From Blattamonas nauphoetae (taxonomy: Eukaryota; Preaxostyla; Oxymonadida), in NCBI GenBank assembly GCA_033064195.1, contig JARBJD010000313.1:20027-84026 (forward strand): a DNA stretch of 64,000 bases, written 5' to 3'. Positions 1 through 64,000 of the stretch are shown piece after piece. The position numbers were made by a program, and so were the translations under genes. Position 1 is the stretch's first letter. Every line of letters begins with the position of its first letter. The notes under the pieces were generated by a model that was not told the origin of the DNA, did no database searches, and saw only the letters and a program-made list of their open reading frames with translations.

Positions 1-552
1 GGCAGAGCATGGAGTGAGCGAGTCGATAGCCACTGAGGACAATGAGATGGCTGCGTCGACGGAGCAGACGAAGAGAGAGGAGGCGGCGAGTGAATCTGCT
101 GTCTCTCATTGAATGGCTTCCTTCGGAGAGAAGTTGTGCGGATTGTGTTGGTGGGAATGACGATGCATTTTGGTTCTTCTCTCTTTCCGAAGAGTCTGTG
201 ACGATTGGAGATGTTGGAGTGTTTCAGAAATCTGATCGAATGATTGGAATGAATCATCACGAGAGCACTATTTTGGAGAACAACCACGAAACAATATCAC
301 AAACACAAACTGCGAGGAATGGTCACCATCGATGCCTGACAGAAACGAGCAGTGTGAGAGTGACGGCGAAGGGGGGTGGAGAGACGATTGATGGAGAGTG
401 GGGGAGAGAGAGCCCGAATCGTTCGGGAAAAACTATGAGGTGAGGCCAGAGCCAACAAAGATCACACGCAAACAGCAAATGTTGTTCTCAAGAAAGCAAA
501 AATAGTTCAAGTCTTCGCTGGTTCTTGTCTGTTATTTTCGTCGCCGTGGGAC
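1..552. other. Intergenic 3' flank of the first armadillo-like gene; no gene seen
   Basis: No convincing coding frame. The stretch resembles the 3' flanks of two other family members (about 16650-16978 and 22160-22445), sharing the runs that read GATCACAC and CTGGTTCTTGTCTG. The duplicated unit therefore extends about 300 bp beyond the stop codon. The 133-codon frame at 42-443 is arginine-rich and lies in this homologous flank; I do not believe it is a gene. Confidence 0.6.
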
Positions 553-700
553 GTTCATGCCCAGCAGGTTGTTCCATTCGATCGACTTGGCAACAATCCA
601 CCCACCGCATTCGTCCTGCACGTTTCTATTCCTGTTCCGGAAGGTTTACACCCAGCAGGTTGTTCCATTTGATCGATTCGGCAATAATATCTGTGAATCC
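553..700 (-). repeat. 91-bp-offset tandem duplication of a gene 3' end
   Basis: The segment starting at 560 (CCCAGCAGGTTGTTCCATT and following) recurs at 651 with a few substitutions. This is the block that encodes the conserved C-terminal WNNLLGxNLP in the family, so the last codons of the gene at 626-1693 have a second, non-used copy just downstream of the stop. Confidence 0.7.
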
Positions 701-1693
701 GTTTTCAACGTTCTGCAGCCTTTCCTCAATCACATCTTCGATGCCCTCCGTTATCAACATTCGATGCACTTTCTTCCACATATGTCGCTCTTCTCTGCCT
801 TCCTCCTCCCGCTCCAGCTGGGCTTTGTTCATATCTTCCAGAAAATACCAGATTGACTCATCATTTCTGCAGAAAGTGAGACAACTCGAGATCGTGAGAG
901 GGATTGGCATATGATGAACAAAATCCATTGTTGGTTGATAGAAGGGACATATTTGGAGGAATTGGCCGAGGAGTGCAAAAAAATGCATCGATTTTGGCCC
1001 ATCGATCATCAGAAAGCGGTTCACGCACAAATGCCATATATACTTCTCGCAGGGTGCCACAACTTGCTTCAGCACCGTCTCGAAAACAGCTTGTTGTTCA
1101 TTCTCGTCTTCAATTTCGAGGGCGGCGAGACCATATGGAGTTGCGAGCCAGATTGACCAGTCGACGATTTTCATGACGTTGATGTGGATATCGTCTGCCT
1201 CTGCCAAGGAAAGAGACTGTGGATGGAGAGTGATCATGAGTCGAGCGATCAGATCAGCTTTGACGAGGGCAAGATGGATTTTTGGTGAACAGTTTTGCAG
1301 CAGAGTTTTCAGCATCTTCATCGACGTTGCAGTAATTGCCCAGTCGGGTGAGGAAATGAGCACCACAATGGACTGTACGAAATCTGTCGAAGAATCACTA
1401 GATATTGATGCAAGGTTGCTGAGAAGAGCATCTGCTGATTCAGAATCATTTGGATTCACAGATTCAAGAAAGTTCATGGCCTTTGCCTCAAGTGAGTCAT
1501 CAAGTACGGGCTGGGACTGCACAGTAGCAACGAGAGATCGAAATACAACTGCCTTTTCTTGCACAGTTTCATCAGTATTACTGGTCCAATTCACGAAAGG
1601 AGAGCAATCTATTGAAACTGGTAACTCAGGGGAGGATAAATCAGAGTGTTCTGAACTTGAGCAGGTGTCTGTTGTCTTGTCAATCTCGGCCAT
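626..1693 (-). CDS. Armadillo-like repeat family protein, member 1 (intact)
   Basis: About 355 residues, function unknown. Seen in the sequence: an acidic/serine-rich N-terminus, the block SIDCSPFVNW, then VVFRSLVATVQ and SLEAKAMNFLESV, followed by helix pairs typical of an armadillo/HEAT-like fold (LISSPDWAITATSMKMLKTL, ALVKADLIARLMITLHPQSL), a C-terminal PTMDFVHHMPIPLTISSC block, and an end in SIKWNNLLGVNLPEQE before TAG. I chose the ATG at 1693 (MAEID) because other members begin at the equivalent place; the frame is open to an upstream ATG at 1777. At least nine relatives lie in this window. Such folds usually mediate protein-protein binding, but no partner can be read from the sequence. 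Confidence 0.8.
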   Translation of the reverse strand: MAEIDKTTDTCSSSEHSDLSSPELPVSIDCSPFVNWTSNTDETVQEKAVVFRSLVATVQSQPVLDDSLEAKAMNFLESVNPNDSESADALLSNLASISSDSSTDFVQSIVVLISSPDWAITATSMKMLKTLLQNCSPKIHLALVKADLIARLMITLHPQSLSLAEADDIHINVMKIVDWSIWLATPYGLAALEIEDENEQQAVFETVLKQVVAPCEKYIWHLCVNRFLMIDGPKSMHFFALLGQFLQICPFYQPTMDFVHHMPIPLTISSCLTFCRNDESIWYFLEDMNKAQLEREEEGREERHMWKKVHRMLITEGIEDVIEERLQNVENGFTDIIAESIKWNNLLGVNLPEQE

Positions 1694-1779
1694 TCTGTTG
1701 GTCTTTGACGAAGAATATTTGGTATGGGTCACCACAAATGAATGAAAGGAAGAAAGAGATTGAGATGAAATAATCATCC

Positions 1780-2990
1780 AAAAGGAAGAACGAAAATCAA
1801 TTCATAAGGACTGAGAGGCGATCACTTGTTGCGACCAAAGAACACTCATACTCATCTCCTCCTTCCACATTCCCCCTCTCACTCTCATCTCTTCCCCTCT
1901 CCTTTTCGAACCTGTTCCTCCATTTCATCAGTCGGAGACACAATTTGTTCCTTCTGTTTCCGATTCCGATTCTTCACTCTTAGCTGTCTGCCCCGTCCCA
2001 TCCTCTCCTCTCTTGGTGGACACAGTCTCACCTGCTTTTGTTTCAGCTCCAACACGACACGCTTGTTGTCTTCCACCACTCCCTGATAAACTCACTCATC
2101 AAAATTTGCCGTCTCCTTCACTCTCGACAGTCCTCTCATCGTCTGTGGCTGCTTCGACTGCGGTTGACTCGACAGGAACAGCAGTGTCGCCGGGAATGAC
2201 GATATCTCATCAAGCATTCCATCTATATCTCATCAAGTGTGGATCAAGGGTTTACTCATTCCTTCTCCGCACCTTCTTCTTCTCCTTCCTGTTCCTCCTC
2301 GCCGCCTTTCTTTTCCTTACTTCGTTGTCTCGGCTTCACACTCTCCTTCATTTGTCGCCTCTTCTCAACCATCACCCTCTCCCCTCGTCTCATCTCCTAC
2401 TTCTTGTTCGCCTTCCTGCAGTGTGTCCTCCTTTCCTTCTTCAGTCATCTGTTCTTCCTCCTTTCGTTCTCGCACTCTCTCCTCCGATGTCAGTGTCCCC
2501 TCTTCTTCTGCTTGGTTCTCCTCCATCTCCCTCCTCTCCTCTTCCTCCATCTGACATCGAGCACACAATCTTCCTTCCTGAACCCCTTCCCGACATTCCA
2601 CAAATCTTCCTCGCGACTCCTTCCATCATTCTTCTCGTCACAATCCGAGCCGATTCCACAATCTCAATCCACATCATCTCCTCACCCCAATCCATCCCTT
2701 TCTCCATTCCTTCTGAAAACCACAAACACATCTCGTCCGTCCTTGTACACTCCAACAACACTTGTTCCCCTCATTGTTTCCGTCAAATGTGAGGAAGAGC
2801 AAGGACAGAGAAGTCGATCCAACAGATGAACGTGCATCAATCCAGATTCCTCCTCCATTTCCAGATGATGAACACGACTTGAACGATGTGTCGGAGATCG
2901 TCAGAGTTCAGATGACAGAAGAGCGACGTTCAGTGTCCTTCATTCCCTTTCGACGAACACGAGATGAATGATGATAAATGGGTTGCAGTT
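1780..2990. repeat. Pyrimidine-rich spacer containing a copy of a dispersed repeat
   Basis: The plus strand is strongly C/T-biased (TCCTCC, CTTCTTCT runs), so several frames stay open without looking like protein. Positions about 2045-2195 are a clear copy of a repeat also found at about 7470-7620 and 14208-14355, marked by GACACGCTTGTTGTCTTCCA and TGACTCGACAGGAACAGCAG. I see no gene here. Confidence 0.55.
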
Positions 2991-3129
2991 TGGAGGAGGC
3001 CTCGCTGAGTCCCAGCCAGAAAGTGAAGATAAGAGAGGCTTGGAAAATCAAAGCGAGCAGGGATGCTGAGTTAGTGAAGAGACACAACAACATCTCCAGC
3101 TTTCCAACTCATCTTGTCCCTGATTCGAA

Positions 3130-4038
3130 TCAAAAGGAGCCCGCAGCTTGACAACTTTGGCGAGAGACAATAAGCGATTCGAGCTGAATTGGGAGTGTCT
3201 CTTCGTTCGTCTCAACTGGAGCGATGCTTGTCGGTGTTCCGATCGGGATCAGATGATGCTCCTGTTGTTTGGCAGCGGAAAACACGGGTCGGTGCAGAGA
3301 AGGGACGGGAGAAGCTGACGAGACAGCAGGAACTGTTTGGATGATCACGTGTTTCTGAGGAACTGTGAAAACGCGTGGTTGTGAATTGAGTCGTCTGCTC
3401 GTGCTGTCCGAAAGGAGCGATGAAAGTTGGAAGGAAATTCGCGGTTGGGTCGGACGGGAGCTTCGCTTCTTCGGTTTGCTTCGATAATACCCTGCTTGGC
3501 TTTTTGGTCTTCTAATCTGAAGAATCCCGTGTGATGTGTGAACATGAGTGATTGGAGGCGTGAATATCACTTGTTGATGCGAAGTTAATCGTTCGGGTCG
3601 AGTTTCAACGAGATCGTTCAGATTTGGATCGAGGGGGAAATCTGAGTTTTCGATATTTTGAGGTTGATATAGAATTGTTAGGGATTGATCAATGTCTGAT
3701 GATGTGGAGAATTCTGCTGGACTTGTGGGCGTTGGAGAGGACAGCAACAAATGTGAAATTAGTGCATGCTCTGGCGATTCACTTGGTTCATTTGGCCGCA
3801 TGTCAAAGTCTGCCCATTGAGAAGGTTGGTTTCCAATGATTTCAGGAGAATTGATGAACGGAGAGTGTCTTGGTTCGGGAATTCGATTCGGAAGAAGCCG
3901 TGAATTAGGAGTGTGCGATTCATCCGATGCATGATAGAAGAGGTTCGGTGAATGATGGTGATCTAAGTGTGATAACGGGAAACTTTGGTTATTTCTCACT
4001 GTCGCCATTTTTGATGTCCACACAAAGATCTTACCCAT
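3130..4038 (-). CDS. Hypothetical serine/proline/histidine-rich protein
   Basis: A single open frame of 302 codons; a second ATG at 4008 (MATVRNNQ) is an equally good start. The product is polar and low in predicted structure, rich in Ser, Pro, His and Asn, with a basic patch (RSKPKKRSSRPTQPR) in the middle and no transmembrane segment. I do not recognise a domain. A mariner-type MITE (4040-4257) lies directly against the 5' end, and the first ATG overlaps its TA target site, so the original upstream sequence or promoter has probably been displaced. It could be an intrinsically disordered protein or a long spurious frame. Confidence 0.45.
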   Translation of the reverse strand: MGKIFVWTSKMATVRNNQSFPLSHLDHHHSPNLFYHASDESHTPNSRLLPNRIPEPRHSPFINSPEIIGNQPSQWADFDMRPNEPSESPEHALISHLLLSSPTPTSPAEFSTSSDIDQSLTILYQPQNIENSDFPLDPNLNDLVETRPERLTSHQQVIFTPPITHVHTSHGILQIRRPKSQAGYYRSKPKKRSSRPTQPRISFQLSSLLSDSTSRRLNSQPRVFTVPQKHVIIQTVPAVSSASPVPSLHRPVFSAAKQQEHHLIPIGTPTSIAPVETNEETLPIQLESLIVSRQSCQAAGSF

Positions 4039-4039
4039 A

Positions 4040-4257
4040 CAGGGTGGCCCAAAAGTCTAAAAAATAAAAGGGCCGATCAACAATCGAAAAGACTGATTCT
4101 AAGCTTCAACTAGATTTCTATTTTTCGTAATGTGACTAGTAATATCATCATATTCTCTCACCTCAACATCATTGGCGAAAAATCCCTGGTTGCGTACCGA
4201 CAAGCGAGAAAGAGTCGCGATCGGCCCTTTTATTTTTTAGACTTTTGGGCCACCCTG
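4040..4257. mobile_element. Tc1/mariner-type MITE, 218 bp
   Basis: The two ends are inverted copies over about 38 bp without mismatch, beginning CAGGGTGGCCCAAAAGTC. Both sides are flanked by TA (4038-4039 and 4258-4259), the target duplication of the Tc1/mariner/IS630 superfamily. The 140-bp interior has no coding capacity, so this is a non-autonomous copy. Perfect TIRs suggest a recent insertion. Confidence 0.9.
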
Positions 4258-4259
4258 TA

Positions 4260-5035
4260 TAACAGGATTTACTAGTTGAGATTTGAAGAGAGCATTATCC
4301 CTCCTTTTTGATGTGTCCTTCCCTGCTCGAAGAAAGCTGATGCTTGGAGTTCTGCTGGTTGGGTTGTGAAGTGTTGGCCGAGATGGGTTGGTGTGTCGGA
4401 CAAGCAGGACGAGAATGATGTGATCAAGCTCAGAAATACTGCTGCTCGTCACACGCTGAGTCAACTCCATCCTTCCTGCGTCTTCCACAACCCAATTCGA
4501 TGGATGGCTCGTCATGTTCACATTCTGGCTCTTTTTCGGTAGCGTGGACACATTCCAAGGCAGGGCTGCTTGTTCCAGAACTCATTTTGTCTTGTCTTTG
4601 CCGCATCCAAAACCCATCACACGGTCAGTCCCAAAAGACAGGCAAGAATCACCGATCGCAAGTTCCGAGGCTGATATCGTCGTTTCTTCCCCAAAATGCG
4701 CATCTTCAACTCTTGACATTGGTGTTGCAGCTTCCAATGTCATGTGATTGTTCATCAATCGTCCCTCCCAACATCACAAATGGAGAGATTGCCCCGTTTG
4801 GGCGAATATCGCTGTCCGACACGATCACACTTGACGATGAAACTGAGGCGATCAGAGAGGAGCGTTCTTGGCTGTGAAGGCAAAGTGATGGCCCCAGCAC
4901 GGGTGAGTTTCGAATCGTGAGGATCCAAAGCAGCGAATGGTCATCAGAAGTTGATGATTCAATTCCGTTCTGAGAGTCGAGACCGTCGCTTGAAATGTAG
5001 ATATGGACATCTGTCTGTATTCCTTCCAAATTCAA
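4260..5035 (-). pseudogene. Relic of a beta-helix surface-receptor gene
   Basis: Minus-strand frames 5035-4706 and 4551-4237 read as consecutive parts of a protein resembling the N-terminal third of the receptor-like gene at 28440. There is a stretch ending SLLWILTIRNSPVLG, then SDSDIRPNGAISPFVMLGG, then SNWVVEDAGRMELTQRV. The frames do not join, there is no start or end, and the 3' part stops at the MITE. The similarity is by eye and is stronger in pattern (serine-rich strands, SPFV turn) than in identity. 5036-5395 between this and the next gene holds nothing recognisable. Confidence 0.45.
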
Positions 5036-5395
5036 CGTTTTGGAACTTCCTGGGGATCCACACGAAGAAAAGATGCGATTTGGGAGATGGATGAGGTCAA
5101 CATGCGCGCCCAGGAATAGGCCGAAGGATCTGCTTTATGTTTCCTTCCCACCCGAAGCTATTGTGAGTGTGAGTGTTGTGACAAGGAAATGAAATGGATT
5201 CATTTCTCGTTTGCGGAGTTGAAGGCAGGTTGGAGTCAACCATGAGATGGATCATTTCTGTGAATCAGAGATGGTTCGTCAATCAGGAAGATTGATGTAT
5301 GGACATTTCATAATTTCCTCCTGAGGTTTGTGATCTCAAATTCAGTAGAATCTTTGGACACCCGTAATCTGTTGCTCATTAAATCGATCCAGATA

Positions 5396-6472
5396 ATGAT
5401 GACTTGTATATCTCCATCAACCGTCTTAGACGAACATTCACATGAAGATGTGTCCTATATTCGTCTTTCATTGCCGGTTGGCAGTTCAGCATTCATGAAT
5501 TGGGACGGGAAACCAATCGAATCAACTTCGGCAAAATCAAGTGTCTATCAGTCATTGGTGGCTCTGATCAAGGACGACCATGCTTTAGATGATGCTTCTG
5601 AAAAGAAGGCAGCCTCCCTTCTCGATCAGATAAAATCTTTTGAGTCAATCGAATCTGAAGTCTCGCTTCTCGAGCTAATGCTATCGTCACCAAAAGCCTC
5701 TTTGACAGACTTGGTGTCTTCGATCACTGTGCTCATTTCTTCAGCCAGTCAGGTTATCACAACCGCAACGATGGAGATGATCAAATCTCTGATCATTTGG
5801 TGCTCACCTAACGTCCGACTATCACTTGTCAAGGCTGATCTGATCCCTCACATATTTGCCTCTCTCAATCAACAGTCTTTCTCGTTGCCAGATTATGAAC
5901 ATATCCACACCTACCTCGTTTCAATCATCGCCTCTTCTCTCCGGCTCGCAACTCCTATTTGGATCGCACAACTCGAAATTAAAGATCACAATGAACAACA
6001 AGCTGTTCTTGAAATGGTTTTGAAGCAAGTTCTCATCCCTTCGGAGAAGTATATTTGCCTTTTATGCGTGAGCCGTTTTTCAATCATCGATGGAACACAA
6101 TCCGAAGGTTTTCTGTCACTCCTCGCCAAACTCCTCCGAATATGTCCATATTACGAACCGACAATGGATTTTGTCCTTCATATGCCTGTCATTCTCACGA
6201 TCCCAAGTTGTCTCGCACTCTTCGAGGATGATTACACAATTTGGGATTTTCTGTCTTCGATGTTCGATGCCTGCGAAGAATGGAACAAGCATTCTGAAAA
6301 TATTCATCGAACAAGGACAGCACTTCTGCAGTCTTTGCGAACGGAAGGGTTCGAAGATGTGTCTGAACAAAAGCTCCAACACGACAGAGGGGAGTTCCAC
6401 GGAAGGAGAATTGTCGTCCATTCGATGGGATTGAGCAACTTGCAGGGCATGAACCTTCTACAGCGTCGATAG
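5396..6472 (+). CDS. Armadillo-like repeat family protein, member 2 (intact, divergent)
   Basis: 358 residues from the ATG at 5396 (MMTCIS); the frame is open further upstream but only from non-ATG codons. It keeps the family order: FMNWDGKP, VYQSLVALIKD, a short SEKKAASLLDQIKSF segment, LISSASQVITTATMEMIKSL, LVKADLIPHIFASLNQQSF, HNEQQAVLEMVLKQV, PTMDFVLHMPVILTIPSC, and a C-terminus with GLSNLQGMNL. It is the only intact member on the plus strand and differs more in its first 80 residues than the others do. Frame intact to TAG; probably functional. Role unknown. Confidence 0.8.
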   Translation: MMTCISPSTVLDEHSHEDVSYIRLSLPVGSSAFMNWDGKPIESTSAKSSVYQSLVALIKDDHALDDASEKKAASLLDQIKSFESIESEVSLLELMLSSPKASLTDLVSSITVLISSASQVITTATMEMIKSLIIWCSPNVRLSLVKADLIPHIFASLNQQSFSLPDYEHIHTYLVSIIASSLRLATPIWIAQLEIKDHNEQQAVLEMVLKQVLIPSEKYICLLCVSRFSIIDGTQSEGFLSLLAKLLRICPYYEPTMDFVLHMPVILTIPSCLALFEDDYTIWDFLSSMFDACEEWNKHSENIHRTRTALLQSLRTEGFEDVSEQKLQHDRGEFHGRRIVVHSMGLSNLQGMNLLQRR

Positions 6473-6479
6473 AGCCAGA

Positions 6480-6830
6480 CAGGAACGAGAAAGAATCGGA
6501 CACTCACGACGAAATGAGAAGGCGAAAGTGGGAAGAGTGGAAGTGTGAGGTGGAAAGAAGAGGAGGAGAAAAGCAGGCGAGGATGAGTCTCACAGAGAAG
6601 GGGAGAGGAAGAGGAAGAAGAGCTGCGAAGGAACTCGAAGTGGCTGGAAGGCGGACAAGCAGGACGGATCGTGGAGACATGGATGAGAAAGTGAAGGAAG
6701 AAGAGTGAGGCAACGGGATTGTTCGTCAGACACGATCTTGGAGAGAGGGGATGGAATGAGGAGTGGCTGTCTTCTCTGCTCTGACTGTCGCCGTCTCCGT
6801 TCTCCTCGCCATCTCACTTTTTCATTCATC
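6480..6830. repeat. Purine-rich fragment of the dispersed repeat
   Basis: The A/G-rich plus strand (GAGAAGGGGAGAGGAAGAGG and similar) matches, in inverted orientation, the end of the repeat at about 14770-14930. Frames are open on both strands because of composition. No gene supported. Confidence 0.5.
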
Positions 6831-6916
6831 GGTTATCTAGTCTATCCTAATGTGATATTTTGTTATTCCTTTTCAACATTTATTTCATCACAATCTCTTT
6901 GTTTTGCCTGTGATCA

Positions 6917-6928
6917 GACCCATAACGA
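6917..6928 (+). promoter_or_regulatory. Conserved upstream 12-mer GACCCATAACGA
   Basis: Ends 24 nt before the ATG of member 3. The same 12-mer lies 24-26 nt before the ATG of four other members. It could be a transcription start or leader element, or only part of the duplicated unit. Confidence 0.35.
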
Positions 6929-6952
6929 ACATATTTTGCCGAATCAGTCGGA

Positions 6953-7367
6953 ATGGGCCAGATAATCAATCACAAAAATAACTCGTCAGGTTCAACTCAA
7001 TCTTCTGTGTCCTCCCCTCATTTGCCATTTTCAGTGGATTGCTCACCGTTCCTGAATTGGAACGAAGAACACTTTGAAACTGTAGACGAAAACGTCGTTG
7101 CCTTTCGGTCTCTTGTTGCCACAGTGAAGTTGCAGCCTGTTCTTGATGCCTCTCTGGAAGCGAAAGCAGTGAAGTTTCTGGAATCTGTCGATCCGGATGA
7201 TGTAGAATCACCATCTGCTTTTCTCAGCAGTTTTGCAACGAATACTGATAATTCTTCGACCAACTTCGTACACTCCATTGGGGTACTGATTTCATCTGTC
7301 AGTCAGAACATTACCACTGCAGCAATGGTGATGGTCAGAACTCTGATTAAAACGTGTTCATTTGACA
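6953..7367 (+). pseudogene. Armadillo-like family, member 3 (3'-truncated)
   Basis: Starts at ATG 6953 (MGQIINHK) and keeps the family N-terminus: PFSVDCSPFLNW, VVAFRSLVATVK, SLEAKAVKFLESVDP, SIGVLISSVSQNITTAAMVMV. After about codon 138 (near 7367) similarity stops and the frame runs into the dispersed repeat that occupies 7440-8055, ending at 7666 with unrelated residues. The C-terminal two thirds of the family fold, including the PTMDF block, is missing, so I call it a truncated pseudogene created at a repeat junction. Confidence 0.75.
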
Positions 7368-7439
7368 TCCCTTGTCCCATCCCCATCCCCACTCTTCACT
7401 CTTCTCTGTCTGCCCCGTCCTATCCTCTCCTCTTCCGCT

Positions 7440-8055
7440 GGACACTGCCTCATCTGCTTTTGTTTCAGCTTCAACACAACACGCTTGTTGTCTTCCACCA
7501 CTCCCTGATAAACTCACTCATCAACATTTTCCGTCTTCTTCACTCTCGACAACCCTCTCATCGTCTGCGGCTGTTTCGACTGTGGTTGACTCGACAGGAA
7601 CAGCAGTGTCGCCAGCTGTCCTTGCAGTCACCAGACAGCACCGACACATGGAATGCGCGAAGATGACAATGTGATGTGTGTCTGGCCAGAATAGCGGTGA
7701 TTGCGGAGACGATGTGGCAAGCGGCGAGATCGACCGTGTCGATGTTCTGTCGGTCTGTCTGCATGTCGCTGTGTTCACGTGTGTTGGTTCAGCTGAAGTG
7801 AGAGAACGGCTATCTGGTCATTCGCTCGATTGGGGTTTTGGTTGGCTTTGGTGAGGAGTGCTGAGACTGTGGGCATCAGTTGTAGTGTCGTCAGCGAGAG
7901 TGGTGAAAAGCGACACTCAGCTTCGTCTGATGCGATGGAGACAGGCGGAGAGATGTGCGGGAGGTGTCGTGCACGTCTCCCTCTCTTCGTCTTCTGCCTC
8001 TTTCCTCTCCTCTCCTTCTCACTCTTCTTCCTTCTCTCTTTCACACCCATGTCTG
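7440..8055. repeat. Dispersed repeat, copy 2
   Basis: Collinear with about 14190-14790. Shared landmarks are the TTGTTGTCTTCCACCACTCC, GGAACAGCAGTGTCGCC, GTTCACGTGTG and GAGAGTGGTGAAAAGCGACA runs. Both copies sit next to an armadillo-family gene. No transposase-like frame; ends not defined, and no target duplication found. Confidence 0.65.
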
Positions 8056-8284
8056 GACAACAATCTCAGAACGCTGGGGAGATTTGTTGTCATCCGAATC
8101 TGCTTCTCAGATGGCAGATGAAAGTTCAGTCTACATCGAAAGGTCATCGAAATCCATCTCATTCACCACCAGCGTGCTTGTCTCTCTTTCTTTCATCGTC
8201 ATTCCGTCCACATCAAACTCTGGTTTCATGTTTTCGATGGACGAAGAGGTCGTGGAGAGAGTCTGGTGGTTGTACTCACTCCAA

Positions 8285-11200
8285 TCAAGTTTGGGAGAGA
8301 AGACGAGAGAAGTTGTGGTCCAACATTTCGTGTTTGGCCCAAAAATCACGAATAGAACGAAGAACAATCCCAATCACACAAATCCCATTTTCGTAGTCCT
8401 CCAAAAACGATGATTCTGACACGGCTCCAATCACAATGTCCAACATCCGAAAACGCATCATTTCCATCACAATCTCAACACTGCCCACACTCACAAGTCT
8501 CTTCACAAACTCCAAGAAAACAGACACTTCTGCGGGAATCGGAGAGCTGAAGAAATGAGAGAAAAAAGACGAAACACACAAAATCAACTTCCACAGCTTT
8601 GGAAGGCCCCCAGATTCAAACACTATCCATTTCGCATCTGAAGAGAGAAAGAACATCCAAAACACTAACTTCGTCGATTCAGATCTCGAACCAATGTCCC
8701 AGCGAGGCAGCTTCCTTCTCGCGTAGTATTCACTTCTTCCGACAGCAATCCGAGCATGGTTGTGTAGAGGTCAGCGGTTTTGAGTGCATCATTTGGGGAG
8801 AGTTGTTGACTGTTTACGTCTTCGAAGAGATCGAACACCACGGGGCTGTTCGAATGAGCGAGAGCAGACCCAAACCCAGTTGGGATGTTCAGCCATTCCA
8901 GAGATTCGCAACCAGCTGAGACCATCGGTTCAGGTGAACTGTCTTGGATGATGGTGTTCAACTGGCGAACTGACCTGCACAGTTCTTTCAGACTGTGACA
9001 ATCGCCGAATGGTGCAGTGACAATGAAAAGAGTTGTCACCATCCCTCTCAAAGGCTCGACAAGAAAGATTTGACTCGACACAGAAGACAGAATGGGGAGG
9101 AAGAAGCGGACGACGAGTGGTGGTGGGAAATAAAGAAAGAGATCAAAAGTGTCAGAGATGAGAGGAGACGAAAACATCCAAAATAAGTTGAGCAGATGTT
9201 TACCACATCTCACAGCGTCTGTTTCCATCACATCCAAATGCACTCCTCGTCGACAGAGTGCATGAAACCCACACAACGAAGTGTTGAGCAGAGAATGGGA
9301 AAGTTCAGCATCAGGCTCACTGTCATGGAGGAAGAATTCGAGTGGGCTCATTCGGAGGGTTCGCTCGAAGAGGAAGTCGAGAGGAGGCTGGTGTGGCTTG
9401 TGTCGGTTGAGTGAGGAGTGACAGAGGAAGATAATTTTGTTCTCGAGAGGAAGAAGAGCGTGTGCGTCAATTTCAGGATATTCTGTGAGGAAGTTAGTGA
9501 GAGTGGGAGGAAAATCGCGATTCGATAGAAGTGAGATCAGAAGACAATACGAAATGAGACACTGATAATACTTCGGGTCCTCCTCCAACTGTTGGATGCC
9601 ATCGAATGTGGAGACGATTCGAGAGACTGCTTGTTGATGTTGTTCGAAAGAGAGGATGATGAAGAGGGTCTTTGCTCTCCCTAGCTGATCTTTGATCGAA
9701 CTATGTTGGAGATACAAGACCAGAAGGACGGTGAAGACATGGAACTGTTTTGAATTCAAATCTGCGTTGATCAGTCCATCCCAATCAAACTCAGCGGTAG
9801 GAAAAGGCGGCAGAGAACGACGAAGGAGATGGTGATTGATCCAGTTCATGGAAATTGTGATGAGGGCCAGCTGTTCTTCGTGATGGCCATCGCGAAAGGC
9901 TGAGCGGAGCTGATTCCAGAAACGTGGCAGCAGGTGAACGAAACACGACATGTCATCGAAAGATCCAAAGAGCGAATACGCAGCCGTACGGATCAGAGAG
10001 TTGGAAGTGCCGAGGAGAGAGACTGTTCGATCGACGAAGTTTTCGATGTCGAGAATGCATTTCTCAGCTCCGACGAGTTCACACACAGACTTGCAGCGAA
10101 CCAGCGAACGAGCCAGTTTCTCGTTGTCAGTCTCGTCGAAGAGGGAAGAGTCGAAGAGCTCTGAGGGATTGATGGTGTCGTGTTGGTGGAAGGTGTGAAG
10201 AGGGCCGAAGCTGACAGTTGGAGAGTGTTTGAGGAGAGAGGGAGGGAGAGGGGAGGTGAGGAGAGTGTGGAGGATCGTCAGAAGTTGGAGTGATTCTTGT
10301 CGGAAGTTTGGCGACGACGAAAGAGTCCGAAGAGAAGAGTCGAGGAGTGCATCGAGAGAGGTGTGGGGAGAAGAGCGCGATGAATGCAGAGACGACGTTG
10401 AACTGTCCTCCGACCCATCCACTGACGAAATCAGATGTTGAAACTTCGCTTGGAGCGAGAGAAGTGTCGGTCTAAAGAAGGGCAATTTGAGGAACGATGT
10501 GTCAATCTGAAAATGGATGAAGAAACAACGAATCCACACCACAACTTCGCCTCCATCTCCCACTTTCTGCAGAAACTCTCTCCACAACGAAATCCGTCCC
10601 GCTTCTTCAAACAATTCTCCATCAAACTCCCTCTGGAGCTCTTTCGTCTCCGAATCGAGCAGTTCTGCCAATCTCGCGAATTGCGGGGAGTGTTGATCGC
10701 CTTCAACGTCAGTCAGTCGAGCTGTGGGATTGACAATCACTTTGTTCTCCAAGTAGAAGACAACAGCGTACGCAATATTGGTCATCCACATCAAGTCATC
10801 GAATATTGTGAGATCATCGACAATCATTTCTGTGCAGTTTTTGGCGACTTCACTCATGATTTCCTTGAACTTGGATGGATCGTAGGTGGGAAAAAAATGG
10901 CCAGTGCTGGCGAGATGATGGATGAGATGGTGAAGGATGGATGAAATCTGATTGTTTTGATAATTCTGATCAAAATGATTGGGGAGGCAGTTTGACGAGG
11001 AAAGGTGACAAATCAAATCAAGAAAAAGCAGCGAGAGGCAGGAAATGCCGTCGGAGAAGGATTGTGGGGAAGGCGGAGGTGAAAAACATGCGGGCGAGTG
11101 GAACATATCTGAATTTGAAGAAAGTGAAGAAGAAGAGACAAACTAATCCGAGCGATTCCAAACGAATCCACAACAACATCATCCCAATCGAACAGAAACG

Positions 11201-11553
11201 AATCATTGCACCACAATGCTTTCGATTCAAGTCCAATCGCAGCACATACGAACCATCCCATCAAATCCTGATATAAATCGGAATAAACAATGAAAAATCC
11301 ATGGCAAACAATCAGAAATCAGAAAACAGCCAATGCACACCTGCCACTCAATCTCTTCTCCAGATTCGCATGAAGAAGCTACGAATGATGACAATGGTTT
11401 CATCGTCTCGAACTGCAGCAGAGAATCATCAGAATCTTGAGATGGTTCTGGATCATTCCACACAAGCAAGGGATATCTGTGCAGATTGACAAGAACATCC
11501 TCGGCACATTCAGGCAGCTTGGCTTGTCTATGTTTCTTTGAAGAAGAATGCAT
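8285..11553 (-). CDS. Large multi-exon helical-repeat protein, unknown function
   Basis: The main coding block is a continuous frame from 11106 to 8670 (about 813 residues), rich in leucine/phenylalanine helices (VFTVLLVLYLQHSSIKDQL, CLISYCLLISLLSNRDF), as in the large genes at 35245 and 45260. A GTTAGT..TTCAG intron of 32 nt (8638-8669) removes the apparent stop and joins it in frame to a last exon ending at 8285 (KWIVFESGGL to NFSRLLSQT). Upstream, an ATG exon at 11553-11341 is followed by a 73-nt GT..AG intron (11268-11340); how it connects to the main block is not settled. No enzyme motif, signal peptide or membrane span. A HEAT/armadillo-type scaffold is inferred, not shown. Confidence 0.65.
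8638..8669 (-). other. Probable 32-nt spliceosomal intron
   Basis: Reads GTTAGT at the 5' end and a pyrimidine-rich TTCAG at the 3' end. Removing it bypasses a TAG and keeps the downstream frame. A second possible intron of 36 nt lies a little further downstream, but since it is a multiple of three it cannot be told from coding sequence. Confidence 0.6.
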
Positions 11554-12041
11554 AAAATAATCAATTGGCTGAGTAAAAGCTGCACTTCAAAGATATGTGT
11601 TTAGGTTGGCGTTCTAGTCTGGAGTTCTTTGGATAACTTCGATAAGTCGTGAGAAACAAAGTTAAAGATCAGTCCTATTTGTGAATGTGACAGACAAGAC
11701 GAATTCTCAAGAATCAGAGAAGAGAGGACATCAACAATGGTTCGATCCGTCATCTTTGTCGAGTTCGTTTTGCTGAGTCATCGTTTGAATAAATGGGAAG
11801 AAGAGAACAAAAACAAGGATGAAATGGTGAAAAGAGGATCTTTGTGAAATGAGAAAGAAGACCATCGAGAACACGAAAAGCAGGCATCATTACATCTGAT
11901 TGCGAGGCGAAGCAAGAATGGTGGTTGGATTGGGGGAGAGCTGCCCTTCAGATTGGAGGAAGGAGAGACACACACAAACAGTGTTTGTTGTCCAAAAGAA
12001 GGCAGAAACTGTGTGAAAGGATCGCTGGTTCTGGTCTGTTT
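11554..12041. other. Intergenic region, nothing recognised
   Basis: No conserved frame. The right half (about 11850-12040) resembles the 3' flanks of other armadillo-family genes (GAGACACACACAAACAGTGT, CTGGTTCTGGTCTG), so it belongs to the gene at 12042. Confidence 0.5.
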
Positions 12042-13115
12042 CTATTCATGTTTTGGAATGTTAATGCCCAGTAGGTTGTTCCATTCAATCGAGTAGGAAA
12101 CAATCCATTCTCCAAAAGTGGAGGTTTCGTCGTTTTGCAGCTTTTCCTCCATCGCATCTTCGATGCCCTCCATTCTCAACATGCTATGCATTTTCTTCAC
12201 CATCTGTCGCACTACACCCCTTGTTTTGTTCCATTCCCGTTGGGCATCGACCATTAAATTCAGAAAATCCCAGATTGAGCGATCAGCTTCGAAGAAAGTG
12301 AGATAACTTGGGATCGTGAGAAAGATGGGCATATTCAGAAGAAAATCCATTGTTGGTTGATAATATGGACATATTTGGAGGAGATGGACCAGGAGTGACA
12401 GAAAAATCCGAGATTGTGTTCCATCGATGATCGAAAAGCAGTTCACGCACAAATGCCTAATATATTGTTCCGAAGGAGTCACGACTTGCTGAAAAATCGT
12501 CTTGTGAACAGATTTTTGTTCATTAGGATCATCAATTTTGAGTCGTGCGAGATTATCCAGAGTTGAGAGCCAGAGAGAGTGAATGATGGTTATCATGAGG
12601 TTATTGTGGATATCAACTGCGTTGTCAAATGGAAGAGACAGTGGATTGAGAGTGATGATGAGTTGAGGGATCAGATCCGCTTTGACGAGGGTAAGGCGGA
12701 TTTTTGGAGAACAGAAAATGATCAGAAACTGAAGCATCTTCATTGCAGTTGCGATGATTGCTTGACTGGGTGAGGAAATAAGCACCATAAGGGATTGTAT
12801 GAAGTCTGTCGAATATTCATCAGAGTCTGATGCGAGGCTGCTGATAAATCCATCTGCAGATTTTCGATTCTTCGGAGTCACAGATTCCAGAAGTTTCACG
12901 GCTTTCGTTTCCAAACATTCATCAAGAGCAGGCTGTAACTTCATAGTGGCAACAAGAGATCGGAAGACCACTGCCTCTTCGGATTCAGATGAGAGTTCTT
13001 CTTCGTTCCAATTCAGGAAAGGAGAACAATCCATTGAAAACGGTAACCGAGAGGATAACAAATCAGAGCACGTTGGACTTGATGAGATATCTGGTTTCTT
13101 GGCAATTGCAGTCAT
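12042..13115 (-). CDS. Armadillo-like repeat family protein, member 4 (intact)
   Basis: 357 residues from ATG 13115 (MTAIAKKPD); the frame continues upstream without a stop but the extension is not conserved. Motif order: LPFSMDCSPFLNWNEEE, VVFRSLVATMKLQPALDE, ETKAVKLLESVTP, LISSPSQAIIATAMKMLQFL, LVKADLIPQLIITLNPLSL, PNEQKSVHKTIFQQV, PTMDFLLNMPIFLTIPS, SIEWNNLLGINIP, then TAG. Closest by eye to member 5 at 14994. The upstream GACCCATAACGA element is at 13141-13152. No signal peptide or membrane span, so presumably cytosolic. Function unknown. Confidence 0.8.
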   Translation of the reverse strand: MTAIAKKPDISSSPTCSDLLSSRLPFSMDCSPFLNWNEEELSSESEEAVVFRSLVATMKLQPALDECLETKAVKLLESVTPKNRKSADGFISSLASDSDEYSTDFIQSLMVLISSPSQAIIATAMKMLQFLIIFCSPKIRLTLVKADLIPQLIITLNPLSLPFDNAVDIHNNLMITIIHSLWLSTLDNLARLKIDDPNEQKSVHKTIFQQVVTPSEQYIRHLCVNCFSIIDGTQSRIFLSLLVHLLQICPYYQPTMDFLLNMPIFLTIPSYLTFFEADRSIWDFLNLMVDAQREWNKTRGVVRQMVKKMHSMLRMEGIEDAMEEKLQNDETSTFGEWIVSYSIEWNNLLGINIPKHE

Positions 13116-13140
13116 TCTTTCAGAATCGGACTGTAAACTC

Positions 13141-13152
13141 TCGTTATGGGTC
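13141..13152 (-). promoter_or_regulatory. Conserved upstream 12-mer GACCCATAACGA
   Basis: 25 nt before the ATG of member 4, identical to the copies at 6917, 16085 and 21139. Confidence 0.35.
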
Positions 13153-13474
13153 AGATCAAACGATGAAAAAAGTGACTGAGATGAAACAGACATCCAAATA
13201 GAACAGCAACAAACAACCAATGAAGACTGAGACAATTCATAAACGATAAAGAAGCTTGTGAATGAGACGAAATGAAAGATGGCTACTGCAAGTCAAGGAA
13301 CAACGAATTGACAATGGAGTCAACGCATGAATGTAAAAGAAGAGACAGATGATTCGTCGTTCACGAACTGTTCTGCAGATAAGGAAGGAGGAAGCATCTA
13401 AACTCAACAGGGATCCGCAAGTTCGATGAACATCGACAGCAAATGGGGGGCTGTGATGTGGGACAGAATACGAT

Positions 13475-14124
13475 GTGACGAAAGTGGTGTGGATCGATGT
13501 GGACGGATCAACAGAGGAAGACGGCAGACTCCCTCTTCTAATCACGTTCACCACTCCCATCGCTCCACTGTTGACATCCATGTCCGGACACATCATAACG
13601 ACTGACCCGCAAATCGCTGTCGTGCTCATCCACTTCGACAAAGATGTACGTGGATCGTACGAGTTCGTTGTGGGGGAGAGGGGGAAGGATGCGGTGTTCG
13701 CAGTTGTGGTCGAATCTCCAGCAACGACAGCTGAGACAGACGAGTTCGTTGCGGTTGGTGATGACAGAATCCACACACACAACACGACATGCATAATCAA
13801 GTCTGTCATCCTCACTCCTGCAAGCAACTCCATTCCCGTCGTGGTGACGACAGAATCCTCACACACGACGCAGAACCAGAAGACCCAGAAAAGAAGGCGA
13901 TGTCCAAAGAAAAGAAGACAATTTTGAGCTGGCTGATCCCTCTCATCGCGTGCCTCCTCATCGCTCTGTTCCTCACTGTCGTCATCATCGTTATCCTCAG
14001 TCGGCGGAAGAACAAGGCAGAGGCATCGTTGAATGAGATGGAAGAACAAGAACGAGTGGAGCTGGAGAAAGTGGATGAGGTTGGCAGAGATTGTTCGAAT
14101 GGATTGATTGAGCGGAAGGAATGA
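13475..14124 (+). pseudogene. C-terminal relic of a membrane receptor-like protein
   Basis: Two overlapping plus-strand frames. The first, 13475-13860, reads as the end of an extracellular beta-sandwich region (VVLIHFDKDVRGSYEFVV). After a frameshift near 13800-13860 the second supplies a clear transmembrane helix (LIPLIACLLIALFLTVVIIV), a basic stop-transfer stretch (RRKNKAEAS), and a short acidic cytosolic tail ending at 14124. This is the ectodomain / single-span / tail plan of the gene at 28440, lacking the beta-helix and pseudokinase parts. The opposite strand also has a 337-codon frame (14250-13237), which I regard as its shadow. Broken and incomplete, so not functional as it stands. 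Confidence 0.6.
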
Positions 14125-14189
14125 GCCACTCTGCATTTGACTCGACGGAAAGTCATCCAACAGACAAGCACCCGACAGAACATAGTTCT

Positions 14190-14940
14190 CTTGCTTCTGC
14201 TTCTCCTCCAACCCGACACACTTGTTGTCTTTCATCACTCCCTTCAACACCTCCCGCCTCCTTCTCTCTCGACAGCCCTCTCATCGTCTGTTTCTGCCTC
14301 GACTGCTTCTGCTGCAACTGTTGACTCGACAGCGACTCCACTGTCGCCAGCTGTCCTTGCAGTCACGAAACGGCACCGACGCATCGATTGAGCGAAGGCG
14401 ACGATGTCATGTGTGTCTGTCCAGAATGACGGCGATTGATGAGACGATGTGGCAAGTGTCCAGGTTGGCTGTGTCGATGCTCTGTCTGTCTGCATGCCGC
14501 TGTGTTCACGTGTGCTGGTTGAGCTGAAGCGATAGAACGGTTATCTGGTCATTCGCTCGATTGGGATTAGTTTTGGCGAAGAGTGAGGAGAGAGTGTGTC
14601 ATCAGTTGCAGTGTCGTCAGCGAGAGTGGTGAAAAGCGACACTCAGCTTCGTCTGATGCGATGGAGACAGGCAGAGAGATGTGCGGGAGGAGTCGTGCAC
14701 GTCTCCCTCTCTTCGTCTTCTGTCTCTCTTCTCCCCCCTCCTTCTCGCTCTTCTTCCTTCTCTCCCTCACATCCATATCTGTTCGATGCATCCTTCGTGA
14801 CCGCCATCCGGGCACTTCCAGTTGTTCCGTCGATCTTCCTCGTCTTCCTCTCGCCTTCTCCGTTCGTCTCACGCTCGCATGTCTCTCTCCTCTTCTTCCT
14901 CCATCTCATAATTTCAGTCTTCCGACTCTAGCCCTCCTAA
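14190..14940. repeat. Dispersed repeat, copy 3 (longest)
   Basis: Matches 7440-8055 over most of its length, 2045-2195 over its first part, and 6504-6700 (inverted) over its last 150 bp. It starts directly after the receptor relic and ends next to an armadillo-family gene. No coding capacity that I can support. Confidence 0.65.
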
Positions 14941-14993
14941 TTCATCAACTGTGTCGGTTCTTTCTCATCACGGGTTCTGGTCTGATTCTATTC

Positions 14994-16058
14994 CTAGTTT
15001 GGAAGGTTCATGCCCAGCAGATTGTTCCATTTAATCGAGTATGCAACAATTCTTGCTCCGAATTTGTTTTTCTCGTTTTGCAGTGTTTCTTCAATCGAAT
15101 CATCCATTCCCTCCATTCTCAATATTATATGGACTTTCTTCCCCATCTGTCGCACTTCTTCCCGTGCTCTGTTCCATTCCCGTTGGGTATCGATCATGAA
15201 ATACAGACAACCCCAGTTTGAGCGATCTTTTTCGAAGAATGTGAGACAACTTGGGATTGTGACAAAGATGGGCATATTCAGAAGAAAATCCATTGTTGGT
15301 TGATAATATGGACATATTCGGAGGAGGTGGACGAGGAGTGACAGAAAAAGCTTTGATTGCTCACCATCGATGATCGAAAAACGGTTCACGCACAAATAGC
15401 AAATGTACCTCTCCGAAGGGATCAGAACTTGCTTCAAAACCGTCTCATGAACAGCTTGTTGTTCATTAGGATCATCAATTTTGAGTCGTGCGAGACCATT
15501 CGGAGTTGAGAGCCAGAGAAAGTAAAAGATGGTTATCATGAGGTTATTGTGGATATCAACTGTGTTGTCAAATGGAAGAGACAGTGGATTGAGAGTGGTG
15601 ATGAGTTGAGGGATCAGATCAGCTTTGAAGAGGGCAAGGCGGATTTTTAGAGAACAGAAAAAGATCAGAGTTTTGAGCATCTTCATTGCAGCAGTGGTGA
15701 TTGTTTGACTGGCTGAAGAAATGAGCACCATCATGGGCTGGATGAAGTCTGTCAAATATTCATCAGAACTCGAGGCAATGTTACTGAAAAAAGAATCTGC
15801 GGATTTTCGATTCAGTGGATTCACAGATTGTAGAAATTCCACAGCTTTCGCTTCCAGAGAGCTGTTAAATGCAGGCTGGAACTTCAAAGTGGCAACGAGA
15901 GACCGAAAGACAACGGCTTGTTCGGATTCAGATTCTTTTCGATTGAAGTGCCATTTTAGGAAAGGTGAACAATCTGGAGGATGTGAAAAGAAGTGGGAAG
16001 AGATACCAGGGCTAGGACAATCAGTAGAGGAGGATATCTTTGAGTCGCCAGCACCCAT
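14994..16058 (-). CDS. Armadillo-like repeat family protein, member 5 (intact)
   Basis: 354 residues from ATG 16058 (MGAGDSKIS); the frame can be extended five codons to a GTG. Blocks: HPPDCSPFLKW, VVFRSLVATLKFQPAFN, SLEAKAVEFLQSV, LISSASQTITTAAMKMLKTL, LFKADLIPQLITTLNPLSL, PNEQQAVHETVLKQV, PTMDFLLNMPIFVTIPSC, IKWNNLLGMNLPN, TAG. Its N-terminus is nearly the same as that of the frameshifted copy at 22446-23515, including the TDCPSPGISSHFFSH run, so the two are recent sisters. Cytosolic and non-enzymatic as far as can be seen. Confidence 0.8.
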   Translation of the reverse strand: MGAGDSKISSSTDCPSPGISSHFFSHPPDCSPFLKWHFNRKESESEQAVVFRSLVATLKFQPAFNSSLEAKAVEFLQSVNPLNRKSADSFFSNIASSSDEYLTDFIQPMMVLISSASQTITTAAMKMLKTLIFFCSLKIRLALFKADLIPQLITTLNPLSLPFDNTVDIHNNLMITIFYFLWLSTPNGLARLKIDDPNEQQAVHETVLKQVLIPSERYICYLCVNRFSIIDGEQSKLFLSLLVHLLRICPYYQPTMDFLLNMPIFVTIPSCLTFFEKDRSNWGCLYFMIDTQREWNRAREEVRQMGKKVHIILRMEGMDDSIEETLQNEKNKFGARIVAYSIKWNNLLGMNLPN

Positions 16059-16084
16059 TCCTTCCAGTTTCACAGAGGTATCAC

Positions 16085-16096
16085 TCGTTATGGGTC
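16085..16096 (-). promoter_or_regulatory. Conserved upstream 12-mer GACCCATAACGA
   Basis: 26 nt before the ATG of member 5. Confidence 0.35.
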
Positions 16097-16413
16097 AGAA
16101 CGATGAAGAAATCAAAAACGGCGAGATGACAACTCTACAACAAGATACAATACTCCTCGCTCTTATCCATCATTTTCATCGCTCGAAGCTGCACCTCCTC
16201 CCGATCCTTTTGGATCCTCTCTTCCTCCGCATGCCTCGTCAACTCCATTTTCTTCAGGGGCACTGATTTCGAGTGAGTGAACGATGTGGCGATGGACGAT
16301 CGATTCAATTGAGACTGGCTGATGTGTCAATGCCTACTGCAGGAGCGAGATCAACTATTTCGAAGCGTCATTTGTCTTCCCTCTGAGTTCGAGGCCACAA
16401 AGGGCAGATTCAG

Positions 16414-16758
16414 TCAAGATCGATCCATCAATTTCGATAAATGAACATAGCACAGGCAGCACAGATGAAGCGGTGAAAGGGTGGTTGATGGAGAAGGCGA
16501 ATTCTCGATAAAGTCGAAGTGGGTGGAGGATAAAGACACAATCTTGTCTTCCAGTGAAGGGTTGGATGTTTGTTTGGTTTCCACCATGTCAACAAGTGAA
16601 CAAGTGATCACTTTTCGTTCCAAGTTTGGGTTCATGGTTTGTCCATCCCAGTTCAGGAAAACTGAACAAGAATGGAATGGTTCAGGTGTACAAAAACGCG
16701 AGCAAGTGAGAGCCTGCAGTGGACGAAGTTCGAAAAAGGAAGAAAGATGGGCAGGCAC
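16414..16758 (-). pseudogene. Armadillo-like family, member 6 (N-terminal fragment)
   Basis: 114 codons. The middle part keeps the family start, SCSVFLNWDGQTM followed by NPSLEDKIVSLSS, which corresponds to CSPFLNW and SLEAKAVKFL of intact members. It ends after the first family block, and the rest of the protein is absent. It overlaps the 3' flank of the next family copy (16979). Non-functional remnant. Confidence 0.5.
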
Positions 16759-16978
16759 AACTGGAAGGGAGGGCAGCTTCCATTTCTGAGCAGTGCGAGA
16801 GTGGCAGCGAAGGAGAAGGAGAGTGTAGCGACGATCGAGCGAGACTGGCGGGAGAGAATCCCAATCGTTCCATCAAACCATGATGTGATGCCAGAGCCGA
16901 CATAGATCACACAAACAGTGTGTGTTGTGAAAAAGAAGTCAGAAACAGTTCGAAACATTTGCTGGTTCTTGTCTGATT

Positions 16979-17226
16979 CTACCAAAGTTCCGGTTCTGGA
17001 ATGTTCATGCCCAGCAGATTGTTCCATTCAATCGAGTATGCAACAATACCTTGTCCGAAATCGTTATTGTCGTTTCGCAGCTTTTCTTCAATCACATCAT
17101 CAAATCCTTCCGTTTTCAACATTCGATGCACTTTATTCCCCATCTGTCGCGTTTCTCCGCCTTGTTCGTTCCATTTCTGCTGGACTTCGAACATGACATC
17201 CAGAAAAGTCCAGATTGGGGACTCAT
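16979..17226 (-). pseudogene. Armadillo-like family, member 7: C-terminal part, separated by an insertion
   Basis: Encodes the last 80 or so residues of the family (WTFLDVMFEVQQKWNE, RMLKTEGFDDVIEEKLRN, SIEWNNLLGMNIPEPE, TAG). Its N-terminal part lies at 20283-21113 in the same orientation. The break falls at the same family position on both sides, exactly at the ends of the element 17227-20282. Before the insertion this was one gene. Confidence 0.85.
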
Positions 17227-18199
17227 AGACCCTCCACAAACCCGTTTTTAAATATAAACCCGTTTTTATTCGAAAAGAACTTAATAATCCTAATATCTCA
17301 GCAGTGAGTCAAAGTTAGGTGAATTAGAAACGAGTTGCAATATCTAGGTTATCTGCATCTGATTTAAATTGTGTCGAACTCAATTTCAAAGAATGGGTAT
17401 CTAATTTCAACTCCCCCTCTCTCTCAGAATATAAGATCGTCGATGTCTAATTTCCCGTCTACCACCTCTTCTCCATCACCACCACTATTTTTTCAGAAGA
17501 TTACCACATCTATCGACAAGCTCATCAACCACCAACACAAAAGTCAATGATCAATTCGTTCTCCGGAGATCTAATTGAGAATTTGGAGGAACAAACATCA
17601 CAAGACGATTAAAAGTCATCCATTGTTCGATGTTTGTCCATGAATGAAGAGAATATCACACGAACCGTGACACAACCAATTCGTGTTGTAAACTTGCTTT
17701 ATCACCATTCAGATCATGTTGGACACTCTTTTACATGATTTAACACATGTTGCCGAGTCAATGAATCCTATACAAAGAACTCTGGCCAGCCCACCTTTGC
17801 CCGTGGGGGCGTCATCTGGCCTTGTGCGACTGGTGATGCGCGGGACTGATGAGGTACAGCGACATGGACAACGCGCTCGAGATGATCTCCAACGCCGCCG
17901 AGTACGACTTCATGGCCACCTCCCAGACAGCCAGTCAGTGAGGCACGCAATCGACGTCGCGAAGGAGTTCTCGGAGAAGACGCTCATACGCACCTTCACA
18001 CAAGTCGTCGCGGCACTCCTTCTCTTGCAGGGTCTCTCACCACCGAGCTCGCCCGCCGGCAGGTCCAGGAATCCATCTCATCAGAACCCTTGTGATCCAG
18101 CCTCAGGCCCACCAGAAAGCGAGGTCACCAAAGATATCACCCCATTTCATCCACCTCAGGGTGTTTTTCAGATGACCAGCGAGTCGACAAGAGCAACAG

Positions 18200-19835
18200 T
18201 TGCAACTCTCCCTCCGATCCCAAAGCGAGCTATGCTTCCCCTCACCCTGCTCCACCCACCCACCAATTGCTCCTCGCGGGAAGCAGGACGAGCCAGAGCG
18301 GAAGGAAGAGGACAAGAAGGATGATTCTGACAACAGCGACTTGATTGAACTGGACCCAAAACCCAAACAGGAAAACACAACTCGTCCGGCTGATCTGACA
18401 CGACACACCCCGCCAACAACGTCTTCAGATGCACATGTCGCAACGAGGCAGTTCACATGAGCACCAACAACAGCCGAAGAGCACCGTCTCTCTCCAAATG
18501 AATTGGACAGTGATGCCGAACAGCAGATTGGAGTGGTCAAGCAGAAGGATGGCAGTGTCGACTCATCTCTGAAACAGGAATTAGAACAACTCGTCGACAC
18601 ATCCGCATCTTCTGCATCGAATGCAGATCTGTTGCGAATAATCGATTCTTTGAAAGCAACACTCGTCGAAGTAGAACGACAGCGCTCGGCTGACAAGGCG
18701 AAGTATGAAAAAGAACTACGAACAATAGGTTCAGTCTCGGCTGAGGAACACTCCGAACTGACTCGTCTCACAGAGGAGAACGCTCGACTGACCGAAACAA
18801 TGTCAGAGTTCCAAGTTCGAGCAGCTTCGCTGGCCACAGACAAAAACACGCCGGAAAAGAGTTTGGAGTAGACGAGGCAGAAGATGGAGATGGAGCGGGA
18901 GAACAACACGCGGTTGGAGGAGACGAAGAGGGAGGTGGATGAGTGGATTGGGATGAACAAAGAGAAGAGCCATTCCATCGAGACACTCAACACGAACATT
19001 GATCAGCTCACGACTGAGCGAGACACACTCAAAGCCAACCTGACCGCAACAAACCAGTCACTCGACGAATCCAACCAGCGGTGTGCATCTCATCTCATTC
19101 ATCGTCTTTGCTCTTCGTTCTTTCATGCCCTTCTCTCCTCAATCATTCTCCTTTCTGTTTTCCTTTCTTCCCTTCAGCATCGACACCCTCTCCTTCGAGG
19201 TCTCTTCCCTCCTTGCCCAAAACGCAGAACTGGAGCACCTTCTCTCCAAAGACTGGCTCATCACGACCGACAAGCAGACAGAATGTATTGGAGTGAGCGA
19301 GTCAGCTGCACAACTCTCCTCAATCGAGAAATTCAAGCCTGCCAGCGTCACTTCACACCAACCGCACTACTTGGACGACATCGGCGACAAGATCGGATCG
19401 TATATGATGCACTTCACTGAGAGTGACATGAGAAAGGTGAGAGAGTACTCCTACGCGCTGGAGAAGGGTGAGGAAGTGAACAAGACACAGTTGCGGCGGA
19501 CCCGAAGCGATCTGCAGTCCCAAACGACAATCCAGCCACTCCAAGTTCCCACTCTTGCTTAGCCAGCCAAAACGAAGAGGGGAAAGAAGCTGTCACTCGC
19601 ACCTCTCTCGCCCGCCAAGCACGTGCCCAGCATGACCCCTCGCAAACAACGATCGAAGCGGAACATGCAGCCGGTGACAGAACACGACGTGGAGAAGCAG
19701 CAGAAGGAGATGGAGCGGAGAGTGGTCGAGCAGGCTCGCAAGTTCAACAAATACATTTCCAGCCAAGTCGGCACCGTCGCTTCACTCACCGCCGCCAACG
19801 AGAACACGGATGGGCAGAAGAGCGTTCTCGACTAG
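18200..19835 (+). pseudogene. Coiled-coil protein gene carried inside the 17.2-20.3 kb element
   Basis: A long heptad-rich product: LADLTRH-type linker, ELEQLVDTSASSASNADLLR, LTRLTEENARLTETMSEFQV, KREVDEWIGMNKEKSHSIET, ERDTLKANLTATNQSLDESN; then, after a 97-nt intron, FEVSSLLAQNAELEHLLS, HYLDDIGDKIGSYM and a basic tail (KQRSKRNMQ) ending at 19835. The frame is held throughout apart from in-frame TGA (18458), TAG (18869) and TAG (19560); the 18869 stop falls where the sister copy at 46.8-49.3 kb has CAG. No motor, kinase or membrane motif. A cytoskeletal or flagellar coiled coil is a guess. More decayed sequence upstream (17716-18110) may belong to it. Confidence 0.6.
19081..19177 (+). other. 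97-nt intron in the coiled-coil gene
   Basis: Starts GTGTGCATCT and ends CCCTTCAG. Removal restores the frame between NQSLDESNQ and the downstream LSFEVSSLL. The sister copy has an intron of the same length at the same position (47190-47286), which supports it. Confidence 0.8.
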
Positions 19836-20282
19836 ATGTGAAGGATCAGCGAATGCTTCGAAACGTTCAAAATGAAGGAATACTTCATCGAGAATGTGGT
19901 TTGTGTTTCTTCTCCTCTTCTCATCGTTATTGCTCTTCTGCCATCTTTCTTCACTCCTCTCTCTTCATTGTCTCTCTCTGCCTCTTCAGGATCTCGTCGT
20001 CCTGTCCTTCTGTGTCTTCTTCTCGTTCTGACAACAGATCGAGACTGAGACACGGTCATCCCCTGTGGACACGCGCTCTTCAGCCATCTTACATCCTCAC
20101 TACCCATTCTTTAGATCCATTCTCATTTCATCAATCAATATCAAGTGCAATTTCTCTCTCAATACCATCACCAATGCATTTCTAGGAATATATAAGATGA
20201 CTTTTTTCCACTATAGTTCGAATTCTGGGTCTAGGTGAATAAAAACGGGTTTATATATTTTTGACGGGTTTGTGGAGGCACT

Positions 20283-21113
20283 ATCATCATCGAAGAATGT
20301 GAGACAACTTGGAATCGTGAGAAATACTGGCATACAAATAACAAAATCCATTGTTGGTTGATGATAAGAACAGAATCGGACGAGTCGGGCGAGGAGGGCC
20401 ATGAAATACATGGGTTGCATCCCATCAATGATTGAAAAGTAGTTCATGCACAAATGGGAAATGTACTTCTCCAAAGGTACGATAACTTGCTTTAAAACCG
20501 TTTCGTGAACATCTCGCCGTTCATTGTCATATTTCATTCCGATGTTTTCCAGACTGTATGGAGTTGCGAGCTCGAGAGAATTGGTGATGACTTTCATGAG
20601 GTAGATGTGGATATCGACTGCTTCTGCGAAGGAAAGAGATTGTGGATTGAGGGTGTTGATGAGTTGAGGGATCAGATTGGCTTTGATGAGAGTATAGTGG
20701 ACGTGACGTGAACACAAGAACAGAGACTCGAGCATCTTCATTGCTGCTGTGGATATAGCCTGACTGCCTGAGGAAATGAGCACAACAATGGAGTGTAGGA
20801 AGTCTCTTAAAGAGTCATCAATGAACGATGCAAAGCTGCCGAGATGAGCATCAGTTAATTCATCATAACCTGGATCCACAGACTCGAGAAATTTCACGGC
20901 CTTTGCCTCCAGTGAGTCATCAAGTGCAGGCTGGTACTGCACTGTGGCAACGAGAGATCGAAAGACAACGACCTTTTCGGATTCAGATTCGTTTCGATTG
21001 TTTTGCCAATTCAGGAAAGAAGAGCAGTCTGGAGAACATAACACGCAATGTGAAGAGATACCAGAGCATGTATAATCTGTGGAGGCATTAATCTTCGAAT
21101 CTAAACCAGTCAT
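20283..21113 (-). pseudogene. Armadillo-like family, member 7: N-terminal part
   Basis: ATG at 21113 (MTGLDSKIN). Family blocks LCSPDCSSFLNWQNNR, VVFRSLVATVQYQPALDD, SLEAKAVKFLESVDPG, LISSGSQAISTAAMKML, LIKANLIPQLINTLNPQSL, ETVLKQVIVPLEKYISHLC, PTMDFVICMPVFLTIPSC follow without a break up to FFDDD, where the element begins. The remaining 80 residues lie at 16979-17226. The apparent residues after FFDDD (to 20211) come from the element TIR. Frame otherwise clean, so inactivation by the insertion is probably recent. Confidence 0.85.
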
Positions 21114-21138
21114 TCTGTTGGATTGAGAGGGTAATCAC

Positions 21139-21150
21139 TCGTTATGGGTC
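21139..21150 (-). promoter_or_regulatory. Conserved upstream 12-mer GACCCATAACGA
   Basis: 25 nt before the ATG of member 7. The interval 21151-21429 upstream holds nothing else that I recognise. Confidence 0.35.
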
Positions 21151-21429
21151 AGAAAAAAGAATGAGTGAAACAATGAAAGTGTGATAAAATAATCGTCTAA
21201 ATGGAAGAAGAAAACATCCCCTCATGACAGATGAGCTATTCGCTGAATCAACGACGAAGGAACGAAAGACACAAGTCAGAGTTGCTGTCGCTGGTGTCCA
21301 GCGGCGAGTCGGCACGAAAGTGAGGCTCAGGGAGATGGAGTGGGTTGAGTTTGATTCTTCGTTTTCAATTTCCTGAGAAATGCATGTTCTGTGATGTTCC
21401 TCCCTGAACATCGCTCAATTTGAGCGATC

Positions 21430-21911
21430 ATCGAACAACCTTGTCTCCTCAAGATTCACATTTCTCGTTTCGATGTTGTTCGATCGTGTCTTCGAAGCCA
21501 TCCATTCCTTCAAACACGAGACGTGTCTCTCATCGTTGCAGCATGGTTCCATCTCTGCTGCCAACGCTCGGCTGCAAATCGACGCAGATTCCCAGACATC
21601 TCGCCATTGTTTCGTCAGTTCCTGAAAATGTCACTGCATTTGGGATTGTGAGGAACGTGGGCAGAGATTAGATGAAATCCGTCGTTGGTTATCGAGAAGG
21701 GTACATTTCGAGTTGTCGGTTCAACATGAACACACACGAGCAAGTGGTCGGAAAGAAGTTCCATAAATCGAGTTGACTGGTCTCGAGTGTGCATCCAAGT
21801 GTGGCCGGCTGACGAAACGCGGATGAAAGGTTCGGCTGGTTTCAGAACGTGTGCAACAATCGTGTTGGGAGCAATTTGCGTTTCAGGCTCATCCATGTCG
21901 AGATCTTTCAA
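21430..21911 (-). pseudogene. Armadillo-like family, member 8 (decayed C-terminal half)
   Basis: The frame 21911-21615 contains VAHVLKPAEPFI, FMELLSDHLLVCVHVEPT and NVPFSITNDGF, aligning by position with VLKQVxxPSEKYI, FLxLLAxLLxICPYYxPT and MDFVLHMPVF of intact members. A second frame to about 21450 has VFEGMDGFEDTIEQ, matching RMEGFDDVIEEK. Several shifts and no start codon. An old, diverged copy. Confidence 0.5.
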
Positions 21912-22445
21912 AAATCAACGAGATACAGTTGTTCTCACATTTTCGTGTTCACTCGGATTGTTCTTCTGGCTCCATCGCAAGAAAGGAGATACTTCGAGAA
22001 CCAGAGCGAGCAAGATCAAACAGAAGAGCTGATGAACATGGCAAGTGCACGATTTCGGGACAACAGATGTGAGTAAGTCTGGCTCTTCTTCATCTTTCTA
22101 GGTGAGAGCGATGATTGTTGGGAAGGTGGGGATGGAGGTGGTTCTTTCACTCTTCAGCTCACTTTGAGCGGGGGAGCGAGTAGGGATTGGTTGGTGTCGA
22201 TGAAGAATCAGGAACAAACGACTTCTTCACAAACAGCGAGGAACAGTGACGTTGGACGGCTTCCATTTGGGAGCAGTTGGAGAGTGGGGTGCGAGGGAGA
22301 GAGATTGGGATGAGAGAATTCGAATCGTTCTGGCATATAAAACCATGAGGTGATGCCAGATTCGACAAAGATCACACACAAACAGGGTTTGATGCCTAAA
22401 AGAAGTGAGAAACTGTTCGAAATGTTCGCTGGCTCCTGTCTGCAT
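21912..22445. other. Intergenic; 3' flank of armadillo-family member 9
   Basis: About 22160-22445 is homologous to the flanks at 1-552 and 16650-16978. A 72-codon frame (22445-22227) directly follows the TAG of member 9 in frame, but it is not conserved as protein in the other flanks. No gene supported. Confidence 0.5.
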
Positions 22446-23515
22446 CTATTCCAACAGTGGAAGGTTCATGCCGTGCAGGTTGTTCCATTCGATCGATCTG
22501 GCAACAACTAAGCGTCCGTATGTCTTTCGGTCGTTTCGCAGCTTTTCTTCAATCACATCATCAAATCCCTCCATTCTCAACATCCGCTGCGCAATCTTCC
22601 CCATCTGTCGTGGTTCTCCCCTTTTTCTGTTCCATTCTCGCTGGGAATCCCTCATGAAAGACAGATAAGGCGGGAGTGAACCATCATATTCGATGATTGT
22701 GAGGCAACTTGGGATCGTGAGAAAGACTGGCATATGAAGAACAAATCCCATTGTTGGTTGATAATAAGAACATATTCGGAGGAGTAGAGCAAGAAGGACG
22801 ATAAATGCATCAGATTGGTCCCCATCGATGATCGAATTGCGGTTTGTGCACAAATGGCAAATATACTCCTCCAAAGGGGAGAGAACTTGCTTCAAAACCG
22901 TCTCGTAAACAGCTTGTTGTTCATTCCGATCCGTAATTTCGAGATTGTCAGACCATTCGGTGTGGAGAGCCAGAGAGAAGAAGTGATGTTTGAAATGAGA
23001 CAGGCGTGGATATCTTCTGTTTCTGCAAAAGGAAGAGACTGTGGATGGAGAGTGGTGATGAGTTGAGGGATCAGATCAGCTTTGAAGAGGGCGAGGCGGT
23101 TTTTTGGAGAACAGAAAATGATCAGAGTTCTGAGCATCTTCATTGCAGCAGTGGTAATTGCTTGGCTTGGTGAAGAAATGAGCAACATCATGGGCTGTAT
23201 GATGTCTGTCAAATATTTATTCGAACTCGAGGCAAGGCGACTGAGAAAAGCATCGGTTGATTGTTGATTCAGTGGGTGGACAGATTTTAGAAATTCCACG
23301 GCTTTAACCTCCAGAGAGATATCAAGCGAAGGCTGGATCTTCACAGTGGCAACGAGAGATCGAAAACCGACGACCTTTGTGGATTCAGATTCTTTCAGAT
23401 TGAATTGCCAATTTAGGAAAGGTGAACAATCTAGAGAATGTGAAAAGAAGTGGGAAGAGATACCAGGGCTAGGGCAATCAGTAGAGGAGGATATCTTCGA
23501 GGCACCAGCACCCAT
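22446..23515 (-). pseudogene. Armadillo-like family, member 9 (single frameshift)
   Basis: ATG at 23515 (MGAGASKIS). The N-terminal part 23515-22892 carries DCSPFLNWQFN, VVGFRSLVATVKIQPSLD, LISSPSQAITTAAMKMLRTL and LFKADLIPQLITTLHPQSL. A one-base deletion near 22950, just after TPNGL, shifts the frame, and the C-terminal part then continues from EIxDRNEQQ through VLKQVLSPLEEYICHLC, PTMGFVLHMPVFLTIPSC and SIEWNNLHGMNLP to TAG 22446. Apart from this one base the sequence is as well preserved as that of intact members. It may be a young pseudogene or an assembly error. Confidence 0.8.
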
Positions 23516-23541
23516 TCCTTCCAGTTTCACAGTGATTTCAC

Positions 23542-23553
23542 TCGTAATGGGTC
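23542..23553 (-). promoter_or_regulatory. Upstream 12-mer, one mismatch (GACCCATTACGA)
   Basis: 26 nt before the ATG of member 9. Confidence 0.3.
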
Positions 23554-23930
23554 AGATGAGAAGATGAAGAGCTGATATTGAAATGAAAGTCATGTCCAAA
23601 AAGGAAGAACAAAAACAAATCATCGAAGTTTCAGACTATTCATGAATGAAGAAGGAGTGGTGGAACGAGACTGAAAGAAAGACTGGAACAACTTCTCGAC
23701 GAACAATGTACGAACGAGAGAACGAGTCAAAGAAAGCGAACGAGGAAGACAGTCGAGGCGGGCATTGCTTGTTCTTCCAACGAACAGATACCTGCACGCG
23801 TCACACCTAGTGAGGGGAGGGAGAGGCAGAGTGGGGTGGGCGTGGGAAGGTGTGGGGGCAACAGAGCAGGGATCGAGATCGGCTACGAATTTGGCGACAT
23901 CATCACATCCTTCCGAAGACGATTCGGAAG

Positions 23931-24735
23931 AATCAGCTGTCAGAGGCAAGGGATATCCAGAAGGGGGAGGGAGAGAGGGAGAGAGAGTGGGAGGATCAGC
24001 TGTCAGAGGCAAGGGATATCCAGAAGGGGGAGGGAGAGAGGGAGAGAGAGTGGGAGGATCAGCTGTCAGAGGCAAGGGATATCCAGAAGGGGGAGGGAGA
24101 GAGGGGAGAGGGTGGGAGGATCAGCTGTCAGAGGCAAGGGATATCCAGAAGGGGGAGGGAGAGAGGGAGAGGGTGGGAGGATCAGCTGTCAGAGGCAAGG
24201 GATATCCAGAAGGGGGAGGGAGAGAGGGAGAGAGTGGGAGGATCAGCTGTCAGAGGCAAGGGATATCCAGAAGGGGGAGGGAGAGAGGGAGAGGGTGGGA
24301 GGATCAGCTGTCAGAGGCAAGGGATATCCAGAAGGGGGAGGGAGAGAGGGAGAGAGAGTGGGAGGATCAGCTGTCAGAGGCAAGGGATATCCAGAAGGGG
24401 AGGGAGAGAGGGAGAGGGTGGGAGGATCAGCTGTCAGAGGCAAGGGATATCCAGAAGGGGGAGGGAGAGAGGGAGAGGGTGGGAGGATCAGCTGTCAGAG
24501 GCAAGGGATATCCAGAAGGGGGAGGGAGAGAGGGGAGAGGGTGGGAGGATCAGCTGTCAGAGGCAAGGGATATCCAGAAGGGGGAGGGAGAGAGGGGAGA
24601 GGGTGGGAGGATCAGCTGTCAGAGGCAAGGGATATCCAGAAGGGGGAGGGAGAGAGGGAGAGAGAGTGGGAGGATCAGCTGTCAGAGGCAAGGGATATCC
24701 AGAAGGGGGAGGGAGAGAGGGGAGAGGGTGGGAGG
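23931..24735. repeat. Minisatellite, 13 units of about 58-65 bp, G/A-rich
   Basis: Unit: ATCAGCTGTCAGAGGCAAGG, GATATCCAGAAGG, then a purine run with four or more G-tracts (GGGGGAGGGAGAGAGGG and GTGGGAGG). Units begin near 23931, 23993, 24058, 24119, 24179, 24239, 24300, 24364, 24423, 24484, 24546, 24608 and 24671. The last 25-30 bases vary in the number of AG pairs; the first 40 are almost invariant. Because units are not multiples of three, all three plus frames stay open; none is a gene. The sequence either side is degraded, with an armadillo-family relic on the right. Confidence 0.95.
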
Positions 24736-24747
24736 ATCAGCGCAAGT

Positions 24748-25170
24748 CAATCCCACAAATGGCCTGTTGCTCGTGACATTCTTCGATTTCGAGAGAGACG
24801 GGGCAGTCTTGAGTGTCCGGCAAGAAGAGAGAGGCTGTTGATTGAGAGTGATGACGAGGTGAGGGATCCGGCTGGTCTCGACGTGCTTCTCCTGAAGACG
24901 TTCAGGACAGTGTTGGGTGATGTGAAGGAGGGAGAGCATTGTTGAGTGTGTGACGATCTGATCGGCAGACAGAATGAGCACCTCGACGGACGGGATGGAG
25001 TCTGTCGAAGATCCACCTGGGAACGATTCAAGGCGACTGAGAAGAGAGTCGGTCGCAGAGGGTTTCCTTGAAAAAAGAGAACGATGAAACAGATCGGCTT
25101 TTGCGACAGTGCGAGTGGTCAGCGACACCGAACTCAAACCATCCCATTTCAGAAGTCCTCCACTTCCCAC
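24748..25170 (-). pseudogene. Armadillo-like family, member 10 (N-terminal relic)
   Basis: Reads GGLLKWDGLSS, SLLSRLESFPGGSSTDSIPS, VEVLILSADQIVTHSTM and IPHLVITLNQQPLSS, in the order of the family blocks SPFLNW, LLSxLAS, VLISSxSQxIxTxAM and IPQLIxTLNPQSLS. It stops at about 24748, where the minisatellite begins, and has no C-terminal half. Strongly diverged. Confidence 0.55.
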
Positions 25171-25400
25171 TTTCAGAGATCAAAAGTGCGTGTTCATCAA
25201 AGTCAGAGCCCCCGTCGAGATCAGATCAGATCGGAGGTTGTTGCGATCCCGTTCTCGTTTCCCATCAACAAACAAGATTCCACATCCACTTTCCCTGTTC
25301 CGATGTGTTCAATGACTGGATCCTCTGCGACGATGAAGGAGAGACATTTCACAATCGCGTCGAATACACTTGAGATCGTCGTGAATCCTTCCCCAACTGA

Positions 25401-26604
25401 TCAATGATCGAAAATCGCATTCTCGTTTCCAAACGACGAGATCGACACACTTTCTGTGCTCACAACGAACCCCATCCTCTCTTCCAACAACCACGCCTCA
25501 ACAAGCACTTCTCCCGTCGAGAATGTCAGTTGGTTCTTTCCTGCATCTCCCAACGTCTTGCAAGCAAGAAAGCAACTCATCCCACAGCCAGCCTCATCAT
25601 TTCCATCATCTCGGACACTCACGACAAGCGAGGGAGATGGAGGAAGAGCTGAGAGAAGCGTGGCGTTCATCGGGAAGCGGATGGCGTGCGTCGCATGTTG
25701 GCCGAGAGTGTCGATGACGATTCGTGTGAAGTCCGAAGTCGAGAAGCAGTCCCTGAACGATCCTTCTCTCGCCAGTGTTTTGTTCCAATCATCTGTGTCG
25801 GCATAGAAACACAAATCGTTCCCAGCCAAACAGTTCTTCGCAGGATCATCTGTGATCGGTTTCACAACTCGTTCCGTGTTGTTGAAGAAGATGCAGCTGA
25901 ACCACGAAATCGTCGATGTCCCGCCAGCACTGCACGAAAACAGAACTGCCCCTCCATTCCTTGCCGTGTTCCAATTCAACTGAAGGTTCGACTGGCTGAG
26001 ACTGCCCAGCATTCCGTCACAATCAAGAGCCCCACTGCAGCTCCTTCATCCATCCGAGTTCCCATCCTCAAACCCCACATTCGACAGCATCCATCCATCT
26101 CGAAGATGCATGAAGTGCGTTGTGGCGATCGAAGATGAAGATTCTGATTTCGAAAAGTTCGTTCTGGGCACTTTCAGATGTGAAGGGGTGATGCAGGAGA
26201 GCGAGCCAATGCAATAAGCCGAGAAGAATGAATCGAATCTGGAGTTTCTGAGACAGAACGAGAACGCCGAGTTTCCCAGAAATCGAATCGCCCCGCCTTG
26301 AGACAGACCAGCCGCAGTCGCAGAGCATTCGATCAACGAACAGGCGAGAACGGTCAACGATCCCACTTCATTCCACCAGAGCGCACCTCCGTGTTTGGAG
26401 GTCGTGGCTGAGGTCCATCAGCAGTTGATGAAGGTGTGGGAGGCCGAGAGGGAAGTGTGGGTCATGGATGGATTGGTTGTTCGAGGTTGTGTCGACGGCG
26501 TTCGAGAAACACGCAGAGATCGTCGTGTGAGCAACGAAAAGTGAGGTTGCGAGACTAATTCGAGCAAAAAGTCCACCGATCAGAACATCTTCGCTGTCTT
26601 TCAC
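25401..26604 (-). pseudogene. Beta-helix surface-protein relic
   Basis: Three successive minus-strand frames (26604-26368, 26366-26046, 26012-25401) read as pieces of one protein with right-handed beta-helix style strands: GGAIRFLGNSAFSFCLRNSR, GGAVLFSCSAGGTSTISWFS and CIFFNNT, spaced as the GGA..F..C repeats of the gene at 28440. The frames are shifted relative to each other, and there is no start, signal peptide or membrane span. The piece after 25880 (DWNKTLAREGSFRDCF, then VVSVRDDGNDEAGCG) is the segment that usually follows the helix in such proteins, by my reading. Confidence 0.55.
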
Positions 26605-28439
26605 TCATCATCCCACAACACTCACATTCCCAACTCGATGGGAGATGTGCTGGGCAAGCGATGAGTGGGTTGTCGAGATGATCGACATTTTCATGTTCAG
26701 AAGCGTCACATTCCACACATTTCTGCTGCAAAAGAGCGGACCATCATAAGACACTCCAAAATCCGCAAAAGAACACGAACTGAAATCGACTCACGATTCT
26801 GACGACATTGAGGTGGTCAGAGACGGAACTGTTTGTTTGAAATTCATCAAAGCAAACAAACTGTGGTCAGATGAAGAAATCCAGAGTTGCATTCAAGAGG
26901 CGAGTGTGGAAGGAATCCAGATTTCACTCTCAATTATCTTCACAACGGATGAGATTCCCACTTTAATTGAACGGATTTCTGACGGGTGGAAACAGAGATG
27001 GGAGGGAGTTGTCGTTGAGTTCACAATATCAATCAGGCGTCCAACGGTTGATCCAGCTTCAACAATTCGCGACGGAGCGTCACATAGAGCGTGGATTGAA
27101 ATGGTCATTGAGTGGAACTGCAGTGTGTTAGATTCCTATGCCTTCAGTGGGAGGAATCACTCGACACATTTCTCAATAGTCTCCGCATTTGAAGTGGAAA
27201 AAACGGATTCGGCCAGTGACGGTAGAACTTCTGGATGGGAACTTCCCAATCTGGAATAGTCGATCAAAAATGGGATGACTATCATTTGAACTCGATTTTG
27301 GGAGGGATTGTGTCCGAATAATGAGTGGACAGTTGGAGATCAGCCCACAGTTTTGCTTCACACTCAAACACGCTTCAACCATCAAATCGTTTCAACTCAT
27401 TACAAATCATCTTTTGAAGGATGAGCTCTTCTGATATCATCATTGGCGTTTGACTGCATCCCTCCTTCCTCATTCAAATCGGATTCCCCTGTATGAATTG
27501 GAGGAGTGGGATTTTGCGATGAACTCTCCTCATTTCTGTCCTGTGTCACAAATGTCTGGAACTTGACTTTGGAGAGTCCACCGATTCATCCACTCTGTTG
27601 CACGAACGATATCACTGACTCGTCAATCACCCGCTGTTCATTCTGTTGATATTCCACTGGAGCCGCTTGCATCCGAAACGTAAACTTCCTCATCTCGCCC
27701 AATTCCTGAATTTGAATACATGGAGATCTCTGTGTTGTCATGTGAGACATGGTGAAACAACGATTCTTCAATTGCGACGAGGTTGCGTTTTGTGGTCGAA
27801 TTGTGGATTGCGAGACCGATTCGTGTTGACCCACCTCGTTTGTGAGCCTTCTGTTTTCGACGATTTCTCAGATATCTCCACACATGCATTCTCACAATTG
27901 AATGACACGATCTCGTGTCAAACCATGACGTGACGAGCAGCTGTACAATCAGTCTTCGGATGAATGAATCATCCCAGTGGGGATAACTTGATCGATTTTT
28001 GCGCGTTTTACTGGAGGATGCCTCTGAAAACCGGCGGGAAACAGTTTACGGAGAACTGGGCGAATTGGGCAACGAAAACCATCTCGACTCATCAAAATAG
28101 GGAATCCATGTCACACTTCGAATCAGAATAATAGGTTGACAGGTCGGATTTGATTCAATCTCGCTCAAACTGGCCTACCCGTCACAAATTATTAACCTGC
28201 TTTCCCAGCATGTCCAATGGGTCAGAACCTCGATTTGACTGGGTATATTCTCGAAGATGTTTCAAATTGAACGCTTGTCTCGACAGATCCAAGAATAACC
28301 TGAGGATTCTGAAGAAAACAGAACAAATGATTGTGATCAACTTTGACGTGGAAAATGAGATCTATCTCTCGCCAACGCCGTGGAAAGCAAGAGTGAAAGC
28401 ATCGCATAATGGGACAACATTCACAGAGATCCATTCGCA
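26605..28439. other. Non-coding interval with at most receptor debris
   Basis: 26893-27108 on the minus strand (RLIDIVNSTTTPSHLCFHPS) may be further decayed receptor sequence. 27586-27895 minus and 28150-28443 plus have short open frames without recognisable domains. No transposon ends found. Confidence 0.4.
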
Positions 28440-31400
28440 ATGATTCGATTCGGACTTCTTTTCGTTTTCAGTTGTCTGAACTGTGCTTGGGATGATTGCA
28501 GTGACACAACATTGCAGTCTCTGTCGCGAATCCTGACATCCATCACAAACACTGTTGAACATGGAAATGCTGAGCCTGGATCGTTGCTGCTCCCAAGAGG
28601 ACACTTCTTCGCATCGAATGATTTAGTGGAATCGAGGGATCTGACGATGAGAGGAAATGAAACAAGGATCAGATTCTGGGATGATGGAAGAGGAGCGAAG
28701 AAGAATCGCAAGTTGGATGGGAATGTGGTCGGATTTGAGACGATGTTCGTGTTCAGGAACAGCTCGGTTTGTCTGTGGTCGTTGGAGTTGGATTGTGGTG
28801 TTGAAGGAGTTGGGACAGCTCGTGTGTTGGGATCTTGTGTGGTTGTGTCATTGTGCTCGATTCGTTCGAACATGGAATGCTCGCCATTTGTGGTTTGTTG
28901 GATGGGAGAGACTGACTGGAACTCGATCACAGTGACATCGAGTTCTCACGTGTCATCATGCTCTCCTTCTCTTCTTCCTCTGGTTGGGATTTGTGACGAC
29001 TCGATTCGCTCTGGCAAGACTGGAACTGCATCGCTTGGACGATTGGACGGAACAGACAGAACTGAGGGTTGCACATCGTCTGTTTCGATCACAGGCACTT
29101 CGCTTGAGCTTCGTGATGGTGATTTGATTTTGGGGACAGGTCCTCTGATTGGGTCACTGGACTTGGACAGAGCTGGTAATGATGTGGAGACGAAATCAGT
29201 GTCGACATCGTTGGTTGGTTGTGTTCTTGTGAACATGACATCACGATGCTCATCGGAAGGGATTGAAGTTGGGAGTTGGTTCGGTCAGTCGATTGTTGGG
29301 AGTGTTGTGTCGTCGTGTTCGAACCATCTTTATGGAACATCGATTCGTTCGCTGAATGGTGGAGGGAGTCTTCTGAGTCTGAACTCATCATTTGTCTCGT
29401 GCCTGGTGGACGCTACAAACGAGAACAAGCCGTTCACAACCCGAACTGAACTCACTGCCGACCATTCTCTGTATTCCTTCAAGCTCTGCACGTTCAAGGG
29501 ATGCTCTCCAATTGGCAGTTATGGTGGTGCGATCTCCTGCAACTATATCAATGTCATTATCTCAATCGACTCTTGCTCATTTCACTCTTGCTCTGAGGCT
29601 GCTTTCGGTGGAGCAGTCTACATCGATTTTCCTGGCGGAACGACAAACACACTCACACTCTCATCGTCGTCTTTCACGTCGTGTTCTGCATCCAGCGATG
29701 GCTGTCTGACAATGTACAATCCCTGTAGTCTAACCATCTCGGAATGTGTCTTCATGGACTCGAAAGCGGTATCGTATGGAGGAGCGATTGGTCTGTACAG
29801 CTGGGATCCAGCGACAAAAGGAGGTGCCATCTCAAATTGTCTCTTCCTGAACTGCATACAAACAAACCCAATATCTTCATATGGAGGAGGGGTGATGTAT
29901 TTACAGCACTGTCTATCTGTTCAGCTCTCTTCCCTCCTCTTCGATGAGTGTTCGGCTGCAACGGGAAGAGGTCATGCAATCTGCCATGCTTCAACTCCGT
30001 ATCCAACATTTAACTCAGAGACCGTCTCAAATTGTTCGTCATCTTCGGACTACTCCACAAGTCTAATCTTCGTAAAACAAACCGGGCAAGATTTCAGCAG
30101 TCTCCTCAACCAATCTCCCACCAAAATCACCCTCAAAGCCCTCACTGCAGAAGTGGAAGGAGCGACAGCTGATGTGGAAGTGACACTAAACAAGGCAGTG
30201 TCTGGAACATTGCTGGTTGTTGTGTCGAATGTTGAAGGAGAGCGAGTGGAAGAGACAGATGGGATTCCAAACATTGGTCGCGTTTTGGAGTTCTCGATGT
30301 CGTCGTCGTCGATTGGATCGTGTTCTGTGTCGATTGGTGAGACTGGACTTCTTCAGACACCTCTCTCCGATTATTCCATCGTCGCTGCCTTTCTTCCTGG
30401 CCACGTCATTTCATTCCCAACGTCTCCCATCTTCGGAATCTCAAAGATTCCACCCTCACTCATCTCAGCAGTCTGTTCATTGGATGCCAGCCACACGAAA
30501 GTGAGTGTTGCTTTTGAAGGAAGAGACTTTGAAGATGGAGAGTATGAAGTGACATTGTAAGATGACTCGTGGTTGGTTGTGGAGTTGAAGACAGATCCTG
30601 ATGGAACATCGACAGGAACGAAAGACTTGGGATTGCTTGATCCAGATTCTCCATGGTTCGAAAGAGGAACTTGGATTGTGAAAGAAGTGAAGACTGTGAC
30701 AACTCCAACAATGTTGATCGACATCGCCCATCCTGTCTCGTTCACGATTCCAACGGTGGCTCGATTGTCTGCGGTTGAAGTGAGTGAACTGGATGACTCA
30801 ACGAAAGGGAAAGTGACACTGTCGTTTTCGAGTGTGGAGTTGGAGAAAGGAGTGGAATACACACTGACACTGGTTGGACAAGACGCAACTCAAGAGACTC
30901 TGAGCCGCGAAGTGACAACAACCTTATCTGGAGAGATTGGAGAGTTGGATGAAGTGTTGTATCCATTTGAGACCGACGCCACTCGACGAGCTCAACAGAT
31001 GAAATTTGGAGTGTTATACAAGGCGACATCACTTCAAGCGACAGGTCGATCGAATTCGGTTCAAGTTGGATCAGTTGGAGTTCAGATGCCTGACGAGCCA
31101 GTCCGCTTGACGAAGATCGAAGTGGATGACGAGACAGAGACAACAATCAGACTTCTGGTGACAGGGTCAGGATTCGTTCCCAAAGAAACATACACTGTTG
31201 AAGTGTCTGGAGTTTTTACAGGAAGTGGATCTGAGGATGCTCACACACGAACATTCACTGTTGTTGCCTCTGATGCGACATCTGCATCGTCGTCCACACT
31301 CGTTCTCTCCTCCAGTTCTGATTCAACATCTCTGCAATTCGGGCAAACATACACAGTGACGAAGATTGACAATGGGACAGATTTTGGAATTCTTGTGAGC

Positions 31401-33845
31401 ACTCTATCGTTCGTAACCCCTCAACTTCCTGAAAGTCCTCCACTTCCTTCAGTCTCTCGTGTCATTTCAGCATCCGTCGAGTTGAACTCGCAAGGCATTT
31501 TGATGTCGATCGTTCTCACTGGCGAGCACCTCCCTTCAGACTCGGCATTCGAATTGACACTCAACGACACAATCACAATCCCAGTTTCGTTCACCTCGAG
31601 CACGAAAGGAAAGAGTGAAGTTGTGATGTTGGGGTTGGATGGAGGCCTCGATTTTGGTTCAACTTATCTGATCACAGATCTGTGCACTGGAGGACTGAAG
31701 ATCATTGCAGATGGCATTTCCATCTCAACACCTCCAAAACCGTCGGAGCTGACCATCAGCGTGTGCTCCGATGATGCTGGTGACTCATCGATGATTCGGA
31801 GTGGAGCAGATGTCTCGACGTGTCTCAGAATCGAACGAGCGTGGGAGATTGCCGAACGACTCTCGATTGCCAACACGATGTTGCGAATTGTGAAACCAGC
31901 GTCACTTTCCACACCACTGCTTATGTCGTCTCTTCCCTTCAAACTGACATCAGGCAACATGAATCAATCACTCCTCTCTCTTTTCCAACCAACGTCAAAC
32001 ACCGATTCGGAACCTTCGTTCCTCTCGATCACGAATGGTGAATGTGGATTGACACTCCTCACCATCACAACTCCATCGTCCTCCTCGTTTGTCTTTATCT
32101 CCGCTCAATCCTCCACTATCACAATCCAAATGTGTTCTATCGAAGGAAACAACAGCACTGTATCAAACTCTGAAGGATCGATTTGTGGATGGAACAAAGG
32201 ATTCCTGCATTTTATTGAATCGACAACGAACCTGTCAGCAGTGACGATGAAGGGACTTGGATCTGGAGGGATTGTTCAGAAAGGAGGAGAATTGACAATC
32301 TCGAAAGGAGAATTCTCTGAAAACGGAGGAACGAACTCATCGTTCCCATCAGCGAGACAGAACATCCACTGCGAAGGAGAGGGAAAACTGATGATCGACT
32401 CTCTTTCGAAGGGAGATGGAACAAAGAACTCTCCATCAGCTTGGATTGATTCTGACGAGTGCACGATCAGTGGAGATCAAGACCTTGTCTCGTCTCCTCT
32501 CTTCTTTCCCACTCTCGACTCCGACAATTCATCCACCAACATCGAGAAGAAGACAAACACGATTCACTTTTCTCTGAAAGGAGAGATGCTCGTTCCGTGT
32601 GGTCTGGATGTGGAAGTGTTTGAGTGGGATTCAGATAAGAGTGTGAAGGGTGCATCCACTCTTCTCCATCTGGACACCCTCGCAACGACGAAATGGACTG
32701 AAACTGAGATTGTTGGACAAGTGGATCTGAACACTTCGCTCTTGTCTCTCAACTCATCTCTCCAATGGCGCGCCAGGATTGTTTATGGAAACAATCGAAC
32801 AACTTCGAATTCATTCCTGTTCGCTTCAGCGTCATCGACAGGAAAAGGGAACATATCGCAAGGAGGGACTTCCTCGAAGATGTTGTGGATCATTCCGATT
32901 GCTGTTGCTGCCATTCTCGCTGTTGGCTTTCTCGTGATGGTGTGTTTCGTCCGAGTTCGTCGAGACCGAAAACAGAAATCGGATGTTCTTCTTTCGCACC
33001 AAGAGATGCATACCCAGAATGAAGCTGACATCGAAAAAGTGGAGATCGCCGATGATCTTCTCCCCAACTCAACTGGCCCTGCTCATCTCTGCTCCAAGTC
33101 GATCAAAAGCGAGTTCTCTGATGGATCGGCAGAAGAGATGTGGACGCTGAAGTGTGATTCAGATCCGACTGGAGAGATGGTGGGTGTGATTGAGCTGAAC
33201 GGGAGAGAGCACACAGCCACGAAAATCCAAGTGGTGACGACACTTCACTCCAAACTGCACAAAGAGAATTCTCTCCTCCATCCGCAACTGATCCAACGAC
33301 AAGTCGCTTTCGGACTGTCGCACGTGCTGTCCACTCTGCAGACGAAGGACGCTCTCACCCAACTGACCTCCCACTGGGTGTTGTTCGACAGCAAAGACCG
33401 GATGTTCCTTCAGATTTCGAGTGGGAGTGGGAAAGGAATGGGAGTGAGTGGAGGGAGTGGGAAGAAAGGGATGAATGGATCGAACGAGGGATTGCGATGG
33501 GGAGCACCGGAGCAGAAGGAGGAATCCACGCTGTCAGTGTGTGGTGTTGACGTCGAGAAGGTGTCGGTTTTTCGGCTCGGCCTGTTGTTGTGGGAGATGG
33601 AGACGGGAGAGATACCGTTCAGGGAGGTGGATGCTGTGAACGCGCATCGGCAGGTTGTGAGTGGAATCCGACCCGACCTCACCAAAGTCACGAACTCGTC
33701 GATGCGAGCACTGATCCAGAACTGTCTGCACCAGACACCAGAACACAGGCCAACACTCACCACAGTGACACGCACTCTCTGCGACATCACCAAAGTCCCC
33801 TTCTGCAATAGCATCAAAATCAGAAGCGACTTTTTTCCATTCTGA
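28440..33845 (+). CDS. Receptor-like protein: beta-helix ectodomain, beta-sandwich repeats, one membrane span, pseudokinase; one in-frame TAA
   Basis: One reading frame of 1802 codons from ATG 28440, broken only by TAA at 30558-30560; the second half has no ATG nearby. Signal peptide MIRFGLLFVFSCLNC. Residues about 320-520 form a right-handed beta-helix (YGGAISCNYINVIISIDSCS, FGGAVYIDF, YGGAIGLYS, GGAISNCLFLNC). Then come several beta-sandwich segments (VTLNKAVSGTLLVVVS, GEYEVTL, YTLTLVGQD, ETYTVEVSGVF). A transmembrane helix (WIIPIAVAAILAVGFLVMV, near 32885-32945) and a basic RVRRDRKQK follow. The last 100 residues resemble a kinase C-lobe (WGAPEQ, VFRLGLLLWEMETGEIPF, HRPTLTTVTRTL), but no HRD, DFG or lysine-bearing N-lobe is visible, hence pseudokinase. 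Probably a surface receptor or adhesin. The stop may be a real nonsense mutation or a sequence error. Confidence 0.75.
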
Positions 33846-35244
33846 TTTACGCCAGTGTCATCAATTGCTCATCCTGTCTGCTTCTCCTTTTTCACTGTCC
33901 GAACAAAATGACACACATCACCAGATTTATCGACGTCACATTCCTCATCCTCTTCACAACTGAGTCGAGAATAGTTACAAACTGTATTCGTTTTTTCAAT
34001 CAATCTTCTCGTTTTCTCCTCTTCATTCCACCAACCGTTGATTCAATGTCAATTTCCTCAACCTTCCATTGTTTCTTCTGTTCTTCACCGATTTCGAGGT
34101 TGTTTGTTTTCAACAGACTGCTCAGCAGCCCGCTATCTTGTGTTCATTTCATCATCTCATCTCGCCAAAGATTCTTTCATCGTCGAGTTGTCTTCCAATT
34201 CACAGACTGAGCAACGTTCAACAGTCTGCTCTTCAACAGATCATCGAGACTCCTCATGATGTGCAAACGCCTCTTCCGCTTTTCTGGACCATCATCAGTG
34301 AGAAGGTGTGCTTGTGTGACGAACAGCTTCGGAATCGCGACAACTTTCACTTGTCTGAGACTGCCATCTTCCTCAACGGGCCAACAGTTTTGTAAAAAGT
34401 TTAGAGTCATTGAGGATGTAAATGACAGAAGAAGCGAATTAGTGAAACGACAAAATACTTGAGACAACCCGTGGATTTCACCCTCCTTCAATCAACTCTT
34501 CCATCTGTTTCGTCTTTTCCTCCATCTCCCATTGAAAAGCTGCCAGGTCAATCCCAATCGCTCCAATCTTCTTCATCGATGGAGAGTCCGTGGTTGAAGA
34601 GGATGAAGAACCAGAAACACCAGGAAACAAAAGAGGATGAATGATCATGTTCTTCAGAATGTGTTGATCCGCAACCACAGAAAGGTCCATCAGATGAGGT
34701 GTTGAGAGTTTTTGGGGAAAGTGGTTGGAGGAGAAGAGGGACAGTTTGGGGGAAGACACTCTCGTTCATCAAATGTGGAGGAGAGCTCGACATCCTTCGC
34801 AGAGTGGATTGGGTGTGGCTCTCCCGAGACTCGGACAACAGCGAGGGACACTCCTCGCTCAATGAGCCCTTCTCGAAGTTGAGTTCGTCCCTCATCGGCT
34901 TCGGTGGCTGTTGACTTTGCATTGCAGCGATGGTTGTGTGTCGACGTGGGATGGTTCCAGGACGACGATGACCAAATCATCGATGCCAGTCACGCGAAAA
35001 CGAATGAACAGCATGCAGAGTGGGTTGGGAGAGATGGGAGAGGTTGGATGGAGTGTGGACAGTGGAGAGGGGAGAAACGAGGAGGAGGGGAGGCGAAGGA
35101 AGTGAGGACGGAGTGAGCACGAGAGCAAGAGTGAGGAGTGGAGAGAGGACGAGCTGCCTGGTGTGTCGATGGTTACGCGAGCGTCTGCTGCCACTCTTTC
35201 TTTCAAGCGACACACCAGAGTGTCAGGGAAGGACTCAATCAGGG
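33846..35244. other. Intergenic; no gene supported
   Basis: Serine/phenylalanine-rich frames on both strands (for example 34069-34395 plus, 35248-34892 minus) overlap each other and lack domains or family matches. The last 250 bp are G/A-rich. The gene to the right ends at 35245. Confidence 0.45.
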
Positions 35245-38200
35245 TCAAAACAGTCCGACGTGTCGCATGCCGAAATAAGGGTACGACCGACTCGTCTCCG
35301 ATCCGACGTTCATTTCGTCCAGTTCGCGGACGGCGGAGTTCTCCTGGTCTTTGTGGAGGAGGGCTTCTCGCCTGTCCTCAAATCCTTCTTCCCTCATCTG
35401 CACTGCAAGGATCTCATCCGACGGATCGGCTGATTGGAAGCTGAGAACGAGCATCCGTTCAGAGTCGTCGTGTTGTGGGATGCATTCGGGATCGGTCAGC
35501 ATGAACACAAAACTGAAGAAGCGCGAAAGTCTGCGGACATTCTCAGACGTCGTGCTTTCGTCCTGAATGGCATACAACACAGCCGAGCGGATGGAGGTCA
35601 GAGGGGGACGAAAGAGACGGCACCACGTGTACTCGTCGGGAAAGTCTGTGTCATCGGGAAAAACCAGAGTGAGCCGGTTGACAGTTTTGTAGAACGAGAA
35701 GAGAAGTTGCAAGATGTGCAGAAGATCGGGCTCTCGTTTCGGAGTGCAAAGGGTCTCTCGCGGGATAATTTCGGTGATCGGGTAGTCCAGTTGTCCAGTG
35801 TCGATGGCAGACTCGATCACTCCTCGCTCCCATTCGGCCTGTTCCCCAACGCCCTCCAAGAAGCGAGTCTGCGTCACATTTCGAGTTCCGCATGCTTCGT
35901 CTGCAAGAGCCCTCAATCGTTGTTCCAGCTTCCCCAACACTGCTTGGAGAAGAAGGCTCTGTGCGTGTTTTCCTGATCGCTGGAACACTTGACGGAAGCT
36001 GGGGAAGAACAGAGCCTGGTTTGTTGCGTCCGGAAATCGTTGGATCAGCACTTCGAGCGAGATGATCCAGTGTTGGAAGAGGAAGTCGGAGAGAGGGAGA
36101 CTCATTGTGGGCTTGCGGGTCTCGCCCAGAACGGCGATGGGTTGGGAGAGTGCGTGGAACGGGGCAGGGGTGTCGCGAGTGGCTGAGGCGAGTTCTGCGA
36201 AGAAGTTGAGCACAGCGCTGATCAGAACCGGCGATGTCGAAGACAGAAACGGTGCCAGAATCGGAGCGAGGGAAAGGGGGTCGGACAGCTGCTGGTTCTG
36301 AACAAGTTGTGTGCATTCTCCAACCATGTCCAGTGTTGTCTGGAGTGCTTCCCCAGAAGACCACAACACGTGCCCGCGATAGCTGAATTTCATCGACCGC
36401 TTGTCTGCCAGCACGGAGCTCAGTTCCCTTACACACTCCACCACATCTCCCTCCAAACTCCGTTCCAGCCACTGCAGACGAGCCAGTTCGGAAAACACGC
36501 CCAGCACAAGTTCTACGTTGTCCGTTCCGCGTGAGTGGCTGCGAAGGAAAGGCGTGAACCCATCCACGAACGTCGGGTTGTTCAGAAGAAAGACCTCCGA
36601 AAGAGTGTGTTTCGACAGAACGCGGAGAGCGATGAACAATCTGTCGTCTGTCCCAGCTTCTTTCAGCAGTGCCAGAACTGCTTCGCACTGGTCTGGTTTG
36701 AGTGTGGCGTTGCCGCTTGGAACGACAGCCAGCTCGGTCAACGCCCGCCATCGACCTTCTTTCTTCGACACGAGACGGTTCATGGCTTTCTTGTGCAGCT
36801 GCGCAACCTCAACAGCTCGGGGCCTGTTCCCAAATGTGTTGGACCTGTTCCCAAATGTGTAGGGCCTGACAGGTTTTTCTGTTTTGTTCATCTTTGAGAG
36901 GATGATGTCGATCTGGACGATTGTGGTGGATGGAATGTCAGGAGCATCCGCAAGAAGGAGGTCCAGAAGTGCGTCTTCAGTGGAGAGTGTCGCAATTGGA
37001 TGAAAAATAGCAGCGTCGAAGAGATGTTGTCCGATGATTCCGACCAAGAGATTCCTCACTCTTTCCGAGCGAATCAGAGAGTACAAGAGGAGGATTCCGG
37101 CAGTTGATGATGTTTTGGAGTGATTAGGATCCCGACGGGAGGAATTGCCCGTGTTTTCATAGATTTTGGTGATGAACTCAAAATAATGCTCGATCGTCGC
37201 TCTGTTCCTCTCCTCGTCCTCTAAAAGTGTTGAAAGACGATTGTAAAGGCTGAAAGGAAGCATCTGTTGGAAATACGCGAAAGAAGACGTGTTCCTCCGA
37301 TAAGCAAGGAGCACGTCGTGAAGGCTGTTGAACGAGGCCGACATATCGGCGGAAAGGTCAAATGGGAAGTTTGGGGGAGGAGAAACCCAAAGAGATGTGT
37401 GATTGAGCAATGTGGTCACTTCATTTGCATCCAATTTCGTCAGAAGAGTGAAGGCTTGGATCGCTTCGGCAGCAGCATCTCCAGCGATGCCAGAACGAAA
37501 TAAAAGATGAACAAGACATGAATTCATCCACCAATCAATGACTTCTTGATTCTCCTTCGTCATTTCTGGGTAACAATTCATGATTCGCCAAAATGGCTTG
37601 AGCTGGCGGTTCAGGTCCTCTTGATAGTTTTTGCGGTGAGAAAAGCGAGAAGTTGAATCTGAGAGAGAGATGACTGCGCGTTGAATGAAGTCTGAACACT
37701 TGAGAGGGTGCCGTTTCACTGTGAACAGGGTGAGAGGTTGAAAAAATGGATCAGAAGCAGAACCCCATACCAAGAAGAACGAGGATGTCGGTTTTGATAT
37801 TTGATGCACGTGTCCATGCTTTGAGGTTAAACGGTTGATATAAGATATTGAGAGTCGAAATTCCGTGGTTTGAGATGAAAGATGGAATCTCCCCTTCGTT
37901 CGCTGGCACACGGAAGTAAGTTGAAAAAAATGAACAAACTAGACATAAGTCGGAAGAAGAAGGCCAGAATGATTTCGACATGTCGAGGACAATCCATAAC
38001 CTTTTCGAGAAACGTGAGTCCTCTCTTCGAAATCGACTGAGAAGAGAATTCACGAGAAAATGCAGACAGGCAATGCGATACAGCACAAGGTCGACCCGAT
38101 AAGCTCTTGCAATTGCGGCATTTTGTTCGGTGAGATCTTTTCGTTGAGCCCGATGAGATCGGCCTGCTTTGATTGAATAATTTCGAAAAGATCTGTTTTG

Positions 38201-38798
38201 ATCCCATGAACCATGCTTGAGACGGTTTCTTGTATGGTAAAGTTGATGAATGACCGATAGATGTCAGATCGTTGCGGATTGGAGAAAGGGGACGGTCCTT
38301 TTGTTTGTTCGTCTGACTGCGGGATTTTTTGAAGAACAGAGAGCGTGTTAGTGACGACAGAGGGAAGGAGGAGGTTGATGGTTGGGTCTAAGGAGAGCGT
38401 GGCATTTTCTGAGAAAGATTCAAGAATCTTCCATATCTGAGAAGATCATGAGATAAACAATTCCAAACATGAACATAGAGAAACGCTGACTGCTTGGTGA
38501 CAATGGAGAGAGTGGCCTTCTCCAGAACCGCCAGACACAGCCCGGACTTGACGAGAGAGTTGCAGTTGTCGTAACTTGAACATGCTGTGAAAATATTTGG
38601 AGGAAAGCAGGAGACCGAGTGTTGACAAAATCCAGGAAAGGTTGGTCTGTGAAGAAATGACGCAGATTGAATGAAAAGCAACGAGAAAAATACGATTGAA
38701 GTCTTAGCTTGAGACGCTGTCAAAAGATTCGACAGGTTCTTGAGATCTTCGTATGTCACAAGGATATCAATCAGGGTTTCATCTTCTGGAAGACACAA
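35245..38798 (-). CDS. Large multi-exon helical-repeat protein, unknown function
   Basis: The main exon (37718-35245) codes for more than 800 residues of leucine-rich helices (SVLISAVLNFFAELASATRD, LFIALRVLSKHTLSEVFLL, LLLQAVLGKLEQRLRAL), suggesting a HEAT/armadillo-type scaffold. Upstream, two introns look sound: 37719-37770 (GTATGG..CACAG, 52 nt) and 37903-37939 (GTTTGT..CCAG, 37 nt). Between and beyond them lie coding stretches in changing frames, including NATLSLDPTINLLLPSVV near 38400 and a first exon from 38798 (MCLPEDETLIDILVTYEDL). The junction near 38050 is not resolved. A 21-bp tandem duplication near 36835 gives the repeated TFGNR. The final residues include an acidic DPSDEILAVQMREEGFEDR. 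The 888-codon frame reaching 37911 runs through an intron. Confidence 0.65.
37719..37770 (-). other. Probable 52-nt intron
   Basis: GTATGG at the 5' end and TTCACAG at the 3' end, with a T-rich tract before the acceptor. A frame reading through it exists, but the encoded residues are unlike the neighbours. Confidence 0.55.
37903..37939 (-). other. Probable 37-nt intron
   Basis: GTTTGT...TGCCAG with a T-rich interior. Splicing joins a stretch ending FFFRLMS to one starting NEGEIPSFISNHG, both of coding character. Confidence 0.55.
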
Positions 38799-39229
38799 AA
38801 GGGAACATTTGATTGAATGGAAATTGAGGATGAATGCGAACTGTTGAGGAGTTGCTGGAGCTGTATGAGTGATCTATTTGATAAATCAGGGCGATCCGAA
38901 AATATATCACGAAATAGTGTTTGGAGAGTGTCCTGAAAGAGTCAAATCAGAGAGAAAGAATGAAGTGAAATGTGATGTGGAAAATGATGCAAACAACGGG
39001 ATCAACATCAAGCAATATGTTTCCGACAGCGCTATCTCGATCAATGACTATCGGATTTTCCATTGAGAAAGAATGAGATGACTGAGTTGATCTCTTGTGG
39101 TTTTGATCAGAATCTCACATCCAAATTGACTTCTTTCTAAGCTTGTTGGGCCTATTCCGTTCACTTCCAAAAAATCGGTGTCTTGAAGGGAGAACATCCA
39201 TATCTGACAATTTATTACGAGAGAATAAT
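38799..39229. other. Intergenic, A/T-rich; nothing recognised
   Basis: A 65-codon frame at 38869-39066 has no family resemblance. The right edge is the target site of the next element. Confidence 0.5.
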
Positions 39230-39825
39230 AGTGGCGTCACCAATCGGTGTCCTGTCACCAATCGGTGCTTTTTTCTTGAAAAATCACGATGGATCAAACT
39301 AAGAAAAAAATAAATTTTTAGAATTATACTCCCATGCAATCCCGAGAAAACCTCAAAATACCCCCTTTTGCCCGTTGAAAAAAATCGTTTTGGCAATATC
39401 TCAACAACCAATGTACCGATTTTGATGAAATTTTTCACAGAAACGTTTTTTTGGGGAAACAAACATTTTGAAAAAAATTCGGAGAAAAAATTCTGGGTAT
39501 ATGGGAAGATAGAAAAAAACCCATATTTTTCTCAACAAAAACTTCTTAGGAAAAAAATCGGTTTATTTTTTGAGCACCATTTGTCGAGATCTATACGATC
39601 ACAATGCCTTTTATTTGATTCAAAACGGATGGCTAGTTGTGGAGAAAAAAGGGGAAAAAGTTGAGAAAAATGTGTGCTTTCGTAACGATATAGGTATTTT
39701 GAGGTTTTCTCGGGATCGAGCCGGAGAATAATTCAAAAATTTTATTTTTTTCTTAGTTTGACCAAAAGTGATAAGTCCAGAAAAAAGCACCGATTTATGA
39801 CAGGACACCGATTGGTGACGCCACT
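39230..39825. mobile_element. 596-bp foldback MITE with Maverick-like ends
   Basis: Left end AGTGGCGTCAC, then CAATCGGT, 10 nt, CAATCGGT; the right end is its inverted copy with AAATCGGT as second 8-mer. Beyond the 37-bp terminal block, the ends stay inverted copies, imperfectly, for roughly 150-200 bp (shared AAACTAAGAAAAAAATAAA and TCCCGAGAAAACCTCAAAAT). Flanks ATAAT and ATAAC form a 5-bp target duplication with one mismatch. No coding capacity. 39826-40103 to the right is non-coding. Confidence 0.8.
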
Positions 39826-40103
39826 ATAACCTAGTTGAATAGTAAAGTCAAAACACACCTCGATCACCTTTGGCCCAGAAAGTCCACTCGTGTCCTCTTT
39901 TGCCCTTCAACCGAGATGCGCTGTCTTCTTCAGTGTCTTTACCTCACTCTTTACTCGCTGAACAAAATACAGATGATCATTGTCGTGAGATGAGAAGAAA
40001 CAATGAAATGACATGAACAATGAGAGTGATTGGTTCGTTGTTTTCAACAAAAATGAAAGCGAAGGAGTGGACATCATCACCAAGTGACGTGCCAAAAGGT
40101 TCG

Positions 40104-43100
40104 ACGGTCTAAATTGGCCCCATGAAACTGCATCATTCTCCTGAACCAGGGAAGTTGCTGGTTGCGAAAGTCGTTCACCTTCTTCTTGACCAAGACGAAC
40201 TCCACAGCATCCAGCCAGCCTTCCTCCAGAAAGAGATGAATTGCCAGGCATCTGAGTAGTCCCATCAAAATAGGTAAAACTGGGATCAATTGATGTCAGT
40301 GCCTAAATTTGGACTGAGATCAAATTTCAACTCTTTTCCTTTGAGATTTTCTCATTATCACTTCATTAATCATGTTCAATTCACTTCTTGTTTTCACATA
40401 ATGCTCTTCAATATTTCAGACAGCTCTTATTTCCCAAAAACACGCACGATCACAATCACCAACACTTCTTTTTTCGATGTATTCCCTTCATTGACTTTAG
40501 TCAGTGAGAAAAAACCATCAAAGAAGACATAATAACGCATTATCGACTTGTTTTAATAATTATTGTTGTAGAACAAACTGAAACAGCAGCACCCAAAGTT
40601 TGCATTTTCATGATCTATGAAGTGACCATTTTCCTTTTTACTTTTTTTTCCATTCAAATATCATATATAAGAAGACTTTTTTGAAATGAAAGAAACGAAA
40701 TGGTATTGTAGGTATTTAGTGGGATCAGATCCGACTGGGATCACTGGGATCAAATCAGAAGCCTGTGAATTGCTCTTCGAATCCTCGTCTTTTCTGCTCG
40801 TCGCTCGCAAGAATCGCATATGCTCAGAACAAAAACCTTGAGGATACATTTGTATTCGATGAAAGTGCTGTCATCCAACACTCCACCGACAATTCGAGAG
40901 AAGAATCCGACACTCCGGAGGCACAGAGCGATCGTGTGCTGGTCACACAATCTGCAGACGTCGATAAAGACTCTTTCTCGATCGATTCTTGCTATACAGT
41001 ACGAGATCTCGAGTTCGAAGATAATCGTGTTGAGCATGTGGAAGGATGGAGAGAGCAGTCGTTCGAGCTGAGAGAGAGTCAGTCGGGTTGCACAACGCTT
41101 AATTTGAGGCAAGAGGGCTTCTGGAAAAGCGAGGAGGTGTTGGGTGAGGTGCAGCGATGCACGGTTGAACGAGAGTCTGTTCTCTCTGACCGCTCGCATC
41201 ACAACACAAACTGTCTCCAGATCCACATCGTCCCACTCATCAAATGTTGGTTGAATGTCGTTTGGCTTTGGGCAGAGGAGAGAGTTGATTGGATGAAGAT
41301 AGAAATAGTCGATGTGGAGAGAGAGGAGAGACTCGAGTGCGTGGAAGAATTGTTCGGTTGTTCGGCCCGCTTTTCTGAACAACTCGGGAAGATAGACAGA
41401 TTTGAGTTGGTTTGTGAAGAATGTGCAGATGCGAAGGATGGTATTGTCATCCAAACACGAGTCGCTTTCGAGCAGACCAACAATTCTATCCACAACACCG
41501 AGGATCTCTTCGTCGGTGAGACGGCAGACAAGTTCAGACGTGAGGATAAATTGTGGTGGAGATGAGGAGCGGGCTGCCTCATCCATTTGCTGTCTCAATT
41601 CATCTCGAAATGATTGTGCCACGCTGTCTTCTCTCTCATTTCGAAACAAGCGGATGAAAAAACCAAGAATCGTGTTGTCTCGCTTACCATCCAAAGCAAA
41701 TGGATGGAGGGAGAGATGGATGATGTATTCGCTTGTCTGTTTGTGGAAAGAGTGATGAGTTTTGTTAATTTCGTTTAGGAATTGGTCTTGTTCTCTCGAT
41801 TCTGTTTTATTCCAAACGTTCTGGATACGATCATTCATCACTTTGATGAGTTGTGAGTGGAGTGATTCGAATTCATTTGTGAAGGGCAGCGTCGAAGGAT
41901 TGACTGCATCGAAGAAGGCAGGGAACCAGCCGCTCCAGATGCGCTCCTTAGCAGTCCCGTAGCTGAGATGATACATAAACCGTCTGAATGCTTTGATAAT
42001 GGCAGTGGTGTGGTGTGCCTGTGTAGGGACGAAGAGGGCAAAGAGTGATTGTGAAGGAAGTACCAACGATGAAACAATTTTTCTGTCTTCTGTGATTGAG
42101 AATGTGCTATTTGGATGGAAGACAGGTTCAACTTGATGTGGCCAACACGACATGAAGTTAAGAAACGCGTGGAATCCCAAATCTGAATATTGCTTCCCCT
42201 CGCCCATTCGAACAAGCAAATCCTCAAATGTCTGCACCCAGGAGTGTTCGACACCACTTGACGTGGCAAGATCCGACCATGAGGCTTTTTCTTCATTTAT
42301 GTTCGTTCTCACATCTTCAAAAAATCGCCGAATGTCAGGAGAGGAGTGTGGAGCTAAAAATTGCGTGATGTGGCGCCGGCACACTTTCATGTGCCACAAG
42401 AGTGATGGACCTGAGTGAAAATCGGTGCGATGAACTGGATGGGCGAGAAGGAACCGCAAATAAAGACAGAATTGTTGGAAAATGGGTTTGATGATTTCGG
42501 ATGTGACCTGTCGGTCATGAGAGGAGTAGGGGTAGAGCTTGAGATGACTGAGGATGTCGTCTGGGGTGATGGAGGATAAACACACGTTCACGATCGATGT
42601 AAGATGGCGGTGGAATTCTATTGTTGTTCTGTTTATTGGGATTGCGTGTGGCTTCAGGTTTATGAAGAGCTGAGGCAATAATCCTGTGGAAGCCACTGCC
42701 GCAGAGAACGCCTTTGTTGAATACCGCAGGCTAGCGTCGAAGAAGGAGACAGAAACAGCTCGGAGCTTGTCGGATGGATGGGAAATGAGTTTGATGAGAG
42801 CAGACGTCACTTTCGTTTGGCATTTTGCCTCCTCAGGAATATGGTTTCAAAGAAATTTGTGGGGTGATCTTCGCGATATTTTATGTGTATGATTGCGTAT
42901 TCAAGGAAACTGACAGCGTGATTAACTTCAATTTGCGTGAATGTCTGATTAGAGTTGATCTGTTCGAAGAGCGAGATACAGCCTTGTTGTAGAGCATCGG
43001 GGGTGATCGAATTCTGTTGGACCAACCTCCAATCCGAAGGGATGGAAGTGGGATAAATAATCTCAGTACTCCCCACATGGGCTTGTTCTGACATTGACGC

Positions 43101-43109
43101 AACATTCAT
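40104..43109 (-). pseudogene. Large helical-repeat gene, copy 1 (frameshift plus MITE insertion)
   Basis: ATG at 43109 (MNVASMSEQAH). The frame shifts at about 42839, where this copy has GG and copy 2 has GGG, then runs for nearly 690 codons from 42810 before the hAT MITE (40245-40765) interrupts it after RRAIH. The last 45 codons are on the far side (LFLEEGWLDAVEFVLV), but the very 3' end differs from copies 2 and 3 and lacks their GDLIDWDDTD ending. The product is helical and leucine-rich (ALIKLISHPSDKLRAVSVSF, LTQHLLAFPEALLPQIKRC), similar in build to the genes at 8285 and 35245. Function unknown. Confidence 0.8.
40245..40765. mobile_element. hAT-type MITE, 521 bp
   Basis: Ends CAGGCATCTGA and, inverted, CAGGCTTCTGA (one mismatch), flanked by the 8-bp duplication TGAATTGC at 40237-40244 and 40766-40773. 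Copies 2 and 3 of the host gene have a single TGAATTG(C/T)TCTTCG at this place, which confirms the empty site. The 8-bp duplication and CAGG ends point to hAT. The interior is A/T-rich and non-coding. It is absent from unit 2, so it arrived after the tandem duplication. Confidence 0.92.
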
Positions 43110-43239
43110 CCGCTTTCGTTTCAGTTCATATAGAAGAATTTGCTTTGAAATTCGGATATATTGACAATCATTCGCATTAATAGTGAGTACATCAGTTGTA
43201 TAATGGATCGAAGGCGAAACAAGTGATGTTTTGTTGCAT

Positions 43240-44927
43240 CAGTGGGTCAACGCAATCACGCAATGTGCAATTTAAGTTAGATCATGGGTTGATCGTAATC
43301 GATTCTCTAAGTGAGGGTCATGCCAAAAAGTAAAGTGGAAAAAGGACACATCCCAACAAAAGAGGTCTTCACAGAATATATCGGACCGTTTTTCGATCCA
43401 CAGCTCACCGAAATCCTCTATCTCGAATTCGTTCAGCATCGTGGGGCTTCAGACGCAGAGAAAGCAAGATGGTTCGTTAAGAGAACCAATCTCGTCCAGC
43501 CCATCAAGCAGCTCCAAGGTGAATCAATATCGCGGGGTCTTGGCATCTTACCATCCACATTCTCGCGAGCAAGATCATTTCAATGCAAGAAAACTGAAAA
43601 AGGAATGGGAAACAGACTTTTGAGTGACAAAGAGGAGGAAGAGGTTGTTCAGAAAGCAATCGATGCCTTTCGAACGGAAAAACCATGGAAGCTTAAAGAT
43701 CTCCGACAGACAATTCAGACAGACTTTGGGTTCACAGTATCTCACAATTTCCATCAGAGACTTTTAACTCGACACCAAGACAAACTTAGCATGAACGCTT
43801 CAAACCACGGGAAGTATACAGAATGAGAGCCAACCCAGCGGACATAGAAAGGCACAAGGATGAAATTTCAAAGGTATTTGACGAAACTCCATGGTCTTTC
43901 ATTTTTCACACAGATGAAAGTCAATACCATGCTTGGGAAGATTGCACAACTCAAAAATTTTTGGTTCCAGCCGATCAACAATCTGAAAATCACATTCCTG
44001 TTTCACGATCTGAAAAAGCAATGACTCTCCTCCCTTGTCTTTGTCTCGACGGATCATCTGAGATCCCTTTCTTCGTGATCGGGACTACAATTGATGTACT
44101 GAAAATGGCCCAAATTGGTGTGGTACATGGTCGAGATTGTTTAGTTTATCAGTCGACAACTCAATGGGTCGATTCCGACCTCTTTTTCGAGATGGATTGA
44201 ACATGTCCTCGTACCCACCATAAATTTTCGGCGAGTGGCACTAAACCTCCCAGACCAAAAGGCTGTTTTGATCACTGACGGACTCAAAGTCCACGGGACC
44301 GACGAAGTTCGCATCATTCTCGAATCGCACAACATCCAATTGTATCTTCTTCCTCCCAACTCATCTCACCTAACACAACCGTGCGATCTCGGCATTTTCG
44401 GGGTATGGAAAATGAGGATAAATGAACAACGAGGGAGAGAATGCGATTCTACAATTGAGGAGTTGATCGCCATTGCCACGTGTGCCTATGTTCAAAGCAC
44501 CTGCCCAATCTCCGTACGAAGTGCATTTAGAGCTGCTGGACTGGATGTATCTTTGACGGACGATGGATTACTCCCGGCTGTCAACCATTCAAAGATGGAA
44601 CAGATAGCTCAACAGCTCCGTGGAGAAAATGTCTCGATCTCTCCCAAGAAAGAGCCCACTCGCAGAAAGACACGTCCACAACCCTTTGGAATCCTACCAG
44701 CCTTCTCCCAAGATCCAGAAAAGAAAAAACAATCGAAGAAAGGTAAATCGAAGAAAGCGACACCAGCAACTCACACATAAAATAGGCAACTAACTGTTAT
44801 ACTTTTCATACACTCATTGTTAATCTACTCAATTCTACGACAATAATAACCCAATGAATAGAAATCTAGAGCGATCAACCCAAGCACCGGTTTAAATTGC
44901 ACATTGCGTGCTTGCGTTGACCCACTG
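43240..44927 (+). mobile_element. pogo-type DNA transposon, copy 1
   Basis: TIRs start CAGTGGGTCAACGCAA and continue through CACGCAATGTGCAATTTAA with one mismatch; weaker inverted similarity (GGGTTGATCG) follows. Immediately outside are GCAT on the left and ATGC on the right, so the flanking dinucleotide is AT rather than the TA usual for pogo/Tc1. It contains the transposase relic at 43311-44780. Identical placement in copy 2 shows that it was duplicated with its surroundings. Confidence 0.85.
43311..44780 (+). pseudogene. pogo/Tigger-like DDE transposase, copy 1 (frameshifted)
   Basis: Same sequence as the copy at 51947-53415 except for one extra T at about 44180 (CTCTTTTTCG against CTCTTTTCG), which cuts the catalytic part into 43823-44200 and 44235-44780. 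The first catalytic Asp (HTDES) is in the first piece; the second (ITDGLKVHG) and third (QPCDLGIFG) are in the second. It cannot make a complete enzyme as written. The difference is in a homopolymer, so a read error is possible. Confidence 0.85.
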
Positions 44928-46320
44928 ATGCGATGGAGTTTGCAATCTGCGAATGAATGTCATGCTTCTCCAAAGTCGAAGACAGAAAATATTGTGTTTC
45001 AGGATTTGACTGTGTTTTGTTGTGCTTTCCCGCTATTGTATGCTTGGGAGGCATGTTTGACGGATCTGCCCTCACAAGCCATCTTGACAAAGCATCTATT
45101 GATTATTCTCGATGTCATGACTGTTTTTCATTGCTTTCTTGAAACGAAATTCAGATGATCACTGTCGTGAGATGAGAAGAAACAATGAAATGACATGAAC
45201 AATGAGAGTGATTGGTTCGTTTGTTGTCAACAAAAATGAAAGCGAAGAAATGAGCAGCATCAGTCAGTGTCATCCCAATCGATCAAATCGCCCAAATTGG
45301 CCCCATGAAACTGCATCATTCTCCTGAACCAGGGAAGTTGCTGGTTGCGAAAGTCGTTCACCTTCTTCTTGACCAAGACGAACTCCACAGCATCCAGCCA
45401 GCCTTCCTCCAGAAAGAGATGAATTGCTCTTCGAATCCTCGTCTTTTCTGCTCGTCGCTCGCAAGAATCGCATATGCTCAGAACAAAAACCTTGAGGATA
45501 CATTTGTATTCGATGAAAGTGCTGTCATCCAACACTCCACCGACAATTCGAGAGAAGAATCCGACACTCCGGAGGCACAGAGCGATCGTGTGCTGGTCAC
45601 ACAATCTGCAGACGTCGATAAAGACTCTTTCTCGATCGATTCTTGCTATACAGTACGAGATCTCGAGTTCGAAGATAATCGTGTTGAGCATGTGGAAGGA
45701 TGGAGAGAGCAGTCGTTCGAGCTGAGAGAGAGTCAGTCGGGTTGCACAACGCTTAATTTGAGGCAAGAGGGCTTCTGGAAAAGCGAGGAGGTGTTGGGTG
45801 AGGTGCAGCGATGCACGGTTGAACGAGAGTCTGTTCTCTCTGACCGCTCGCATCACAACACAAACTGTCTCCAGATCCACATCGTCCCACTCATCAAATG
45901 TTGGTTGAATGTCGTTTGGCTTTGGGCAGAGGAGAGAGTTGATTGGATGAAGATAGAAATAGTCGATGTGGAGAGAGAGGAGAGACTCGAGTGCGTGGAA
46001 GAATTGTTCGGTTGTTCGGCCCGCTTTTCTGAACAACTCGGGAAGATAGACAGATTTGAGTTGGTTTGTGAAGAATGTGCAGATGCGAAGGATGGTATTG
46101 TCATCCAAACACGAGTCGCTTTCGAGCAGACCAACAATTCTATCCACAACACCGAGGATCTCTTCGTCGGTGAGACGGCAGACAAGTTCAGACGTGAGGA
46201 TAAATTGTGGTGGAGATGAGGAGCGGGCTGCCTCATCCATTTGCTGTCTCAATTCATCTCGAAATGATTGTGCCACGCTGTCTTCTCTCTCATTTCGAAA
46301 CAAGCGGATGAAAAAACCAA

Positions 46321-46779
46321 GGGTGTCTCAATTTTCAGGGGAAAAACTCGATCTCAGGGGAGTATCTCAATCACAGGGGAGAATCTCAATCACAGGGGAA
46401 AATCTCAAACACAGGGGAAAATCTCAATCACAGGGGAAAATCTCGGGCCACAGGGGAAGAATCTCAAGGACAAGGGGATTGAAGAAGAACACAATTTTGA
46501 TCCTGTTTGGTTTAGTGGGTAGTACATTGGACTTTGAGGCGGCGGACCCGGGTTCGATTCCTGTCATCGACTTTTTTTTCCTATTTTATTACATTTTTTT
46601 TAAGATATCACAACTTCTTTCTCTTTTCAACTTTCCACATTTGGAGAGTTTGTCAATGACTGATGAACTGTGATCGTGTGATCCTTCATGATCTTTCATT
46701 GATTCTCTGATTTAAGCATAATTTCCACACAAATTATCAATCCACAACACATGTTTGAAATGAATGATATGTATTCTTC
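46321..46779 (+). repeat. Left TIR with subterminal 19-20-bp repeats
   Basis: From 46326 to about 46470 a unit like TCTCAATCACAGGGGAAAA recurs about eight times with changes (first CTCAATTTTCAGGGG, then CTCGATCTCAGGGG and so on), a likely array of transposase binding sites. A tRNA-like relic follows at 46503-46571, then a non-coding A/T-rich stretch. Confidence 0.85.
46503..46571 (+). pseudogene. tRNA-like relic (Gln-UUG-like) in the left TIR
   Basis: Seen: a pol III A-box-like TGGTTTAGTGGG, an anticodon-loop-like CTTTGAG preceded by TTGGA, a B box GGTTCGATTCC, and an eight-T run directly after (46572-46579). The T arm pairs reasonably (CCGGG/CCTGT). The anticodon stem is largely broken and the acceptor ends do not pair, so it is not a working tRNA. 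The loop agrees with glutamine (TTG). It may be an old tRNA pseudogene or the head of a tRNA-derived SINE. Confidence 0.6.
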
Positions 46780-46844
46780 ATCGTTTTGAATTTCGCTGTC
46801 ATCAGCCCCGAAAAATAAAAAGATCCTTCGATGGCTCGATTGTC

Positions 46845-49286
46845 GTTTGGGACTGCAGATCGCTTCGGGTCCACTGCAACCGTGTCTTGTTTACTTCCTA
46901 ACCCTTCTCCAGCGCGGAGGACTCCCTCACCTTTCTCGTGTCGCTCTCAGTGAAGAGCATCTCATACGATCCGATCTCGTCACCGATGTCATCCAAGTAG
47001 TGCGGTTGGCGCGAAGGGACGATTGTTGAGTGGAACTTCTCGATCGAGGCGAGTTGTGCAGCTGACTCGCTCACTCCCACCCAATCTGCCTATGTGTCGA
47101 TCGTGATGAGCCAGTTTTTGGAGAGAAGGCGTTCGAGCTCAGTTTTTTGGGAGAGGAGGGAAGAGACCTCGGAGGAGTGGGTGTAGATGCTGAAGGGAAT
47201 AAAGGAAAACAGAAAGGAGAATGATGGATGAGAGAAGGGCATGAAAGAACGAAGAGCAAAGACGATGAATGAGATGAGACGCACACCGCTGGTTGGATTC
47301 GTCGAGTGACTGGTTTGTTGCGGTCAGGTTGGCTTTGAGTGTGTCTCGCTCTGTCGTGAGCTGATCAAGGGTCGTGTGGAATGTCTCGATGGAATGGCTT
47401 TTCTTCTTGTTCATCCCAATCCACTCATCCACCTCCCTTTTCGTCTCATCCAATCTCTCCTCCAAACGTGTGTTGATCTCCCGCTGCATCTCCATCTTCT
47501 TTCGCGTCTGCTCCAAACTCTTTTCCAGTGTGCTTTCGTCAGCGGCCAGCGAAGCTGCTCGAACTTGGAAGTCTGACATTGTTTCGGTCAGTCGAGCGTT
47601 CTCCTCTTTGAGACGAGTCAGTTCGGCAGAGTGCTGGCGTTCTGTTTTGGCGAGCGTTGCTTTCAAGGAATCGATCATTCGCAACAGATCTACATTCGAT
47701 GCAGAAGATGCGGATGTGTCGACGAGGTGTTCTTGTTCCTGTTTCAGAGAAGAGAGACGGTGCTCTTCGGATGTTGTCGGTGGGGTGTGACGTGTCAGGT
47801 CAGCCGGCGACTCCTTCCGCTCTCCTCTTCTCTCCTGCAGCGAGCTGTTCGGCTTTTGTCTCGCCACGAACGAGTCTTTCAAACGCGAGAAATTGTCGAC
47901 TTGCTCGTCTCGCATGGAGTCGGCGATGATCGTGTTCGACAGGACGAGGCCGTGCTTGTCAACAGCCAGTTGGAGAGCAGGTGGGCTCAGCCGCTCCTCC
48001 CAACACTCACACGCTGTTTCTTCTGTTTCAATTCGCGTCTGGTCTTCCTCCGAAGTTGGTTCGTCCTCGTTCTCTCTTCTCCACTCACTCTCACTTCAAC
48101 TCTCGCTGTCATTGTCTGTCTGCGTGTCTGCTTCATATTCAGTCTCGTTCCGGTTCGTGTCGCGTGAGGGTTGCGATGAGACGGCGTTGTTCAGATTGAC
48201 AGAATTCACTTTTTCTGCGTCGTTCTGCGAGTCGTTCTGGTTGCTCGTCTCTCCCAACACTTTATCTCGTCGTGTGTGGAGTTGTGATTCATTCTCTCTC
48301 GTGTCCTCTGTTGAGTCCTCGTTCTTCTCAGCTCGTTCGCCAGGCTCCTCGCTGTCTGATCCTTCTTCCCGCGTGTTGGCGACTCTGACTGAATTAGTGT
48401 CAGTGCGACATTCATCGGACATGCCGGAATCGACGAATAGAAACGCCAGTTGTGGACAGCACACAATGTGTGGTTTGAGGGTGACATGATGGGAGTTGGA
48501 GGACATGCGAAGCGAGTTGCGGGATTTCTCGGGTGTTGTGCGAGGAGAAGCGGGCTGTCGAGATGGACGGGAGGAAAGTCGGGAAGTGGAAGATTGGGGT
48601 TTGTAGAAAGATGATTGGGTGAAGTGGGGGTTGTCTTCTTGTGTGTACCGTTGCTGTGAGATTGGCTTTGACTGATGTGTGGTTTCTGACTGTTCTTGGT
48701 TGGTGTATGTGGGAGGCATTGTTAAAAAACAAGATTAATCTCGTTCTGTTTGCTGGTTGGTGCGAGACGTGGCATATTCTTCATTGAACAGCTGATTCTC
48801 TGATTGTTGTGGTGGACGATGAAATGACTGGGAATTCTGCGTGGCAAAGGCAGCAGATGATTGCTGTGGAAACTGTGGGTTGATGTGCTGTTGTTGTTTG
48901 TTCACAAAACCCTCTCTGGTTGAGAGGGAGTCTGCCCTTTGTTTGGCATACCGCTGTGCCTGTAAACGGACAGTGCTGTGCTCGTTCCGAGAAAGGAAGG
49001 GAGAAAAGTCCTTTTGTTGATCTGGGAAGGCGACAACAACTCGTTCAGAATCGACGAGCGGGTTCTGGACATCGTTGATCTTGGCTGGAGGCTGTTCGAG
49101 TTTGTTTCGATTCTCAAGAACTTTAACATGAGGATGGAGGAGATACGACATAACATCGCCCGAATAGAGAGGTGGGAGTCGAGTATCTTCCACAAGCTCC
49201 TGTTGTGAGTGCATCAGAGATCTGATGGTCATGGGAAACTCCTGACTGGGCGCATCTGGTTGGTCATCTTCAGATTGGCCGCCCAC
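46845..49286 (-). pseudogene. Coiled-coil protein gene captured in the 46.3-50.3 kb element
   Basis: One minus-strand frame can be followed from 49286 to the 97-nt intron at 47190-47286, then on to about 46845. It is broken only by in-frame TAA (48735), TGA (48096), and TAG at 47090 and 46898. It starts with a Gln/Asn/Ser-rich region (PQQSENQLFNEEYATSRTNQ), passes an acidic one (EDSTEDTRENE, then REPSEED-like), and enters the coiled coil: ALQLAVDKHGLVLSNTIIAD, HLVDTSASSASNVDLLRMID, LTRLKEENARLTETMSDFQV, KREVDEWIGMNKKKSHSIET. The coiled-coil half is clearly related to 18503-19562 in the other element, with the same intron. The last part of that sister (basic tail) is missing here. Origin host gene not in this window; function unknown. 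Confidence 0.65.
47190..47286 (-). other. 97-nt intron, equivalent to 19081-19177
   Basis: GTGTGCGTCT...CCCTTCAG. Same position, same length and mostly the same bases as in the other captured copy. Its retention shows that capture was at DNA level, not through mRNA. Confidence 0.8.
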
Positions 49287-49342
49287 TGCAAACTACTTCC
49301 CAATCTGCCACAGATTCGCCTGCCTATCGCGCAGCCTGGCGT

Positions 49343-49834
49343 TCAGCGAGTCGATGATGTCTTGCACGTTCTAACGAAGATATAGACAGGAGAAAGAGGA
49401 ACCTGACCAAACCCTGAGCACATTCTCAAATTGATAAGTCTATGACAACCGCAGAAGGAGAGCATACTTCCGTTCTTCCAGCTCAATTCGCTTGTCCACA
49501 AGCGACGAGATTGCCATTTGTGTCTACTCACCCTTCTTTCCAAACTCCTCCACATCCTTCCTGGCCAACTTCTTCTCTTCTTCAATTCACCTAAACTTCA
49601 GGTTGAGCTTGCGTTCCATCTCTTGACTTCGTACAACAAAAACACGAACAGTGTCGTGATCCGCCTCCAGTTGTCTTGTTTCTATGATCGACGATAGATC
49701 CTGAACACAAATGAAAAAGAATAAGAGTAGACAGCTTCTTCAACCACCTAATCCACTTCATGCTCTTCATCGTGAACGATCTTTGCTCTCGCCCTCATTA
49801 TCAATTGGACAGAAATTGAGCTGTATGCAAAAAC
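49343..49834 (-). pseudogene. Possible upstream exons of the captured coiled-coil gene
   Basis: Short coding-like pieces in changing frames: VQDIIDSLNARLRDRQANLW near 49330-49375, LVDKRIELEERKYALLLR near 49470-49510, and LEADHDTVRVFVVRSQEMER near 49610-49680. Intron-like gaps separate them (a GTGAGT donor near 49530, a CGTTAG acceptor near 49376). They look like the 5' exons of the same gene, but I cannot fix the joins. 49700-49834 is non-coding. Confidence 0.4.
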
Positions 49835-50292
49835 GAAGAACACATATCATTCATTTCAAACATGTGTTGTGGATTGATAATTTGTGTGGAAATTATGCTT
49901 AAATCAGAGAATCAATGAAAGATCATGAAGGATCACACGATCACAGTTCATCAGTCATTGACAAACTCTCCAAATGTGGAAAGTTGAAAAGAGAAAGAAG
50001 TTGTGATATCTTAAAAAAATGTAATAAAATAGGAAAAAAAAGTCGATGACAGGAATCGAACCCGGGTCCGCCGCCTCAAAGTCCAATGTACTACCCACTA
50101 AACCAAACAGGATCAAAATTGTGTTCTTCTTCAATCCCCTTGTCCTTGAGATTCTTCCCCTGTGGCCCGAGATTTTCCCCTGTGATTGAGATTTTCCCCT
50201 GTGTTTGAGATTTTCCCCTGTGATTGAGATTCTCCCCTGTGATTGAGATACTCCCCTGAGATCGAGTTTTTCCCCTGAAAATTGAGGTACCC
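49835..50292 (-). repeat. Right TIR of the Mutator-like element
   Basis: Inverted copy of 46321-46779. Differences seen: two bases in the first eight, one substitution near the inner edge, and one T fewer in a T run. Such identity implies a recent insertion or ongoing homogenisation. Confidence 0.9.
50042..50110 (-). pseudogene. tRNA-like relic in the right TIR
   Basis: Same sequence as 46503-46571, opposite strand. Confidence 0.6.
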
Positions 50293-51946
50293 AAAAACCA
50301 AGAATCGTGTTGTCTCGCTTACCATCCAAAGCAAATGGATGGAGGGAGAGATGGATGATGTATTCGCTTGTCTGTTTGTGGAAAGAGTGATGAGTTTTGT
50401 TAATTTCGTTTAGGAATTGGTCTTGTTCTCTCGATTCTGTTTTATTCCAAACGTTCTGGATACGATCATTCATCACTTTGATGAGTTGTGAGTGGAGTGA
50501 TTCGAATTCATTTGTGAAGGGCAGCGTCGAAGGATTGACTGCATCGAAGAAGGCAGGGAACCAGCCGCTCCAGATGCGCTCCTTAGCAGTCCCGTAGCTG
50601 AGATGATACATAAACCGTCTGAATGCTTTGATAATGGCAGTGGTGTGGTGTGCCTGTGTAGGGACGAAGAGGGCAAAGAGTGATTGTGAAGGAAGTACCA
50701 ACGATGAAACAATTTTTCTGTCTTCTGTGATTGAGAATGTGCTATTTGGATGGAAGACAGGTTCAACTTGATGTGGCCAACACGACATGAAGTTAAGAAA
50801 CGCGTGGAATCCCAAATCTGAATATTGCTTCCCCTCGCCCATTCGAACAAGCAAATCCTCAAATGTCTGCACCCAGGAGTGTTCGACACCACTTGACGTG
50901 GCAAGATCCGACCATGAGGCTTTTTCTTCATTTATGTTCGTTCTCACATCTTCAAAAAATCGCCGAATGTCAGGAGAGGAGTGTGGAGCTAAAAATTGCG
51001 TGATGTGGCGCCGGCACACTTTCATGTGCCACAAGAATGATGGACCTGAGTGAAAATCGGTGCGATGAACTGGATGGGCGAGAAGGAACCGCAAATAAAG
51101 ACAGAATTGTTGGAAAATGGGTTTGATGATTTCGGATGTGACCTGTCGGTCATGAGAGGAGTAGGGGTAGAGCTTGAGATGACTGAGGATGTCGTCTGGG
51201 GTGATGGAGGATAAACACACGTTCACGATCGATGTAAGATGGCGGTGGAATTCTATTGTTGTTCTGTTTATTGGGATTGCGTGTGGCTTCAGGTTTATGA
51301 AGAGCTGAGGCAATAATCCTGTGGAAGCCACTGCCGCAGAGAACGCCTTTGTTGAATACCGCAGGCTAGCGTCGAAGAAGGAGACAGAAACAGCTCGGAG
51401 CTTGTCGGATGGATGGGAAATGAGTTTGATGAGAGCAGACGTCACTTTCGTTTGGCATTTTGCCTCCTCAGGGAATATGGTTTCAAAGAAATTTGTGGGG
51501 TGATCTTCGCGATATTTTATGTGTATGATTGCGTATTCAAGGAAACTGACAGCGTGATTAACTTCAATTTGCGTGAATGTCTGATTAGAGTTGATCTGTT
51601 CGAAGAGCGAGATACAGCCTTGTTGTAGAGCATCGGGGGTGATCGAATTCTGTTGGACCAACCTCCAATCCGAAGGGATGGAAGTGGGATAAATAATCTC
51701 AGTACTCCCCACATGGGCTTGTTCTGACATTGACGCAACATTCATCCGCTTTCGTTTCAGTTCATATAGAAGAATTTGCTTTGAAATTCGGATATATTGA
51801 CAATCATTCGCATTAATAGTGAGTACATCAGTTGTATAATGGATCGAAGGCGAAACAAGTGATGTTTTGTTGCATCAGTGGGTCAACGCAATCACGCAAT
51901 GTGCAATTTAAGTTAGATCATGGGTTGATCGTAATCGATTCTCTAA

Positions 51947-52462
51947 GTGAGGGTCATGCCAAAAAGTAAAGTGGAAAAAGGACACATCCCAACAAAAGAG
52001 GTCTTCACAGAATATATCGGACCGTTTTTCGATCCACAGCTCACCGAAATCCTCTATCTCGAATTCGTTCAGCATCGTGGGGCTTCAGACGCAGAGAAAG
52101 CAAGATGGTTCGTTAAGAGAACCAATCTCGTCCAGCCCATCAAGCAGCTCCAAGGTGAATCAATATCGCGGGGTCTTGGCATCTTACCATCCACATTCTC
52201 GCGAGCAAGATCATTTCAATGCAAGAAAACTGAAAAAGGAATGGGAAACAGACTTTTGAGTGACAAAGAGGAGGAAGAGGTTGTTCAGAAAGCAATCGAT
52301 GCCTTTCGAACGGAAAAACCATGGAAGCTTAAAGATCTCCGACAGACAATTCAGACAGACTTTGGGTTCACAGTATCTCACAATTTCCATCAGAGACTTT
52401 TAACTCGACACCAAGACAAACTTAGCATGAACGCTTCAAACCACGGGAAGTATACAGAATGA
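51947..52462 (+). CDS. pogo-type transposase, N-terminal DNA-binding part
   Basis: 171 residues from ATG 51947 (MRVMPKSKVEKG). Basic and helical; ARWFVKRTNLVQPIKQLQ and KPWKLKDLRQTIQTDFGFTV fit the helix-turn-helix/CENP-B-like region that precedes the DDE domain in pogo transposases, the second being a typical winged-helix recognition segment. It ends TGA at 52462, overlapping the ATG of the next frame by four bases (ATGA). Copy 1 has exactly the same arrangement, so the split is older than the duplication: either an ancestral frameshift or two separate proteins. Confidence 0.7.
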   Translation: MRVMPKSKVEKGHIPTKEVFTEYIGPFFDPQLTEILYLEFVQHRGASDAEKARWFVKRTNLVQPIKQLQGESISRGLGILPSTFSRARSFQCKKTEKGMGNRLLSDKEEEEVVQKAIDAFRTEKPWKLKDLRQTIQTDFGFTVSHNFHQRLLTRHQDKLSMNASNHGKYTE

Positions 52463-53415
52463 GAGCCAACCCAGCGGACATAGAAAGGCACAAGGATGAA
52501 ATTTCAAAGGTATTTGACGAAACTCCATGGTCTTTCATTTTTCACACAGATGAAAGTCAATACCATGCTTGGGAAGATTGCACAACTCAAAAATTTTTGG
52601 TTCCAGCCGATCAACAATCTGAAAATCACATTCCTGTTTCACGATCTGAAAAAGCAATGACTCTCCTCCCTTGTCTTTGTCTCGACGGATCATCTGAGAT
52701 CCCTTTCTTCGTGATCGGGACTACAATTGATGTACTGAAAATGGCCCAAATTGGTGTGGTACATGGTCGAGATTGTTTAGTTTATCAGTCGACAACTCAA
52801 TGGGTCGATTCCGACCTCTTTTCGAGATGGATTGAACATGTCCTCGTACCCACCATAAATTTTCGGCGAGTGGCACTAAACCTCCCAGACCAAAAGGCTG
52901 TTTTGATCACTGACGGACTCAAAGTCCACGGGACCGACGAAGTTCGCATCATTCTCGAATCGCACAACATCCAATTGTATCTTCTTCCTCCCAACTCATC
53001 TCACCTAACACAACCGTGCGATCTCGGCATTTTCGGGGTATGGAAAATGAGGATAAATGAACAACGAGGGAGAGAATGCGATTCTACAATTGAGGAGTTG
53101 ATCGCCATTGCCACGTGTGCCTATGTTCAAAGCACCTGCCCAATCTCCGTACGAAGTGCATTTAGAGCTGCTGGACTGGATGTATCTTTGACGGACGATG
53201 GATTACTCCCGGCTGTCAACCATTCAAAGATGGAACAGATAGCTCAACAGCTCCGTGGAGAAAATGTCTCGATCTCTCCCAAGAAAGAGCCCACTCGCAG
53301 AAAGACACGTCCACAACCCTTTGGAATCCTACCAGCCTTCTCCCAAGATCCAGAAAAGAAAAAACAATCGAAGAAAGGTAAATCGAAGAAAGCGACACCA
53401 GCAACTCACACATAA
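52459..53415 (+). CDS. pogo-type DDE transposase, catalytic part
   Basis: 318 residues from ATG 52459 (MRANPADIERH) to TAA. The catalytic triad positions of the pogo/Tigger DDE_1 fold are visible: FHTDESQYHAW (first Asp), VLITDGLKVHGTDEV (second), and LPPNSSHLTQPCDLGIFGVW (third Asp in the QPxDxGxF motif characteristic of pogo). An Arg/Lys-rich tail (KKKQSKKGKSKK) could be a nuclear localisation signal. It lacks its own DNA-binding region, which is in the overlapping upstream frame. If that frameshift is bridged, the element may be autonomous; this is the only transposase in the window with all three catalytic residues in one frame. Confidence 0.85.
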   Translation: MRANPADIERHKDEISKVFDETPWSFIFHTDESQYHAWEDCTTQKFLVPADQQSENHIPVSRSEKAMTLLPCLCLDGSSEIPFFVIGTTIDVLKMAQIGVVHGRDCLVYQSTTQWVDSDLFSRWIEHVLVPTINFRRVALNLPDQKAVLITDGLKVHGTDEVRIILESHNIQLYLLPPNSSHLTQPCDLGIFGVWKMRINEQRGRECDSTIEELIAIATCAYVQSTCPISVRSAFRAAGLDVSLTDDGLLPAVNHSKMEQIAQQLRGENVSISPKKEPTRRKTRPQPFGILPAFSQDPEKKKQSKKGKSKKATPATHT

Positions 53416-53894
53416 AATAGGCAACTAACTGTTATACTTTTCATACACTCATTGTTAATCTACTCAATTCTACGACAATAATAACCCAATGAATAGAAAT
53501 CTAGAGCGATCAACCCAAGCACCGGTTTAAATTGCACATTGCGTGCTTGCGTTGACCCACTGATGCGATGGAGTTTGCAATCTGCGAATGAATGTCATGC
53601 TTCTCCAAAGTCGAAGACAGAAAATATTGTGTTTCAGGATTTGACTGTGTTTTGTTGTGCTTTCCCGCTATTGTATGCTTGGGAGGCATGTTTGACGGAT
53701 CTGCCCTCACAAGCCATCTTGACAAAGCATCTATTGATTATTCTCGATGTCATGACTGTTTTTCATTGCTTTCTTGAAACGAAATTCAGATGATCACTGT
53801 CGTGAGATGAGAAGAAACAATGAAATGACATGAACAATGAGAGTGATTGGTTCGTTTGTTGTCAACAAAAATGAAAGCGAAGAAATGAGCAGCA

Positions 53895-54725
53895 TCAGTC
53901 AGTGTCATCCCAATCGATCAAATCGCCCAAATTGGCCCCATGAAACTGCATCATTCTCCTGAACCAGGTAATTTGCTGGTTGCGATAGTCGTTCACATCC
54001 TTCTTGACGAAGATGAACTCCACAGCATCCTGCCAGCCTTCCTCCAGAAAGAGATGAATTGTTCTTCGAAGTTTCGTCCTTTCAGCTTTTGCGTTGCCAA
54101 AATCACTTGCTTGATCGATGAAGACATTGAGGCTATATTTGTATAGGTTGGAAAGGCTGTCATCCAACACTCCACTGACATTTCGAGAGAAGAACCCAAC
54201 ACTGCTGAAACACCTGGCGATCGTACGATGATCACACCATCTGCAGACGTCAATGATCTTTTTGTCTCGATCTTTTCCTCCTCCAAAGTGAGTGATTTTT
54301 GGTTCGAAGAAAGATGTGTTGAAAATGTCGATGGATGGAAAGAGCAGTCGTTCAAGCTGGAACTGACGCATTCGAGTCGCGCTGAGGTGAACTTGATGGA
54401 GGGTGGGTTCAACAAAATTGAGGAGGCACAGTGTGAATTGTGACGAGTGATGTTTGAATGAGAGTCTGTTCTCTCTGACCGCTCGCACCACAACACCAAC
54501 TGTCTCCAGATCCACATCGTCCCACTCATCAAATGTTGGTTGAATGTCGTTTGGCTTTGGGCAGAGGAGAGAGTTGATTGGATGAAGATAGAAATAGTCG
54601 ATGGGGAGAGAGAGGAGAGACTCGAGTGCGTGGAAGAATTGTTCAGTGGTTCGGCCAGCCTTTCTGAACACTTCGGACAGACGAACAGATTCGAATTTCC
54701 GTTTGATGAATGTGCAGATGGGTCT
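53895..54725 (-). pseudogene. Large helical-repeat gene, copy 3 (5'-truncated, mosaic)
   Basis: 258 codons from 54671 to TGA 53895. The ends are almost identical to copies 1 and 2 (3' part 53895-53965, ending GDLIDWDDTD, and 5' part about 54465-54640, LCPKPNDIQPTFDEWDDVD), while the middle is strongly diverged (LLFPSIDIFNTSFFEPKITH). No N-terminal two thirds, no upstream exon. A paralog truncated on its 5' side, patched by gene conversion or unequal crossover with its neighbours. Confidence 0.75.
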
Positions 54726-56472
54726 CTCTGAATGAAATGTTACCCGCGTCGCAACTCTCTCCAGATGTGGAGAAGCCTCACCGAATCCTCACTGAACCCA
54801 TATTCTCCTTCTTTCGACTCACCAAAGGTTTTTCTAGTTGATTTGACTTTTCTTCTCCTTTTTTTGTTCTGATTTCTTGTTTCTGTGACATTTCCTCACC
54901 CAGATTTGCATATCCAGCTACAAGCAGAATATTGTTCTGATTTTACACATGATTTGAAGTGAAAAATCACAATTTGGTCATTTTTTACCTTCTCGTCTTC
55001 TTGATCCAACTCTGTTTTTTTCCGATCTCAGATCTGACGACAAAATTCTACAATAATCTCACTAATGAAATCCTCAGGTTTGTTAAACTCCTTTTCTGCG
55101 ATTTTCATATTATGCTTGGATAGGTGTGCTCATATCCTCTCAGAATGACTGTTCTGTGTCTGATCGCCCTTCATTTTCCGTTGTACCCCTCAAGCGTAGT
55201 TCCCATTTGAAAATTCGCATCAAATCCACCATTTATACAGAGTCAGAGTCTTTTCATGGAGATAATCCTTCCTCATCGTGAGGATTGCTCTGAGTGTGAA
55301 TCATGACTTTAACACTGATTCATGCATATCTTGTTGCTATTATTCACATCAACGCTCTTTTCTGTCATTTCACACGACCTCTTTGTTTTCTGACGCGTTT
55401 TGGTTCAAATAATGTGACAAAAGTCGACTTTCAAAAAAGTGCTCTCTCGAACGCGATCAAGACAAAATCGACATCATTCTACCCTTATCCGTCTTGAAAG
55501 CTGGTAATTGATAATTACACAAAAAATGATTTTTACCGACGCTCCATAGTGTAAAGTAACTTTTCATTCAGAATCGCCCAGATGCACCGATGGAGAACGT
55601 TCATTTCCGTCCCCTAAGACAAAGAGAATGGACGAAACATCTGATCGCCCCGCAAAAGAGCCGATGGAGGGATTTGATTGAGTCGTTCCAACACTCTGAT
55701 GGACCACAGAGGGTTTCACTTCAGGCATGGGTGTAACATGCATGCCATTCATTTTTATCTCACGTCACCCCTCAAGGAAATCAGAACCAGACATCACATT
55801 CTTTTTCATTTGGACAGTTTTGGGTTTTTACAAAAGGCGACGATACCGTGAGGAATAATCGGATTATTAGTATACCTGTGTGGCCTGGCCTGACCAAGAT
55901 GAAATCAAGGAAAAACCTGGCCACCCACTGGCCACAAGATGACAAAGAATGGGTGAGGGTTTCGAGTTGATCAAGCAATTCTCAAACTAAAGTAGTGCTC
56001 GTCCTGGCGATTTTACTATAGTTTTCGTCTAAGAATCATCATATCCAGCTTTTTTCACGTTTTTAAGTCTTTTCTCAACGAATTCCAGTTTCCTTACACA
56101 AACACTGAAAAATATGGTTTGATCGGCCACTCATTTTTTTCCAATTTTTTCTCTGTCCATCGCCTTTTTCTCTTTCATTTTGCCGAATTTCATCTCACTT
56201 TTTATAGTTGTCGTGAGTGGCATTCTGATGGTCGATGACCACGTTGAACTATTTCAAATCGTCCTCACCTTCTCGAGATTTCGGGGCATCTTGCCCATTT
56301 GTCAAGCCTGTGGCCTGTGGCCACACCTATTCTTAATCTTTTCATGAAACCAAAATCATCCAATTATCCTAAATTTTGAGCAAAATGGTGAAGTGTAGTC
56401 TGAATAATGAGATAATGAGAAATTTCAACACAATTTGGGCTGATCGTTTCCACCACCAAACTTTACTCACAG
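54726..56472. other. Non-coding A/T-rich interval
   Basis: No gene supported. Small frames (55303-55497 plus, 55752-55564 minus) lack relatives here. Two CCTGTGTGGCC / GGCCACAGG-like patches at about 55876 and 56306 form a loose inverted pair and could belong to the ends of a transposon around the hAT-like gene, but I cannot prove it. Confidence 0.45.
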
Positions 56473-58092
56473 ATGTCCACAATCGATTCAATCAATCAAG
56501 AAGCAGAAGATGATTGGTTCAGTGTGGCTGTTATTTTGATTTATGGAGTTCCAATAGATATAGAAGGAGTGGATCTGTTCGACTTTACGAAGGTGCGTAG
56601 TGACATCCCAGACAAAGAAGGGACAGTCTTGGTGAAACTCAGAAAACATACCGATCATAGCCTACACGATCAAGGCCGCCATTACCTCCTATGCACATTT
56701 ACTAATATGGCACTGGGGCCATGTCTCTATTATCAACGCCGTTCGCGATTTGATGTGAAACATAAACATATTTATGGGAGGACTCAATCGAACTCACTAT
56801 TTCAACTCCGCCCAAAGCCAAAAGATCAATTTTCACAATTTCAAGTGGCACTGTATTCATGGACGACGAAATACCGCGTTTCTTATTCTGCAGTCGGCTC
56901 AAACGAATTCAAAACTATTATCAAAGATGTTTGGTACGCGGCGCAGAAAGGCGGAAGTGACAAGATAACTGACTATCTGAAAGTCTTGAATCGATCAAAA
57001 GTATCCATCGGGATTGGCGATTATGGAAGGCTTTTGTAAAAAGAAGGTTTCCTGATTCGAAAGGGACAGAATGGGTCTATTGTTTTGGATTCCAGTACGA
57101 TTGGTGGGACTAACTTTCTGATTTCACTCTTCGTGACTCCGAGTGGCCCGTTCACACCACTCCTGCTTCATTGTGACTATTCAAATTCCTCTCACACATC
57201 TCAGGATTATCGCTCATTCGCACTCCACAGCTTATCGATACTGAAACAGTACGACATCAGAACGGTTTGTTTCGTTGCCGACAATGCAGAGGCATTACAA
57301 GACGGGATCACATTTCAAAACTCTACAGATGAACAGAGACAAGAATTACTGTCATTCCAACCCACTATCCCTCTCTCTCTTCGTTGTCACAATCATCTTC
57401 TCCATCTTGCCTGGGGAGATGTGAAATACCATGCTCCTCACCTGAGTACAATTCTTGAATCGATGCACAAGCTCATACAAGCATTTCCCTCAGAGCTTCA
57501 GACTCTAATCGGTTCAAAACCCCACAAAGTCAGCCAAACAAGATGGCTGGACGAATATGGACCGGTATGTTGGTTTACTAAACACTACCACCGTTTTCCT
57601 ACACTCTCCGACAGTGAACGACAATTCTTTAAGGAGCTGGAATTCGTGAAAGGGATTCTCGAACCACTCTGGATTCTAAAAAATCACTTTAGTCGGAGAG
57701 ATTGTACAATCTCTGATGTCTTCCTTCTTTTAAGCATTGCAGTCAAAACAATTCTAACAAACGCTGATTCGATGGTTTCTGACAGATGGAAGTCGATTTC
57801 TCAACTGACAATTGACTGTCTCTTTGTTCGCTTTTTCTGTTCATCATCAGCTCCATTTATGTTGTTTTCCGCGGCTCTCACAAAGCTTGGTCGAGATTCC
57901 ATTTATATGAACAAACCAATTGTGGATTTCGACATCAAACTCACTGAAATTCCAGAACCAGCAAGTATTAGCGAATCTGAATCATCAAACGAAATCATCG
58001 AGGTCACTTCTGATGACGACTATTCCTCATCATCTCAACAATCAATGCGGACAAAAACTGCGAAAAGACAACCAAAAAATGGTATCAGATAA
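56473..58092 (+). pseudogene. hAT-superfamily transposase relic
   Basis: One frame of 540 codons from ATG 56473 with a single in-frame TAA at 57037-57039; the frame continues straight after it. RNase-H-like hAT marks: LDSSTI (first Asp, near 57090), VCFVADNAEAL (second Asp), RCHNHLLHLAW (the CxxH motif) and KVSQTRWLDEYGP (the TRW motif). Missing are an N-terminal BED zinc finger and a clear hATC dimerisation block with the catalytic Glu at the end; instead the C-terminus is acidic and serine-rich (EVTSDDDYSSSSQQS). Non-functional as written. Its TIRs were not found, and it shows no evident link to the hAT MITE at 40245. Confidence 0.75.
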
Positions 58093-59768
58093 AAGAATTC
58101 GAAAAAGAAAACGACAAACTTCGACACAGTCTTCCAACGCAAAACCACACACACCCGCGCCGTCCAAAGGGCCTCTTCGACCAAGTCTCCCAAAAAGCAA
58201 CAGTCATCTCCCAGTACCACCTCTCCACCCCATTTCACAACAAAGTCCATTCTCAATCCATCCACAAACTCCAAGACCATTCCATCAACTCCCTCTCAAG
58301 TTCCAAGCACCTATTCATCCCCTTCCTCTTCTCGTCTCAAAACAACCATCAAATCTTCTAACGATTCATACCACATCACCTCATAGTTGTATAGTAGACG
58401 ATTTGGGAACCAGATTGAAATAGTCGTTGAAATCAGAAACGAAAAGTCAATTCCGATTGACCATTTCTAAATCTTGTATTAAAAGGAATTTAGGCCATTT
58501 CAATGATGCCAATATTTGACCTAAATTCCAAAAATATGTCCAATATTTCGACCTCATTTTAAGCGTCAATTTTGAAGCAAATTTTTGATACTTTCCAAAA
58601 ATGTTGTCACTTTTTTCGATGTTTTTTCACTTTTGAACTCGAACACAGTGAATCCAACTTGAGAACCACTTCGAAAAAAATCGAAAAAAATTCTAAAATG
58701 TCGGAGACGATGTGAGTCGTCGATCAAAACAATCCTGATGAAGATCGGTTGAGAATTCGCGGAGCTACGTACCGAACAGTGGTCAAATAATGGACCAAAA
58801 AGTCGATTTTCAGATTTCGCTACTAACCACTACTTTATGTCTCAAATTCACCTCAAACATCTTCTAAAATTACAAAATCGATTTCAGAAGGTGAGATTCG
58901 CGATAAAAAACACTTTTTGGAAAAAAAGTTTGATCCGACCCATTGAGGATTTTTACGAGTCGAAATTTTCGAGATATGGTATGGACCCTGTCTTCCATCA
59001 TCTTTCGCTCAGGAATCGTCCTCTTATGACGCCTTTTAGCATTAGATCGGTTAAGAACGCCTTTTGGCGACTTTAGGTATGAACCTTTTCACGTCACGAT
59101 CCTTCGGACACTTTTTTGTCAATTTTCATTTTTAACGATTTTCACGTCAACCACTTCACAATTACATTCAAGCGACGCTTTTTTGAGATTTCGAGTTTAC
59201 TGGTGACATTAGTTCTCTCTGGAGGGTCGGTTTTTCACATCACACACTTGACACAACATTTCCGCCAACATTTTCACTATATGAATTTTTGTCCCTTTTT
59301 TCTCCCACAAATCCTTCATTCTCACTGTCCGACAAAGCTGTGCTCAAATTTCGAGACACTTTTGTCGGATAGTTGTTCCATAATGTCACATTTTCGTGTT
59401 TCAACATCTCACGTTTTCACCGTGTTTGTCACTTCAAAAACACCTTCAACCCCTTTCTTCTCTCATCTTTCTTTCACCATTTCACATTCAATCTCTTCGT
59501 CATTCCTCTTCATTTTCGTCATCTCACGAGCATTCTTTCGACCGTCTACACCTCACGAGCACATCACAACAACTCGTTTTTTATCAACTTTTTTGCTTAA
59601 TTGGAACAAAAGAATGTGAATGAAGCAACAATGAAGTGGGCAAGGATGATAGCAAAGGCTGAGACGGAAGATGTGAAAATTGTGGGTAAGTATTGAGATT
59701 TACGAACGTATTCAGACAAATTTCACAAAAAAAGAGGAAAAACAAGTGAGTGAAGTGAGAATGAGACG
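58093..59768. other. Non-coding interval
   Basis: 58093-58423 is proline/serine-rich in the next frame and may be eroded 3' sequence of the hAT gene. 59116-59619 is T/C-rich with all plus frames open, which is composition and not a gene. A 15-bp inverted pair (GGAATTTAGG / CCTAAATTCC) sits at 58488-58530. Confidence 0.45.
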
Positions 59769-61046
59769 ATAAAACAAAATCATGTACCAGATCGGAGCGA
59801 TCTTGATCCTTTGCGTTCCGTTGGTACACCACTTCACTTTATGAACGAGTTTGACCAAAATGTTTCTAATTAGAGTAAAATTGTGAAGTGAAACAATGTT
59901 AGCAACGATAAGGTGAAGTGACGTACCAGATCTCTCCAATCATTGTTTTTCTCACTTCGTTGGTACATCACTTCACCTTATGAACGCGTTCAACGATATT
60001 TCAGAAAACAAGAGGAATTAAGAGTGAGTGAAGTGAAAACTAAAAGATAAAACACATTCATGTACCAGATCTCACCGATCATTTCAGATTGAATCTCGTT
60101 GGTACACCAGTGTGTTTTATGAAAGATTAGAGCAAAAATGTCAATAAAGAGATCAAAATTGTGAAGTGAAACAAGGTTTGAAGTGATAAAACACATTCAT
60201 GTACCAGATCTTACAGTTCGTTTTTATCTTGACGATCAAACATTTTTAGTTCTGTGTTCCACTTTGTTTTGATAAAAAAAGAGAATTGAAATCAAATAGT
60301 TGTGAAATGAAACGATAAGGTGAAGTGGTGTACCTGATCTGGATGATCACTTCAGATCGCGTTTTGTTGGTACACCGTTGTGTTTTAGAAAAAATGAAGA
60401 GCACAAATCGAAGAGTAGTGAAGTGTAAAAGGTGAAATGAAAGTTGAATGAAAGTAAAACAAAGTGGTGTACCAACGCATACAATTTTATCGATGAATCA
60501 CGAAGTTTCTCGAAGAAAGATGAAGATCCAAATTTTGTTCACGTCATTTTAAATTTTAATTTTGTAAAAAAGTGAGAGACAATGAAAAAAAAACTGACAA
60601 TGAAGTGAAAATGAGAGGATAAAGTGAAGTGTTGTACCAGAAAAGAGAATGTCAAAAGTGAAGTGAAAATTCTGGTACGTCATTGTGTCTTATAAAGAGA
60701 TAATACAAAAAAGAGAGCAAACCTGTTTCAAATATTCAGTGAACAGCACTTTCTGGTCATAAGACGCAATAGTGTACCTGAGTTTGATGATCACACAGAT
60801 CGAGTACATGAAGATGTTTTATGAAAAGATGAATAAAAAAGAAGAGAATACCTGTTTGGTAAATCACGAGAGACATACTTTTAAGCGATAAAACGCATCT
60901 GTGTACCTGATCTTCAGGTCCACTTTCGGTTCGATCAGAGACGGTACATAAATGTGTTTTAGGAAATAATGAATTCAAAAATGGAGCAAACCTGTTCAAA
61001 ACAAGTCGGGAATGAAACCACCGTTCATAAAACAATGTGATGTACC
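59769..61046. repeat. Array of ten degenerate hairpin repeats at 139-bp spacing
   Basis: A 20-nt arm of the type ATAAAACACATTCATGTACC begins at 59769, 59908, 60047, 60186, 60315, 60454, 60619, 60759, 60888 and 61027. Steps are 139, 139, 139, 129, 139, 165, 140, 129 and 139. In seven units an inverted partner (GGTACACCAGTGTGTTTTAT type) follows: at +54/55 in six (59823, 59962, 60101, 60369, 60674, 60943) and at +43 in one (60802). In unit 2 the arms pair over 19 nt with one mismatch. The loop often starts AGATC. Sequence between hairpins is A-rich (GTGAAGTGAAA) and poorly conserved. No coding capacity. Confidence 0.85.
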
Positions 61047-61450
61047 TGAACGAGAGAGACAGAAAAAAGTGAAGGATCGAGAACAAGAATGAAGAGACAA
61101 AAAAGAAGAGAGAACAAATGTGAAAGTAGAAAGCATAACACACCTAAACGAAACAGTAAAGAGACGTCAGGAATGAGAAGGGATGATCGTGTCCCATTGA
61201 AGTACTTTCTCTGATCAAACAAGACTGATCGAACCCATCGATGACAGAATCGAAGTCTCGGAAGATCACAAATGATAAAATCACGAATGTAAATTTATTT
61301 TTGAATTTTTTACTTTGTATTAAATGAATCCAACTGAAATGTACAACGAAAGACGTCGAGTATGTTCAGAACAAGCATTAATTGAATCAATGAAAGAAGA
61401 GAACTGTTAGCTAGTCTCTGAGTATGTCAGAAATAATGTGCCGGTGACGT

Positions 61451-62370
61451 ATGTTCATGAGGGAGTTCAACTTTTTATTTTCAATGAAAGAGCAAACAGA
61501 AATGAATCGACAAAAATACAATTCACAAATGATTGAGAAAATGATTGATCATAATCTCTCAACAACCAACGAGAATACAGCAGTGATTGACTCACTACAG
61601 AAGACAACAGAAGCACACAAGAATGCGATATCTTCAATTCAGAAAGTGGTGAGCACAAATGGATCGATCACGACACCAACAATTGGAGGATTGATCAATG
61701 TGAATGGAGCGAAGTGGAATATCTCAGAAGGATCACTTCCGAAGTATCCTGGAACATATCCGGCATCAACATTTTCTTCTGGCGTTTCTATATCACAATC
61801 ACTTGCAGAAACTTCTGGAATTCAGTTCAATGGTGATGGCATTATTATGTGGTCTCCTGTGACAAACCAGCACTCTATTACTACGATGAGGACACTGGTT
61901 CAGGAGTGTTTTCAATATCTACAACAGGAAGTTTTTCTCAGCTGTCAGACAGAAGAGTGAAAAGAAATATTGAACCATATCCTGATGTTCTTGAACAACT
62001 GAATAAAGTTGAAATTGTGCAATATCAATTCAACACATTCGACTCGAAGATCAACAAAGTTACAAGACAAATCGAGAATGAAACCAATGAAGAACACTTG
62101 AAGAACTGCAAAGAGAAATGTGAATGCTTGAAGAAGGAAAGTGAGAAGAAACATATTGGTGTGATTGCACAACAGATCCAAGAAATCTTTCCTGAAGTCG
62201 TGAATGATTCCAATCCAGATTGTCTTCAAGTTGACTACGCAGAACTCTCGTGCTTTTGTGTGAAAGCCATTCAGGAACTGAGTAGCATTGTCGGACAACA
62301 ACAGACACTCATCAATGAACTTTCACAAAAATATAATTCCCTGACTAATACCATGACTCCGTCATCATAG
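61451..62370 (+). pseudogene. Fibre-like protein with peptidase S74 (intramolecular chaperone) domain, one frameshift
   Basis: First frame 61451-61860: coiled-coil N-terminus (MKEQTEMNRQKYNSQMIEKM), then a beta-rich segment (NGAKWNISEGSLPKYPGTYP). After a one-base shift near 61850 the second frame goes on from DKPALYYYDEDTGSGVF to QLSDRRVKRNIEPYPDVLEQ, the S74 signature: self-cleavage is expected before or at the Ser-Asp of LSDRR, and the downstream region with KKHIGVIAQQIQEIFPEVV is the chaperone that trimerises and is released. TAG at 62370. S74 domains occur on tail spikes and on proteins of Maverick/Polinton-type and large DNA viruses. Convergent with the next gene, 12 bp apart. As written it is broken. 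Confidence 0.75.
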
Positions 62371-62382
62371 AAATGCGAAGCA

Positions 62383-63583
62383 TTAATACTCCAACATGAG
62401 ATCAACCAGAAATTCATAATAGTGGTGTTAGAAACCCGCTCTGGTTCATAAACCCGCAACCAGCGTGATAAAACCGCCACTTCATTCATGAATTATTCTG
62501 TTTTTCTAATGTCCTCTACAGAAGTAATTAAGAAGTTTTTAGGAAGAAGTGAAAAAGAAAAACACGTTCGTGAAAAGTGACTTTCACATAAATGGGCCAT
62601 GATTCAAACACAATTTGATGTTTCCAAGCCCATGACTCACTGCATGTCTTTCAGCCACAAAACAAGTGTCAATTCTCAAATCCAAATGTTTTTCAAATCC
62701 ATCCGACCATTGGGAGTGAGATTCAGCGATTCATGGATGAATCACAAAATGTCAACAATGAAGTATGTCTCTTTCTTGAAATCATACCTGTGATTATCCG
62801 ATAGATAGTACATTCGAAGAAGGAGATAATATCTTGAATCGTACAGAGATTTACGTCAAGAAGACAAAAGGACAGTGACATCGATGATTGTGCATTCAAA
62901 TGAAGAATAGAAGAGAAGAAAATGAATCCGATCACTGAGACAATGTTTTTTGAAGCTCACAACAACGTACCCAACAAGAAAGCCAGAACAGAGTAGTATT
63001 TGATGACAAAGCAGAGTCTCGAAAAGATCAGATTCAATTACGTCACTTCACGACTGTTTTCGATAGATTTTTTCGAAAATGTGAGAAAAATAGAGGATAA
63101 TGTGAACAAATGGTGAAAGAGTGAGATTATGATGAAGATCGTTCGGTTGCGGTTTTTGGACCCCCGTTGCGGGTTTCTGAACGCGTGCGGGTTTCTAACA
63201 CCACTATAATACTCTTTGGTTATTTTTCCATTGATTGTCTCCGTTGTTTCCATCTCAATTGATTCACCAGAACTGTCTTTGAACCAGATCTTCACAATTG
63301 ATTGTCGAGTAGTTAATTCCCACTTCTTTCGCTTCGCAATCTGTTCGTTACAGAAAGCAACAAATGAGTCATTGAATGCATCAGTCTGGATCCAATCACC
63401 ATGGATTGTAATGTGCTGAGGAATGTCTTTTGAGATGACAGTTGAGTTACCATTAATTTCTTCCTTCACATGAATAAGTTTGCAGTCGAGAAAGTGAACA
63501 TATTTTTGGTTTCTGGAATTGGTAAAATCAGGAGGCAATTGAGCAGTGTGAGAATTCTGAATTGAGAAATATCGCTTCACCAT
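62383..63583 (-). pseudogene. Maverick-associated protein of unknown function, interrupted near its 3' end
   Basis: ATG at 63583 (MVKRYFSIQN); a TTG five codons upstream is also open. About 128 residues are readable (KYVHFLDCKLIHVKEEI, ITIHGDWIQTDAFNDSFVAF, TTRQSIVKIWFKDSSG) up to the element end at 63205. Left of the element the frame resumes for about a dozen codons and stops with TAA at 62383. No domain recognised; beta-rich, and its place between an S74 protein and another structural-looking gene suggests a virion-type protein of a Maverick. Residues read between 63205 and 63038 are element sequence. Confidence 0.6.
62421..63205. mobile_element. 785-bp non-autonomous element with Maverick-like ends, nested in a Maverick-type gene
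   Basis: Both ends read AGTGGTGTTAG, AAACCCGC, 10 nt, AAACCCGC. Exact 5-bp target duplication ATAAT at 62416-62420 and 63206-63210. The interior has no gene, only short frames. It sits in the last codons of the minus-strand gene 62383-63583. The end plan equals that of the elements at 17227 and 39230. Confidence 0.85.
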
Positions 63584-63623
63584 TTGTGTTTTCTTCAAAA
63601 ATAAAATATCATATTTGTTCTAT

Positions 63624-64000
63624 TCAATAACCTCTCTTCACCTCTTCATATGCTTCTTGGAGTCGACGATCAATGACATATCGCACTCGTGGTTGTCCAT
63701 TCTCAATCCAGAACAACCAATATGTTGCTTGATGTAGTGCTAGAATTGGAGGAGGAGGTCCATCTTTGGTTGATGTGAAATATGGATCAAGTTCTCCCTG
63801 ATTGATTGGTGTTCCTCTGTAGACGATATTCACTGATTCTGCTGTTGAAATACCTTCTTCTCCACCAGCGATTTCACTTCGATCTGTTGGAACCATGAAT
63901 GTGAATGAAGTAGCATCCGTAACTGCTCTGGTTCTCTTGAACTCCTTTCCAAAACAGGTAGAATTGCGTGACATACAGATTGAATTCTCAAACTCTTCAG
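63624..64000 (-). CDS. Maverick-associated protein, partial at window edge
   Basis: The frame is open from the window edge (an internal ATG at 63974) to TGA 63624. It reads FTFMVPTDRSEIAGG, VNIVYRGTPINQGELD and ILALHQATYWLFWIENGQPR, ending EEVKRGY. No domain recognised. It runs in the same direction as the gene 62383-63583, 41 bp upstream of its ATG, as in compact viral gene strings. It might be a minor structural protein; that is position-based inference only. Confidence 0.5.
   Translation of the reverse strand, partial: EEFENSICMSRNSTCFGKEFKRTRAVTDATSFTFMVPTDRSEIAGGEEGISTAESVNIVYRGTPINQGELDPYFTSTKDGPPPPILALHQATYWLFWIENGQPRVRYVIDRRLQEAYEEVKRGY

Follow-up and report, generated by a model that had tools for sequence, protein, structure and literature searches.

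What kind of mobile DNA keeps one end plan while changing the words within it? The 64,000-nucleotide stretch of Blattamonas nauphoetae DNA analyzed here (the window) holds three elements whose termini share a layout built on a repeated 8-mer. A first-pass annotation had read them as MITEs with AG...CT termini and 5-bp target duplications, mobilized by Mavericks/Polintons. Their features instead resemble those of mariner/pogo-type cut-and-paste transposons that insert at TNA sites, not those of virus-like Mavericks.

All three elements run from TAG to CTA, so that AG...CT does not mark their termini. The six termini do lie where they had been placed, each with an 11-nt lead that opens with AG, an 8-mer, a 10-nt spacer (11 nt in element 1's right terminus) and a second 8-mer. 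The AGTGGYG-like start ascribed to every terminus fails for element 1, which begins AGACCCTCCAC / AGTGCCTCCAC, and the rule of one 8-mer twice per terminus breaks in the right terminus of element 2, where the inner word is AAATCGGT. The MITE label suits elements 2 and 3 but not element 1, which is 3 kb long and contains a gene fragment; no transposase was found in it. The features are as follows.

17226..20283, unstranded: element 1, a 3,058-bp non-autonomous transposon with ends TAGACCCTCCAC.. / TAGTGCCTCCAC.. and word AAACCCGT
17223..17225 (left) and 20284-20286 (right), unstranded: target-site duplication (TSD) TCA of element 1
17238..17263, + strand: tandem words AAACCCGT-N10-AAACCCGT, element 1 left end
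20245..20271, - strand: tandem words AAACCCGT-N11-AAACCCGT, element 1 right end
18872..19075, + strand: coiled-coil-like coding fragment within element 1
39229..39826, unstranded: element 2, a 598-bp MITE with ends TAGTGGCGTCAC, word CAATCGGT and inner right site AAATCGGT
39226..39228 (left) and 39827-39829 (right), unstranded: TSD TAA of element 2
39241..39266, + strand: tandem words, element 2 left end
39789..39814, - strand: tandem words, element 2 right end
62420..63206, unstranded: element 3, a 787-bp MITE with ends TAGTGGTGTTAG and word AAACCCGC
62417..62419 (left) and 63207-63209 (right), unstranded: TSD TAA of element 3
62432..62457, + strand: tandem words AAACCCGC-N10-AAACCCGC, element 3 left end
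63169..63194, - strand: tandem words AAACCCGC-N10-AAACCCGC, element 3 right end

A window scan for TNA-TAG..CTA-TNA, with equal TNA on both sides and at least 12/20 end matches, returned only elements 1, 2 and 3 (scores 18, 20 and 20). Base-shuffled windows gave 0-5 pairs at 12/20 (five windows) and 0-1 at 14/20 (five windows). The 3,058-bp length of element 1 is matched by another copy, in locus L031. Its coiled-coil-like fragment has 26 copies in the genome at 99-100% identity, the window copy included, and a 94% match inside a 1,072-aa open frame on C23.

The target-site duplication is 3 bp long and of the form TNA. Among 50 end pairs picked without regard to their flanks, the 3-bp flanks are equal in 44, while equality over 4 to 8 bp is seen in none. 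Once L035 and L045, each with several pairings, were omitted, 44 cleaned pairs remained. TNA is duplicated in 40 of these, against a mean of 10.9 and a maximum of 22 in 10,000 re-pairings. The left flanks (n=44) are TGA (14), TCA (14), TAA (9), TTA (6) and ACA (1). Four cleaned pairs lack a matching TNA: L032, which lies inside a longer inverted repeat; L011, probably a wrong pairing because another end follows in that locus; L029, where the mismatch is one base; and L044, where the copies do not match.

The 5-bp duplications reported earlier, which had been listed in the reverse order of the elements, give way to TCA, TAA and TAA for elements 1, 2 and 3. A 5-bp frame is exact in 4/44 pairs and a 6-bp frame in 0/44. 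Nearly every end has a T just before AG and an A just after CT, so a TNA duplication mimics one of 5 bp whenever the next bases happen to fit, as in those four pairs. A plain TA duplication with ends starting in G was also considered, since T nearly always adjoins AG. It was rejected, since agreement extends to the three bases beyond, even at the free middle position.

The end plan recurs across the genome. It occurs at hundreds of places, far above the reversed-pattern control: AAACCCGT-N9..12-AAACCCGT at 466 (control, 2), CAATCGGT-N9..12-AATCGGT at 142 (control, 1) and AGTGGYG-N2..6-AAACCCG at 96 (control, 4). One repeat type, L041, has AAACCCGT pairs 17 bp apart without a TAG end. The words vary between elements, as had been noted, but they are not unrelated 8-mers, a reading we reject: all derive from a common core, NAANCCGN, which occupies positions 13-20 and 31-38 of the element, and CAATCGGT deviates from it at one core position. 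Over 26 ends, an offset of 18 gives a mean of 6.85/8 word matches, and the next best, 19, gives 4.31.

Besides the ends, the TNA duplication and the word spacing, we directly observe that the same end plan is linked to DDE_1 genes. Elements of 2.0-2.5 kb that share the plan encode this transposase domain, which is above cut-off in L035 and seven further transposase open reading frames (ORFs) and is the only Pfam domain above its cut-off in these eight. For one DDE_1 transposase, P0001, a genome search in which 105 of 665 candidates were scored gave at least 109 matches. TAG..CTA ends, word pairs and matching TNA were found at 25 of the 28 distinct places fetched for it; the other three (L057, L073 and L076) showed no such ends within 1.5-kb flanks. 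In a compact family of 2,017-2,018 bp, all 13 copies have TAG..CTA ends and matching TNA with the transposase between them. A P0001 search of viral contigs found no relative, and PDB sequence searches found nothing relevant.

The transposases carry the motifs NxDETSL, DGHSSR and QP[NC]D, and the motifs give a DD35D triad; a manual count in L054 and L078 puts 35 residues between its second and third D. A mariner-like fold is predicted. Foldseek gives eight PDB matches to the transposase model at E<=0.001, each of them Mos1 or Metnase (E 2.6e-6 to 2.8e-4), spanning part of a model whose N-terminal third is of low confidence (TM by query 0.26-0.34). The best retroviral integrase is at E 0.07.

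Thus, the elements are very probably mariner/pogo-like DNA transposons together with their miniature and gene-carrying derivatives. In the proposed mechanism, relatives of 2.0-2.5 kb would supply the transposase, and this enzyme would bind two, in some lineages perhaps three, 8-bp words placed at an 18-bp step immediately inward of each terminus. It would pair both element ends, cleave at TAG/CTA and insert the element into TNA, duplicating those three bases.

This reading accords with the IS630-Tc1-mariner group in its mariner-type DDE/DDD transposase of RNase-H fold, indicated by DDE_1, the motifs and Foldseek, but not in the classical TA duplication. Mariner elements duplicate TA and have DD34D. 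The predicted catalytic fold resembles that of Mos1 (E 2.6e-6), although the transposase is only 12-15% identical to it. The pogo superfamily, as described in PMC7386202, includes Fot, Passer, Tigger, pogoR, Lemi and Mover, with DDE_1, DD29-59D and TSDs of TA, TAA or TAAA. The elements described here share its DDE_1 and element length, and their DD35D falls within that range; however, they duplicate TNA. PMC7386202 also reports five DNA-binding motifs, with Mover having none. None of them (CENP-B_N, HTH_psq, BrkDBD, HTH_ABP1_N and HTH_Tnp_Tc5) is listed for L078, L054 or L051 exon 1, the three domain queries that include the first exon, under filters that drop most matches above E 0.1.

Tc5 is grouped with Tc4 as a TNA/DDD system. 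Tc4 duplicates TNA, a known exception to TA, and has a DDD catalytic domain, both also found here; its entries are known from nematodes and arthropods, with tardigrades added (PMC11071193). True Tc4/Tc5 elements, extending an ecdysozoan group to oxymonads, would account for both features. Tc4 targets CTNAG, however, and this context is absent here (C before TNA in 8/50; G after it in 10/50), which makes such an identity unlikely. A bolder reading, less likely than not, is a deep, undescribed pogo/Tc4-like branch in a metamonad. Such a branch would duplicate TNA without CTNAG and keep a related transposase series in one genome; its tandem 8-bp binding words would have diverged, chiefly at positions 13, 16 and 20, with the 18-bp step held, and it would have captured and amplified host-gene fragments.

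Convergence of unrelated transposons on one end plan is improbable. No transposase was found for elements 1 and 2, and the L041 repeats show that AAACCCGT pairs can occur at another spacing, as convergence would allow. Against this, TAG, word position 13, the step of 18, TNA and the NAANCCGN core are common to seven related transposase lineages, and the window families likewise agree in TAG, word position, step and TNA, and in almost the whole core. PIF/Harbinger elements duplicate 3 bp of the TWA type. Mobility from that or another 3-bp superfamily such as CACTA, with the DDE_1 genes as passengers, would fit the duplication length but is very improbable, given the presence of DDE_1 between the ends of all 13 copies of the compact 2-kb family and as the sole domain above cut-off in the eight ORFs.

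Maverick/Polinton mobilization, suggested by the AG adjoining the ends and by genomic DNA_pol_B_2 matches, including one inside a 1,564-aa open frame, is scarcely credible and is rejected: AG, the only likeness, is the inner part of TAG, the TSD is 3-bp TNA rather than 5-6 bp, DDE_1 lies between the ends, and the predicted fold is closer to mariner than to retroviral integrase. The Maverick-type polymerase PF03175 does occur at 22 places at E<=0.001 (15 above cut-off), but the ends read come from elements other than these polymerase-bearing ones. The 25 fetched places with such ends carry DDE_1, not a retroviral-type integrase with polymerase B.

For the mariner/pogo-like transposons, the end words have the look of sites bound by a family of transposases that have diverged in the word they prefer. 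Seven transposase-bearing lineages hold the 18-bp step, and most of them have words of their own, although those of L056 also occur in L053 and L051. This bears out in outline the earlier proposal of one enzyme family that diverged in DNA preference while keeping its spacing, but the protein-word correlation is weak. Across the seven lineages, with the L056 row degenerate and the L078 row lacking its first 57 residues, word distance correlates with the DNA-binding region at r 0.43 (exact Mantel p 0.058). For the catalytic region the correlation is at least as good, at 0.55, so the comparison does not demonstrate co-evolution over and above common ancestry. The words are putative transposase-binding sites, and their variants may follow divergence in DNA binding.

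Pairing of particular transposases with window elements is putative. Element 3 has candidate lineages, relatives that encode a transposase and resemble it at the ends: over its final 64 nt it is 85% identical in alignment to the terminus of one of them, L051. A 476-bp MITE has 41/41 nt in common with the transposase element L060. For the CAATCGGT and element-1 families, no transposase was seen between the ends in the loci read, or by by-eye coordinate comparison among the matches listed. The CAATCGGT family also includes at least nine end pairs about 3.3 kb apart, for example C31:57974-61291.

TNA-duplicating Tc4 elements have been suggested to have arisen within Ecdysozoa (PMC11071193). A rich TNA-duplicating set in a metamonad would push such insertion, or a convergent form of it, much deeper. 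With its many sister lineages, whose end words differ slightly, this genome offers a ready set of transposase/word pairs. Such pairs could help to work out how the DNA-binding domain recognizes its target and how one transposon family gains independence from another.

Some of these elements carry genes. Pack-type elements hold host-gene fragments inside transposon ends and are best known from plant TIR superfamilies. Likewise, CAATCGGT-ended elements of about 4.4 kb bear a piece of a large gene family, with at least seven near-identical copies between ends; here, however, the ends are TNA-duplicating and pogo-like, and the host is a protist. This suggests that host-gene fragments have been amplified inside such ends.

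The three repeats of the window very probably belong to pogo/Tc4-like transposons with DDE_1 (Pfam) transposases, TNA target duplications, and miniature and gene-carrying derivatives. This family is real; its mechanism is ordinary and its lineage unusual.

Window repeats and their 3-bp target duplications (window positions)
17226-20283: element 1, 3,058 bp; TCA
39229-39826: element 2, a MITE; TAA
62420-63206: element 3, a MITE; TAA

The ends follow one plan that recurs throughout the genome. Each terminus carries TAG (CTA at the other end) and an 8-letter word at positions 13-20, again at 31-38; the layout of the words is as the first-pass annotation described it, although that description contained several errors of detail. 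It had also called for a genome-wide search for such spaced 8-mers. In the assembly searched (88,311,006 bases, 837 contigs), tandem AAACCCGT pairs occur at 466 places, tandem CAATCGGT pairs at 142, and AGTGGYG plus AAACCCG at 96, whereas the same patterns searched backwards give 2, 1, and 4, respectively. The plan is therefore a genome-wide one. In its accessible text, the genome paper gives the published Blattamonas nauphoetae assembly as 88,537,989 bp, split over 879 contigs and having 44.96% G+C (PMC10703272); base counts put the window at 45.7%. In a different repeat (L041, C17:199203-200029), the AAACCCGT words follow a 17-bp step and the ends read CCCTCC..; the TAG/TNA plan is missing.

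Spacing is conserved while the word varies. Among 26 ends from 13 elements, seven of them transposase-bearing, a mean of 6.85 of 8 letters match between positions 13-20 and 31-38. At least six letters match in 23 of 26 ends at offset 18 and in 4 at offset 19; every other offset within 8-35 has at most one such end. Some ends carry a further word copy at offsets 36-40 (at most 6/26, at 38). A14, A15, C17, and G19 are kept in 25-26 of the 26 ends, and positions 13, 16, and 20 vary; CAATCGGT differs additionally at position 18. The genome holds several sister transposases whose end words have diverged. That word similarity tracks similarity of the DNA-binding region is only suggestive.

End words by transposase lineage (named by locus)
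L053: AAACCCGC
L051: AAA[A/T]CCGC
L054: AAAGCCGC
L060: AAACCCG[T/G]
L078: CAA[C/G][C/T/G]CG[T/G]
L075: AAAACCG[G/A], plus CAAACCGA and ATACCCGA
L056: a mixture of AAAACCGC, AAACCCGC, and AAATCAGC

The target duplication is TNA. End pairs were taken from all fetched loci and the window where TAG/CTA and a tandem word were present and 17 of 20 end letters matched, ignoring the flanks. The three bases outside TAG/CTA are identical in 44 of 50 distinct pairs, and a match over four to eight flanking bases occurs in none. In the left flank, T stands at -3 in 49/50 and A at -1 in 50/50, with the middle base almost evenly distributed. With two loci of multiple pairings excluded, 44 pairs remain, 40 of which have a matching TNA; random re-pairing of flanks yields 10.9 on average and never more than 22 in 10,000. 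The first-pass annotation had proposed 5-bp duplications, counted from AG; in that frame, they are exact in only 4/44 pairs, and 4-bp and 6-bp duplications in 0/44 each.

DDE_1 transposase genes lie between these ends. An open frame in the end-matched locus L035 (P0001) matches DDE_1 at E 5e-9; with 105 of its 665 candidates scored, it has at least 109 genomic matches, and PF03184 has at least 150, all above cut-off among the matches listed (150 of 628 scored). The 30 loci fetched as best P0001 matches represent 28 distinct places, 25 of which have TAG..CTA ends, the word pair, and a matching TNA; L057, L073, and L076 have no such ends within 1.5 kb. One family comprises thirteen copies of 2,017-2,018 bp, each with a 395- or 458-aa open frame and a matching TNA (13/13). 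Seven further transposase ORFs carry DDE_1 above cut-off. Two exons seem to be parted by a very short intron. The alignment shows the motifs NxDETSL, DGHSSR, and QP[NC]D, the last two D separated by 35 residues; judged by motif, the aligned D residues would be catalytic. L035 itself is composite (647-6444): two transposase copies stand head to head, and the 1.9-kb arms are 100% complementary, resembling a fold-back element, a nested insertion, or an assembly error.

The AlphaFold model of the L054 protein has a mean pLDDT of 69, with most of residues 230-420 at 74-95. Its eight PDB matches at E<=0.001 are each Mos1 or Metnase (TM 0.26-0.34 by query, 0.41-0.58 by target); the best retroviral integrase match has E 0.07. 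Mobilization by Mavericks, the earlier suggestion, thus fails on the TNA duplication, the DDE_1 genes between the ends, and the Mos1/Metnase-like predicted fold.

Element 3 is tied to transposase lineages by sequence: over its last 64 nt it aligns at 85% with the end of L051, which bears a transposase, and over its first 60 nt at 75% with L053. Elsewhere, a 476-bp MITE shares 41 identical nt with the 2.0-kb transposase family. Among the loci read and matches listed, no transposase was found between ends matching those of elements 1 and 2, so these two are assigned by the TAG, word position, step, core, and TNA that they share with the rest.

In the accessible parts of the literature, Tc4 is a DDD element with target CTNAG and a TNA duplication, known from nematode and arthropod entries alone, apart from the tardigrade copies added there (PMC11071193), and pogo elements have TA, TAA, or TAAA duplications and DD29-59D spacing (PMC7386202). 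The accessible text of a Tc1/mariner survey records few elements in basal eukaryotes and mentions no Tc4, Tc5, or TNA (PMC7325037). Merlin, a separate superfamily, is described in Monocercomonoides (PMC8101967, accessible text). For M. exilis, the accessible text of the genome paper gives 3.72 Mb of DNA transposons and mentions neither mariner nor pogo (PMC8767320); "transpos" does not occur in the B. nauphoetae genome paper. None of the literature matches listed describes such elements in oxymonads; few subscription journals were covered, so the absence is no proof of novelty.

Some elements carry gene-like cargo. Element 1 holds a coiled-coil-like coding fragment with 26 genomic copies at 99-100% identity, counting the one in element 1 itself; at least four (window, L029, L030, L031) lie inside element-1 ends, and on contig C23 an open frame of 1,072 aa includes a 94% match. 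The CAATCGGT-type ends listed form pairs of two sizes, ~3.3 kb (nine elements) and 3.9-4.7 kb (twelve). A 397-aa frame taken from a 4.4-kb element (L037) is present at nine places at 95-100%: by eye, inside listed end pairs at seven (C97, C323, C457, C830, C779, C168, C575) and adjoining a single listed end at two (C70, C212), with weaker pieces inside three more pairs (C401, C273, C516). It matches parts of 2,510-2,918-aa open frames on C87 and C198 at 83-89%; these belong to a large family, with 197 matches in all to the L037 frame. The simplest reading is that host-gene fragments were captured and amplified inside transposon ends; we infer both the host-gene nature of the long frames and the direction of transfer.

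Several other repeats were observed. A 614-aa MULE transposase frame (L037 5689-7530) sits at the right-hand edge of an element with CAATCGGT-type ends. In L038 (2145-8084), a stretch bearing a TmcB-like TPR fragment lies between AAACCCGC-type ends whose TGA flanks match; this may be a capture, or else two independent elements next to a gene. A further DDE_1 transposon, of a different kind and with 69-nt TIRs (CAGTGGGTC..), occupies window 43236-44931 and 51872-53566, doubled within a segmental duplication (copies at 42.5-45.8 kb and 51.1-54.4 kb) and with an open 329-aa frame in one copy. At 46321-50292, a ~4-kb element with ~470-nt TIRs (95-99% in blocks) built of CAGGGGA units ~19 bp apart bears an 88% relative of the element 1 coiled-coil fragment. 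DNA polymerase B_2 matches fall in open frames on C530 (1,564 aa) and C62 (1,410 aa) and, below cut-off, on C184 (1,188 aa) and C221 (1,021 aa); these four are perhaps Mavericks or related elements.
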